The position numbers and the translations under genes are program-made. A DNA stretch of 64,000 bases from Chloranthus sessilifolius (lineage: Eukaryota > Streptophyta > Magnoliopsida > Chloranthales > Chloranthaceae), in the NCBI GenBank assembly GCA_021018995.1, contig CM037587.1, forward strand, positions 5,644,866 through 5,708,865, read 5' to 3'. The notes beneath the pieces are model-generated. The model made no database searches. It worked only from the letters and a program-made list of their open reading frames with translations, and was not told the origin of the DNA. Below, one piece after another: positions 1 to 64,000 of the stretch; the first letter of the stretch is position 1, and the number at the start of each line of letters is the position of its first letter.

Positions 1-1382
1 ATCGTCATGCTTAAATGTTTATTTATGTTCATCCTTATTTTTATTATTTAGAATCTATGCAACCTAAGATGTTTGATTTACACAACATGAAACAAGTATG
101 AATCGATAGAGAATACATATTTATGATATGTTAAACCTAAATAAGTGAAAGAGCTATTGCATGTTCTATTGATTTCTTATTTTTTTTCTATGCATGTACA
201 TTCATGGCATTCATAAAAGTGAAAAGATACCTTTACGATATGACACATGAAAGCAAATATTTCTATGACTACATAGAATTCTTATGGGCTTATGCTAGAG
301 GAATTAATATAAATAAGAATAACAAGAAAAGTTATGCATTCATGTATTAATGACAAGACTGAAGAGATAGGAGAAAGTCTTTAATTTTAAGCTTACCACT
401 TTTTTTTTTTGATAACCTGGGTATTCGGGCCTCTTATAGCACCCGCCTAATCCCAGGGGCACATGCGCACCCCAAATTCAGCACATGCTGGGTTAGCACA
501 AGATATAAATCCCTAGGGTGGCCTCAAGGGGGGAGGGGATTCGAACTCAGGTTTCCTGCTTTTGGAAGCAAGTACCTGGCCAGCTTAACTGAAGAGAAGT
601 TATGCGAAGGTTAATGTATATACTAATCAAAAGATCAGAGATTATTAGAATAATGATTAAGAAAGAGAAAATCATGTCCATTACTTATGTCGATTCATGA
701 GCATTAAATGCACAATTAAAATGATCATACATGAAATTAGGGTAGAGGCTCAAGCCATAATGTTTATTTAGATTTAATGCTATGTTTCAGTTTCGTTATA
801 TTGCTTTACTAATTATTTATGTCACATATTATATCTTTGTTATTGCTTGATTTTATGAGTTGGTTTGAGTTATAGACCTTTTCTATTAGCATCATCATGT
901 CTGATCCATACCGGTTTACTTGATAAATTGATCCATTATTTGGGATTTTAGGGAATACAACTATGCATGGAGTGGACGAAGTAGATGCGTCAATGATTGA
1001 TGAAAATTTAGATTTGAGCGAAGAAGGATTTGAAGTTTAGTTAATTAGGTTTTTCTTTATGTATTAGGAAAGATTTTAAGATATTAATTTCAGTTTTAGT
1101 TTTATAAACAAGTTTATGTTAATGATGGATTATACTTGATTTCAGTTTTTATTTAATTTAAAGAGTAGGCATAAAAATTGACATAATAAGTTGTTATCTC
1201 ATATTTTAGTATTGCTCTCTTGATGATGGGAAAAAGAAAATTTATGTGCGCGCTTTTAATAGTTATTTTTCGTTGCGTTATATGCGGATCTTTATGGATT
1301 AATCGATTTAATTATGATCATGGATATGTGATGTAGTGTGATGTCTCCAAGTGCTCTGGTGTGTAAATTTGGGGGCGTCACA
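1..1382 (+). mobile_element. Partial 5' LTR of chromovirus copy A
   Basis: AT-rich stretch ending in GTCACA at 1382, immediately followed by a TTGGTATCAGAG primer-binding site and a degraded chromovirus gag. This is the 3' part of a 5' LTR whose start lies left of the window. The closing GTCACA matches the LTR ends of the other chromovirus copies here (42,709 and 53,221; inverted at 8332). A SINE interrupts it at about 400-587. No host gene is visible in this stretch. Confidence 0.7.
400..587 (-). mobile_element. tRNA-derived SINE inside LTR A
   Basis: A GC-richer island in an AT-rich LTR. On the + strand it opens with a T-run (400-410, the element's A-tail) and closes with a region that, read on the minus strand, resembles RNA polymerase III internal promoter boxes: GAGTTCGAATCCCC (B-box-like, about 536-549) and an A-box-like segment near 569-587. 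Length is about 190 bp, usual for plant SINEs. ACTGAAGAGA occurs at 358-367 and again at 588-597. This could be the target-site duplication, but 32 bases separate the left copy from the T-run. The family is not assigned. Confidence 0.6.
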
Positions 1383-1383
1383 G

Positions 1384-1396
1384 TTGGTATCAGAGA
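1384..1396 (+). other. tRNA-Met-type primer-binding site, copy A
   Basis: TTGGTATCAGAG starts one base after the LTR end. This is the usual plant chromovirus minus-strand primer site, complementary to the 3' end of initiator tRNA-Met. The same motif in the same position occurs at 42,711 (copy C) and inverted at 8319-8330 (copy B). Confidence 0.75.
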
Positions 1397-1457
1397 GAAG
1401 TTTTGCGATTTAAATTTGTAGAGATTGAAACTAATGTAGGAATGATATTGATTTTAG

Positions 1458-2460
1458 ATGACCAGTTTCCAGAGACTAGGTGATAGGCTAGTGGATGCTG
1501 TTACGAGAGCGATCAATGCAGCGAGAGCATCCGTGCCTAGATCAGATGTGGATGAGTTTAGAAAGAATCATTCTAAGACTTTCAATTGAACTGGTGAGGT
1601 TATGGAGGCACAAAAGTTGATTAAGCATTTAGAAAAAATATTTGGGATAATGTAGTGCCTTGATGCTTTTAAGGTGAGACTAACAACTTATAAATTGGAA
1701 GACGTCACAGACCACTCATGGAGCCAAGTCAATGATGTTATAATTGCAGCAAACCCAGAACATGTTTGGACTTGGGCAGAATTTGTGAAAATTTTTAACG
1801 ATAAATATTATCCTCATAGTGTTCGTGAGGGTAAGATTACTGAAATTTTGAAGTTAGAATAAGGGAATATGACAATCAATGCCTACGATAGGACATTTAC
1901 TGAACTTGGAAGATTTGTGCCGAATATGATAGCTGATGAGACCTTTCGCATTAGAAAGTTTGAGCAGGGACTTAGGCCACAGATCAGGTCTCTTGTAGTG
2001 GGGCATAGGGGTACTACCTTCATAGATTTATTGGATAGATGCTATGCTGTAGAGAGAGACGTTAGCCAGACAAATCAAGGGAAAAGTTTTGATCAATTGA
2101 CTCGGAGTGGCAATCAGTTTAATGGATGAGATCGAGTCATGGGTAGGCAGAACAATCAACAGGGGAGGAGGTTTTCCCCATATGGTAAACCCCAACAAAT
2201 TCAACAGAAGGGACAACCAACAACTATGACAACTAATGCAACGACGAATTCGAAAACGACGTGCAACTCATGCGGGAAATAATACTTTGGCAAATGTTTA
2301 CGAGGAACGATCACATGCTACAACTGCGAGAAAGTAGGCCATAGAGCGGCGGATTGCAAGGAGCCGAAGAAGAATCAGAAAGCACCATTGATAACGGCTG
2401 ATGGACAAGTTTATACCTTATTTGAGATGGACGCTAGAGCCTTCGATGATGTGATTCACG
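1458..2460 (+). pseudogene. Degraded Ty3/gypsy gag, chromovirus copy A
   Basis: Start chosen at the ATG at 1458, the first after the primer-binding site. Capsid-type Retrotrans_gag sequence follows through about 2100 (HVWTWAEFVKIFNDKYYP and the FEQGLRPQIRSLV segment), in pieces separated by stops near 1588, 1652, 1861 and 2127. A CCHC zinc knuckle (CYNCEKVGHRAADC) lies near 2320-2360, preceded by a damaged first knuckle with a TAA near 2280. Gag would coat and package the element's RNA. The exon ends at DVIHG, where a putative intron begins. Family assignment (Tekay/Del-like chromovirus) rests on gag, primer site and protease order. No intact protein is possible. Confidence 0.75.
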
Positions 2461-2670
2461 GTATGATTTAGATAGTTTATCTTCCTTCTCTTGCCTATAA
2501 GAACTATTTGAATTGCTATATTTAATGTGCATATTTATCTACCTTAGCTTCATATATCACGCAAATATGAGACGTTAATTAAGACACTTAAGAATTCAAG
2601 GGAAATTTAAAGTTAAAACTTTTTTCTTAATTAAGATCACTTAGCAATTATTAATGTGTGTTTATTTTAG
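2461..2670 (+). other. Putative intron between gag and protease, copy A
   Basis: Starts with GTATGA directly after the gag codon series DVIH-G and ends TTTATTTTAG. The next base resumes the same codon and reads into a protease segment containing MDSGASHSL. It is AT-rich, 210 bp, phase 1. Read through, translation stops two codons past the donor (GMI stop). Equivalent GT...AG intervals sit at the same codon in copies B and C. Splicing is inferred from sequence only. Confidence 0.6.
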
Positions 2671-2810
2671 GCTCTTTGTTGATTGACGGATGTTTCGCTC
2701 ATGTACTTATGGACTCGGGAGCTTCACATTCATTATTTTCGAAATCATTTTGGGAATCATTTGACTCATTAACCACCTTCCTATTCGGGTAAGTTGATCG
2801 AAAGGTCCAG
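2671..2810 (+). pseudogene. Aspartic protease remnant, chromovirus copy A
   Basis: Frame resumed after the putative intron reads LLIDGCFAHVLMDSGASHS, containing the retroviral-type aspartic protease motif DSGAS (D-S/T-G). The protease would cut the Gag-Pol polyprotein. Similarity fades after about 2800; reverse transcriptase and integrase are absent, and the sequence runs into Tat-like repeat material near 2890. It is a truncated end, not a functional gene. Confidence 0.6.
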
Positions 2811-2889
2811 TGGATTATAAAGCTTTCTTTTGAAATGTAGAAAACTCTGAATTCTCACACACCTCTTCTGCCATTAGAGTCGATGTTAG

Positions 2890-5407
2890 AGCAAAAAAAA
2901 AATAAAGATGCAAGGTTCCATCAAATCTCAGAATTCTTGCATTAGCAGGTTGTTTAAAAGAAATAGACATACATGCTTAAAAAAAAGGATAAAAAAGAAA
3001 AGAAGCACAATCGAGGGAGAGCACGCGACAAATGAATGGTCAATGAGTTCAGGGAAGCATAAGCAAAACTGCGAGGGCATCCCTGACATCTTCACACTAC
3101 TAGATGTCGTCGTACTGTGGCGGGAGGAGGACACAACTCCTGCTAACAATAGAATTTGATGATTTGATGGTGTTGGACCATGACAGAGAGCTCAATTATG
3201 GCACTGCCTTACCACCCTAGAAGAAAGTAGTTGACTACTATTTGAAAAATTGGTTGAATAAGAAGCTATCCCTTAGATCAATAAACCTTATCACTTCTCC
3301 ACACTTATTTTCTTTTCGGACAATGAGTCAAATGATCTTCAAAATCTTTTTAAAGAGTAAAATCGAAAACTTTCGAATGACAAACGATGCAATCACCCAT
3401 TATCTATCACTCATTTCATCCTTGTCAAAAGCTACGATGCATGACGATCATTCAGTACTTGAGAATCGAACCCGTCATGCGGTCAAAATAATCGAACTAC
3501 TTCCCAACATGGGATCATTACAAGCACATCTTAATTCCCAGGCCACTCTAGGATATCTGCGAGGCCAAAAAAGTCTCACCGTCACCTGATGTTGGGGCAT
3601 TATTTTTTAGCATTGGCACCTTAGCCGCGACAACCGGGTCACGAGACCAACACCTCAAACTGGGGCATTTTTTTTATTTTTTAAATACATTTTATTTCTT
3701 ACTTTTCTGGTACCAACTGAAAAAACAAAACAAAAAACAAAACAAAATTATTATATAACAAAAAAATATCTGAATGTCCTGTCGTGAAACAAACACCAAA
3801 AAGAAAATTATCTTAAATCCCACCGTGTAACCCCCAAAAACACAAAAAGTATAAAATACACTCGTTACCTCAAATTCACACCGTGAAAAACAAAAATATA
3901 TATCCCATCATGAAAAACAAAATTTTTATTTCCAAGTCCCACCGTGACCCTCAAGATACTATTTTGTCCCATCGCGTATTCTCAACCAAACAAAAAAAAA
4001 ACCTCTTCCACTGTCTTCAAGACAAAAATAAAATAAAATACATAAAACAATGAACACATCTCCCTAGTACTTTTTCACCCCTTTTCTTGCTTAATTTCAC
4101 ATCTCTACAAAAAAATCATCTTACTAAGAATGATACTGCAGAGCTACTCCTGAACATCAACACTAGAATTTGTTCTCCAAAGAATCACCAAATATTCATC
4201 AATGAACATACCTTTTTTCGAGCTGCACCTCGGTGCACTTGTTGCCGATATCACTTAACATCCTCTGACACCCTTTTTTATCTCAACATTAAATTATCGT
4301 TACTCTGGTTGCATCACCTGTGCCTCGACTATGGTATAGTCCCTTTGTTTGATGGCGATATGCAACAGGTCGCGAGATGCGACATGCACCCACGGCAGCA
4401 GTAGAATTCCCTCTATCGCCACAAATGGTCTCTAGATGAATCAATCAACTTGTGCGCATCCTGACAAGGAAGACAAGAGATGATATCAACCCCTCATCAA
4501 AGAATATTCATCATTATATCCTGGACAATAGATTCATCATCGCACGTGAGTTCTGCACTCATTCAGGTAAGCATTCCTTTCTCCACCCAATATTCCGTAA
4601 AAATATAATTAGTTAATATTAAGTATCAAATGTTTTCAAAACTCACTCTCCCGATTCGCACAACTATTGTAGTCCTCCCGTAAGAGACGATCATTAGTAC
4701 ACGCGAGAAGGTTAGAGTGCGTATCCGACATATAGAGTGTCGTCCTAACAACCACACAAACGGTCGGGTCCTAAAATCCCGCTCTGGTGGATCTGCTCAG
4801 CGACGTCTCGAGAGCCATGTTTTTCGCCATTTTTACCGAATTGATCTTAAGTTAAAACCCAAAATTTCAAAACCCTCGATCTATAAACTTTCTATCTCTG
4901 ATCACCCTAATCCATTCTTTCCCCTGGGAAATCGAACACCGAGTATACTCAACTTTGAGAAATCACAAGTGTTTACTGGAAAGGGACCCCTGACACGTCA
5001 TTAGTGTGAGCAATGACGCGCCCAGTCTGACATGATCTGCGCAACCTTCGCCATCCTATTATTAAATATCCGGTCACTTGACCTTGTATCTTGACATTCG
5101 TCGACGTGACCCGTACTTCATTTGCGTTCACTTCCCCCGTTTGATTGCGATATGTAGCAGGTCGCGACATGCGACGGGATGCAACATGCACCCGCGGTTG
5201 TAGAAACACCTCTCGATTACTACCAAAGGCCTTTGAATACTCACCCTCTTATTTAGCTTGCACTGAAAGATAAGAAAGTCAAACATTTCATGTCAACTCC
5301 TCGATTCATACTTGTGAATTCTCAAGGAAACGAGAAGGCACCTTGAAGGGGGTGTATACTTCTTCAACACAGTCTTGCTCCACAATAATGCGTTGAAGAG
5401 GGGCATC
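2890..5407 (+). repeat. 3' internal region of Tat-like retroelement, copy 1
   Basis: No intact gene. Landmarks: a phrase near 3590-3670 that twice contains TTGGGGCA or TGGGGCATTTTTT and resembles the gag-pol 3' ends of Tat/Ogre elements; repeated TCCCACCGTG or TCCCATCG phrases (3820-3970); and a long block (about 4690-5240) clearly repeated at about 37,300-37,830. It leads directly into an LTR starting TGTAGACC at 5408. The short ORFs here (2908-3159, 3242-3589, 4087-4404) match nothing I recognise and are probably polyprotein debris. Confidence 0.5.
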
Positions 5408-6273
5408 TGTAGACCCCCTGTTTTCGCCCTCTCGGAGTATACAAATATGTTCGGTCAACCATTGGCTATGCCCATGACTTTCATAAAGGCCAGCCCTCTC
5501 CAAAATCCCTAAAAAGACAATAATCTGGGGATTGTACATTACACCAAACAATGTACAATTGAGATCCGGGCTGAAATATCAACCTAGGAATTCGAACCCG
5601 AGAAAGGCCCGAAAGATCTCAAATTATGTGCATGAAATGATGTGCATAATTTGATTGTGCGCAGGCCCCCCTGTGCACAATCAATCAAACTTGGATTGGG
5701 CATAGCTTCCGTGCACCTCTTCAGGTTCCAGATTATGCGCATGAAACCTGTGCATAATTCGATCATGCGCGCACCTATGGGCGCACAATCAGTCCATAGT
5801 TGGATTGGAACTATGCTTCTGTAAACCGCCGTAGTCCCGAATTGTGCGCATCCCACCCAGCTCATAATCCGATTGTGCGCAGACCCCCCTGCACATAGTT
5901 CCAAGTGAATTAGAACTAGGACACCCGGCTGAACCAGTCATCGGTCACTCCCGAAGTCGGTGACCGACTCCCGGTGAAATAAACGCATGGTACCATGCGC
6001 ACAATTCAATTATGCGCATGACTTCATGCACATAATTCCCCAGTTGGGCACATGCCCACATGTGCACAATTGCCCGAATACCTATAAATAAGACCCCCAC
6101 CCCACAACCTTCAACACAAATCAATTCTCAAGATTGTTCCTTTTGGAAAATTTGAGGTTCTCTCTGAGGTTTCAAAGAAAGGAGTTGAGCTACACTTTAG
6201 GTTTTTGGTTCCTAAAACTGCAAACTTTTCTCTAGAAGCCTCAAGGTAGTCAAAGCAAGTGGGGCTAACCCAC
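5408..6273 (+). mobile_element. Truncated Tat-like LTR, copy 1
   Basis: Begins TGTAGACCCCCTGTTTTCGC, the TGTAGACACC-type opening common in Tat-lineage LTRs. It is repeated, diverged, at 37,995. From 5615 to 6070 it holds a cluster of imperfect palindromes built from TGCGCA and AATT (for example TGCGCACAATTCAATTATGC near 5997). A TATA box (CCTATAAATA, 6081-6090) follows the cluster. Homology to copy 2 runs to the GTGGGGCTAACCCACT phrase and stops at about 6273, where minus-strand chromovirus copy B begins. The LTR 3' end is missing. Confidence 0.6.
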
Positions 6274-6751
6274 TCGTTCTGTAGAAAAGCGATGTATCCA
6301 CTGCATTCGTTCTTCATCAGATGCTCTACTCGGATCACGGATATCAACGGTACGATAGTCGATTGCGCACCAAAGAATCTGACCGATCTACTCCCATTAG
6401 GGCGAAAAGTAACCATCTTCCTTTTGCAATCGACATTCGCGTTATGCTTGGGAAATTAGTCCATGCCAAGGATCACGTTAAATCGTTGCATGTCGAACAA
6501 GATCAAATCGACTGCTGATTCATGTTCGTCGTAATCTCTGATGGCTACGATAACTGATCGGTACACCGTGTCGGTGCTAATAGGTTTCCCCTTGGGGATT
6601 GACACAGTCAAAATAAAATCCAAAGGCTCGGGAGTCGCTTTCAACTTTTTCGCGAATTGAGGTGTTATAAATGAGTGGGTAGACCCTGGGTCTATCAATA
6701 CTTGAGCCTCGTAGCAATAGTAGTCACTTTCCTTGTACATTTGTAAGGTAC
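6274..6751 (-). pseudogene. Protease region of chromovirus copy B
   Basis: Reading leftward from 6751, the frame resumes after a putative intron and gives an aspartic protease segment with VLIDPGSTHSF, a typical plant chromovirus D-P-G-S/T active-site variant, followed by FNVILGMD (6456-6740). A second frame (6416 to 6280) covers the protease tail, matching copy C around 44,640-44,790. Reverse transcriptase is absent: the element is cut at about 6273 and abuts the Tat-like LTR. At least one frameshift separates the two parts. Confidence 0.7.
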
Positions 6752-6900
6752 CTAAGTTTCGTACATTTAATCTACTTGGATAAAAATAAAGATAAAAATT
6801 ATGTCATTCTCAAGGAGTAGAGTCAAAGACTATTTAATAGGATGCACCTTCTCTCTCTAAAATCTAATAAAGTAGATTAACATCATTTAGGAAGTTATAC
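6752..6900 (-). other. Putative intron between gag and protease, copy B
   Basis: On the minus strand the gag frame ends DVI-stop-G, followed by GTATAACTTC (donor). The interval is 149 bp, AT-rich, and ends ACTTAG. The protease frame then resumes with GTACCTTAC, completing the split glycine codon. Without splicing, the frame stops three codons after the donor. Position and phase equal those in copies A and C. Confidence 0.6.
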
Positions 6901-8204
6901 CTTAGATCACATCATTACTAGTTTGGACATCTTGAGTTGTGACGGCATATGCACGTCCTCGAACAGTCGGCCTCGTGTTCCTTACAGGCCTTGGCGTAAC
7001 TGCTGATGCCATTCTCTCATTCCTCAACTCTGGGCAATCCTTAATCATATACCCCATTTGACCACACTTGAAGCATCCTCTGGTACCCCGTCTACAATCC
7101 GTTGTCTTGTGAGACTTGCCACATCGGGCACATGTCTCAGCCGGAGTGGATGATGTTGCCCTTGAAAATCCCTGCGTAACTAATACTCCTGTAGTAAGAG
7201 CAGGGCCCTCATAACGGAAATGTCTAACTGCGGTGGGCATATTTAGCTTAGTATAGTTAGGCTGAGAAAATTGTCTTAGGGCTAGTGCTGCAAATCTCGG
7301 CTTTTTATTTACCGACTCATAGTTACTTGGTCTCCCTTGACCTGCCTTACCCCAATTCAGCTGGTCTCGTCTTATATATATATTTTCAATATCTCACTCG
7401 GCCACTATCGCCTTGCCTAAGACTGCTCCGTAGGTTTCCAACTCTAGCTTAGAGATTCTGTCGCGTATGATCGGCCTTAAGCTGCTTTCAAACTTTTTAG
7501 CCTTCATTGATTTCGTAGCCACATACTGTGGAGCAAACCTAGACAACCTTGTAAACTCCGTGCCGTACTCTCGTACGAACATTTTCCCTTGCTCCAACGT
7601 CATAAATTTTGCTGCCATCTGCCTTCTGATTTGTTTGGGAAAGTATTTCTTATTGAATACTTCCACAAATCCTCCCATGTCCACAATCTATCTGGATTTT
7701 CTTGTTCTCTAATCCTCAACACTGATTTCCACCAAGGATCGGCTCCTCCTTCTAACAGGAAAGATGCTCAACTCACCTTCTCCTCATCTCAGTACATGAC
7801 AATCTTTGGAGAAGCTTCTCAATCTGGTTCAGCCACTTTTTCGCTTCAAGCGAATCCGTCTGCACGTAGAAACTAGGAGGTCTCAATCTCCTAAACTCAA
7901 CAAATGTCGATGGTGTGGGTGGAGTCGGAGGTGGAGGCGGCTGCTGATGGTTATTAGTATTATTTGTAGCCATCAAAGTTGTTTGTTGAGCCATAGCATT
8001 TGCCACGGCTTCCATGGCTTGGGCCATTCTCAGTCTGTCATCACTTTCTTGGTCTCTTTCTTAGTCCCTCTCTTCCGAAATACTCCCTTCCGGAATGTCT
8101 CTGTTACAAAGTGGAACCCTATTGGAATTAGTAGGAATCTCATCCCCACTTCTCAAGTTCCGTCCATGACTGCCTCTCGGTCTCCCTCTACCTCTAGTGG
8201 ACAT
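6901..8204 (-). pseudogene. Degraded gag of chromovirus copy B
   Basis: Start placed at the ATG at 8204 because the first residues (MSTRGRGRPRGSHGR) match the gag start of copy C at 42,813 (MSSRGRGRSRGGQQR). Order on the minus strand: basic N-terminus, proline-rich linker and EFRRLRPPSF (7773-8027), capsid core (7394-7684, with GGFVEVFNKKYFPKQIRRQ), then two zinc knuckles near 7140-7040 (CARCGKSHKTTDC and CFKCGQMGYMIKDC). Several frameshifts separate these blocks, and the last Gln codon before the intron reads TAA. Role would be RNA packaging and particle formation. Confidence 0.75.
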
Positions 8205-8318
8205 GATGTTCTGTAAACATGAAACCAAAGTTTCATTAGCAGAAGGTCCCTATATTCTGATAAAAACTTAAACATACTGATCCATGCCTAAGGTTTGTCA
8301 AAATCTCTAAAGCATATG

Positions 8319-8330
8319 CTCTGATACCAA
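8319..8330 (-). other. Primer-binding site, copy B
   Basis: CTCTGATACCAA on the + strand is the complement of TTGGTATCAGAG and lies directly inside the LTR boundary at 8332. It fixes the element's orientation as minus. Confidence 0.75.
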
Positions 8331-8331
8331 C

Positions 8332-10681
8332 TGTGACAGCTCGAAAACCCGTGCCGTCAGACCGCCCCTGAGGCGATCCGGGAACTCACGAAACACTTGA
8401 CACATCCACACATAAAGCGGAAACAAAGCATATATTCTAACTAAGCAGATAGAGTCATTATAAGGAATTTAAATCTCTAGTTCTATATGAGTGACTACAT
8501 CAGAACCATGATAAAAGACGGTTCTAATTCCATGCAAAAGCACATGGACAAAAGAATCGAACTGAACCACTGGTGACGATCGACCATCACCGAAACATGG
8601 CTCACAAAACAATACTATATGACAATATTACATGAGTTTTAACAAAACTGGCTGAACGTACCAAGCCTTATAGATAATTCTCAAAATAAACACTCGTAGC
8701 GCAACCCATTAGAAGAACTCGTCAAAAGGGGGCTCAGTCTCCTTTGGTATGTACTCTGGGTCCTCAGGATCAATGTCCTCAGTACTCGCGTCTATTCTTG
8801 TATCTGTGACATATAGTCGAGGGATGAGCTAACAGTCTAAGCTCAATAGGGAAACATAAATAACATGCAGATCTTCGCATCACACATATATCTCATAACA
8901 TAATCTAAAACATGCTCTTCTTATAAAGATTCACAATTTAAAGGTATTTAAATTGACACAAAACTGATATTCGATGCATATTTTAAAGCACACAAATCAC
9001 GATTTCTAAAACTTGCTCTTATAACAAAGAAACTTAAATCAATTACTTAAATACAATTTCGAGCATATATAGCATCGAGAGTCACACATATGCCAATGGA
9101 AACCCCAATCATTGTCGTTCAATAAACTATTTTCACAATGTCCAAGCCCCTTCGAATGAGGTGACTTGTGTCGAATGAAGTATTACCACAGATCGGTAAT
9201 CAAAGAACGGATATTCCGCCATACCGAAGCACAATTGTATGGATATCCCGCCGTGTCGATCGCGGATATCCCGTCGTGTCGATCGCGGATATCTCGCCGC
9301 ATCGGTAGGGTATTTATGCACGTGAACCTTAAATCAAAGTATAAAATATAACTTATAGTTTATCACCGTGAATTGTGGTAATTTATACTAGGTTTGAAGT
9401 TTTAACTTTCAAAGCTCACACACACACATGGGCGAATCTTTCTGATTTCTCACATACACATATCTGATTTCACACACAAAAATGTCTTTCAAGGTGCACA
9501 CACATGCATTTTCATGATTGAAACCATGTACGAAATTCACACTTTATTGATGAAAAAATTCATGAACCACACACACTTTCATCACATCACAATATCCATG
9601 CTAGTTGTAATCAAATGCACATGTTATAGAGTTTTCCCTACCTCAATACAGAGCTTACGAAACTTTCCTTGCTCTGAGGTAATTCTCTCAACCCACACTC
9701 CTGGGCACACCTAGAACATATCAATTTCATATCCTATATGTCAGAAGTGACGAAAAATGGGAAGTCCTAAAGTCTTCTCGAATCCCTTTACTAAAATTAA
9801 ACCAAATCTTTGAATCTGTCCAAATCGATCGATCGGTTCCCAAATTGATCGGTCGATTTCCGAAATTGATCGATCGAAATCCATTTCGACTAATCGGTTT
9901 CCCCAAAAATCCACATATCTTGTTGCCACAATCCGATCGATCGGGTACTAATTTCGATCGATCAGTTTTCCTTAGAAAACTTTTGCTCCTTCTCTATTTT
10001 CTTCATTCCGATCAATCAGTGTTCAGACCGATCGGTTTCTCGAAAAACCTTTCACATTTTGTTCTGTCAAAATCGATCGATTGGATACTAATTTCGATCG
10101 ATCGGTTTTGACAGACTCTCAGAAACACAGGTTTATTCACTCTTAACTTATTTTTCTCATTCACACCCACATTTATTATAACTGGGGCATTAATTGCCCA
10201 ACTAAACTATAACTCAAAAGTCCTTACCTCATAAATTCATGGATATATCGTGCTCTTCGATCCAAATTCTGGAAATCCTCGATACTCTATTCACCTCTAA
10301 AGGGTTCGAAATCCAACCTCTCGCGATTGTGTCGCGACACACCCACAACAAATTCTTCCCTTCTCTTCCTTTCTCTCTTCTTTCTTTCTTCCTTCTTTCT
10401 CTTCTCTCTTTCTCTTAGAATTTTGCAAGGGAGTAGCTCACGTGAGAAGCCACTCAACTTAAGCTAACTTCCTTGCTTCCTTGTGAAGCACACGCACACA
10501 ACACTCATCGTTGTTACTTGTGTCGGTTCGCTTACGAACCACTTACATCTAACCTAGGTGTTCGCTCATACACACATATTCACTTGTTGTAACCTTCTAG
10601 GTGACCAAAAACCCAGAATCGTACAGTGCTCATGCCAATACACGTGACATTACACGGTTCCCCAATTTTGGGGATGTTACA
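8332..10681 (-). mobile_element. 5' LTR of chromovirus copy B
   Basis: Bounded on the + strand by TGTGACAGCTCG (8332) and GGGGATGTTACA (10,681), so on the minus strand it runs from TGTAACATCCCC to GTCACA; length is about 2350 bp. It contains (in + coordinates) a block of GGATATCCCGCC-type repeats at 9211-9300 and a cluster of CGATCGATCG palindromes at 9817-10,112. A segment near 9060-9090 (ATATATAGCATCGAGAG) is shared with the LTR of copy C and the deleted element at 26-27.6 kb. The partner 3' LTR is not in this window, so no target-site duplication can be confirmed. Confidence 0.75.
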
Positions 10682-11049
10682 ATGCATGCATAGCCACTTT
10701 GCCACTAAAAGTGCGCGGCCGTGGGCTGGGGGCCGAAAAATCCCTAAATTTTCATATTTTTCCTCTCATTTCTCTCTCAAAATCAAACCGGGAACTCTAC
10801 CCCCTTCCCTGCTGATTCGATCCACATTCTGACATCGTGCCAATGTCGAAATCGCTGATTAACCACTCATTTTCCTGCCTGATCTAGGGCTTTTTCTCAA
10901 ACAAGGTAAACCTTTTTAAACCCTTTTTTCTTTTGAATTTCTTGATTTTTATACCATTGTGGCTAGGGTTTTAACATCTACATGGTAAAAAGGTGATTTT
11001 TCTAGCAAATGTAGCTATTTGTGATCCTTATTATGATTTGTGTATGTTT
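10682..11049 (+). other. Unassigned segment between two insertions
   Basis: About 370 bp between LTR B and element 1. It contains no long ORF. A pyrimidine-rich leader-like stretch (10,745-10,900) is followed by CAAG/GTAAACC near 10,903, which would be a plausible splice donor. Comparable T-rich, intron-like sequence resumes on the other side of element 1 (18,190 onward), ahead of the broken plant-mobile-domain gene. The segment could be that gene's promoter and first exon, with element 1 sitting in its first intron; this is inference. Confidence 0.3.
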
Positions 11050-12334
11050 TTATCACTCACATAATTTACTAATTTGATGCCCTAAATTAAGTGATGCTAG
11101 TCCGTAGTTTGCTACTAATGATATGTTGATGTGCAAATATTTAAAAAAGTAAGCAGAAAATAGTAGAAATATTAATATATGCCAAAATGAAATAAAAAAG
11201 CAGTAAGAAGGAAGATCACAGAAGAATCAAAGTCAAAACCACCAGTTCAGGAGCTGTCGAGAAAGAATCGTAAAGCTCTAGAATCAATCAAAGAGAAATC
11301 AAGAGCAGAAACAAAAAGAAGATGAAGAGATCGTAATTTACGATTCCACAGAAGAAAGCTCGAGAGATTTACGATTGCTTCTGGGAAAGAATATTGAAGA
11401 GCTTGGTGAGTTACGATTGATTGAGAATTGAAGAAATAAAATCGTAAATACGATTTTATATCTTAAAAGCTTATACTTGCTGCTGAGTCACGATGAGAGT
11501 TGCACCGCCATGTACAGAATCAAGAATTCTAAAATTAGAAGGTTTATACTCTATGGATCTGAGAAGATTGGCAAGAATCTCCGCTACTAGAAATCAGGAA
11601 AGAAGTCCTGTACGTCTCTAACAGAAGAAGGAAAAGAAGGGTTAGAATTAGGAAGTTTAGAATTTTAGGAAACTGTAGTTTTAGAATTTTACTTTGTTTA
11701 GATTCCAAAAAAAATGTAACCGACCCCTTATGAAGCTATAAATAAGAGGGCTCAGCCACCAGATTAAGCATCCTAGAAATTTTGTTCTTAATTGACAACT
11801 AAGTTCGAGAGGTCTAGAGATCAACCCTAGGATAGATTTTATTTTCAATATTTTATTTTGATGCAATTTCCAGCTTTGTAAACAACCAATATTTCTTAAT
11901 TTTAATTGGCGACTAAGATTGAGAGGTTGAGGAATTAAATTTATTTTTCTTGCAAAGTTACTTTCCTGCAATTTATTTTCCTGCATATAAATATTCGAAG
12001 AATTCTAGATTGTGATTGACGGTCATGATCTGGAAGGCTACAAATTAGTCTAACAGTATTTTCAATTCATAGGATTCGAGAGAATTTTAGGTTCTGATTG
12101 ACGACCAAAATATGAAAGACTTGAGAATTTAGTGTAATGGTATTTCAAATTTATTTATTTTCTGCAACATTAGATTAATTAAACCCTTCTTTATTCATTT
12201 TTCTTTATCATTCAAAGGCAAATAGAACTTTTATAGATTAAATCCTTCCTCGTGGGAATGATCCTATACCAGTGCTACAATCTCCTTTGTGCGCTTGCAA
12301 TAGGTTAAGACAAGGAAATAATAAAGTTCGATCA
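11050..12334 (+). repeat. 5' LTR of element 1
   Basis: Starts TTATCACTCACATAATTTAC (the 3' copy starts TGATCAGTCAC) and ends GTTCGATCA. AATCGTAA/TTACGATT palindromic motifs cluster at about 11,263-11,458, upstream of a TATA box (CTATAAATAA, 11,736-11,745). Repeated AATTGACAACTAAG or GACTAAGATTGAGAGG phrases follow in the R/U5 part (11,790-12,120). The tail GTGCGCTTGCAATAGGTTAA is a family signature also seen at 18,143, 35,250 and 53,680. Confidence 0.75.
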
Positions 12335-12340
12335 AGTTTT

Positions 12341-12358
12341 TGGCGCCGCTGCCGAGGA
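12341..12358 (+). other. tRNA-Asp-type primer-binding site, element 1
   Basis: TGGCGCCGCTGCCGAGGA starts six bases after the 5' LTR. It resembles the TGGCGCCGTTGCCGGGGA site used by Athila-type elements, complementary to the 3' end of tRNA-Asp. It supports an Athila-related origin. Confidence 0.75.
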
Positions 12359-12597
12359 AGGCACAATCTAGAGTGCCAATGTTTGTCTTTCTCTTTTTCT
12401 TTTATTTATTAAAATTTTTCTTTTCTCACTTCTTAATATTTTGCAGATTTATTCGAAGGAGCAACATATTTAAGCTTAACCCTTCTTCTGACAAAGGAAG
12501 CTCGAGAACCAGATTTATTTTCTCTCTCTGCTTTCTAAAATAAAAAAAATAAAAATAACAATAAAAATATAAAAAAAGAATATAACTTTTTTGGTGT

Positions 12598-14073
12598 ATG
12601 TATCATACTCGATCTCATAGTTCAGAACTTTTTGAGTGTGGTTCAGAAATTGAGAGAACTCTCTTGCGAAATTTAGCTTATAGCCGAACTTCTGAAAGAG
12701 AACTTCCAACAATGGTTGATGATTGCTCCATTCAGGAGCACTACACCCTAGTCACTCTGACCGCGCCTTCTTATATAGTTTTACCGGAGGTTGCGACCGG
12801 TCAAAATTTCGAGATCAAGCTTAACACGTTACAAGTCCTACCTACCTTTCATGGGCTTGATTGCGAAGATCCCTATCAACACCTTAGGGATTTCTTAGAA
12901 ATCTGCACCATGCTTAAAATTTCAACATTTAATGATGAGGCCGTTAAATTACGATTGTTTCCTTTCTCTCTCAAGGACAGAGCGAAAGTGTGGCTGATCT
13001 CACTGCCTGCTGATAGTATTACCTCTTGGGAGGGACTCCAGGCCAAATTTTTGACCGAGCATTTCTCAATTGGTAAAACCAATCAAATTCGCCAAACAAT
13101 TCAAAGCTTCGGGCAATTTCCTGGAGAACTATTTCCAGAGAGTTGGGAACGCATGAAGGACCTATTGAGAAAATGCCCTCATCATGAAGTGTCGGACTGG
13201 TCTATTGCACAGAGTTTTTATCAAGGGTTGACTGAAACTAACCAGTCTATGGTTGATGTCGTGAGTGGAGGGGCATTTATGGCCCAAAATGGACGACAGT
13301 CTTGGAATTTGTTTGAGAAACCTACCGATAATTCAAAGGAGAAACATGCCCTGCTTAAATCTGACCCTGATGTGATTCGCCACACTCCTCTTGATAGGGG
13401 TGGTCTTTATGATGTCATCAATGACAAAGTAAAGAAGGAGGATAACATTGGTGCCAAGGTTGAGGTCCTAGAGCAGAAACTCGCATCATTGCTGACTTCC
13501 AAGCCTAGCACCCTGGACAGACCTATAGCAGCTTGTGCAATTTGCCAGAGTTTAACCCATGGCATAACCGAGTGCCCAGCTGCCCCATTGTAACCGGATG
13601 TGGTGGAAAAGGAACAAGTACTAGCGTTCCAAAGGAGTGATTTCGGGAATTCATACAACCCGACGTGGAGGAACCATCCAGGCTTTATTTATGGCTCCAC
13701 AAGTGGGGCACAACAAGCACCATCTGTTGTGCAGCCACGATATTCTCTTGTCCAGATTTTCCACCAGAGACCACCCATGCCTACTGTGCAACCACAGTAC
13801 GGACCACAAAGCAACCGATCCGATGCCACAGTTGTTTAGATCCTTAGGGATCTGCAGCAGCAATCGCATCAACATTTTAAGGACTTGTCACAACTTGCTC
13901 AATTCTCTCAAGTGCTTCACTCCTATACCCAGTCTATCACGAAACTGGAGGGTCAGATTGGCCAACTAGCTTCACAGATGATCAAGAGGGAAAATGGTCA
14001 GCTATCATCGCAACCAGTTAGCAACCCTATAGGCCAAGTATTTTTGGGGGAGACATCCGCCACCACTGAGTAA
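12598..14073 (+). pseudogene. Athila-like gag of element 1, two in-frame stops
   Basis: One reading frame of 491 codons from the ATG at 12,598, interrupted only by TAA at 13,591-13,593 and TAG at 13,837-13,839; no frameshift is needed. Residues about 80-230 are a Retrotrans_gag capsid domain (LPTFHGLDCEDPYQHL, LRLFPFSLKDRAKVWL, SWERMKDLLRKCPHHEV). A CX2CX4HX4C zinc knuckle (CAICQSLTHGITEC) sits near residue 313. The tail is Gln-rich with a helical TQSITKLEGQIGQLASQM segment. Both stops fit C-to-T changes of Gln codons (CAA or CAG). It is homologous to the gag of element 2. No pol follows. Confidence 0.85.
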
Positions 14074-14089
14074 AATTGAATTCCTCAAG

Positions 14090-14647
14090 GACCCTGTCAA
14101 GCTACCGACTCATTCATAGCAAAAATCTTGTTAAATATGTAAATAGTTTATTTTTCTTATTTTTAGGAAGGAAGTATATTACAATTCAAATCGTGGTAAA
14201 ACACGATCGACCATAAGATACTCTCTTCTGTACACTAGTAGGTTTTGAGTGAACGTATGGATTTACGATCGCTCGTAATCTATCTTTCTTTTTATATTAT
14301 GTTCGACGATCAAATCGTAGTGATTACGATTTGAATCATGGAAGAGCCTGTTCTGTCAGGAGTTGTAATCTCAAATCATAATTTACAATTCTAGGTTACA
14401 TGCGAGTATGGTGACCGGTTTAGCTAGTCACCTTGGAAGTTGAACTCATTTATTTTTAGAGGAAGTGGACACGCATCGCATTCACTACCGCCACCTGTCC
14501 CTACCTAACCCTTAAAATCAAACCCTTCGAAATTTATTTCGACGTGACGTTTCAAACCCTAGCCGTTTCCCTATAAAGCCATGTCTTCACAAACCCTTCT
14601 CATTCAAAACCCATCTATTTCGCCTTTTGTCTCCAATCCCTATTCCC
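14090..14647 (+). promoter_or_regulatory. Internal palindrome cluster and TATA box, element 1
   Basis: Between gag and the extra ORF lie repeated inverted motifs of the LTR type (ATCGTGGTAAAACACGAT, TTACGATCGCTCGTAA and AATCGTAGTGATTACGATT, all between about 14,190 and 14,335). Next come a TATA-like CTATAAAG (14,571-14,578), a pyrimidine-rich leader and the ATG at 14,648. The same order recurs in element 3 (30,990-31,495). Promoter activity is inferred from this order, which parallels element 2 and chromovirus C. Confidence 0.5.
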
Positions 14648-15160
14648 ATGGCGAAAGAGTCTGACCATGACGAGCGCAACAAATGGCTTGATCGGATTAT
14701 TGAGATACAAAAGGCCGAGCTTTTGGCTGTGGTTAAAAAGTTAGAAAGTTGAAATGCCAACGATCCATCCTTGATGTTGAATCGTCTACCACAACCCCTC
14801 TTCACCATCCTGCTTCTTCAGAATCGACACGTTTTTCCAACCCCTCACCCACCTCCACTTAACAATCTCACCATCAAAACCCCCGTTGAGTGCGAGTTCC
14901 TGTACGAAGACGGTGGGTTGAAAATTTCCATGCCACCCCCCTCCATTCCTCAACTTCTTCCCCTAACTGCATTGCATGCTCTTCACCAGGAAGCAGTCGA
15001 GGATATCTGGAAGACAGAAGGAGGGAGGACTTTGACCGAGGTGACGATTCTTTCTGGCACAAAAATTTTGAAGACCCTGAGACCGATCTCCATTGCAAAT
15101 CTTCATATCTTGGTGGTTGTTGCCGGCATTTGTGTCAATCCGTGTCTAGATTTTTCCTAG
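14648..15160 (+). pseudogene. Small extra ORF of element 1, degraded
   Basis: The ATG at 14,648 opens a frame beginning MAKESDHDERNKWLDRIIEI, with a short charged, helix-prone N-terminus that hits a TGA after about 34 codons. Further coding-like sequence continues in shifted frames to a conserved end (SRFFLGF, near 15,150). Element 3 carries the same arrangement (MAKEL..., 31,495 to 32,020, also ending SRFFLGF). This shows it is a family feature rather than chance. I recognise no domain. Since the copy is broken, a function cannot be read from it. Confidence 0.45.
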
Positions 15161-15179
15161 GATTTCTTTTATGTTACTA

Positions 15180-17249
15180 GTTTTCTTTTATTCTCTTGCA
15201 ATCCCTGAAAAATATTTCTTTTTGTTTTATTGATTTTTATTTTTATTTTTGGTGTTGTTTCTTATTAGTTGTTATCGGATGTGATCTCCATCAAGTTTGG
15301 GGGAGAGATTTTGATATTTACGATTATACTGTGCCCGGTATTTTTGACACCTTGTTTTGTATTTCTAGCTGTATCCCCTATTTTTTTTCCAATGAGGACA
15401 TTATCCAATTTAAGTTTGGGGGGGGGGGGGGGGGGGTGTGGGGGGTACACTACTGTGTATAATATATATATATATTAAATTTTTTTTAAAAAAAATATAA
15501 ATATTTGCTTTTAGGATTTTCTTTTAAATTTCTATGTTATTTCAAGATTTTAATTTAATTTTTTTTTTTAGTTAATCATCACATATGAGTAATGATTATA
15601 TGAGATTTGATTCCAAACACATTACCATCATCTTAGTTGAAGTTCGAAATCTATGATAAGAAGCAGTTAATATTCATGTTTAGTGCCTCTTGTTCACTGT
15701 TATCATAACTGAATTCTTGAAACTATAGATTGATTTAAATTGCAGAATTTAGAAAATAGTTTCAGAATATTTTAAACTGAGTGAGCTTTTGGACATATTT
15801 CCTTTCTTTGAGAGAGACTGCATTTCCTATATGTTCCAAAATTTCTTTGAACTTCTTGACTGTTATAATGAAATCTCATTGTTGTTTATTTGAATCAAAC
15901 TTCTACGATTTTGTTGTTTATATTTCTAGAACAATTTATCATATACATCAAAGTAATATGTCATTCTTGCTAGTAAATCTGAAAATGATAAAAGTCTATC
16001 ATTTGTTAAATCTGTGCAAAAAAGCCAAAATCTCAAATAATTTACCTCTTGAACCCATATTAGAAGTCTGAAACTGAATTTTTTTGTACTGAAATTTTAT
16101 AAACCCTAACCATATGTACTACCCAAAGCTTTTGGTCTTTAACCCTTGTAATTCTGAGAATTTAGAACAAAGGGAGAAATAGGAGAGCGAAAGGAGTATG
16201 CAAAAATAGAATAGGATAATGCTAAAAAGGGTACATCCGAGAAAGAAATGAATTTTGAATGAAAATATGGGAGAGAAAAAGAAATGGAAGGAGAAGCAAA
16301 AGAAGCTTCCAAACAGAAAAAAATCAAGAGGATGTCTGAAAAAAATACATAGCAGAAAGGGATTTACTGAAAAAAATATATGGGAAGAAGTATCCAACTT
16401 TGTGGTTCCTTGCTGAATTAGAAAAAGAAAGAAAAAGAAGAAGAAGAATAGGTGAGAGTAGTGTTGAATTCTCAGATCTTTTAAATCCTTTTACCTTTCT
16501 TTGGAACCTTTTGCCCTAAGCCCCATTACAAGCCGAATAAAGACTTTTTGATCCTTGGCTTGTAAAAAGTAATAGCCTAGTAGACATGTGTATGATAGGT
16601 ACTATGAAAATCTGATAGCAAAAGAGTAGAATAGATTATCTGTTCCATGAGATTTATTTTTGTCATATAGCCTTGAAAATTTCTATATCATTGTGAGAAA
16701 CCCAACAAATTTAAACATTTCTTTTGAGAGTATGCCATAGTGAGAATTTGGATGAAAATGTTTTCTAAATCTGCAGTTTCGAAAAATTTATGATGAATAA
16801 ATGCTGTCATTGATATGTACACACTCCACACTTTATATGAATTGAAATTGTTGAGTATTTGATCAAGGATGACTGCTAGGATGGGAAGTAATGGTAAATG
16901 GAATCATATTTATAAAAATTATAACAATTATGTGATGATTAGGTGATTAGGTAATTAAATGATTAACTAATTAGTTAGTATATCATAACTAGTTTAGTGT
17001 TTTGAAAAGTTATTTTTTGTTTTAAAGAAAAATTTTGAAAAATCTAAAAATATTTGAAGTTTGTAGGTAACTTCACTGGAAACCTTTAGGAGACACAACT
17101 CCCCCACTAGGGATCACCTAGGGGTTTAAAGGTTTGTTGCATCTGCCAAATGCAATCGTGCTCCCTACGAAACTGACATTTAATTTATAATTAATTTTAG
17201 TTATCTTGCCTTCTTTGCTAGGAACTAGCAAAACTTAAGTTTGGGGGTG
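15180..17249 (+). other. 3' untranslated region of element 1
   Basis: About 2 kb, AT-rich, with no supported gene. It holds three purine-rich tracts of the AAGTTTGGGGG type (15,294, 15,413 running into a G-run at about 15,419-15,437, and 17,237). Only the last abuts the 3' LTR and is the probable polypurine tract. The phrase AATGAGGACATTATCC (15,391) precedes the second and recurs before the equivalent tract in element 3 (32,269). Short A- and T-rich ORFs at 15,781-16,397 look like chance. Confidence 0.55.
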
Positions 17250-18189
17250 TGATCAGTCACATAATTTATTAATTTGATGCCCCTAACTAAGTGATGTTAG
17301 ACCATAGTTTGCTACTAATAATAAGTTGATATGCAGATATTTAGAACAGTAAACAGAAGAGAGTAGAAATGTCAATATATGCCAAAATGAACTCAAAAGG
17401 CAATAAGAAGGAAGATCGCAGAAGAATCGAAGTCAAAACCACCAGTTCAGGAGGTATCGAGAAAAATTCGTAAAGCTCAGAAATCAATCGAAGAGAAATC
17501 GAGAGCAGAAACATAAAGAAAATGAAGAAATCGTAATTTATGATTCCACGGAAGAAAGCTCGAGAGATTTACGATTGCTTCTGGGAAAGAATACTGAAGA
17601 GCTTGGTGAGTTGTGATCGATCGAGAAATGAAGAAATAAAATCATAAATACGATTTTATATCTTAAAATCTTATACTTGCTGCTGAGTCACGTGAGAGTA
17701 GCACTGCCATGTACAAAATCAATAATTATGAAATTAGAAGTTTTATACTCTACAGATCTGAGAAGATTGGCAAGAATCTCTACTACTAGAAATCAGGAAA
17801 GAAGTCCTGTAGGTCTCTAACAGAAGGAGGAAAAGAAGGATTAGAATTAGGAAGTTTAGAATTTTAGGAAACTATAGTTTTAGAATTTTACTATGTTTAG
17901 ATTCCAAAAATAATGTAACCGACCCCTTACGAAGTTATAAATAAGAGGGCTCGGACACTAGAATAAGCATCCTATAAATTTCATTCTTAATTGACAACTA
18001 AGTTCGAGAGGCAAATTGAAAACATTAGATTAATTAAACCATTATTTGTTCAATTTTCTTTATCTTTCAAAGGCAAATAGAAGTTCTATAGCTAAAATAC
18101 TTCCTCGTGGTAATGATCCTATACTAGTGCTGCAATCTCCATTGTGCGCTTGCAATAGGTTAAGACAAGGTAATAATAAAGTTCGATCA
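17250..18189 (+). repeat. 3' LTR of element 1
   Basis: Starts TGATCAGTCACATAATTTAT and ends GTTCGATCA. It aligns with the 5' LTR but lacks roughly 345 bp of the R/U5 part: it jumps from the AAGTTCGAGAGG phrase at 18,000 to ATTAGATTAATTAAACC. The TATA box is at 17,935-17,944. Scattered base differences from the 5' LTR indicate an insertion that is not recent. Confidence 0.75.
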
Positions 18190-18819
18190 GTTTGCATGGA
18201 TTTTTATTGAGAATTGAGTGATTTGTGCCCTCTTTTTGCATTTTTGAGAATTTTCATGATTTATATATTGGTACAACTAGGGTCTTTTGCATCGAGGTGA
18301 CCAAAATGATATTTCTTGCGAATGCAAATTTCTATTAATGCATTTCTCGATTTGTATGCATGCTTAATGAGATTTTGGAAAAAAGGAGGATATTTTGCTC
18401 AAAATTTGAAAATTAATGACCTTTCTCATGACAAAAAATGCGGGGTTTTTCTAAATTTGTCATTTGACACCCCTTTCTTTTTCGAATCTGATACAAACAT
18501 GCATATGCGGATGTTTCTTGTGAAAGTGTAGGGCAATGAGTGCCCTTTGCCAAAGATTTTTTGTTTATACACACGCGCATGCATATTTTTTTGTTGTATA
18601 TATATTTTTTGGAATTTAACATGCGAGAAATAAGATTTTTTTTTTTTGTTTGCTCTTGCAAATTGTAATGACTGGGCATACCCTCCTTTTGTTTTTGAAA
18701 ATTTTGAGAGAACGGGGCATGGTTACCTCCTTTTTGACTTGGTTTAGCAAAGCGAACCTGACCTCCTTTTTATATCTCGTTGCCATCCTCTAATCAATTG
18801 TGTTTGATGTCTCCTTTTC

Positions 18820-20780
18820 AGGATGCCGTGCGGACGACGGGGTGATGGTGACTGAGGTTTTGAGGCTGTTCCCGATGAGGTCATAGGCAGCAGGGTGAAC
18901 GCCTTATTCGGGTGCATCGCTCCACTGAAAGGCATACCGTGGAGCAGAAGAAGTGGTACTGGCTTGAAATGCAAGGAGATGACCAGTGTGGTCTTCTCCA
19001 CCAGCAATGCACCCATATTTCAAACTTTGGGATCACCAATGAGGTAACGTGTTGTTCAATGGTTTGTGCTTCTCATTTGAGCATTTCCTTTCATATTTTG
19101 GATTTATTCTGTTTTGATGATGCAGCCCCTACCCTCGCTCACGTTCTGAGGGGAATGGTTTGATCTCCAGCGGCTCTACATCCGCCTCCCTTATGCGGTG
19201 ACGATTCTCTTGGCCCAGGCAGGATTTGGGGACTTCCTCTCCTGCCCAGCCATGAGAGGAGACTCCTCCTATGTGATGGTCCTTTTAGAGAGGTTTCGAC
19301 CAGAGACGATGACCTTCTACATGTCCATTGCCGAGATGGCCATTACACCAGTTGACTGGGCCATCATCATGGGGATTCCGATAGGAGGGGAGCCCGTGAC
19401 TTTCCCCCACTTCCTACCATGAGAGTAGGCGATCTGACGGATTGGGGACTATCCCCTGTTGACTGCATGACAGGGCCTAAGGTCAACCTGTCATGACTTG
19501 TGGGGCTCTTTCGCGTGGATGAGTTGCTCCCTGAGGATCAGCTAGATATTGAGATACGAATCCCTCCTGAGCGCGCCTTGGTCCTTGCCCGCGTGTCCCT
19601 GCTCTACCTATTGGGCAAGACGATCCTTGCGAACACGAGTGGCAGGCACATCCAGCTGTCTCTCCTTCATTTGATGGAGAATTGGAGAGACGTACATAGA
19701 GTTTACTGGGGCGGTGCTGGGTATGCTGTTTTGATGGATAGCCTGGCCAGAGCCTCTGTTGGGAGCCTCTCCTTTCTTTGTGGCTTGTGGTCGCTGGTCG
19801 AGGTGACCTACCTTTGCTTTTGCACTCTTTCTTTTCCGTTAGATCCATATATCCATCATCTCTGACTTTTGGTCTTGTTTACCTTTTCAGGTCTTGGGAT
19901 GCCTGCATTTCCAGCCAGGTTGTCCCCTCCTCGCAGGGGATGCCACCTTCCCGCTAATGAGTTGCAGGAACTCTGATCGTCGCAGGACGTTGGGATGAGC
20001 CGTTTGGAACTGGGCTTGAGGTCCCAGTTTGATCTGATACTCCTGGAGCAGGTTTGTCGCACCTTTCTTTCTTTTCATTATGTCCCTTTTTTGAGATTCT
20101 AGAGCATTACTAAGGAAATTTCCATTTCTTTGGCCAGGTCGTGATTAACCCCTATGCCAGCTCCCCCTTCCAAGAGCAGCCCGCAGTTGGGCAGTCACAT
20201 GCATTTGTCGACCGCCGGATCACTTCTTTTGTGGCTTTTTGACACAGATCTATTACCTGGGGGAGAGGGTGGCCACCAACACCAAAACTTTTTGGCTGTA
20301 CCCATAGACCCACTTGGCGATGTACTGGCACCGGGGGGAACGATGGAGGAGCTCATAGAGCAGTTAAACCATTTGGGGGTCTTGTTTGATGGCCTCATGC
20401 AGCCCGACTTGGCTTATTAGGGATGGAACGAGGATCTCCCATACCGTTGCATCCTCCCACAATTTGTGCTTGGCGTCAACTATATGGCCTTCGGGGTCCT
20501 CTTAGCCAGGTAATCTCAATCTCTCTTTCATTTATCTCAGCTATTATGAGCATTCTCTGATGATTGTGTTTTCTCCTTTCAATTTGAGGCGGGGGAGGCC
20601 TCGGACTTGGATTTGGGTGCGGGGCCTTCCGGGACTTCTGGTGCAGGACCCTCGGGGACCTCAGGTGCAGGCCCCTTTGGGGTGTCTAGGCATGGGACCT
20701 TTTATGACGGGTTCGTTGGGCAATTGTGCCAAGAAGTGGTGGAGCGTGCTCATCTATCTGTTGAGGCAACTAAAGATATG
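18820..20780 (+). pseudogene. Broken plant-mobile-domain (PMD) gene
   Basis: Exon-like blocks separated by GT...AG intervals: about 18,831-19,041, 19,125-19,800, 19,891-20,051, 20,139-20,511 and 20,588-20,780. The second block reads LLAQAGFGDFLSCPAM, then MVLLERFRPETMTFYMSIAE, MAITPVDWAIIMGIPIGGEP, and a downstream SLLYLLGKTILANTSGRHI. This is the order typical of the plant mobile domain (PF10536) of MAIN-like and transposon-derived proteins. In-frame stops break it near 19,157 and 19,421. The last block has GAGPSGTS repeats and runs into an inverted LTR fragment. It could be a host PMD gene or one carried by a transposon; the introns favour a nuclear gene. Confidence 0.6.
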
Positions 20781-21450
20781 AGAAGATATGAGAAGGCAGA
20801 CTGGGATCTCTCTTGGATCTCAGACTCGTGAATAATAAACTCCTATTCCTATCTTATTTTGAATCCCAGGTACCCTCGCTCTAGGCTACAAGCTCTATCG
20901 CTTCGTATATAAATTATATAAATCTAAACATTAGGGCATCATTGCACGTAACCAACTAAAACTACCCTACAAGGCCTAGTCCGTCGGTAAATATCCTATC
21001 TAATCCAACCCCAATCTCTACAAGGCCACTAGGATTAAACTAAATAGAACTAAACCTTTACAGTCGCTCATTCTCGATGCTTCTCGAAACCTCAAACATG
21101 ATCGTACCATTAGCGAAATTCAAAACAAAAAAAGAAATAGGAATTTATTAAACGCTTATATGACATTTACAAGATATCCCAGCCTGGAAATGTTTAGTCT
21201 TTTATCGATCGAAAGAGATCTTCATCATTGCTGAATCAATCTTCTCTCGATGATAACAATCAGTCTCACCTTTTCCAGAACGGTACCTAACCTAAACCTA
21301 CAAACTCTCATGCCAAAACTCTCTAGAAAAGTTTTGCCGAGGGGATCCTCTAAAACCTAACCTAGGGTCCTTATTTATAAATGTATAAAGCCCTAGAACA
21401 ATTATACATGGCAAGTATCCTCCAAGGATCTTGATCGGTCTCTAAAATAG
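20778..21450 (-). repeat. Inverted fragment of the element 2 LTR
   Basis: Reverse complement of the region around 22,100-22,800. Shared phrases include the TCTCAGTCTG segment, ACAAGGCCTAGTCCGTCGG (20,971) against its complement at 22,531, and a TATA-containing TTTATAAATGTATAAAGCCC (21,372). The left edge cuts the last PMD exon. Together with the + strand LTR that follows, it forms a large inverted repeat. Its outer LTR ends are missing. Confidence 0.65.
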
Positions 21451-21499
21451 TACAAATTATACCCCGATCTCGGCCTTGTTAGCCCTCACTTAACTACTA

Positions 21500-22972
21500 A
21501 TGTGCGCTTTTAGTTTATGTTGTGTTGCAAGAGGTTCAAAGGCCAGATAAAGGTAAAATGCATTAAAAGTGCAAAGTTAGAAGAAATTCGAAGCAATGGC
21601 AAGAAACCGAAGGAAAAACCAAGGAAGAAATGACAGGTAGGTCATTTCAACCAGTCGAAATGTCATTCTTGACCGGTCGCGATCGATCAGCAGAGAAAGA
21701 GTTCCGAAAGGAAATACAGAAGAAGAAGTCCAAGTGGACTGGTCGAAATGTCTATGTTGACCGGTCAAGAATTCTAGAGCTCCAGAAATGAAGAAATGGG
21801 ACGGTCGAGTATATTTCGACCGGTCAAAACTGAATAGAGACTTGGCAGTTCATGAAGAGTTAATGTTAATCAGTCTAGAACATGAAGTCGACCGGTCAGG
21901 AATTTGAATTTTGAAGCTGAATTGAAGCAATGCTGGCGACCAAATACAATATGAAGGTCGACCGGTCAAGAATCACTCTCAACTGGCCGAGAAAGACTTT
22001 CCAAGCGAAAAACAAGGTTCTCCGATTGTTTTCGATTGGCATCAGGGATCCTCTCCGGATTTCTCTTCTCTAGCTGATTTCTTGGGATCTCTTTAGGGTT
22101 ACTTGTCGTGGATAATGTTCTAGGGCCTTATACATCTATAAATAGGGACCCTAGTTTAGTTTCTAGGTAATTCACACGACAAAGATTTTTTAGAGGGTTT
22201 TTGGCGTGAGTATTCGTAGGTTAGGTTTAGGCTTTAGTTCTGAAATAGAGAGAGATTGAGTGTAATCATCGATCGAGAATCGATTTAACAATGAAGAAAG
22301 TTTTCCGATCGATGCGTGGTTAAACGTTCTAGGCTGAGATCTCTTGAAATTTTCAGATGAGTATATAATAAACTTTTATTTCTTTTTCTATTTTTGAATC
22401 CCGTTTTATAATATGATTGCTTGTTGGAGGTTCTGAGGGTCATCGAGAATGCGCGATTGTAAAAGTTTAATTCTGTTTAGTTTAATCTCAGTGGCCTTGT
22501 AGGGATTGGGGTTGGATTAGATAGGATATTCGCTGACGGACTAGGCCTTGTAGGGTAGTTTTAGTTGGTTACGTGCAATAATTTTGACACTAATGTTTAG
22601 ATCGCTAGAGATTAGACGAATCATATCCGAGGACTAGTCCGTGACTGTGAATAGGGTCTAATCCTTATACGAAGCAATAGAGCTTGTAGCCTGGATTGGG
22701 AGTACCAGGGATTCAATGTGGGAAGGGAATAGGAGGTACGAGTCTGAGATCCAAAAGAGATCTCAGTCTGTCTTCTCATCTCTTATTTCAAAATTAAATT
22801 AAGTTTTCTTTTTATTTTTAGATTAATTTAGGAAATTTTATTTTATAAATTCTTTTCCAATAAAACAGAGATTAGATTGACTAAACGGCAAATCTCTGTG
22901 GTTCGACACCCTTGTACTTGCGCTTGTACATCCGAACTTGTGCACTTGCAAGGTTTATATTTAAAATGATCA
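21500..22972 (+). repeat. 5' LTR of element 2
   Basis: Ends AAAATGATCA at 22,972, followed by a degraded primer site. The start is uncertain (about 21,490-21,530). Paired GACCGGTC palindromes lie between 21,640 and 21,970, followed by a TATA box (CTATAAATAG, 22,136-22,145) and a U5-like end with TTGCGCTTGTACATCCG-type sequence (22,918-22,935). This is a different family from element 1. Confidence 0.6.
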
Positions 22973-22996
22973 AGTTCTTCGCATCGTTGTCGGGAC
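22973..22996 (+). other. Degenerate primer-binding site, element 2
   Basis: TTCGCATCGTTGTCGGGA (about 22,978-22,995) occupies the place of the TGGCGCCG(C/T)TGCC(G)GGGA site of element 1 and differs from it by a few substitutions, several of them C-to-T or G-to-A. It supports an Athila-related origin and an old copy. Confidence 0.55.
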
Positions 22997-23225
22997 TTCG
23001 ACTTTATTTGATATAGTTTCTGTTTTATTGTGTATATTATTTTTTTGTTGTATCATATACTAAGCCTAGATTTTTCTGTTCTTTATTTCATAGGCTTAGG
23101 AGATCAAGAGCTCAAACGTGTTAAGGATTATCAAGGGATACCGCGAGAGGCCGAGGTACGTGTTCTTGGATTTCCATTATTAGGGTGTACTTTATTTTTT
23201 TGTTTTATTTTTTGCTTTTCTGTTT

Positions 23226-24736
23226 ATGCCAAGGTTGAGGTCGCAATTTCCCTCTCTAGAGCGACTAGACCTTGAGCTTGACAGAACTTGCCGGCGTATC
23301 CACGCTAGCTCATGTTCTTCTCAACAAGTAGTAAGCTTTGAACGTTCTTGCTGCCCTGTCTTGCCCCACCCCTCCCCCGATTCAATTCAATATGGCGGGA
23401 GTGTGGAACAACCAGCAACAAGAACATTGAGGGATTATTATACACCAACCAATCTTGCATCTCCCTCGTGTATTTGATTACCCGCAGCAGCCGGTAATGG
23501 GACCTTTGAAATTAAGCCCAACTTTGTGCAAATGTTTCCAAGTTTCCATGGACTTAGTAACGAAAACCCCTACGATCATCTCACAACCTTTTTAGAAGTT
23601 TTCACGATTTTTAAAATCAACACGTTATCAGAAGATGCAGCCCGTTTGAGGCTGTTCCCATTTTCCTTGAAGGATAAAGCAAAGAGGTGGCTAAACTCTT
23701 TGCCTCGGGATTCGATTGCCAGCTGGGAAGAGTTACAAGCAAAGTTTCTTACAAAATATTTCCCAATTGGCAAGACGACTCACATAAGAAAAGCCATAAC
23801 TTCCTTCAAACAGAATCCGGATGAATCCTTCCATGAAAGTTGGGAGCGCCTTAACGATCTTTTGCGTAAGTGTCCTCACCATGAGGTTCCGAATTGGCAA
23901 GTGGTGCAGAGCTTCTATGAAGGCTTGATTGAGCAGAACCGGGAGATGATTGATGCCTCTGGTGGGGGTACATTCCTCCCAATGACTATAGACGATGCTT
24001 GCGAATTATTTGAAAACTTAAGTGAGAATTCGGTGCAACAAGCTGCATCGAATCGTATCAATCCTGAGGTCTCACGAACCATACCTCCTAAGCGAGGAGG
24101 TATGTATGAACTGAAACCAACGACGGGCATTGCTACCAAAGTCGAGGCTTTGGAAAAGAAATTTGAATCCATGCTGAGTGCAAGATCGCACTCTGTAGCT
24201 CAAGTGAGGCTTGTGGCATATGCCAAAGCCCAACTCATTCAATTCCCAACTGTCCAGCTGCACCATTATATCTCGAGGTGGTACAAGAGCATGTAAATGC
24301 TGCTAACTCCTTCTAGCGATTAGACCAAAATAACTTTGGAAATACCCATAATCCAAGCTGGAGGAATCACCCGAACCTGGCCTAGAAATGTAATGCAAAT
24401 AAGGGTTTTGCTCAGCCTTATAGGCTAACGTATGTCTCGCAATAAACCCCGCAACACCAAGGCCAGCAGTAATTTAAACCTCGTTGGAGTAATAATAATT
24501 TTGAGGACACCATGTTGTAGGCAGCCCAGAGCTGGCAGCAACAATCTCAGCAACAAACGCAATTACTCCATTCTCATACACAGTCTATTGCGAAGCTGGA
24601 AACCCAGTTCAGGCAACTAGCAATTGCATTAAATAGGAGAGACGAGGGTCGGTTACTGTCGCAATCGATAACTAATCCGAAAGGTCAAGTAATGGCAGCA
24701 GAGACTTCATCTCCCCCTGACCCGCCAATGCCCTGA
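23226..24736 (+). pseudogene. Athila-like gag of element 2, frameshifted
   Basis: N-terminal part from the ATG at 23,226; after frameshifts near 23,440-23,520 the main frame (23,526-24,296) carries the capsid domain (MFPSFHGLSNENPYDHL, LRLFPFSLKDKAKRWL, SWERLNDLLRKCPHHEV). A zinc knuckle in another frame starts at about 24,212 (CGICQSPTHSIPNC). The C-terminal SIAKLETQFRQLAIALN helix and a terminal TGA near 24,734 match the end of the element 1 gag. Role would be particle assembly and RNA packaging. No pol follows. Confidence 0.8.
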
Positions 24737-24939
24737 TGAGCACCATGACCTTTTTGAGCTACCGACACAATCGTAGCGCTTCTTGGGAGGCAACCCAAGT
24801 CCCATGTATAATATTAATTTAGGATTTTCTTTGTTAGATCTGATGAATTTTGTGCGGGTTTAGGTGTCAAAAGATAATAAAAATAAAAAGTTTAGGTGAG
24901 TATTAGTGAAATCTGGGTAGAGAACCAAGTTCTATACCA

Positions 24940-25521
24940 GATTTTGATCGGTCGAAACTAATTTCGACCGGTCAAAAGGCTTAGAGAATACAGGAAGGAA
25001 CATAATTTTGATTGGTTGAGATCATCACGACAGGTCAATAATATTAACATAACAGAAAACAGAGTTTCTGTTGTGTTCCAACCAGTCAAAATAGGGTTTC
25101 TGACCGGTCGACGCTGAGGACTTATGCTTCAGAACAGAAGTTATTAGACCAATTAATTTTGATCCTATTTTGTCGACCGGTCGAGCCGATTTCAACTGGT
25201 AGGGTCCCAAAGGTTTTAGGGCTATATAAATCCCTAGGACCGGTCGAAATTTTCAGTCGACCAGTCTAGAACTCTAGTTTCTGTTCTTCTGTGTTCTCTG
25301 AGTTCCCGCGTGAAAATGCTTTGACCCTTTTTTATTTTTACGCCACTTCATCTTCCTCCAAGCATTGTCGACAGCTACTCTGCGTTCCGCATTGCTATGC
25401 CTATAAAAACAATGCGAGGTCGATAATCTTCCTTCTTCGGCTGCAATCACCAAGCTCCACGCTTCAAGGGCAGTTTCTCGAATTTTATTTCCATTTTTGT
25501 TAGTTTAGATTTTGTGTATAA
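24940..25521 (+). promoter_or_regulatory. GACCGGTC cluster and TATA box before extra ORF, element 2
   Basis: From 24,945 to 25,265 there are about five pairs of GACCGGTC-type palindromes, often arranged as two copies 12-16 bases apart (for example around 24,949-24,975). They are the same motif as in this element's LTR. A TATA box (GCTATATAAA, 25,221-25,230) lies inside the 3' end of the cluster. A pyrimidine-rich leader follows, then the ATG at 25,522. The arrangement looks like a second, internal promoter; activity is inferred. Confidence 0.55.
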
Positions 25522-28500
25522 ATGGGTAATAAATGCAACAAGGGCAAGGCATCCATGGTGGATGCCCTGCCTAAGAAAAATGCACGAACCATTGTGCCTC
25601 CAAACCCCAGTGCTAGTATTCGTATTGACACTAGGGCTTCGACTATTGCGTCTCGGCCACCACCGGCTGCTACCGTGATCCAACCCCCAAGGAGGGACGA
25701 ACCACGTGCATCTATGATGCACCACGAATTCTTTGTCGAACCCGAGTTCGATAGGAAAATTTTCGACAAGCTTCCTGAGGCCCAGTTTTCACTGGCCTAT
25801 TATAGGCGAGCCGGCCTCACGGGCCTGTTGGCACCCTCCTTGACACCCGTGTACCTCACCTGGTCTGTCTATTTTGCCAAAACCTCTTATTCAATTATGT
25901 TGGACCATGCCGATTTTCAACAAATGCCGATGGAGTTGACATTTCATTTGATAGGGTACAATTGGCTGAGGCTTGTGGCATCCGTGCCGCACCTCCCTTG
26001 GGCTATGACCTACCAAGGGGCCAAGACTACCCCGTATTTGAGGACTAGGTGTGTGACAACCCGACTTTCCCCACATGGATTTCAGGGAAAGCAGGATCAT
26101 CAGATCCAATTAGTTTTAAGATCACGCATAATTAAGAGGTTCAGATGCTTTGATACCAACCGTGACAGCCCGATTTTCCCAACATGGAACTCAGGGGAAA
26201 ACCGGACCGGCAGATCAGAATGTCTGATCTCTTTGATGTCAATGGTGATAGTCCATCCAACCTTCCAATGAAAAATCCTGGAAAGCCGATACATCCTATG
26301 CATACTTTTTGGTACCGATAGTACCAACCTAGCCTTCCCGAGCAGAATTCTAGGAAGGTCGAATCATTTGGCAATTGGTACATCCATCCGATAACAGAGC
26401 TCAAGTAACAAAGATCAAGTAGCATGTATGCAAAAACTACACAACTATTACATGGCATCTATAGATTTTATATGAGCTATGCATTCTATACATTGAACAA
26501 AAGCCTAAATAGACTACCAGTGACGGCCGACCGTCACCTAAACAGTGGTAATTAGTATCTATACACAAAAGGCTGCATTATCCAACATCCAACAAGTTAA
26601 CTATACCCAAACAAGACCCTATCTAAGGGAAATAGTCCTCAGGCGGAAGATCCTCATCTTCCATCACGTAGTCTGGATCTTCTTGTTTTGGATCTAAACC
26701 TGATGTTACCCTGTGACGTATAGTCGGGTGAGATAACAGTCCAAGCTCAATAGGGAAAAATCAATACCAATGTGCATTTTAACAAAATCATCATAGATTC
26801 GATGACAAAGGCAACATAGATTTGATGATAAAGCTTCAAATGAGAAAATTCAATGACAAAGGTTCAATGAGAGAGTTCAATGCAATTCTATAATCAAAGC
26901 AGGTTCCAAAGATGCATCATGTCCAATTAAAATCCAAAGATATTTAATATCAGCAGAAGTTTAAAGCATGTTCATATCGATGAGAAATTTGATGCAGTTC
27001 ATGTACCCATGCAAAATTCAATGCAGTTTCATGTCTTAAATCATAACTTAACTATTCTCCCGAGCAAATATAGCATCGAGAGACGAGGAATTTTTCGATG
27101 GGAATCCCTTTAACCACTGTCGTTTAATGAATAATTTTAGATGAGTACGGATATCCCGCCATATTGGTCGATGTGTATGGATAACCCGCCGTACCGGTCG
27201 ATGAGTACTGATAACATATAGCTAAGTTTTTGTCCTATTTCAATTGGGATCCAATGACTTCGATATTCGATTTCAAAGTTTGCAAGATTCGATGTTCAAA
27301 GAATTCATGTTCAAAACAAACATATTCAGGCCAAGATCTATGCAGAATTCAGTCAAAATTCTATACAAAGTTCGATCAATGTTCTATGCAAGGTTCTATC
27401 AAATGTAATTGAGTATTGAGTTTCCCTACTTTAAGGTCGGTGTTGTATGGAGACGAATGCGAAACGGAAGCACGGAATCTAAAGATGGCCTCCCAGCCTC
27501 ATCCTATATCACCATAGACACATAGCTACATGTTAATGGCCTATACACTAAGTGGTTCAAAGTTCCTTTCAGCCCTTTTTCCCAGAAACCAAGGTAGACA
27601 GAAACAGAGAAAATCGCGAGAGCAATTTTCTCTCTCCCTGTGGCACCACAAAAATTTCGGGATATTACAAGGTGCGTTCCGTTTCCGGGAAGGCCCTAGT
27701 TGGCCCCTCCTACGCCACCCGTGTCGCCCTCTTACCCAATCTCTTCTTTGCGGACGTCGTGTTATATAAAACATTATGTCCGATTTCACATAAGACCCAA
27801 CGCCGTGGGGACCTGCTAGAGGTCCTTTACGCCGTCCACAAGGGCTTGTGGTTTGAACCGGCGAAGCTAGTTTTCTATGGGATTTATGATACCCTTAGAA
27901 AACTGACATCACCACGTTACCTTAAGGCTTCGCTTTGGCTTCCGTATGGGCGAGCAATCACAATCTTGTAACATCGCCAAGAGTACAAGATCGACGCAAA
28001 GAAGCCGACGCTAACAACATTGCCTAAGCTCTATGAGGCAAGCCAATGGAGGAAAGCCCGACTCACTGCTACAGAGCAGGCTGCCGTGGCGTCTTCTACA
28101 GTTACACCTCCGATAGAGACTCTGGTAGTCTCTGTCCCTAACCCCGCTGGATCTACTGCTAGGGCAGCCAGCACCACCACACCATCCTTAGCCTGGCCCA
28201 TACCCTTCACACCACCACCACTTGAGACGAGGGACACCTCTTCTCCCCTCCGTCTCCTTGACTCCCATCACCATTCACATGGGTCAAGACTCCATCCATA
28301 CCCACATCTACCACCGCACATCCAGTCACCGTACTTTTTACGAACCCCATTACTACACTGAGCGTGTATCCGCCACCTCCACTTTCATTCCTCCATCCAC
28401 TCCCATTCCATCCACACATGCACCCAACACCTTTAACATCGCCTAATGGAGGAGGACATTCATGGGAGTGCTGCCCCATCTGTGGATCCGTTCTTCCCGA

Positions 28501-28589
28501 GTACATTTCAGTCCATAGTGGAGCAGCGTCTCCTGGCATTAGAGGTGGGGCAGGCTGAGATTAGAGTCGAGCTCGCCTCCATGAGGTGA
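25522..28589 (+). pseudogene. Extra ORF of element 2, split by a chromovirus insertion
   Basis: ATG at 25,522; N-terminus basic and proline-rich (MGNKCNKGKASM...), then an alpha-helical domain. A frameshift lies near 25,930. The chromovirus remnant at 26,052-27,669 splits the ORF, and coding resumes at 27,670 with SYATRVALLPNLFFADVVLY, LCPISHKTQRRGDLLEVLYA and HKGLWFEPAKLVFYGI. This second part aligns by eye with the extra ORF of chromovirus C (LYPLRHDTERIDVVQQELYA, then GRWFDATMLILEGM). It resembles the uncharacterised 'putative plant transposon protein' domain found in many plant retroelement ORFs. The C-terminal part (28,020-28,589) is Pro/Thr-rich and ends with a helical QRLLALEVGQAEIRVELASM. 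Biochemical function is unknown. Confidence 0.55.
26052..27669 (-). mobile_element. Internally deleted chromovirus with AGGTG duplication
   Basis: Bounded by TGTGACAACCCG (26,052) and TCGGGATATTACA (27,669) and flanked by AGGTG at 26,047-26,051 and 27,670-27,674, a perfect 5-bp target-site duplication. It is not a plain solo LTR. On the minus strand a full LTR (27,669 to 26,161, ending GGGCTGTCACG) is followed by GTTGGTATCAAAGCATC, a primer-binding site with one change, then about 40 bp of leader. After that comes a second copy of only the last ~56 bp of an LTR (26,107-26,052). The coding region and most of the 3' LTR are gone. Confidence 0.8.
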
Positions 28590-28613
28590 TGGGGGGGGGG
28601 GATTGCTCTTTTA

Positions 28614-29383
28614 TTGTCGATGACAACTCCGAGTGGGTCTTCCTATGATGATGAACCCTCTCCTCCACCTAGTCCACCTCCCCCACCACCATCTACTAAG
28701 CCTCACATGGAGGAGGGTTCCAATTTAGCCCCACCTGAGGCCCCGACTATGGAGCCTGCTGGCCCGACTCCCCCATCTTCATCAGGAGAGCCAAGGGCCA
28801 GCATTGCTCCTTAGCCATTGATTCTAAGGAGCCTAGCTCCTCACCCCTAGTTTCAGAGGGGTTATACCAGAGGTGCCCGCTAATGGGACCTCTTTAGCTT
28901 TGGTTGTGAGAGGCAAGGGTCCACATGACCTTGTCGCTTCCAACTCTTCGACTTGGGCCATTGTTCCCTATCATGGAGAACCTGTATGGTCCCGGGTCGT
29001 CGTTGATGCAGCCTTTGTCCACGCCATGGGTGTATACGCTGATGTCCTTGAGGAACTTAATCGTTCTAACTCCGCCCTGGTGGCCGAACGATTTTTGACG
29101 GTTTCTTTGAGGCATAACTGGTTTTCGATGAAAGAAGACTATTAGGCAATGAAGGTCAAATGGAATTATGAATGATATTACCGCAATGCGGATGCAAAAT
29201 CTTTTGCTGAGGCTGCTTTAAAGAATGCGGCGACTCGAAGACAATGGGAGAGGGACATGGTGAACTTACGTAACCAGTTGTATCCCATTGTTCTCTATGC
29301 TGATGACACAAACCTAGGTGGACCACCCCATCCCTTCCACGGGAAGGGAGTTGCTCTACCTACACCTCCTCCCCCTTCGTAAT
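28614..29383 (+). pseudogene. Pro-rich and helical coding remnant, element 2
   Basis: After a stop and a run of ten G (28,591-28,600), a Pro/Ser-rich stretch (28,614-28,814) is followed by a frame at 28,873-29,145 (VVRGKGPHDLVASNSSTWAI, VLEELNRSNSALVAERFL). Helical, charged sequence then continues with stops to a PPPPS end near 29,383. It may be the C-terminal part of the extra ORF or a second accessory ORF. I recognise no domain. Confidence 0.35.
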
Positions 29384-30960
29384 CCTGGGAGCATAAAGGA
29401 CGCTAGGCGACATCGTTGGTGCTTGTGTTTTGATTGCTATACATTTTTCTTGATTGCCCTATTGTTGATGTGCTTGTTTACTGTTTTGTGCAATGAGGGC
29501 ATTGCACCATTCAGGTTTGGGGGTGTTTGCCTAATGTGTGGATCATGTTCTAAATTTATGCATCTTATATTTGAACCACTGATTAAATACACCCTCAATA
29601 CCTTAATTGTACTTAGGTTTTAAACCATCATTGTTTATTTTGTCGTAGTTTTCAAACTGTAGCCATGGATGCATGTGAGTATAATTTTAGAATATTAACG
29701 TCATGATAGGACTGCTGTTGCTTAGGATTGTCAATTTCAATGTAAACATTTAAGGGTCGGTCTGAATTTCATGCTTTAGAAAAAGTTTTGAACTTTTCCA
29801 TGCTTGGATCCGAAAATCAAAGGATTTGTTTAAATTTTTAATCTTAGGATCCTAGAAATGACTAGAACCCGGTGAGCTTTAGAGCTATTTTTCCATTCTT
29901 GATGAGTGAATATAAACTCGGAATATTGTTGAATTCATGCTTACTTGTTTAAATCTCATACGATTCAGTTTGGCTTGTTCATTTTGAATTATTTTGTAAA
30001 ACACATTGCTCTTGAATTTGAAACAAATAGGCATCATTACCACCCTGTGAGGAAATGACCGAAGGGCATCTTTGGGGCGTTTGTGCCCAAAAGGCCCCAC
30101 CTCATACAGATTTATCTTTTAGTACCCTTTTTGCGCCTTGTTTGAAATTTATTTTGCCTATATATATTTCTTGATCAGCTATACTAAACATACCCCACAC
30201 CAGTTCAGAAAATTCAAAAGCCTTACCCTTCAATCTCTGAGAAATTGGGGAAAGAGGGATGAGAATAAGACAGAAAGTGAAGAGGCATAGGAAGGATGCT
30301 TGTTGGGAGCATATGATAGAATATTAATTGAGAAAAAAAGGGGAAGAAAAGTAGAACAAAAGAAAAAAAATGTATGAGGTGAATTCAAAAACAAAAGAAT
30401 AAGGAGTAGAAAGAAAAGAAAGTCGAGAAAAAAAAGAAGAAAAGAAAAATTCTGAAAAATGCAAAACAGAAAGAGTTAAAAATTAGAAAAATCAAATGGG
30501 TTTCTTTTCCGGTTTCTCAGAGAAATTAGAATCCAATTTCCCTTTCTTTCTTAACCTTTACCCGAGCCCCATTAAAACCCAGAAAAAAGACCTTCTTGAT
30601 CCAAACTCAGTTGGTAAATATCTTGTGGAGAATGATAGTGCAATGTCTATGGTGCTTGGTACAACACGTGCTTAGGATGCAAGCACCTTTCATTATGAGA
30701 TTTACTTTTTAATTCTTCAATGAATCGTGTTTCTTTTATCATGTGAGATCTTTACATTTGCTTTGTAATTCTATCTCACATGTGTGCGAAAAGTGAACCA
30801 TTCATCAGAGTGAGATTGTTTTGAGTGTATACCTAAGGTGAGGATTGAGTTAAAACCCGGTATCTGATGATTCTTTGTTTGGACTAATCCCACGATAGAA
30901 AGATTTAAGCATTGGTGCACACACACACGTTACTCTAGGTATGAATGAAGGATTTATCCA
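29384..30960 (+). other. 3' untranslated remnant of element 2
   Basis: AT-rich; no gene. CAATGAGGGCATTGCACC (29,491) followed by CAGGTTTGGGGGTG (29,513) repeats, in diverged form, the GAGGACATT plus AAGTTTGGGGG pair seen in elements 1 and 3. No LTR of the element 2 family follows. At about 30,960 the sequence changes to element 3, at a shared ACTCAT(C/T)CATAGCAAA phrase also found at 14,107. Confidence 0.45.
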
Positions 30961-33900
30961 ACTCATCCATAGCAAATTTGTGTAAAATATGTAAACTGTA
31001 TCTTTTTCTTTTAGAAAATTTTGTCAGGAAAGTACATTACAACTCAAATTGCGGTAACACGATCAATCGTAAGATACTTTCTACTGTAAATTATTATATT
31101 CCTGAGTGGTTGTATGGATTTACGAGTGCTCATAATATTTCTTTTCTTTGTATAATAGTTTGAATGATCATATCGTAGCGATTATGATTTGACTCGTGAA
31201 AAGGTATGTTCCGCCAAAATCATACTCTAGAAGCGTAACTTACAATTCTAGGTTATAGGAGCGTTTGGTGACCGATCTCATCGGTAATCTTGGAAAGTTC
31301 AACCCATTTATTCATAGAGGAAGCGTTACACGCATTGCATTCAATACCCCCGCTTGCCTACCTACCCAAGCGTTAATGCTAACCCTTCGAAATTTATTTC
31401 GAAGAGACGTTTTAATCCCCAGCCGCTTCCCTATAAAACCACCTACCCTTGCCATTCCAAAACCATCTTCTTCCTCCACCCCTAACCCTAACCCATGGCG
31501 AAAGAACTCATGAGTTTAGGTATATCGGATTGAATTTCGAGATACATGTATCGAGCTCTTGGTCATGCAGTGAAAAAGTTAGAAAAATTAAAGCGCCAGC
31601 GGTCCATCCCTGATATTGAATCGTCTACCACAACTCCCCCTCACCATGACCCTAATCACAACCCGAAAACCTTTTCGAATGCCTCACCTCCACCCACTTC
31701 CTAACAAACTCACCCACACAACCCACCCCGAGTGTGAATTCCTCTATGAGAATGGTGGGTTGGAAATTTTCCTGCCACCCCTCTCCATTGCTCACCTTCC
31801 CATTTTTGCTCCCAATCCCACTGCATTCTCTTCACAGTCTCACAGGGGAGTAGTATAGGCTGCTTGAAGGGGGGGGTGCGGCTCCATGAAGAGAGATGAC
31901 TCTCTCTTGCCGATGAAATAAATGTTGAAGACCTCGAGACCACGCTCAATTGCAAACTTTAGCGCCTCGGTGGTCGCTACCGGTGTTAGTGTAGGGTCCG
32001 TGTCTAGATTTTTCCTTGGTTTCATTTAACAATGTAATTAGTTTCTTTTCTTGCAATCTCTGTAAATATTATGTTCATATTAATAGAAATTTTCTTTTCT
32101 TTTTATTATCTAATCTTTTATTTTTCTTGCTTGGTGTTGCGTTTCATTGCTATTACCGAATGTTTTTTCTCCCAAGTTTGGGGGAGATTATTGATTTTTT
32201 TGTATACAGATCTTATGCTCGGTAACCCTTTTTGCACCACACTCTTTGTTATCTTCCCTATTGTGCACAATGAGGACATTGTCATATTTAAGTTTGGGAG
32301 TGGGAGGGGGGATACACTTCTGTATGTATATTAGAGTTTAAAAAAAAAAGGTTAAAACATAATATATTCTTTTTAGGATTTTCTATTAAATTTTTAGGTT
32401 ATTTCTTATTTATTAGTTTAAATTTTTCTGATTAGTTAATCATCATATATGAGCAATAATTAGATAAATTACGATTCCAAAGCATTGCCATCATCTTAGT
32501 AAAAGTTTAAAATCAATGATAGAAAGCAGCTGATATTCATGTTTTAGCCCATTTGTACACTGTATCATAATCGAATGCTTGAAGCTATATATTGCTTTAA
32601 ATTGCAAATTTTGGATTATAGTTTCAAAATTTTATACCTAGTGAGCTTTTGGACTAACCTATCCTTTCTTTGGAGAGAGACTGATATATCTATCTGAATC
32701 CTAATTTTCCATAAACTTTTTGACTACTTTAACGAAAATCTCAATTGCTGTTATTTGAATCAAGATTCTACGATTTTGTTAACTTGTTTTTCTAAAATTG
32801 TTTATTATATGCATCAAAGCAATATGAAATTCTTACTAGCAAATTTGGAAATGATTAAAGGTCATCTTTTATTTCGTTTGAGTGAAAAAGTCAAAATCTC
32901 GAAATAATTTATCTCTTGAACTCATACTAGAGCCTAAACTGAAATTTCTTTGTACCAGAATTTTATGAACCCTTAACCATAAGTACTGCCCAAAGCTTTC
33001 GATCTTTTAACCCTTGTACTTCTGAGAATTTAGAACAAAGGGAGAAAATAGCAGAGTGAAAGGAGTATGCAATAACAGATAAGGGGAAGGCTAAAAAGGG
33101 TACAATTGAGAGAAATAAAAATTCTGAGATTCTGAAAAAAAAAAATGGGAGAAAAAGAAAAAAAAGAGAAGCAAAAGCTTCCAAACTGTGAATACAAGAA
33201 ATCAAAAAGATATATGAAAATATACTAAAGAAAATGGGATTACTTAGAAAAAAAATGTAAATGGGAAGAAGTTATCCAATTTCTGATTACTTGTTGAAGA
33301 AGAAAAAGGAAAAAAGAAGAACAGGTCAGAGATGTGCTGAATTCTCAGAACTTTTGAATCCTTTTACCTTTCTTTGGAACCTTTAACCCTAAGCCCCATT
33401 ACAAGCCAAATAAAGACCTTTGTTTATCTAAGGTATGCAAACAGTAAGAGCCTAGTAGAGATGTGTAAAATAAATATTATGGAAAATAAGGCAAAACATA
33501 AGAATAGAATAGATTATCATGTTCCATGAGATTTATTTTTGTCATATCCTTGAAAATATTCCTTATATAAATCATTGTGAGAAACCCAATTATTTCGATA
33601 TTTCTTTTGAGAGTATGCCTTAGTGAGAATTTGAATGAAAAAGTTTTCTAAAGCTGCAGTTTAGAAAATTCTACAATGAATAGATTATTCATTGATATGT
33701 ACACACTCCTCGCTTAATATGAATTGAAATTGTTGAGTATCTGATCCATGATAGATACTAGGATGGGAAGAAATGGCTACTGGAATAAAAAATTTGAAAA
33801 TTATAACACTTATGTGATGATTAGCTATTGTAAATAATGTTTTGGTAGTTAGCTAGTATTTTAGTTTTATTTTCTGAAAAATTTATGAAAAACCAAAAAT

Positions 33901-34100
33901 ATTTAAAGTTTGTAGGTAACTTTACTGAAAACATTCAAGAGACACCACTCCTCCAGTAGGGATTGCCTAGGGGTATAAAGGCTTGTTGCATATGCTAAAT
34001 GCAATCGTGTTCCCTTCGAAAGTGGCATTTTTAATTTTTAGTCAGTTAATTTTATCATTCCTTCTTTGCTAAGGACTAGTAAAACTTAAGTTTTGGAGTA
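30961..34100 (+). mobile_element. Element 3: 3' internal half of the element 1 family
   Basis: Collinear with 14,107-17,249: inverted TTACGATT-type motifs (30,990-31,250), TATA-like CTATAAAA (31,431-31,438), extra ORF start at 31,495 (MAKEL...) broken by stops, conserved SRFFLGF end near 32,020, AAGTTTGGGGGAG (32,174), CAATGAGGACATTGTC (32,267) before a second purine tract, and a long AT-rich 3' region. The 5' LTR and gag are absent. Degradation is similar to element 1. Confidence 0.65.
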
Positions 34101-35289
34101 TAATCAGTCATATAATTTACCATTTTATTGCCCTTAACTTAGTGATTCTAGACCCTAGTTTGGTACTAATGATATGATAATGTACAGATATTTAAAACAA
34201 TAAGTAAAAAAGAGAAAAAGTGATAAGCTCTATCAAAATGAACTTAAAAAGTAGTAAGAATGAAGATCGCCCGAAAATATGATCCAAATCGTAGAAGAAT
34301 ACCAATCTGTAAGCTGAAAGAAAGAATTACGACCTCAATCGTAATCTCGATGAACAAAACTGAAGAAAAGGAATAGAAATCGTACTTACGATTCTACAAG
34401 AATAAAGGTCAAGTCAGGAGAGAACGGGATGAAGAGTGAGCGATCGTGAATGAGTGAGTGAGGAATCAAACTGAAAAAGAAAGAACAAAATCGTAATTTC
34501 AATTCTATACTCTAAAGCTTATACACTGCTGAAAATCACGTGCTAGTTGCAAAGCCATGCACCACCATTGAAGAACTCTTAAATTAGAAGGTTTGCAAAC
34601 TACAGATCTGAGAAGATTGACAGAAATCCCGAAGATCTCTACTGCTGGAAATCAAGAAGAACAATCTTGCGCATCTGCTATCCAAAGAAAGAAGGATTAG
34701 GATTAGCAAGTTTGTAATCTTAGGAAACTTTTGTTTTTAGTAGTTTAGTTTATTTAGAATTCTACTATTGTAAACCGACCCTTATGAGCTATAAGTTTAG
34801 ATTTGCTTACTAGTTTAGATTTATTTTCATACAATTTCCTGATTTGTAAACATCTAAAAGTTCTTGATTTTAATTGACACCTAAAGTTGATAATTTGTAG
34901 ATTAGTGTAACGGTTATTTATTTTCCATCTACAGCATTTTAGTTTTTGATTGAAGCCCAAATTCTAGTAGGTTGCAGATTAGATTAAATTTGTGTTGATA
35001 GGATTCTAGATTTGATTGACGACCAACTCTAGGAAACTTGATATATGGTGTAATAGTATTTTAAATTTGTAAACATCCGAAAGCTGAAAGAAACTGATTG
35101 ACGACTAAAATCTGGATGGCTGAGGATTAGATTTATTTTCTGCATTTAGTTTAATTAAAACAATTCTTTATTTTTTAAAGGCAAATAGAAAGTTATTTAG
35201 ACAGACTTCCTCGTGGGAATGATTCTATACTAGTGCTGCAATCACTGTTGTGCGCTTGCAATAGGTTAAGACAGAGCATAATTTAAGAG
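34101..35289 (+). repeat. 3' LTR of element 3
   Basis: Starts TAATCAGTCATATAATTTAC (family start TGATCAGTCAC), directly after an AAGTTTTGGAG purine tract. It carries the family tail GTGCGCTTGCAATAGGTTAA at 35,252 and ends near 35,289 at a junction with Tat-like sequence. AATCGTA-type motifs are present but sparser (34,310-34,500). Confidence 0.6.
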
Positions 35290-35292
35290 TTG

Positions 35293-36460
35293 TCACACCC
35301 CATGAGGGATATAACTCTGAGAAGTCCATCGCTCAACGGTGACTCTAAGCATCCCCCTGTCACGAAAACCACCAATCTTATGCAGACCATGACCGATCAG
35401 ATTACGAACAACTTGAATAGGGATTTGCATATGCCCAAACTGACGCACACATCGGTTGGGACTATAAAGTTCAAAGCACGAAGCACTCACTAGAATCAAA
35501 GGGTCATTTCCAGCAATTCCCAAATCCCTACCTCTCAACCAAGTAGGTACCCATATCACGACCCCCGGCAAATCGATGTCATCAAAGATAGCCCGGTAGC
35601 TCACTAAACTTGTATCCTCCTTAACATTCGAAGGATATTTACGAGACACAAGGAGAGCATAAAGAACATGAAACAACAAAGGACTCCAAAGAAGAAAACG
35701 CCCACAAAGCCAGGTTTGTAAAAAGATCGGACAACCATCAAAACTTGTAACCCCATGGTGAACCCTCAACCATAAGCCTCTATACTGAAACACTAGGACA
35801 GCCGCAGAAAGGGGACGATGCTCGAGATTCCCTAACAAACAAAACAAAGCCATATGCTCCAAATCCAGAGTGCTCTTCCCATTCGAGAAAAGAAGCCCAC
35901 CACATAAACATGTCACAAGCGAATGCATAAACCAACGAAAACCTTGACTCCCCAACTCCACCCCCGCATAACGCCGCACATAACGGAACAAACCTTCCAG
36001 TCTAAGTTCATTAACTTCACCAATCTCATGAGGCACCATAGACATCCCAGTAAACCAAGAGAGCAAATCAGCAGCTTTGGGAGAACTATCAATGATCAAC
36101 ATTCGAAACAACTTGTCAACTTTCGTCTTCTCGGAACGAGGACCCATAATAATCTCAACTTTCGAAATCAAAGGAGTCAACTCCCCGCATTTGAAGAAGG
36201 TGTTCAATTCAGGACACCACCACTCGCAGGTAGCCTCAATAATATCCCAATCATCCCACACATGAATAAGATCAAGCAATTGCCTTTATCTTCAGCCTTT
36301 CCGACCATTCACGATGGACCGGGCACAATAACAGAACAAATTCATCCAAGTATTTCGGCGCAGCTGGCCGCGTTTGAAGGCGAACCAGAGTATGGAACTG
36401 ACGTAACTGATTGAAGACGTGACGAGACTAATCTAGAGTAAAAGGAAATCTGGAATTTTC
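35293..36460 (-). pseudogene. Antisense extra ORF of Tat-like copy 2
   Basis: A 328-residue open frame on the minus strand, from 36,279 (a TTG; no ATG is needed because the frame probably continues upstream) to 35,293. One frameshift near 36,285 would extend it to about 36,460 (WSERLKIKAIA). Motifs: LDLIHVWDDWDIIEATCEWW, CPELNTFFKCGELTPLISKV, LWSPLLFHVLYALLVSRKYP. It resembles the PMD/DUF7745-like extra ORFs that Tat-lineage elements often carry between integrase and the 3' LTR, sometimes in antisense. A Tat-like 3' region and LTR follow on the + strand, as expected. It is the longest uninterrupted non-pol frame in the window. Function unknown. Confidence 0.6.
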
Positions 36461-37994
36461 AAAAGGAATTTCACCTGGAAAAGCCATACCCCAAAAAGAA
36501 ATCAAATCAAGAAACTCCAAAAAATAAGGGATAATAATAAATGGCCCGCAAAAGCAGAAGGGATAATAATAAACTGCAGAAGAGATATTGGAAAAATCAA
36601 AAGAATAATCGAAGGCCAAAAGTAATCGAATTGGGAAAATCACAAAAGTGTAGGAAAATTATAAGAAACTAAAACAAATAAGAGAAATCAAGAAGACAAA
36701 ACACCATAAAATAACAAAAGACTTAAGAAAAGGGAAATTCACTCAAAACAATAAAGAAATTCGTCCAAAAATCACATATATAAAATAAGAGACCAAAACC
36801 TAGTAAAACTCCAATTAGAACTTCAAATTCAAATATGGGCAATTATACACTGCTTCGATAGTGCATAATTTGTTTTTCACGATAATTTAGGTGCATAATC
36901 TCGACTCCTGCAACCCCAATTATTCATTGTTTCGATAGTGCATAATTTGTTTTTTAAGATAATTTAAGTGCATAATCTTGAAAAAAAAATTAATAATAAT
37001 AGTAAAATGAGTTCACTAGCAAATGTCCCATCGCGTGACCCCCAACCAAAAAAATAAAATAAAATAATAATAATAATAATCATAAATAATAATAAAACAA
37101 AACAAAATTTCAAAAGTCCCATCGCATAACCAAAAAAAAAAAAAAAAATGATAATAACCCAGCTACCTCGTTCAAAAGACGGCCCCGCCAGCAACAAGCC
37201 AAGTAAGTAGTACTCCTTCACTTGATATTCCCAATAAAAATATAATTATTCTAATATTAAGTACCAAACAGTTTTCAAAACCCAACTCTCCCAATCATCA
37301 GTATACGCGAGAAGGTTAGGAGTATTCCGACATATCGAGTGTCTTGGCAACCAAACAAAGGTCGGTCCCCAAATCCCGTTCTGATGGATCTGCTCAACAA
37401 CATCTCGAGAGTCACATTTTTCGAGGTTTTTCACCGAATTGATCTTAAGTTAAAACTCAAATTTTCAAAACCCCCTATCTATCAAACTTTTTATCTCTCA
37501 TCACCCAAATTCGTTCTTTCCCTTGGAAAATTGAACACCGAGTATACTCAACTTTGAGAAATCACAAATGCCTACTGGAAAGAGACCCCTGACGCGTCAC
37601 TGGTGTGAGCAATGATGCGTCCAGCCTGACATGATCTGTGAAAACCTTCGCCATCCTATTACACCATCAATTATATTATATCTTGACATTCATCTGTGCC
37701 ACCCGTACTTCGTTTGTCTTTAACCCCTCCATTTGATTGCGATATGCAATAGGTCGTGATATACGATGGGAAGTGGCATGCACCCGTGGCTGTGGAAACA
37801 CCTCTCGATTGCTACCAAAAGGCCTCCAAATACTTCCCCTTTTCAGCTTGTGCCGAAAGATAAGAAAGCTAAGTAGTTTAAGTCAGCTCCTTGGTTCACA
37901 CTTGTGATTCCTCAAGGAACGAGAGGGCACCTCGAAGGGGTTTTCTGCTTCTTCGACACTCTTTCTCCACAAGAATGCGGCAAAGAGGGGCATC
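36461..37994 (+). repeat. 3' internal region of Tat-like retroelement, copy 2
   Basis: No gene. The GACATATCGAGTGTC-to-TGACATGATCTG block (about 37,325-37,640) and CACCTCTCGATTGCTACC (37,799) are collinear with 4,725-5,220 in copy 1. It also has A-rich simple sequence with TCCCATCGC phrases (37,027, 37,117). It leads into the LTR start at 37,995. Confidence 0.6.
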
Positions 37995-39932
37995 TGTAAA
38001 CACCCCGTTTTCGCCCCCTTGGAGTATACAAAACGTTCGGTCAACCATTGACCTTGCCCATGATTCCTAGAAAGGCCAGCCCTCTCCAAAAATCCTAAAC
38101 CCCCATAGTTTGGGAATTATACACCAAATACATAGCGTATAATTGAATTATGCGTTGGAATCCTAGCTCACAATTCGGACCCGACCCGGCCCTGATAGTT
38201 CCCAATTATATGCCTACAACTCAGCGTATAATTGATTTATGCGCCTGCCCGTCAGCGCAGAATTTGTCCAAATTGGACTAAGATCAAACTCTCCGCGAAC
38301 AGAACCATGTTTTGAATTATATGCATGATTCCATAAGTATAATTTGATTATGTGCCCCCTCATGTGCGTATAATTATTTCGTATTGGACTAGAACTGATC
38401 CTCCCCGGTTGGAGCCAATCATCCGGTCACCTCCCGGTCACTTGATCGACCTTTGTCGGATTATACGCTGGGGAACTAGAGTATAATTGATTATGCATTT
38501 GATGATCAATGCATAATTCGAATTATACGCCGGATTCTTGGCGTTTAATTGGCTGAGTACTATAAATAGGCCCTACCCCACACCTCTCAAAACAATAATT
38601 TTAGTGTACTTCGTTCAGTTACGTATTGCTATAAGAAAATTCAAGATTATTCTGAATGGGACAAGATTGAAGTAAATCTGTCTTAAGAATTATCTTCTCT
38701 AGAAATCTTAAGGGTAATCAAGCAGGTGGGGCTAGCCCACCGGCTCCGATTCTCGAAGGAGCATGAAAGTGAGAAAAAGGACCCCTGGGAAACCCTTGCT
38801 GAAATTATTAGCTTAGCGCCAATTAAATCCCTAACCTTTCTCAACATTTACAAGAGTGCCATTGCCTTGCCGATTTACCCAGGGGAGCTAACGGAGGGTA
38901 CCAGAGAACGGGGCCAATCCTCCTAACCACAACAGGCCACAGCCCCCTTTCTTAGGTAGACCCGATAAGAGTAGGAAACCAAACTAGATAACCTTAGGCA
39001 ACCCATAGTTGTTGAAGTTGGTAGGTTGACGTTTAGCATAAGAGTCCAACCCATACCCACACCCTATCCTCAAGTGATCAGTAATGTTCTACAACGTCGA
39101 TAAATCTGTAGATGGAGACCGCATCAACCCAGGTATACTCTATTTAGAATTCACTTATTCTAACACATTTTCGCAGCTGCACCTAATTATTTCCCCCTTC
39201 ATTACCTTATTGCTTTTCGCCAACCATTGCAAACAGAGTCCACTCGGGACCGACTTGGGCCACTCTCCAAGACTCGAAAGGGACCTAGAAAAGCGCATAC
39301 TAATAGACTGATAATCGCGATGGGACTCCTTTTGCTAAGGTTGCCCCAGTTTAATTAGTTTGATTTTTATTATTATTTTTTTCTTTATTTTTCTCACTCT
39401 TTTACACACACTTACACGCATACTAGATATCTACCAACCATTCTCTACTATCCTCTTCTGCTGTGTAAGGGACGATGTGATCATCTCTTCGGGGATTTGA
39501 TCTGGGGATCTTCCTACACTTCGGACCATCCAGCGGGCCTTGATTAGGAGCGGATTGTACTCACCCTCCTAACCCAAAGAATACCTGCATTCATGATGAG
39601 AAACTTAGGAACCTGAAGTGGAAGTGACTGCTATCTCCTTAGTTCCTGTACCCCTAAGAGTTTTTTAGAGCATATGAACATTTTCTAAAACCTCAAAATG
39701 TCAGGAATTTGTAAACTGAACCTAAAGAATAACGACCCACCATTATGGGGCTACTCCATTATGGGGTTACTGAGATAATCCCACATATGATTGTGGACCG
39801 TCTTACGACTTCGTCCAAAATCATCCCGAGATTAACGTGGTAGGTGAAGATATAGTCCTCACTCCTCCGAGCACCAGTAATAATAATCGAAGAGACAACG
39901 GCATTGGGTAAAACTACACTACCGAGTAAATC
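37995..39932 (+). mobile_element. Tat-like LTR copy 2 and adjoining sequence
   Basis: Starts TGTAAACACCCCGTTTTCGC. Imperfect palindromes of the GCGTATAATTGAATTATGCG type lie between 38,110 and 38,555, followed by a TATA box (TATAAATAGG, 38,561-38,570) and the GTGGGGCTAGCCCACC phrase shared with copy 1. Sequence after about 38,740 has no counterpart in copy 1, so the LTR 3' end is not located; part may be leader. No primer-binding site was found. Confidence 0.5.
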
Positions 39933-40094
39933 ATGGATCTCAATGTCAGCGCATTAAATAAAGGAGGAAAAGAAGCCAAAGACCTATTTCGAGGTTCGGC
40001 TGCCTTATATAAAGTTGTCATCGACCAACAGGACGGGGATAATCAAGAGCACCAAGATGTAGGGCACCAACGAGGGGAGAATAAGAGGGCATGC
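39933..40094 (+). other. Short unassigned segment
   Basis: A short open frame (MDLNVSALNKGGKEAKDL...) of unknown origin, between the Tat-like material and a gag-only-family LTR fragment that begins near 40,095. No domain recognised; probably retroelement debris. Confidence 0.2.
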
Positions 40095-40223
40095 GTCCTA
40101 AATTGTTGTAACTGGCCTCTTGTGAATCTATAAATAAGAGGGCCTGCATCCATGAATAATCATCCAAGGACTCTCGATTTAGCTGACAACTAAGATTGGG
40201 AAACCGAAAGATCAAAGTATAAT
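40095..40223 (+). repeat. Left part of a gag-only-family LTR split by chromovirus C
   Basis: TTGTAACTGGCCTCTTGTGA, then CTATAAATAAGAGGGC and GACAACTAAGATTGGG. This is the TATA-to-R part of an element 1-type LTR and is closest to the inverted LTR at 53,763-55,128. The ATAAT at 40,219-40,223 is one copy of the target-site duplication of chromovirus C. The LTR resumes at 53,222. Confidence 0.65.
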
Positions 40224-42709
40224 TATAATATCCCGAAAAAATTGCGTTAAACAGTGACCTCGGGATTCGTGCCTGATTGGTCACAAGTTTGACCAATTAG
40301 GAGATCAAGGGTTAACATAGAGTGTGATGAACGGACGAGATGTGATGGTTTGAGTAATTATGTGGTGTGTGATATGAATGAGAAGTTGCATACACCTACC
40401 GCGGTGTATGTGCTCAACACACAAGGAAGAGGAGAGATAAAAGGGTTTAATAACCCTAAATGTGTGTTTTTGGGTTGTTGAGAGAGGAGTAAAGAAGAGA
40501 GAGAGAGGAGTAAAGAAGATTAAATAAGAGTTATTGTGTGATTGGAGGGGGGATTCTAGCATTAAAGAGACCGATTCAACGCGAGGAATCCATTCAAGCA
40601 AAGGCTGGAACCCTAGCCTTTCCAACCACTCGATTGAAATCAATTTGAGATTGATTGAAGGTAAGATTTTTGTAGTTTAAATGCATGGATTAGAAGGGTG
40701 AATAGTGGCTAGAAATATTGTGAAATGTAGGACAAAGGTTTATAAAAATGGAAGGAAAAAGTAAGGGAAAAGATTGGGAAGAACATGTAAAAGTTAATCG
40801 AAATTGGGTTTCGATTAATCGAAATTGGCCAAGAAGTTGAAAAGTCAGAGGACCCCGATCTCGATTAATCGAATTGAGTTTCGATTAATCGACTTTGGAT
40901 TTCGATTAATCGAATTTGAAATCGATTGATCGACTAGGAACCCACAGTGAACTCCAGTGAAGAAAAGAATTGGGCTTGATGAAATCGACAAATCAAAATG
41001 AAGATTCGATTAATCGATTTGTAATTTCGATTAATCGATTTGGGATCGATTAATCGATTTTGGAAATTCGATTACTCGAATTGAGAATCGACAGGATAGA
41101 GTAGGGAATTTCGATTAATCGAATTGGGTTTCGATTAATCGAATGGAAATCTCGATTAATCGATTTGAGAATCGATTAATCGATATTGACTTTCGATTAA
41201 ATCGATTTTGGAAATCGATTAATCGACTGAGCTAGTTTTTGTTGACTTTTGAGTTTGACTTTAAGATTCTTGGAGGGTCTTGGACCTCCTTTATTGTATC
41301 TTTAGTGATGTGTCTCACATGTTATGTGGTACCATAGGTGGTACGTGTGAGCTAGTGCACAAGGAGCCACGTGGGACCTTGATGCATTGATCAAACGAAG
41401 ACTTGAGGTAGGGAACACCTTGAACATGTACTTTATTTTACAAGAGCATGTATGTAGTGATATAGAATTCAATTCAAAATGTCTTTATTGCTTAAGAATT
41501 GTGAAAAGTGTGTGTGCGTGACATCCATAAGAGTAATTATAATGAACCATCCCCAGGGGAAGAGGAAGTAAAGAGATAAGAGCATCAGGTGTGATGCAAA
41601 TAAATGGATACATCCCAGGGATGTATCCAAGATTGGATCATGTTTGATAGGGCCTAACTGATATAAGATAGCATATTTACACGGTGAATAACTATATGTA
41701 AGGCACCGATATTTTTGTTATTTGAGGTTTGATAGGGTACCCCACCGATGTGGCGGGATATCCACGACTGACACGGCAGGATATCCGTGACCGATACGGC
41801 GGCGAAACCGTAGGCCAGTGCGGAGGCTTATCCGTACACAGTAAGCACACCCCAGGGGTGTTGATTTGAGACAAGTGAAACCCCGCCACCAATCCCCAGG
41901 GGAAAGGGGCTTGGGTACTATATTGTATTCCCAGGGAATACGTTAAAAGTGTCTATATAGATGACGATGATGGGTATCTCATCGGGGCTCGATGCTATAT
42001 TGCTCGGGGATTACTTAAGTTGAAAGTTTAAGTTTTGCTTTAGGCCTTTTCAGCATCATTCATGAATAAATGAAAACATAAGTAATTACCAGTAAAATGC
42101 AATGCCCTTTAACTATTTTCATCAATAACTGCATAGACACATCATGCATGGCATATCATGGAATATATGTGAGTAATAATTTATATGTTCAACTGTGTTT
42201 TGTTCCCTATTGAGCTAGGATGTAGCTCACCCTATAGACTATACGTCGCAGGTCCACTACTAGCAGCTGCCGAGGCTTCAGGAGACGCTGACCCCGGTGA
42301 GTCGGACCTTGCGGCCGGCGAAGAGTTGGAGCCACCTCCTGAGGACTTCTTCTAGAGGACTCCGTTGTGCCGCTTTGAGGACTTTTTGATAAAGATTTGT
42401 ACAGCTTGGTATGTCAAGCCTTGTTTTGGTTGAACAATGTATATATTGGGTTTTGGGATTATTCTTTTGGGGCGAACCATCCGTGATGATTGCTATCATC
42501 GATGGTTCGGATCGGTTCTCCATTCATGCAGAGGCATGAGGGTAGAACTGTCTTTTGAGAAATGCTTTTATATAGATTTAAATTCTGCAGTTTCATTTAC
42601 TACTTCTTTTTGCTTGTTATACCAATGTTCCGTGCTTAGCTAAGGGGCACGGTCAAGATGATCGTGCTGATGGCACAGGTTTCGGGGTGCCGAAATCCGG
42701 GCTGTCACA
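40224..42709 (+). repeat. 5' LTR of chromovirus C
   Basis: It contains about a dozen exact TCGATTAATCGA palindromes plus variants between 40,794 and 41,226, then a GGATATCC block (41,751-41,800) shared with other chromovirus LTRs, and CTCGATGCTATATTGCTCG near 41,988. Its main differences from the 3' LTR are indels inside the palindrome array; elsewhere they are scattered point changes. Confidence 0.9.
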
Positions 42710-42710
42710 G

Positions 42711-42725
42711 TTGGTATCAGAGCCA
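42711..42725 (+). other. tRNA-iMet primer-binding site, copy C
   Basis: TTGGTATCAGAGCCA begins two bases after the 5' LTR end, complementary to the 3' end of initiator methionine tRNA and standard for plant chromoviruses. Confidence 0.9.
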
Positions 42726-42812
42726 TTTCTTTTAGCAATTCTGACAATCGTTCTTTTTGGTCAGAACATAGGGGCTTCTGCTAACGAAACTTTAGTTCAA
42801 ATGCAGCCGTAA

Positions 42813-44151
42813 ATGTCATCTAGAGGAAGAGGCCGATCAAGGGGAGGCCAGCAGAGGAGTCTACATAGTGGAGATCATTATATCTCTCCTACTAATAGAG
42901 TGCCTTTAGGAGGTACTGAGGCCCCAGGGGGCAGTAGTAGTAGACAGCATGATGAAGAGGATCGAGATTGTCAGGATCAAGATCTAAGAGAACAAGAGAG
43001 AGTGAGAGAAAGACAGGAAGATAGAGAGGAGCGACAAAGGATGATGCACACTATGGAGACTATGGCAGCTGCCATGGCACAACAAGCCGCATCCTTTGCA
43101 GCTCATGCGTCAAGAGAACAGCAGCCACCTACACCACAGGACTGTCTGCTGTGCCCTCATCCTTCTGAGTTTAGGAGGATGAGACCTCCTTCATTTTAGG
43201 CGGAGACACAATGGCGCTAAGAACGGCTTATGGAGATGGAGAAAGTCTTTAGCGGCGTCGACATGCACGGAAGATGAGAGTGTGAGATGGGCTTATATGT
43301 TGGATGGGAGGTGGGCCTTGGTGGAAGTCCGTGATACGGACTCGGCTCAGAGACCCCGAGTTGCCTTGGACTTGGGAGGAGTTTGTTGAGGAGTTCAACA
43401 AACAATATTTTCCTAAGTGGTGAGGAACCAACTTGAGATACAATTTTCTGATTAGTGCAAGGGAGAATGACGGTGAGAGAGTATGGGGTAGAGTTTCTCG
43501 ACTTTGCTTTGCTCCAGATTACGTCGCTCAAGTGATGAAGTCCAAGAGGTTTGACAAGGTTTGAAGCCGAGGTTGGGGAGGCGTAGCTCCATTTCGATTG
43601 AGGACCTATGAAGAGGTCATGAGCAAGGCGTTGGTTGTAGAGGAGGAGAACAATAATGAGATATAGACAAAGGGAAAAGCAGAGAGGAAATGAACAAGGA
43701 AGGGCGGGGACCTATGAACCGTGAACAAAAAGCGAGGTTCGTGGCCCAAAATTAGAGACCAGGCCAGGAGGTTTCGGAAGGCCGACGCAACAACAACACC
43801 AACAAAGGTTTCCACTACTTGCGTCGGGGAGACCTTTACGCTATGAGAGCCCTGCCATGTTCATCGGGCGCCACTATCACATTGTGGTTCTCAGATCGCT
43901 TTCTTCCAGACTGGAGACTTGCACAAAGTGTGGCAAGCCTCATAGAACGGTGGATTGCAGAGAGGGAACTAGGGGTTATTTTCGATGTGACAAGGTGGGC
44001 CACGTGATCAAGGATTGCCCCAAGACGGATAAAAGAAAGACGGTTTCAGTTGTAGCACCACGACCCATTCAAGCAAGGAAGCCGATCGTTCAGGGAAGAG
44101 CTTATGCAATCACTGCTCAGGAAGCAGGGAACGTGCATGACGTCATCCAAG
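42813..44151 (+). pseudogene. Frameshifted gag of chromovirus C
   Basis: ATG at 42,813 follows the primer site by about 90 bp; the first 128 codons are open (basic start MSSRGRGRSRGG, Glu/Arg-rich coiled stretch, EFRRMRPPSF). The capsid core is split over several frames (43,200-43,780). A zinc-knuckle region is open at 43,857-44,151 (CTKCGKPHRTVDC, CDKVGHVIKDC; the first Cys of the second knuckle reads Phe in a YFRCDK context). The frame ends DVIQ-G at the putative donor. The gene cannot make full Gag as written. Confidence 0.8.
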
Positions 44152-44319
44152 GTGAAACTCTTTTAAATTAAAGAAAATTTCTATTTCATTAAAATTTTAG
44201 ATAGAGAAGGTGCATGCATTAGGAATTGTATAGATTCTTTTTCTCAATACTAAATCTATATGTGAATTAAGGGTATAAATTGATGTGTAAATTATTGTAT
44301 GTATGTATGTATACTATAG
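44152..44319 (+). other. Putative intron between gag and protease, copy C
   Basis: GTGAAACTC donor after the DVIQ-G codon and CTATAG acceptor before GTACTTTAAC; 168 bp, AT-rich, phase 1. Read unspliced, gag gains ETLLN and stops at 44,169-44,171. Spliced, gag continues in frame into the protease (GTLTIYEKGC). Same position and phase as in copies A and B. Confidence 0.65.
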
Positions 44320-47300
44320 GTACTTTAACTATATATGAAAAGGGATGCTTTGTTGGATATGACGCTAGAGTGTTGATAGACCCAGGGTCTACCCACTCAT
44401 TCGTCACTCCACGTTTCGCCAAGAAGATGAAGATTGTTCTATTCGTGTCTATTCTATCTATTTGGAGAGTTAGTAGACACGGAGTTAGCTTGCAAATCCA
44501 TCATTGTAGCAGTTCGAGACCTAGAGGTGCACGAATTGGAAGCAAAGTTGATATTGTTAGACATGCAAAGGTTTGATGTGATCCTTGGCATGGACTGGTT
44601 GGCGCAGCATTGTGCAACTGTCGATTGCAAGAACAAGGTAGTCATTTTCAGACCCAACACAAGAAGATCATTTCGGTTTCAAGGAGTGAGGTCGTCATCT
44701 GTGCCACTGATCTCAGCAGTAAGGGCCGAGAAAATGATCAGAAAGGGTTGCAGTGGATACTTGGCTTTCTTAAAGGAGGACAAGGAAGAAAAGAACGTTT
44801 ACGAGATAGCATGAGCGAGACTTGCCACGGTTTCGGAAGAATTGTCTGGATTACCTCCAGAAAGAGAAGTAGAATTCGCCATCGACTTAGCACCGGGAAC
44901 GAAGCCTATTTCGAAAGCGCCATATAGAATGGCTCCTGCTGAGTTAAAGGAGTTGAAGGAACAACTGCAAGAACTTATGGACAAGGGGTTTGTTAGACCG
45001 AGCGTGTCTCCATGGGGAGCATCGGTCTTGTTTGTCAAGAAGAAGGATGAGTCAATGCGGCTATGCATTGACTATCGACAATTGAACAAACTCACTGTGA
45101 AGAACCGCTACCCTTTGCCTAGAATTTACGTTCTATTCGATCAACTGCAAGGAGCAAGGTATTTTTCCAAGATCGACCTGAGATCTGGATATCATCAGTT
45201 GCGAGTCAAGGCAGAGGACATCCAGAAGATAGCTTTCCGGATACGGTATGGACACTATGAATTCCTTGTGATGCCGTTTGGGTTGACGAATGCTCCGGCG
45301 TCGTTTATGGATCTGATGAACCGAGTGTTTAAACCACACTTGGACTCCTGCGTCGTAGTATTCATTGATGATATGTTGATATACTCCAAATCCAAGACGG
45401 AGCACGAAGAACATTTGAAGATTGCTCTACAGACGCTACGAGAACACCAATTGTCTGCCAAACTCAGCAAATGTGAGTTTTGGTTGGAAGAGGTTAGCTT
45501 TTTGGGACATGTCGTCTCAAAGCATGGTGTCACTGTAGATCCAGCAAAGATAGAAGCAGTGATTAAATGGGAGCAACCAAAGACCGTGACCGATGTCCGA
45601 AGTTTTCTGGGCTTAGCAGGCTATTATCGACGTTTCGTTGAGGGGTTTTCAAAGATATCGGGACCTCTCACAAAGCTGACACGAAAAGATTCAAGATTTG
45701 AGTGGAGTGAGGCATGCGAGAAGACTTTTCAAGAACTCAAAACGAAACTCACTTCGGCTCCAGTGCTAGCGATTCCTTCAGGCAGTGGAGGATACGCCGT
45801 GTACAGCGACGCATCATACAATGACCTTGGTTGTGTACTCAACCAACACAAGAAGGTGATAGCTTACGGATCAAGACAACTGAAAGAACACGAGAAAAAT
45901 TATCCGACTCATGACTTGGAACTAGCAGCTAGCTCATTTTGTAAGATTTGGAGACATTACGTATGGTGAGACTTTTGAAATTTTCACCGATCATAAGAGC
46001 CTCCGATACTGCATTTACGTAAAGAGCTCAACATGAGACAGTGCAGGTGGATGGAATTCCTCAAGGATTACGATTGCTCCATACAATACCATCCAGGCAA
46101 GGCAAATGTAGTAGCCGATGCATTGAGTCGGAAGGGTTTAGCTCAGTTAGCTTGTTTGGTTTTGGGTATGCACCGATGGAAATTATTGGAAGACCTGGCA
46201 TTCTACGATGCGAACATTGAGTCAAAAGCCACCGGATCCTTTTTGGCTAACATATCGGTAAAGCCAGTGATATTTGAGCATATCCACGATCTACAGATAA
46301 AAGATCCGGCATTAACAAAGATTCATCAAGACGTGAGTGAAGGCATCAGGTCGGACTTCTCAGTTAAAGAAGATGGTTCTTTATTGTTTAAGGGCCATCT
46401 ATGCATTCCGGACAATGCCGATCTAAGACGAACCATTCTTGATGAAGCCCATAAGTCAAATTATGCTGTCCACCCTGGTAGCACCAAAATGTACCAAGAC
46501 TTGAAAAAGAACTACTGGTGGAGAGGGTTGAAACAAGACGTGGCCAAATATGTGTCACAGTGTTTGACTTGTCAGCAAGTGAAGATTGATCATAGACATC
46601 CTGCTGGACTATTGCAACCTTTACCAATCCCAGAATGGAAGTGGGAATCGATCTCAATGGATTTCATTGTTGGATTGCCCCGTACTGCCAAGGGACACAA
46701 TGCCATTTGGGTCGTCGTAGACCGATTGACCAAATCAGCGCACTTTTTGCCGTATAATACTATGTATACGGCAGAAAGACTGGCAAACTTATACATGAAA
46801 GAGATCGTAAGGTTACATGGGATTCCAAGTAGCATAGTTTCAGATCGTGATCCACTATATACATCCAAGTTTTGGAAGAAATTTCAGGAAGGAATGGGAA
46901 CACGACTAGACTTTAGTTCAGCTTTCCATCCTCAAACTGATGGGCAGACAGAGCGAGTGAACCAAGTGATAGAAGACATGCTCAGAGCGTGCATGCTAGA
47001 TATGCAAGAATACTGGGACGAGTATCTACCATTGCTCGAATTTGCATACAACAATAGTTTCCAAACGAGCATTGGCATGGTTCCGTATGAAGCTCTGTAT
47101 GGACGACGATACAAATCACCCCTCAATTGGGAGGAAACAGGTGAGAAATTTATTTTAGGGCCAAAACTACTTGAAGACAACGCCACAGTCATTCGAATAA
47201 TTAGAGAAAGGCTGAAGTCAGCACAGAGTAGACAGAAAAGTTACGCCGACATGAAGCGGACTAGCGTCGACTATAAAGTGGGTGAGCACGTGTTTGTGAA

Positions 47301-47676
47301 AGTGTCACCTATGAAAGGCGTAATGAGATTTGACAAGAGCGGGAAGTTAAGCCCACGTTATGTTGGACCATTTAAAATTTTGGGATGCGTAGGTGAAGTT
47401 GCGTATCGCATTGGCTTACCACCGCTGTTTGATCGGGTACATAACGTTTTCCACGTATCAATGCTTAGAAAGTATGTAAATGATCCATCTCATGTGTTAG
47501 GAAAACAACCTATGGAGATGTGTGAGGACATGAGCATGATAGAGGAACCAGTGGAAATCTTGGATCGAAAGGAACAAGCATCACAGACTAAAGTGATTCC
47601 CTTAGTGCTTGTTCGGTGGAACAATCATCCAAAAGAAGAGGCTACTTGGGAACGAGAGGCCGATGTGAAAGAATAA
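44320..47676 (+). pseudogene. Chromovirus C pol: protease, RT, RNase H, integrase
   Basis: Protease: VLIDPGSTHSF near 44,370, then FDVILGMDWL; one frameshift near 44,440 and an in-frame TGA at 44,812-44,814. Reverse transcriptase (open 44,842-45,969): [19 protein letters not shown], then the catalytic [10 protein letters not shown] near 45,361. RNase [14 protein letters not shown] near 45,805; a compensated pair of frameshifts affects 45,966-46,032. Integrase (open 46,033-47,676): zinc-binding H-H-C-C ending CLTCQQVK, core Asp residues in SMDFIVGLP and VSDRDPLY, the DGQTERVNQ glutamate, a GPF motif, and a C-terminal chromodomain-like tail (VLVRWNNHPKEEATWERE). RT and integrase are long and well preserved; only a few lesions inactivate the polyprotein. 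Confidence 0.9.
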
Positions 47677-48912
47677 TATCCAGCCTTGTTTCCAATGACG
47701 TGAGAATCCAATGTAAACCATAAGCATGTTTGTGAAATCTCCACAATACTTGTAATTCAATGGAAGTTTCGATCAAAAATATGATTAAAGGAACAGATTT
47801 TGTATGTACATGACCAAGTGAATGTGTTTTTATGGAACTATGAGCCACTTGATGTCATAAACTGCCAAAAGTAATTAAAGAACCAAAGAACTTGGAAATC
47901 TGTAGAAATTGGGCAAAATCGATTAATCGAATTTCAAATCGATTAATCGATTTTGTTCGATTAGTCGACTGGCATGTGCCAGTGACTGGAAATTGAAATG
48001 AGAGTTAGAACAGACACAGAATACAATTTCGATTGATCGATTTATAATTTCGATTAATCGATTTGGGATCGATTAATCGATTTTGGGAATTCGATTAATC
48101 GAATTGGGAATTTGATTAATCGAACTACATGTTCGATTAAATCGAATATACTGGAAATGTTAGAAGAAATTAGGAAGGAATTAATGAAGATTCGATTAAT
48201 CGAGGAGGCTTCGATTAATCGATTTGAGATCTCGATTAATTGAACTGGATGTTCGATTAATCGATTTACTTAAGGGACTTAGGAAAAATTTGGAGTCAGA
48301 GAAACAATTTCGATTAATCGATGTGGAATTCGATTAATCGATTTGAGATTTCGATTAATCGAACCATAGTTCGACTAATCGAATAACTTAAAGAATCCTA
48401 AAAATTTTGGAAGGGACTGCACGATTTCGATTAATCGAAGTGAATTTCGATTAATCGATTTTGAAATTTCGATTAATCGAAATGGATTTCGATTAATCGA
48501 CTGGCTCGCGCCAGTGAGCTCTAAAACTTAAATTTTTAAACGGATACGATTTCGATTAATCGATTTTGACTTTCGATTGATCGATTTGGGAAATCGATTA
48601 ATCGATTTTACGCGGCTTAACCTAGTTTTGAATCTCGATTAATCGATTCTGAATTTCGATTAATCGAGCCGGGGCCTATATATATAAATTTGGGGATTTT
48701 CTTCCCCATCCGAAATCATTTCAGCTTGAAATTTTGGGCGCTTTAGCTTCTTCTTCTTCTCCTACCATCCGGCGCCCTAGGGTTCCCTTCTCCGTTGGTT
48801 TTTCGGCTTGTATTCGAGTTGTATCGCCTTCAAACCCACGGTAAACCCTAATTTCATACTCTTCTTTCAATTTGAATTAGGTAAAACCTAGTTTAAGCTT
48901 ATTTCACCAACC
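47677..48912 (+). promoter_or_regulatory. CGATTAATCG array, TATA box and leader before extra ORF
   Basis: From 47,917 to 48,668 there are about twenty copies of CGATTAATCG or one-base variants, irregularly spaced 10-70 bp apart, the same palindrome as in this element's LTRs. Ten bases after the last copy comes a strong TATA box (CTATATATATAAAT, 48,676-48,689). Next follow a pyrimidine-rich leader with a TTCTTCTTCTTCTCC run (about 48,750), and an ATG at 48,913. The layout resembles a complete internal promoter; activity is inferred. Confidence 0.6.
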
Positions 48913-50467
48913 ATGCCGTCCAAAACCCGGTTGTCTTTGAAGAAGGCAACCTCTAAGCTACCGGTCCGGCGTAAGAACGCCGCACCACCTCCACATACCC
49001 CATCGCCGGTGAGGACTCCATCACCATCGGCATCGGAGACCACCTCCGGTTCGACGAGCGCATCTTCGTGCGAGTCTTCCCGCGAATCGACCCCCATGCC
49101 CCCACCACCCACTAACGTTGTGCAACCAAATGAATGGTGGGCCGCAAAGACATTTGAGGTCGAGTACCTCATTGACCCTACCCTCTTCACAAATCCCGAT
49201 GTACCGGGCGAGACCCAATGGGCTCGAAATTACCTCAACATGCCGGTCTCGGCAATCTTCTCAAACCAATTCGGGGTTCTTACTACCCTAGATTGGTGAG
49301 ACTATTTTACCAAGGGCTAGTGGACGGCTCGACTGACGATGTGATCAAGACCACCATCGAGGGTCGAGAGTACACGATCACTCGTCGTCACATACACGAG
49401 GTGCTTGAATGCTACCTCGACTTTACCCCCGAGACCACCCTCTTCCCACCCTTTGAAGAGGAAGTGAGATTTGAAGAGATCATGACCCGCATGACAAACG
49501 GGAAAAAGGGGTAGGGATCTTCCATCAAGAGGGTCGACCTTCCCCACTACATGTGGATGCTTGATTCCATTATCAAGTGTAATCTCTATCCGTTGCGGCA
49601 CGACACCGAGCGGATAGATGTAGTGCAGCAGGAACTATATGCGGCCTTTTGTGGCCGGTGGTTCGACGCCACCATGCTCATCCTAGAGGGGATGAGATAT
49701 ATAAAAGGGAAATTAATGAAGGGCAATTTGAGGCCCAAGGAGAAAATGCCGTATGCTCGGTTGATCTCGAGCATGTTGGAGTGTCACGTATCGCCCACGA
49801 GGTGCGCGACGGGTGAAGACGTTCTCAAAGTCTTCATGGACCCGTAGCTACAACCTGCTCAAGCGGACCCTACTGCTCGGGTCCCGTCCCGGCCCAAAGA
49901 AGAAGAAGAAGCAGCAGTTGCACCGCCACCACCCCCACCCCCACCAAAGGCCAGAGACCCACCTGGGTGGCACACCCAGAGCCATCAGTGGAGAGGGCTA
50001 CCTCTCACACAGCAGCCTCACCGACACCGCCAGCTCACTCCGCGCCCGCTACACCCACATCATCATACCGTCGGCGCACAGCTTCATCCGGACCTACCAT
50101 CGAGGAGGTGTTGGCACGTATGGAGGCCAACAATGAGCGGATGAACCGGAGGATGGACTTCCTTCTGTTCCATACCCTCCGCTACATCTACCCGACCGAC
50201 TACCGCCGCTACCTCGCTCAGGAGGAGGAGTGGACTGCTGGACGCACCGCCTTCCACCGAGGACCCGTTTCCATCCCACCACCGCCACTACTGACGCGAC
50301 TCCTTCCACATCTACATCCGCACCGCCGCCACTACCTCCTCAAACTACCCACCAAAGACAGTCTCCACCACCAGCCAGCCGGCCCACAGACCCGCCAGAT
50401 TGCCATAGCACCGTCATTTCAGATCGAGCGATCTGCACCATGCACCACCAAGGCGAGGGACTACTGA
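48913..50467 (+). pseudogene. Extra ORF downstream of pol, chromovirus C
   Basis: Starts at the ATG at 48,913 with a basic, Ser/Pro-rich tail (MPSKTRLSLKKATSKLPVRR), then a domain spread over overlapping frames: WWAAKTFEVEYLIDPTLF, YYPRLVRLFYQGLV, EGREYTITRRHIHEVLECYL, LPHYMWMLDSIIKCNLYPLR, LYAAFCGRWFDATMLILEGM. Frameshifts lie near 49,290 and 49,820, and an in-frame TAG near 49,512. The C-terminus is Pro-rich with a helical IEEVLARMEANNERMNRRMD. It resembles the uncharacterised 'putative plant transposon protein' domain and matches the second half of the element 2 extra ORF. It has no gag or pol motifs. Extra ORFs downstream of pol are known in plant Ty3/gypsy elements, mostly of the Tat lineage. 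Function unknown. Confidence 0.6.
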
Positions 50468-50750
50468 GTCTTGTATTGATTTGAGTTTTCTTGTATAGCT
50501 GTAGATTATTTTGTACGCCAACTCATGTGGCGCCTTGTACACTTTTCAGATATTAATAGAAATCCAAGTTTTTTTGTGTGCATTGTTTCAATTCGTTAAA
50601 TTTACTTCTATGCTTGTGTTTGTGAACACCTAAATGAGTCTAAGTCAACTGGACCACCTCACCTGCGAGTGTGGGGGGGGGGGGGAAGAGACCCTGACCT
50701 ACGCACCCTTGGGTTATTTTCGAGGACGAAAATTCCCAAGGTGGGGAGGA
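50468..50750 (+). other. 3' untranslated region and polypurine tract, copy C
   Basis: After the extra ORF come AATAGAAA-type sequence (50,555), a G-run (about 50,671-50,685), then CGAGGACGAAAATTCCCAAG and the purine tract AAGGTGGGGAGGA (50,738-50,750), which directly abuts the 3' LTR and would prime plus-strand synthesis. Confidence 0.75.
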
Positions 50751-53221
50751 TGTAATATCCCGAAAAAAATCGCGTTAAACAGTGACCTCAGGATTCGTGC
50801 CTGATTGGTCACAAGTTTGACCAATTAGGAGATCAAGGGTTAACATAGAGTGTGATGAACGGACGAGATGTGATGGTTTGAGTAATTATGTGGTGTGTGA
50901 TATGAATGAGAAGTTGCATACACCTACCGCGGTGTATGTGCTCAACACACAAGGAAGAGGAGAGATAAAAGGGTTTAATAACCCTAAATGTGTGTTTTTG
51001 GGTTGTTGAGAGAAGAGTAAAGAAGAGAGAGAGAGGAGTAAAGAAGATTAAACAAGAGTTATTGTGTGATTGGAGGGGGATTCTAGTATTAAAGAGACCG
51101 ATTCAATGAGAGGAATCCGTTTAAGCAAAGGCTGGAACCCTAGCCTTTCCAACCACTCGATTGAAATCAATTTGAGATTGATTGAAGGTAAGATTTTTGT
51201 AGTTTAAATGCATGGATTAGAAGGGTGAATAGTGGCTAGAAATATTGTGAAATGTAGGACAAAGGTTTAGAAAAATGGAAGGAAAAAGTAAGGGAAAAGA
51301 TTGGGAAGAACAGTCAGAAAAGGGCTGAATCTGGCAATTTTGATTAATCGAAATTGGGTTTCGATTAATCGAAATTGGCCAAGAAGTTGAAAAGTCAAAG
51401 GACCCCGATCTCGATTAATCAAATTGAGTTTTGAATAATCAACTTTGGATTTCGATTAATCGAATTTGAAATCGATTGATCGACTGGGAACCCACAGTGA
51501 ACTCCAGTGAAGAAAAGAATTGGGCTTGATGAAATCGACAAATCGATTTTGGAAATTCGATTACTCGAATTGAGAATCGACAGGATAGAGTAGGGAATTT
51601 CGATTAATCGAATTGGGTTTCGATTAATCGAATGGGAATCTCGATTAATCGATTTGAGAATCGATTAATCGATATTGACTTTCGATTAAATCGATTTTGG
51701 AAATCGATTAATCGAATCAGATTCGATTAATCGATTTTGGAGTTCGATTAATCGACTGGGCTAGTTTTTGTTGACTTTTGAGTTTGACTTTAAGATTCTT
51801 GGAGGGTCTTGGACCTCCTTTATTGCATCTTTAGTGATGTGTTTCACATGTTATGTGGTACCATAGGTGGTACGTGTGAGCTAGTGCACAAGGAGCCACG
51901 TGGGACCTTGATGCATTGATCAAACGAAGACTTGAGGTAGGGAACACCTTGAACATGTACTTTATTTTACAAGAGCATGTATGTAGTGATATAGAATTCA
52001 ATTCAAAATGTCTTTATTGCTTAAGAATTGTGAAAAGTGTGTGTGCGTGACATCCATAAGAGTAATTATAATGAACCATCCCCAGGGGATGAGGAAGTAA
52101 AGAGATAAGAGCATCATGTGTGATGCAAATGAATGGATACATCCCAGGGATGTATCCAAGATTGGATCATGTTTGATAGGGCCTAACTGATATAAGATAA
52201 CACATTTATACGGTGAATAACTATATGTAAGGCACTGATATTTTTATTATTTGAGGTTTGATAGGGTACCCCACCGACGTGGCGGGATATCCACGACTGA
52301 CACGGCAGGATATCCGTGACCGATACGGCGGCGAAACCGTAGGCCAGTGCGGAGGCTTATCCGTACACAGTAAGCACACCCCAGGGGTGTTGATTTGAGA
52401 CAAGTGAAACCCCGCCACCAATCCCCAGGGGAAAGGGGCTTGGGTACTATATTGTATTCCCAGGGAATACGTTAAAAGTGTCTATATAGATGACGATGAT
52501 GGGTATCTCATCGGGGCTCGATGCTATATTGCTCGGGGATTACTTAAGTTGAAAGTTTAAGTTTTGCTTTAGGCCTTTTCAGCATCATTCATGAATAAAT
52601 GAAAACATAAGTAATTATCAGTAAAATGCAATGCTTTTTAACTGTTTTCATCAATAACTGCATAGACACATCATGCATGGCATATCATGGAATATATGTG
52701 AGTAATAATTTATATGTTCAACTGTGTTTTGTTCCCTATTGAGCTAGGATGTAGCTCACCCTATAGACTATACGTCGCAGGTCCACTACTAGCAGCTGCC
52801 GAGGCTTCAGGAGACGCTGACCCCGGTGAGTCGGACCTTGCGGCCGGCGAAGAGTTGGAGCCACCTCCTGAGGACTCCGTTGTGGCGCTTTGAGGACTTT
52901 TTGATAAAGATTTGTACGGCTTGGTATGTCAAGCCTTGTTTTGGTTGAACAATGTATATATTGGGTTTTGGGATTATTCTTTTGGGGCGAACCATCCATG
53001 ATGATTGCTATCATCGATGGTTCGGATCGGTTCTCCATTCATGCAGAGGCATGAGGGTAGAACTGTCTTTTGAGAAATGCTTTTTTATAGATTTAAATTC
53101 CGCAGTTTCATTTACTACTTTTTGCTTGTTATACCAATGTTCCGTGCTTAGCTAAGGGGCACGGTCAAGATGATCGTGCTGATGGCACGGGTTTCGAGGT
53201 GCCGAAATCCGGGCTGTCACA
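50751..53221 (+). repeat. 3' LTR of chromovirus C
   Basis: Starts TGTAATATCCCG and ends GGGCTGTCACA. Compared with the 5' LTR it lacks a block with three palindromes (5' positions about 40,995-41,055). It also has an extra segment with two palindromes near 51,716-51,755, and it keeps about 30 bp before 51,340 that the 5' copy has lost. The GGATATCC block is at about 52,283-52,335. Confidence 0.9.
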
Positions 53222-53724
53222 ATAATAGTTTTTATTTTCAGCATTGTAGCTTAGTTTTATTGTCAGCAAATTTAATTTCTTGTCTTTTAATCTTTTGTCT
53301 ATTTAAATTTCAGAAATTCAATTCCAACCTTAATTTTCTATACGTAATTCCTCTGAGGACTTCCTGATTTTAATTGAAGACTAAAATCTGGAAGGTTGAA
53401 GATTAGTTTAGTTTAAAATTTAATTTCTGTCTTTTTAAATTCAACACTTAGGATATCAAAAGAATTCTAGATTTTAATTGACGACTATAATCTGGGAGAC
53501 TTGAAATTTAGTGTAACAATTTTTTTTTAATTTAATAGATAATCCAGTTACTTTCTGCACCTTAGTTTAGAACAACCCAAAAACTCATTTTTTATTCTTT
53601 AAAGGTAAATAGAGGATTTCAGATTAAAACAACCTTCCCTGTGGGATCGATACCTATACTCGTGCTACAATACCGTTGTACGCTTGCAATAGTTTAAGAC
53701 AAGGTATAGTTTATATAGCTATCA
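53222..53724 (+). repeat. Right part of the gag-only-family LTR split by chromovirus C
   Basis: Opens with the second ATAAT. It contains two TTTTAATTGA(A/C)GAC phrases and the family tail (CTTGTACGCTTGCAATAGTTTA-like, about 53,680), ending TATCA at 53,724. It continues the fragment at 40,095-40,223. Confidence 0.65.
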
Positions 53725-53762
53725 GGACTAACTTATTTACATAACTGGCTTACCTACCTTAA

Positions 53763-55128
53763 TGACAGACTCTAAAATTCTATTTGGTCTTAACCTATTG
53801 CAAGCACACAATGGTAATTGCAGAGGATCGTTCCCACAAAGAAGTCTAATTTCTAAAAGCCTTTCTATTTACCTCTAAAGAATAAAAGAATAAAGAATAA
53901 AGAATAAAGAATGGTTTTATTTAAACTACGATGTAGAAAATAAATCTATTCTAAGAATTTTAAATACCATTACACTAGATCTCAAGTCCTCTAGATTTTA
54001 GTCATCAATTAAAACTTAGAACCCTATTGATATTTATGAATTTAAAAATGTTACACCACTCTGCAGCCTTCCAAATTTTAGTCATCAATTAAAATCCAGA
54101 AAAGCAGGAAAAGCAAATTGCAGGAAAATAAATTACAATAAAATAAAACTAAATCCTCAACCTCTCAATCTTAGGCGTTAATTAAAATCAAGAAATATTG
54201 GATGTTTACAAAGCAGGAAATTGCATAAAAATAAAAGACTGAAATAAAATCCATCCTAGGGTTGATCTTCCAGTTCTCAATCCCAGTTGTCAATTGTGAT
54301 CAAGAGACCTTGGATACTCTACTCTAAAAGATAGAAAATAAAAACTATACTAAATTGATCTTCCGATTCCACAGCCTTAGTTGTCAGCTACGACTAAAAA
54401 TTTCTTGGATGATTATTCTGACTGCCGAGCTCTCTTATTTATAGAACCATAAGAGGCCAGTTACAATTATTCAGGATTCTAAACAAAGTAAAATTTTAAA
54501 ACTAAAGTTTCCTAAAATTCTAGACTTCCTAATATTAATCCTCTTTGTTTTGTATCCTGCTTGACTTCAACTACTAGTGGCGTATAGGATTTTTCTCTTG
54601 ATTTTCAGTAGCAGGGATTCTTATCAATCTTCTCAAATCCGTAGAACGCATAATTTCTATTTTTAGAGTTTCTTCAATTCTTTTGCATGGCTATGCAATT
54701 CTCACATGATCTTCATCAGTGTGTATAAGCTTTAATGTACAAAATTGAGAATACGATTTCACATTCTTTCTTTATTTCATCAATTCAGCTTCTGCTCGAT
54801 CGCTCGTAATTCACCAAGCTCACTTCATTCTTCTTTTAGCAGAATCGTAAATGACGATTTCTTCTTTATTCTTCTGTTCTAACTCTCGATTTCTTTTCTG
54901 AGCTTTACAATTTCTTCTCAACAGCTCGAGAACTGGTGGTTTCTGTTATGATTCTTTTACGATCTTCCATCTTACAGCTTTTCGAGTTCACTTTAGCAAA
55001 GATTAACACTTTTGTTCGTTCTTGTTTACTGTTCTAAATATCTGCACATTAATACACAATTAGTAGCAAACTGTGGATTAACATCACTTAGTTAAGGGCA
55101 ACAAAATGGTAAATTAAGTGACTGATCA
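53763..55128 (-). mobile_element. Inverted solo LTR of the element 1-type family
   Basis: Bounded by TGACAGACTC (53,763) and GTGACTGATCA (55,128); on the minus strand it starts TGATCAGTCACTTAATTTAC. Flanks CTTAA (53,758-53,762) and CTCAA (55,129-55,133) match at four of five bases. It has the family tail in inverted form (AACCTATTGCAAGCACAC, 53,791), a TATA box complement (TTATTTATAG, 54,434-54,443), AATCGTAAATGACGATT near 54,843 and a small AAAGAATA tandem run (53,878-53,915). No internal region is present. Confidence 0.75.
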
Positions 55129-57720
55129 CTCAACCCATATCTGGCCCCACTGCAGGCCGGGTCGGGTCAAGCCCAAGCCCAACCCGTTGAGACTTCTACA
55201 TAGGACTAGGGCTGTCAATGGGCCGGGTCGACGACACCCAACTTGACCCAATTTTTTAATGAGTCGAGTACAAAAGGTTGTTTGTCAATCGGGTAATTGT
55301 CGGGCCAACCTGACCTAATATTACCATTGCAGCCCTTTACATATTGTAAAGATTTTGATGTGAATGATCGGGTGAAAAATGATCTCTAGCTGCATTGAAT
55401 CAAACAATGGAGATCATTTTGCAACCCAATGTTTTCCACAAGATCTTGAGATCATTAGCGATAAAATCAAACGGGCATATGATGGTTCTACATGGCATAT
55501 AACCCAAAAAGTTGCCCAAGTACTAAGACAGTGATGGAGATCATTTTTTGTCCCAATCTTCGATACGATAGATCTTGAGATCATGGGCCCACCCTCAAAA
55601 TGTCAAAGTCTGATTCCACATGCCACACATCCCAAAAAATGAACATAATCATGGTCGTACATATTGTTCTCGGCTCACTTTCTATATGTGCGCCACATAG
55701 AATCAACACCTGGCTGTTGGATGGTGGTAGGAGCATGATCTGAACATCGGTTTTGTGAGAGATTGGGACGAAAAATGAACTCTGTCATCTGATCAAAACT
55801 CAATGGTTTAAGCAAGTAACACCCATGTTGAAAAGAAAGAATCTTAGGTTGAAAATAAGGGGTACCCTTATGGAGAGGGCCATCCATGATCAAGAAAACT
55901 GCATGGAAAATATCTAAGGCAATAATTTGTGCATCCCAAGGTCTTAGGGCAGAAAGCAAGGTTCGTGACGTTGTATAATTGGGCAGAATTGAGAGAATGG
56001 GGCCAAAATTATGGCTACCCGGCCCTTTGGGTGTGAGTGCTGAAATTATGAGCACCCAGCCCCTTGAGCACTCAGACCCAACCAGACCTGAAAAATAGGG
56101 TCAGGCCGACTCGATTAAAACCCTGTATATAGTATCTATGAAATATGAGGCTGATTATGGTCGGGTCGGGTCAGGTGTCCAACCCAACCCAACCTTTGGG
56201 TCGACCAGGACAAAAAGTTGGGGATGCATCAAATCCGACCAGACCCATTAAGTCAAGTTTATGGACCCTACCCAGTTCAAAAAGCAGGTCAAGTAAGAGT
56301 CGGCCTTAAGTTTTTTATTGTAAAACATTAGCAACGGCTGATGCTCAGCTAACCCATTTTTCTCTTGCATATAGGGCAAGAAAACTATGAAGCCTTGCTG
56401 ATAAAAATATGGGTACCTTTATTTGCGCCTATCGAATCTTCAAGGGCACCTACGCCAAAAACCAATTTACTGCTTTAAATCAGACAATGTAGATCGTTTT
56501 GTGGCTCTAACCTTCCACACAAAGGATCTTGACATCTTAGGAGCACCATCAAATAGTCAATGTTTGGTATTCTAATCTTCATAGCTCCAATCATGATCAG
56601 GAAGAGGGGTAATTTATAACAAAAAAATTGTGGTGTTGCTTTTTTGGTGTCACGCTACATATACCTATAGGCGTAACCTTTCGTTCTGATAGTGCGCTCA
56701 TGATCTCAATGAAAGCAGACAGGCTTCAATACATCGTGAACCGATTTGCAGTTTACAAGGATACCTAGCGGAATGGTAACTTTAACCATGGGTTTCAACA
56801 GGGTTTTAAGAGCCTTCTCATTGGGAAGATAGCAATTAGGTAACCCAGGGTTTCAACAGCCTTCTCAGTGACCCATCAACATATCCTTCATCATCACACC
56901 CCTTTAGAAGAGGCATTGAACTAGTCCCTCCTCCACATGAGATAAGTTGATCAAACAAATATAACAAAAATTAAAACGCTAATATGTTTTATTAGTAGTT
57001 TTGGAAAGGTGGTGGTATTGGATCTGATATCACATGATGATGATATGTTAATTTCAAATACATTTCTCACCACATTTTATGTTCTCGATGAGAAGATTTT
57101 GATCAGCCTATTCTCAGAAGAGGGTCCTTAGAATATCTAACCATACAGAAGTTCAGTTTTTCAAACGTCAAAATTCCACTATGGAATCGCACAGGGTCTG
57201 TTTGACAGCAGAGAAAGAAATCAATTTCCCAGTTGCATTCCTGTGAGTTGATATAGAAAATACAATTTCGGTACTGGTATTTGAAACTGAAGATTCGGTC
57301 TCCACAACCAGGGTTTTTACACTTAAAAAACATTGACTGCCTTGAATTAGATGATGGAGATCTTTTCTCCATCTTTCCACACAATTGATCTTTCACTCAT
57401 GGCTCACTTATCAGACAGTCATAAGTTGATTCCAGTGTGATAGATGGGGCATGATTTCAAGACCCCTTGTGTGGAAGATTTAGGACATAAAAGATATCCA
57501 TAGGCAGTCACGATTTTCACAGCAAAAGCCCTGGCTGCAGACACAGAATCTTCGACTGCAAATACCATAGCCCTAAATAAAATGCAGGACACACATTTAT
57601 AACACTATCAACAAACTGGTTATATTCATAATGTAAAGAATCAAAATCAGCCAATAATATTATATATTAAGAGAAGAGTGCCCCCAAAGTATATATCTCC
57701 CACAATTACAAAACCTTATA
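55129..57720. repeat. Degenerate dispersed repeats, no gene
   Basis: About 2.6 kb without a supported ORF. GGGCTGTCAATGGGCCGGGT (55,209) and several GGGTCGGGTC or CCAACCCAACCC phrases (55,155; 56,160-56,215) resemble sequences common at ends of plant non-autonomous DNA transposons. A diverged phrase (ATGGAGATCATTTT ... AGATCTTGAGATCAT) recurs near 55,406, 55,535, 56,490 and 57,350. I could not find matching terminal inverted repeats. Confidence 0.35.
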
Positions 57721-57989
57721 TTTGGTACAAACTTCTATACCCACCACCCCCCCTCCTCTCTCTATCTCTCAAAGAGAAAATTTTCTCTTTATGTACATCA
57801 ACAGATCACCACCGCCAACAACAAAAAATCACTTCTCTTCCTTCAATTTAACCCATTGGACCCAAAACAGAAAAAAGAAAATGGAGAGGTATCCATTGAT
57901 TGCTGGGAGAGGAAACAATAGCTGGTTTCAAGGATACAGTTGTAGGAAAAATATAAAAAATTAATAATACAGAGATGAGCATAATAATT

Positions 57990-60040
57990 ACCTCGGCTGC
58001 AGGTGCCGCAGGAATGACCTCACAGGCTAGATTGGTGATGGTCTCGACTGACTTAATGGGACCATCGTCTGAGAGCTCGAGAGCATGTCGACCATTAACG
58101 GTGTTTGGTACTACTGGACATGATTTTCCCTATCAGTCAAGTCCCCACAAACCGTCGCCCTTTGCCACGAATGTGAGCTCAAACCCGACAACATGTAGGC
58201 TCTCCATGACGCCTCGTAAACTCTACAGCTTGCCATTCTCTCTTGCATCTCCTTCATCTCAGTGTCCAATGATTTTCCCTATCAGTCAAGTCCCCACGAG
58301 CCGTCGCCCTTTGCCACGAATGTGAGCTCAAACCCGACAACATGTAGGCTCTCCATGACGCCTCGTTAAACTCTACAGCTTGCCATTCTCTCTCGCATCT
58401 CCTTCATCTCAGTGTCCAATGCAATGTAGAAACGGTCAAAGGCCCGGGCTGATGCAGTTTCTGATGAAGCCCTCCGACAAGTCTCAAGAACAGCCACTGC
58501 ACCGGACAAGTCCCCCTCCTCGACTAAGGCTTGTGCCTCTGCCATCGCCTCAGCAGCTTGGAGCCTATTCCTCTCTCTGTCCACCTCGATTGAGGCTTCA
58601 CGGGCCTCAGCAACTACTGGACGCCCAATTCTAACCTCATTTTCCAAATTTACCGTTATTTTGAGACAGGGTCTCTGTAAGCACACCCAATTGTCATCAA
58701 TGTCACTATGTTGCCTGCTGGTACGCTGACGGATACCAGAAAGTTTTTTTCTTCGTCTGCATAAAAACTCATTGCATTGATGGATCCCCTCCGCCCATCT
58801 TCGATCACACGGCTGGTGTAACTTCCCGATTTGATTGGTACGAGGCTTACACTGGGGTTCATGCACCCCAATTCAACATGCAGATCCTGCCCCACAACAC
58901 TCAAGAGCCCACCAATACACTGAAAATGCATCCTGGATAGCAGCCTCAGCCTTGATGAATGAGCACGTCCCTCCAGATGTCTCTGATATTGAGTGCATCG
59001 AAGTGGCATCATGGTCGGTGCCGAAACCAAATGCATGGACCGGAATTTGAGAAGCCAAGCCAATGCCACGAATGGAGTAAGGGAGCAGAGATCCATAGTC
59101 TGGTCATGGTTGGTGGGATCCATTAGGGCCAGAGACGGTGTACCTGCCCTGGCCAGTCTATAGCAGTATACTGCTGCAAACGGGGTTCTTCTCCCTTCGC
59201 TCTTCCATCACCTTGGCTCCCTTCCTCAGGCCTTCAGTAATGTTGGTCCCTCCATTAGAGAGATCAGAGAATTCACACCTGGGAGTGTCTGCTGCCGGCC
59301 AGAATCTGACATTCAACGAAAGGGGAAAAGTCGGTGTTCCATCAATGAGAAGGATACCACTGAAAGTCGATCAGACGGGCTGAGATTTTGTATCACAAAC
59401 CCCATGGCTCGTTTTAGCAAAGCAAGTTTGGTGCCTGCCATGCTTCCACTTACATCAAGAATTGTGATGAGGTCAACTGGTGCACGGGCATTAGCTTGAT
59501 TACTTGTTACCGGAGCTTTGAGATTGATCAGGACGGTAAAGTTATCGTGTGACATAGACTGTGGAATCGTCGTCAAGTCCTGGTATGCTCTGATCTCTAC
59601 TATTTTACTGGAGTAGGACTGGGTAGCATCTTTGGTTGAAGAGATCTTGTCTTCATTTTCAGCCTGCGGTCTAAACATTCGTCGTCATTGAAAATAGTCG
59701 GCTCGGTGCTGTCAAAGGAACCATGAAATAGAGAATTGATGCTTCGATTGGAATTGGATCGAGCAGGAGGGAGACGATGTAGTATGGTCATGTAACCATC
59801 ATCTTGTGCCCAATCTACTACTGGGCTTATTCGTGCTCTTCCATCGGAAGAGGGGTTGCCTTTGAAGGGGATTTCTTTCCATTTGGCTCTGCAAACCGAA
59901 CAAATTTGGTTTCCATGTTTTACATTGGAAGCAATCCAATGGAAATGGAAAACGTGGGTGCATTCCGCGGTGAATATGCCATGGCATGGCCTTGGCCGGG
60001 TTTCATGGAGCCCAGACATATAGCACATGTTTTCTGCAAG
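57990..60040 (-). pseudogene. WAV3-like E3 ubiquitin ligase (RING + VWA), broken
   Basis: Minus strand, opening after a CTTGCAG acceptor near 60,040: an H2-type RING (TCAICL-like start reading TCAICLGS, ECTHVFHFH, ICSVCRAKW; 60,035-59,880), a linker (EPTIFNDDECLD), a VWA domain with the metal-site motif DVSGSMAG (about 59,440), KRAMGFVIQNLSPSDRLSVV, then FGFGTDHDATSMHSIS, a Vwaint-like part (IGGLLSVVGQDLHVELGCMN) and a helical C-terminus (EASIEVDRERNRLQAAEAMA). In Arabidopsis, WAV3 and its relatives are RING E3 ligases affecting root gravitropism. Frameshifts lie near 59,685, 59,345 and 58,912, a stop interrupts the C-terminus, and a 149-bp tandem duplication near the end also shifts the frame. 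The family's first exon was not found. Confidence 0.85.
58121..58419. repeat. 149-bp tandem duplication in the WAV3-like C-terminal exon
   Basis: Units 58,121-58,269 and 58,270-58,419 both run from TGATTTTCCCTATCAGTC to TCAGTGTCCAA and are nearly identical (AAACC versus GAGCC, CTTGC versus CTCGC, one extra T in the second). On the gene strand each unit encodes the same stretch (EMKEMRERMASCRV and the following segment). Because 149 is not a multiple of three, the duplication itself breaks the frame. Confidence 0.9.
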
Positions 60041-60108
60041 TTAAAGCATGCAAGATAACAAAGATAAGATGGTAGAAATTCTGAATGAAGAACAAATTTC
60101 TTCGTTAT

Positions 60109-60770
60109 TGATCAGGGCCAATTAGTTACACAAATTAGCCACCAAACTTGTATTGCTAAGACTTGGAGTAGGTTAGGAATAGGATATTAACGTGTTTGTG
60201 TGTTTGTAGGAAGTGAATCCCCAAGGAGCAGAATGGAGAACGATTGGCTGCAAGAAGTTCTCAAAGGAAGCTGAAACAGATATAGCTCGCTCAAGCGAGA
60301 AACGTTGAAAGATCACTAAAATTATCTAGTGAAAGTCGCTTGAGCGACTTTGGTTCTCGCTCGAGCGACTTCACGCGATTAGAGCTTCTGTTGACAGTTT
60401 TATGGCAGCCCTACACCACAACGTATATATAGAAGTTAGAGAGGAGGAGGAGGAGACTTCTGGAGGCTGAAAAGAAGACAGAGAAACTCATAACTCTTTA
60501 AGAGGAAGGATTGAAGAGATGAAACATTCTATGGAAAAAAATTTCATGCATGATTAAATCTACGTTCTAAGGGAGTAACGAAGCGTAGCTTCGTGTTGAG
60601 GGTTTGTAATTGCATAGGTTATGCTTGTATACACTACTTTAATCTATAATGAAATAGCATTCTTATAGAACATTATTCATTTCTATCTTTTTCTTTGAGA
60701 TTTCTTGTAGAAACAAGAGTAGCGATAGATACCTTTTGGTTAATCTCAGATCTGCGATCAGAAATCAACC
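60109..60770 (+). other. LTR-like promoter region with TCGCTCGAGCGA palindromes
   Basis: No ORF. Three 12-bp palindromes (TCGCTCAAGCGA, TCGCTTGAGCGA, TCGCTCGAGCGA) lie between 60,281 and 60,371, followed by a TATA-like ACGTATATATAGAAG at 60,421 and a transcript-like leader to about 60,720. TGATCAGGG (60,109) and GCGATCA (about 60,770) would make TG...CA termini, but the flanks GTTAT and GAAAT do not match. It is possibly an old solo LTR, perhaps Copia-type. Confidence 0.35.
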
Positions 60771-61822
60771 ATTGCGCAAATACAGTTCTTAATGCCGTAT
60801 GATTAAGATGAGACAGGCCGAGACAATATAATCATTGATTGATGTGCCATGCAAACACCGGAGTCTCATACTATGAGAAAGGAATCAAAAGATCTTGAAA
60901 TTTAAGCAAAGCTTGTAGCTCTATGATAGCCTCTCATGTTCTTGCTTTTGTTTGGCATGAAGGAACTGCATTTGACAATACTTTTATTAAACATCTAACA
61001 TCAAAGCTCAATCATAACTCAACTCTAATCACATTAAATTATATGCTTAAGAAAAAATAAAGAGAATATAACATCTATTTGATTATCTAAATGCACTTCT
61101 ATTGAATGCAATTTCTTAAAACAAGATCTTACTTGCTCCTTCACGAGATAAAAAAGGTCCATGTTAAATATTACTCACACCATTTAGAAGTGGCTAGATT
61201 TTACTCTGATGAATTTGATAAACCAGATATAAATTCTTAGCATCCAAGCCGATTCACATCCCATAAACTTTATGTTTTTTCTTTTCTAGTATATCTATTC
61301 TCTCAAATTTCCCTGAAACCTATCTCTCTAAAGTTCCAGATAGAGAATTATTCCTAAGTCTCGTCAATATCCAATTTAGAGCAAATGTGAAAACGGATCA
61401 TATGCAAGCCGTGATTGAACTAATATAAATAATAATCAAGGATCTCATCAAAGGGAACAATTTTTATCAATAAAGAAATAGACCAAAAAATGTCTCAACA
61501 ACGACATCAATTTTTCAATGTGCAAGCACCATGAAATACTACCCGTTTGAACATTGAGGAAGAATTTGAGTTCTTAGATCGAACATTTACTCAAATGAGC
61601 AAGAGAAACGAGATGGGAAAAGAATCCCCACTAGATTATGCATTATGTTATTTCAAAGTGCATTCAGCAAATAATTTCTTTCATTTTGCACCTCATAGGA
61701 TTTTTACTTATATTCTGATCTCCAATATTTTGAAGTCTTTGATCTGGCCTCAAAACGGACCCAACAAAGAAACAAAGGAAAAAAAAAAAAAAACACCCGC
61801 AAACATAATAAATGACTTCAAT
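60771..61822. other. Intergenic, nothing recognised
   Basis: AT-rich spacer between the WAV3-like and PPR pseudogenes. It contains an A-run at 61,780-61,793 and a short chance ORF (61,547-61,882) overlapping the PPR 3' end. No repeat family, promoter or first exon of the WAV3-like gene could be identified. Confidence 0.4.
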
Positions 61823-64000
61823 TTACGGCGGCTTTCTTCCCTCTTTTACTCCCTCATCCCGTCTTCCCATAATCATCCTTGACAGAATATCTGCCTGCTT
61901 TGTGTTACCTTCCTCATTAAGGCTTTTAATCAAGCCATCAAAAGTGTACCGATCCGCAACCCCCCCTTTCTCCATGATCTTACACAGTATCGAATACGCA
62001 TTTAGGGTCCTCCCTGCTTTGCAAAGCACGTCTAAAACTAGATCATAACTTGAAACATTAATATTGAAATCTCTCTCTCTAACCCATAATTCAACAGCTT
62101 GAGAACCGCAATGGTCTTCTTCTTCTCACATAGAACGGTTATGAGATGATCAAAATCAGGAACTATTTCATTTCTCAACATTAAATCTATCTGTCCAAGA
62201 GCTTCTTCAACGTGTCCCCTTCAAAGAAGGGCCTCCAATATCTTGAAAACCAAGTCTTCATTCTCCCGTATACCCTTCTCCATCATACTCGTCATCACTC
62301 TACTTGCAGTTTGAACCCTCTTATCGTTGACTAGAGCCCCCAAAACTAATCTAAAGACTGATGAACTCGGCAAGTGCCAACTTGCGAGCATATCATCCAA
62401 CGTGGATTTTGCGTTAGACGACTCTCCTTTCTTCAAAAAACGCTTGATGAGAGATTCATACGTGTTGAAATCTGACACAACTCCTCTCCTTTCCATAATT
62501 TTCAGAATCTCGATGCCTGATTCAGGTTTCCCTTCTTTTGAATGCCCACAAATCAAATTATTAAATGCAACCGGATCTTGATTAATTGCCGATAAAATGT
62601 CACTGCCTTCGCCGTATTCCCATGGTCACACAAGTACTTGATAATAGGATTAAAAGCTGTAGATTTCATCTCTGAAGAACTGATCAGGTTTGATAAAATA
62701 CCCTTTTTAATAACCTTATCCAACATCTTAACAACATCATCATACATTTTTTACTTACAAAAACCTCAATCAGAAGGCTGTAATGAGACGATTCGGTCGA
62801 AACGCTCAATCGTATCATCACGTTAAGGACATCTTTGGCTCCACCCAATTCATCCTTGCTACTAAAACAAGCAATAAGCTTCAAAAATATTGAATTATCC
62901 TTTGGGGCTATATGCCTCTCAGCCATTACCTTCAAAATTTTACGGGCTTCAACTGTCTTCTCGGCATCACAAAGTCAGGGCAACAATGTTGAACATGTAG
63001 TATCATTCGGCTTGATTCTGTAAGAACCCATCTCATCAAACAATGTCAACCCTTCGTCAACATTCCCAGTGGACACATACCCTTTGATTAAAGTCATGTA
63101 CGTAATCACATTTGGCAACAAATCCTATCCCTTTATCTTGACGTAATACTTCTCGGCTTCATTCATTGCCTTGATCCGACAACACCCATTAATCATTGTG
63201 TTATATGTCACAATATTGGGGCTAATCCCGTGGCCCTTCATTTCGTTGAAAAATCGTTTCGCAATCTCGACTCTCAAACAAAAGGAAAGCACCCCATATC
63301 ATTACATTATACCTGTGGCACGTCAGTGAGATCCTCTCAGCCAGCATTGCATTAAAATAACGCTTCGCCATTAGCATCCGTCCGCGATGCATGATGACCT
63401 TAAATAACATGTCATATGATTTGATCGATCAGTTGACCACCAATTCCTTCATTTTTCTGAAACAATTTAACAGATTCCTGAACGATGCCTGCCTTACCGT
63501 AACTCTCGATGAGGACGACAAAGAAATCTTCATCCCAATCAACCCCTCGCTTGGGCATATCTAAAATGATGCACTGTGTGCGGTTAAGCTTCGAGGCACG
63601 ACCGAAGATCTCGACGATCTTGAAATGGGTCATTGATCGTGTCAGAACCCAATTTTTTCGACCAATCAGAAAAAATTCAGCGCCTGATCGGAGGTATACG
63701 TGTCGTGCAACACATTGTACACGGGATCGTGATCGAATTTGACCGTGAGCGATCGAATCGAGTTTTGCAATCGAGTGGTCCACAGCCTATTTGACATCAT
63801 ATGATAAATTGTTTCAGATAGATTTTATCGGTTAGGGAATTTACCTCTCGGTGTTTTTGGAGTGATCTTATCTCCTTGAGCTGATTGAGCTGGTTCTTGT
63901 GTGATCGACGGCTCAGATTCGACGATTGCTTCGTTGGAAATGGAGATCTGATCCGGAGTGGGGATCGAAGGTGGCGATTCAGAATGTAGAGGATCTAAGG
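61823..64000 (-). pseudogene. PPR protein gene (At2g37230-like), frameshifted and partial
   Basis: The minus-strand C-terminus at 61,823 ends NEEGNTKQADILSRMI...GRKPP, and the gene runs off the right edge. Recognisable PPR segments in order: WTTRLQNSI (near 63,775), HFKIVEIFGRASKLN, DEDFFVVLIESYGKAGIVQE, MLFKVIMHRGRMLMAKRYF, HIAPKDNSIFLKLIACFSS, YDDVVKMLDKVIKKG, MICGHSKEGKPESGIEILKI, RVQTASRVMTSMMEKG, AGRTLNAYSILCKIMEKGG. P-class PPR proteins bind organelle RNA through tandem 35-residue helical repeats. An in-frame TAA lies at 63,825-63,827, and at least six frame changes occur along the body. Sequence from 63,830 to 64,000 reads as the Ser/Pro/Glu-rich N-terminal region following the transit peptide. 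Orthology is judged by eye. Confidence 0.85.

What the first reader, a model, noticed from the sequence alone, without database searches (positions are those of the whole stretch)
5615..60371. Six LTR families each carry clusters of their own short palindrome
Seen: CGATCGATCG in LTR B (9817-10,112); GACCGGTC in element 2 (21,640-21,970 and 24,945-25,265); CGATTAATCG in chromovirus C (40,794-41,226, 47,917-48,668, 51,341-51,758); AATCGTAA/TTACGATT in element 1 (11,263-11,458, 14,190-14,335, 17,460-17,660); TGCGCA- and GCGTATAATT-type inverted repeats in the Tat-like LTRs (5615-6070, 38,110-38,555); TCGCTCGAGCGA at 60,281-60,371. The motifs differ between families but share size (8-12 bp core), self-complementarity, CpG content and clustering. 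They occur in chromovirus, Athila-like and Tat-like elements, which suggests convergent evolution of family-specific operator-like arrays. I know no formal description of this as a common feature.
Basis: partly seen in the sequence, partly recalled or inferred. Interest (0 to 1): 0.87.

Follow-up and report, generated by a model that had tools for sequence, protein, structure and literature searches.

The report
Family-specific palindrome arrays in plant retrotransposons
Several plant jumping-gene families carry rows of their own short self-complementary DNA word near their promoters, and in the best-studied pair the word differs along with an extra gene beside it, which suggests that such a family may make a protein that recognises its own sequence.

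Summary
The arrays are real. In the window, 10 of 12 named arrays hold a repeated 8-letter word that none of 300 shuffles matched. Genome-wide, CGATTAATCG occurs 251,711 times against 665 for its reversed control. Two arrays of element 1 fail the test.

The layout goes beyond the finding. In chromovirus C the array lies in both LTRs and again upstream of a TATA box and an extra ORF remotely related to Pfam Transposase_32; 12 of 12 further copies that I fetched show internal and 3' LTR arrays. In a sister family the word is mainly TCGACTAGTCGA instead of TCGATTAATCGA, in LTRs and internal promoter alike. Array type followed extra-ORF type in 30 of 30 arrays, but this is one clade split. Four related chromovirus LTR types carry four different words at one LTR slot. 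The extra ORF shows purifying selection.

Best reading: DNA-level operator arrays, probably bound by the element's own extra-ORF protein. No binding was tested. The kind is known: Sirevirus (Ty1/copia) 'repeated motifs' in LTRs and upstream of ENV were published in 2010. Its presence in Ty3/gypsy with ORF-linked motif change I did not find in my ten searches.

The parts
40226..42709 (+). 5' LTR of chromovirus C
   Evidence: 94% match to 50753-53221 over 2,514 columns
40811..41227 (.). TCGATTAATCGA array, 5' LTR of C
44815..47676 (+). reverse transcriptase, RNase H, integrase and chromodomain ORFs of C
   Evidence: Pfam RVT_1, RT_RNaseH_2, Integrase_H2C2, SH3_Tf2-1, rve, Chromo (rve and Chromo below cutoff)
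47917..48668 (.). TCGATTAATCGA array upstream of the extra ORF of C
48677..48688 (+). TATA box, 21 bp after the start of the last palindrome
48913..50470 (+). extra ORF of C, broken here; pieces 48892-49299, 49176-49514, 49515-49847
   Evidence: Transposase_32 E 2.5e-5 on one of three pieces, below curated cutoff; open frames in other copies
50753..53221 (+). 3' LTR of chromovirus C
51341..51757 (.). TCGATTAATCGA array, 3' LTR of C
9817..10112 (-). CGATCGATCG array in LTR B, a reverse-strand chromovirus-type LTR starting near 10,682
21640..21970 (.). GACCGGTC array in the 5' LTR region of element 2 (LTR ends not determined); TATA at 22137
24945..25265 (.). GACCGGTC array upstream of the extra ORF of element 2; TATA at 25223 lies inside it
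25522..28361 (+). extra ORF of element 2, broken and interrupted by what looks like a reverse-strand solo LTR at about 26041-27671
   Evidence: ORF 27552-27968 hits the extra-ORF profile at 3.3e-11, the C piece at 1.5e-5 by tblastn
11263..11458 (.). AATCGTAA/TTACGATT half-site array in the 5' LTR of element 1; TATA at 11737
14190..14400 (.). weak internal half-site cluster of element 1; TATA at 14572, short ORF from 14648
   Evidence: not significant
17460..17660 (.). 3' LTR counterpart in element 1
   Evidence: not significant
5615..6070 (.). Tat-like LTR, half-sites such as TGCGCATAATT in both orientations; TATA at 6083
38110..38555 (.). Tat-like LTR, half-sites GCGTATAATT in both orientations; TATA at 38561
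60281..60371 (.). three TCGCTYRAGCGA sites, TATA at 60424; host element not identified

Best explanation
The arrays are DNA-level binding sites in plant LTR retrotransposons: one set in the LTR and, in the families with an extra ORF, a second set of the same motif directly upstream of that ORF's own TATA box. The most likely reader of the sites is the extra-ORF protein itself, acting as a dimer on the dyad. It would thus regulate its own promoter and the LTR promoter of its own family, either as an activator or, as VANC proteins do for VANDAL transposons, by keeping the family's copies free of silencing. Motif and protein then change together, giving each family a private site. Shown: arrays, their two places, purifying selection on the ORF, fixed TATA geometry, association of ORF class and motif class in one sister pair. 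Inferred: binding, dimerisation, promoter activity, and direction of the effect.
For: Internal array upstream of the extra ORF and array in the 3' LTR in 12 of 12 C-type copies that I picked from 150 scored hits. TATA starts 21 bp after the start of the last palindrome in 26 of 30 arrays although the spacer sequence differs between classes; 1 at 20, 3 unscored by the script. In the C internal array the 12-mer has 25 copies with up to 2 mismatches; the best word overlapping sites by at most 6 bases has 11, mean 2.1; L014 internal 16 against 8, L014 LTR 19 against 9. Sister family L014: CTAG centres in LTR and internal arrays together, integrase 92% but extra-ORF pieces 67-72% identical. Array class fits ORF class in 30 of 30 arrays: 16 TTAA, 14 CTAG; a further locus, L068, had no array in the stretch and is dropped. 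dN/dS of the ORF core 0.129-0.174 in 6 pairs between classes and 0.066-0.172 in 14 of 15 pairs within C. The Athila-like element 2 has a homologous ORF (3.3e-11; 1.5e-5) behind its own motif; 7 of 14 fetched relatives show that array, each above all 200 shuffles. Locus L026 has pol, a TCAATCGATTGA array and a related ORF (5.4e-5) in that order. Four motifs at one chromovirus LTR slot, 541-560 bp before a shared box.
Against: No binding, expression or methylation data. The 30 of 30 fit is essentially one switch on one tree, so it does not prove co-evolution. No known DNA-binding domain came out of the Pfam or PDB searches, and Transposase_32 scores 30.5 bits against a cutoff of 45. L024 has the ORF but no significant exact-word array, and L028 only a weak one, 4 of 200 shuffles. 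Of 14 element-2 relatives, 7 lack the array at the sampled place. Tat-like LTRs and the chromovirus LTR in L025 have arrays with no such ORF seen here. In C I saw no TATA just behind the LTR array, unlike the internal one. The column information was taken at sites chosen by similarity to the motif, which favours the motif; the word control is clear for the internal array but weaker for the C LTR arrays (14 against 12 and 13 against 12). dN/dS used only open-frame copies, which leans to low values; one within-C pair gave 0.726 (dS 0.089).
Confidence: 0.5

Rival explanations
1. Host transcription factors bind the arrays; the element merely accumulates sites for a host dimeric factor, and each family uses a different factor.
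For: Dyad sites in arrays near a TATA box are typical of host-factor enhancers (recalled). 12 of 13 Sirevirus motifs share CGG-CCG across monocots and eudicots, and PLACE matches there were mainly stress-related. Arrays also occur where no extra ORF was seen: Tat-like LTRs, L025.
Against: The motif class follows the extra-ORF class in 30 of 30 arrays, and the second array lies at the ORF promoter; a host factor gives no special reason for either.
Confidence: 0.25
2. The palindromes act as RNA structure: transcripts fold into stems that serve packaging or dimerisation, or are cut to small RNAs by the host, as reported for maize Sireviruses (Bousios 2016, not held; as cited in PMC10760457, passages seen).
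For: The C internal array folds at -283.2 kcal/mol against a mean of -182.5 for 20 shuffles, z -15.5.
Against: Any array of one palindrome folds so. RNA pairing does not need 19-22 bp spacing or a TATA box 21 bp from the last site. Hybrid CTAA sites outnumber the TTAG sites they would pair with in 13 of 13 CTAG arrays.
Confidence: 0.12
3. Plain tandem-repeat growth by slippage or unequal exchange; palindromy is incidental.
For: Arrays show 21, 41, 62-63 and 84 bp periods, and in the C LTR arrays some words reaching into the linker are nearly as frequent as the motif. Tandem arrays between pol and the 3' LTR occur in about half of recently active Retand elements (PMC11963269, abstract and passages).
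Against: In internal arrays linker words have decayed while motifs have not. In 200 kb of sampled genome 12 palindromic 8-mer clusters (9 bins) against 2.2 expected from other clustered words and 1 mirror-symmetric control; for 10-mers 8 (7 bins) against 0.32 and 0.
Confidence: 0.05

Closest known systems
Sirevirus repeated motifs (RM), Bousios et al. 2010, PMC2829016 (abstract and passages, sections 9 and 10)
   Same: Family-specific palindromes, mostly with CpG, 8-32 per element, in the LTR upstream of a TATA box and again upstream of the extra (ENV) gene; the four elements without ENV have no copies in the linker.
   Different: Those are Ty1/copia, and the paper reports the motif absent from the classic elements it compared. 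Here C is a Ty3/gypsy chromovirus and element 2 is Athila-like, the extra ORF is Transposase_32-like, and motif class follows ORF class.
VANDAL transposons and VANC anti-silencing proteins, Hosaka et al. 2017 PMC5735166 and Sasaki et al. 2023 PMC10398659 (passages)
   Same: Short motifs in arrays in the element's own noncoding regions, motifs differing between related families, tandem-repeat evolution, and an element-encoded protein (there shown to bind).
   Different: DNA transposons; the VANC21 motif YAGTATTAY is not palindromic; VANC carries DUF1985 and DUF287, neither of which was hit here; binding and demethylation are shown only there.
Additional ORFs of plant LTR retrotransposons, incl. 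sunflower Athila with partial Transposase_32 similarity (PMC11728184, passages; PMC7264820, passages)
   Same: Extra ORF between pol and 3' LTR, Transposase_32 match, predicted nuclear location in sunflower Athila; an own promoter is reported for maize Grande gene23 (antisense).
   Different: The word palindrome does not occur in the main text of either. PMC12844716 (passages) only raises the question whether such ORFs modulate their elements' methylation, next to VANC.

Membership tests
Sirevirus RM system | Ty1/copia Sirevirus pol | tested here: not met
   C has RVT_1, Integrase_H2C2, SH3_Tf2-1 and a chromodomain after integrase, a Ty3 arrangement
Sirevirus RM system | Palindromic motif, at least eight copies, clustered in LTR | tested here: met
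   C: 12 and 9 perfect 10-mers in the two LTRs; fewer perfect copies in LTR B and element 2
Sirevirus RM system | Further copies upstream of an extra gene between pol and 3' LTR | tested here: met
   C and 12 of 12 fetched copies, L014
Sirevirus RM system | CGG-CCG core (12 of 13 elements there) | tested here: not met
   centres TTAA and CTAG within TCGA flanks; element 2 has CCGG, not CGG-CCG
VANC/VANDAL anti-silencing | Array of short family-specific motif in own noncoding DNA plus an element-encoded extra protein | tested here: met
VANC/VANDAL anti-silencing | DUF1985 or DUF287 domain | tested here: not met
   Pfam scans of ORF pieces and of one open frame report neither
VANC/VANDAL anti-silencing | Protein binds motif and removes DNA methylation | not testable with these tools
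   no binding or methylation data held
Transposase_32 (PF20167) extra ORF | Score above Pfam curated cutoff | tested here: not met
   30.5 bits against 45, E 4.1e-7, profile 4-150 of 177; remote relative only
Chromovirus with extra 3' ORF | Ty3 integrase with chromodomain, LTRs, ORF after integrase | tested here: met
   chromodomain E 4.1e-5, just under cutoff

The most novel reading that the evidence does not exclude
Plant Ty3/gypsy retrotransposons carry self-addressed regulator-operator systems: a Transposase_32-like protein made from its own promoter recognises a family-private palindrome array there and in the LTRs, and protein and motif co-evolve, much as VANC and its targets do, so that closely related families ignore each other. 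Sirevirus RM plus ENV would be the Ty1/copia counterpart.
Probability: 0.4. Interest if true: 0.9.

Novelty: new variant of a known kind. Interest (0 to 1): 0.72.

Why it matters
The papers seen say that the functions of extra ORFs of plant LTR retrotransposons are unknown. If such proteins bind these arrays, each ORF comes with its own predicted target site, so the question becomes a direct binding test; it would also suggest that sequence-private self-regulation or anti-silencing is general among plant transposons, not a VANDAL speciality. In this genome one such motif alone is present a quarter of a million times, a large pool of identical sites for any protein that reads it.

Tried and rejected
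Tried without result: protein database searches with the piece 49515-49844 and with the open frame of L038 (the 8,000 best candidates scored) found no homologue; the collection may hold few plants. PDB by sequence: one chance-level row, E 0.52. Structure prediction was not run: the tool's list of allowed sources does not name loci from the fetch from genomes, and the window's own ORF is broken. Genome-wide counts for TCGATCGATCGA (asked many times) and TCGACCGGTCGA (asked once) did not complete.

Considered and rejected: one satellite inserted by chance (the words differ and sit at fixed places); pure composition effect; all families independent. L027 looked like another LTR case, but its reverse-strand reading resembles an Ulp1-type protease by eye (recalled, not searched), so possibly a DNA transposon.
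Full report
What was checked. A palindrome-cluster scan against 30 block-wise dinucleotide shuffles found at most 3 copies of any palindromic 8-mer within 400 bp in shuffles, but 5 words with 5 or more in the window, one of them in 12 copies.

Is palindromy special? In 20 10-kb stretches taken at round positions of contigs C1-C10, clusters of at least three copies gave 12 palindromic 8-mers (in 9 bins) against 2.2 expected if clustered words were random and 1 mirror-symmetric word; for 10-mers 8 (7 bins) against 0.32 and 0 (its filter for simple words also drops TCGATCGA clusters in L025 and L027 that one search lists). Eight of the 20 stretches contributed. Motifs not seen as clusters in this window include CGACTAGTCG, CGCTCGAGCG, CAATCGATTG, GATACGTATC and ATCGGCCGAT. 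Genome-wide, CGATTAATCG has 251,711 matches against 665 for its reversed control, and TCGACTAGTCGA 5,483 against 29. Of the latter only the first sites on C1 are listed; among them one LTR-internal-LTR triplet (C1:11.3067, 11.3139 and 11.3170 Mb) is followed by one more internal-LTR pair, while other listed clusters stand alone.

Anatomy of chromovirus C. LTRs 40226-42709 and 50753-53221; RT to integrase with chromodomain 44815-47676. Between integrase and 3' LTR lies a second array (47917-48668), then TATATATATAAA at 48677, then an ORF from 48913, broken in this copy. One of three pieces matches Transposase_32; an open frame of another copy matches it at E 4.1e-7 over most of the profile, below Pfam's cutoff. 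A genome search with one 110-residue piece scored 150 of 33,974 candidates, many in open frames of 300-600 residues. I fetched 12 of these: all 12 have 17-26 sites of the form TCGANNNNTCGA upstream and 10-20 downstream where the 3' LTR lies, mostly with TTAA in the centre.

Signs of selection on DNA sites. Across 27 C arrays and 577 sites the commonest spacings are 21, 20, 19 and 22 bp. At sites chosen by similarity to the motif, motif columns of C arrays carry 1.6-2.0 bits and linker columns 0.1-1.0 (internal) or 0.4-1.4 (LTR); in L014 some centre columns fall to 1.0-1.1. Because that choice favours the motif, I counted copies of every 12-letter word in the same way: in the C internal array the motif has 25 copies and the best word overlapping sites by at most 6 bases has 11 (mean 2.1); L014 gives 19 against 9 (LTR) and 16 against 8 (internal); in the two C LTR arrays the gap is small, 14 against 12 and 13 against 12, though the means are 2.5. 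Mismatches gather at the CpG positions and the centre. The internal TATA box starts 21 bp after the start of the last palindrome in 26 of 30 arrays, 20 bp in one; of three that the script left unscored, L035 conforms and L037 lies closer by the sequence, and L061 ends too early.

Motif turnover. Locus L014 proved to be a sister chromovirus (integrase 92% identical over 518 residues) whose LTR and internal arrays both have mainly CTAG and CTAA centres, with some TTAA. Its extra ORF is open for 411 residues stop to stop and 72% and 67% identical to that of C in two pieces. A genome search with it gave 150 scored of 35,952 candidates, falling into a class at 86-100% and a class at 74-77%, with one at 81%. 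Internal arrays fetched for 17 hits: 12 of 13 of the first class have CTAG arrays, one (L068) has no array in the stretch; the 81% hit has CTAG; 3 of 3 of the second class have TTAA. With the window, L014 and L029-L040, 30 of 30 arrays fit their ORF class. This is one evolutionary split, so it supports but does not prove co-evolution. dN/dS of the ORF core, in open-frame copies only, is 0.129-0.174 in 6 pairs between classes and 0.066-0.172 in 14 of 15 pairs within C, one recent pair 0.726.

One slot, four words. Five chromovirus-type LTR copies (two of C, one each of L014, LTR B and L025) share a GGATATCC box; their arrays end 541, 541, 557, 560 and 545 bp before it, with four different motifs. 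Shared sequence is long for C and L014 (80% over 2,440 columns) and C and L025 (75% over 395) but short for LTR B (83% over 65 with C, 71% over 150 with L014). A sixth LTR at about 26041-27671 shares the box but has no array that I recognised.

Other lineages. Element 2 is Athila-like (gag at 23478-24296; lineage by resemblance of its primer-binding region, recalled), with an array that has a TATA inside, then an ORF from 25522. Its later piece matches the C piece at 1.5e-5 and a profile of the chromovirus extra ORF at 3.3e-11; L024 matches that profile at 2.2e-18 and L026 at 5.4e-5 (the profile contains an L028 row). A search with this piece scored 150 of 30,419 candidates at 52-100% identity, many with stops; of 14 upstream stretches fetched, 7 hold 4-7 near-copies of GACCGGTC, each above all 200 shuffles, and 7 hold none. 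L026 shows pol, a TCAATCGATTGA array (none of 200 shuffles as extreme) and the ORF in order. L028 is weak (4 of 200) and L024 is not significant (195 of 200 at k=7, 200 of 200 at k=8). The two Tat-like LTRs have half-site arrays just before TATA; I did not look for an extra ORF there.

Literature. Sirevirus RMs are the closest known case. I found no description of such arrays tied to the extra ORF in Ty3/gypsy elements in those listings and the passages read; the library lacks most subscription papers, and Bousios 2016 and Sasaki 2022 were not held.

Verdict. A real and ordered feature, repeated across the genome, known in kind from Sireviruses, apparently new in Ty3/gypsy with ORF-linked motif change. 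That the extra-ORF protein reads the array is the best-supported mechanism but is untested.

Noticed in passing
35293-36285 (-) and 19150-19862 (+): Plant mobile domain (PF10536) ORFs lie among these retrotransposons.
   Followed up: no
11052-18011 and 21640-28446; L024: gag is followed by the array or extra ORF with no pol seen; with the C reverse transcriptase as query, the only match in the window is C itself (which did find distant RTs in L012, L023 and L026). Possibly a class of pol-less elements that keep gag and the extra ORF.
   Followed up: partly
L027:7714-7974: ATCGGCCGAT array with spacing near 21 bp beside a reverse-strand reading that looks like an Ulp1 protease by eye; possibly a DNA transposon with the same kind of array.
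   Followed up: no
L024:2070-2330 (-), L028:440-870: Several TCGCGA/CTCGCG-like words upstream of the extra ORF, seen by eye; exact-word test not significant in L024 and weak in L028.
   Followed up: partly
L014 and L056-L067, L069: Hybrid CTAA sites outnumber TTAG sites in 13 of 13 CTAG arrays, an orientation bias that a symmetric dimer does not predict.
   Followed up: no
5615-6070 and 38110-38555: Two related Tat-like LTRs (80% match over 854 columns just before them) have half-sites differing at one base, AATTATGCGC and AATTATACGC: another possible motif shift.
   Followed up: no
58366-59681 (-), 62221-62622 (-): WAV3-like C-terminal (below cutoff), VWA and PPR matches: host-gene-like sequence near the 60,281 cluster.
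   Followed up: no
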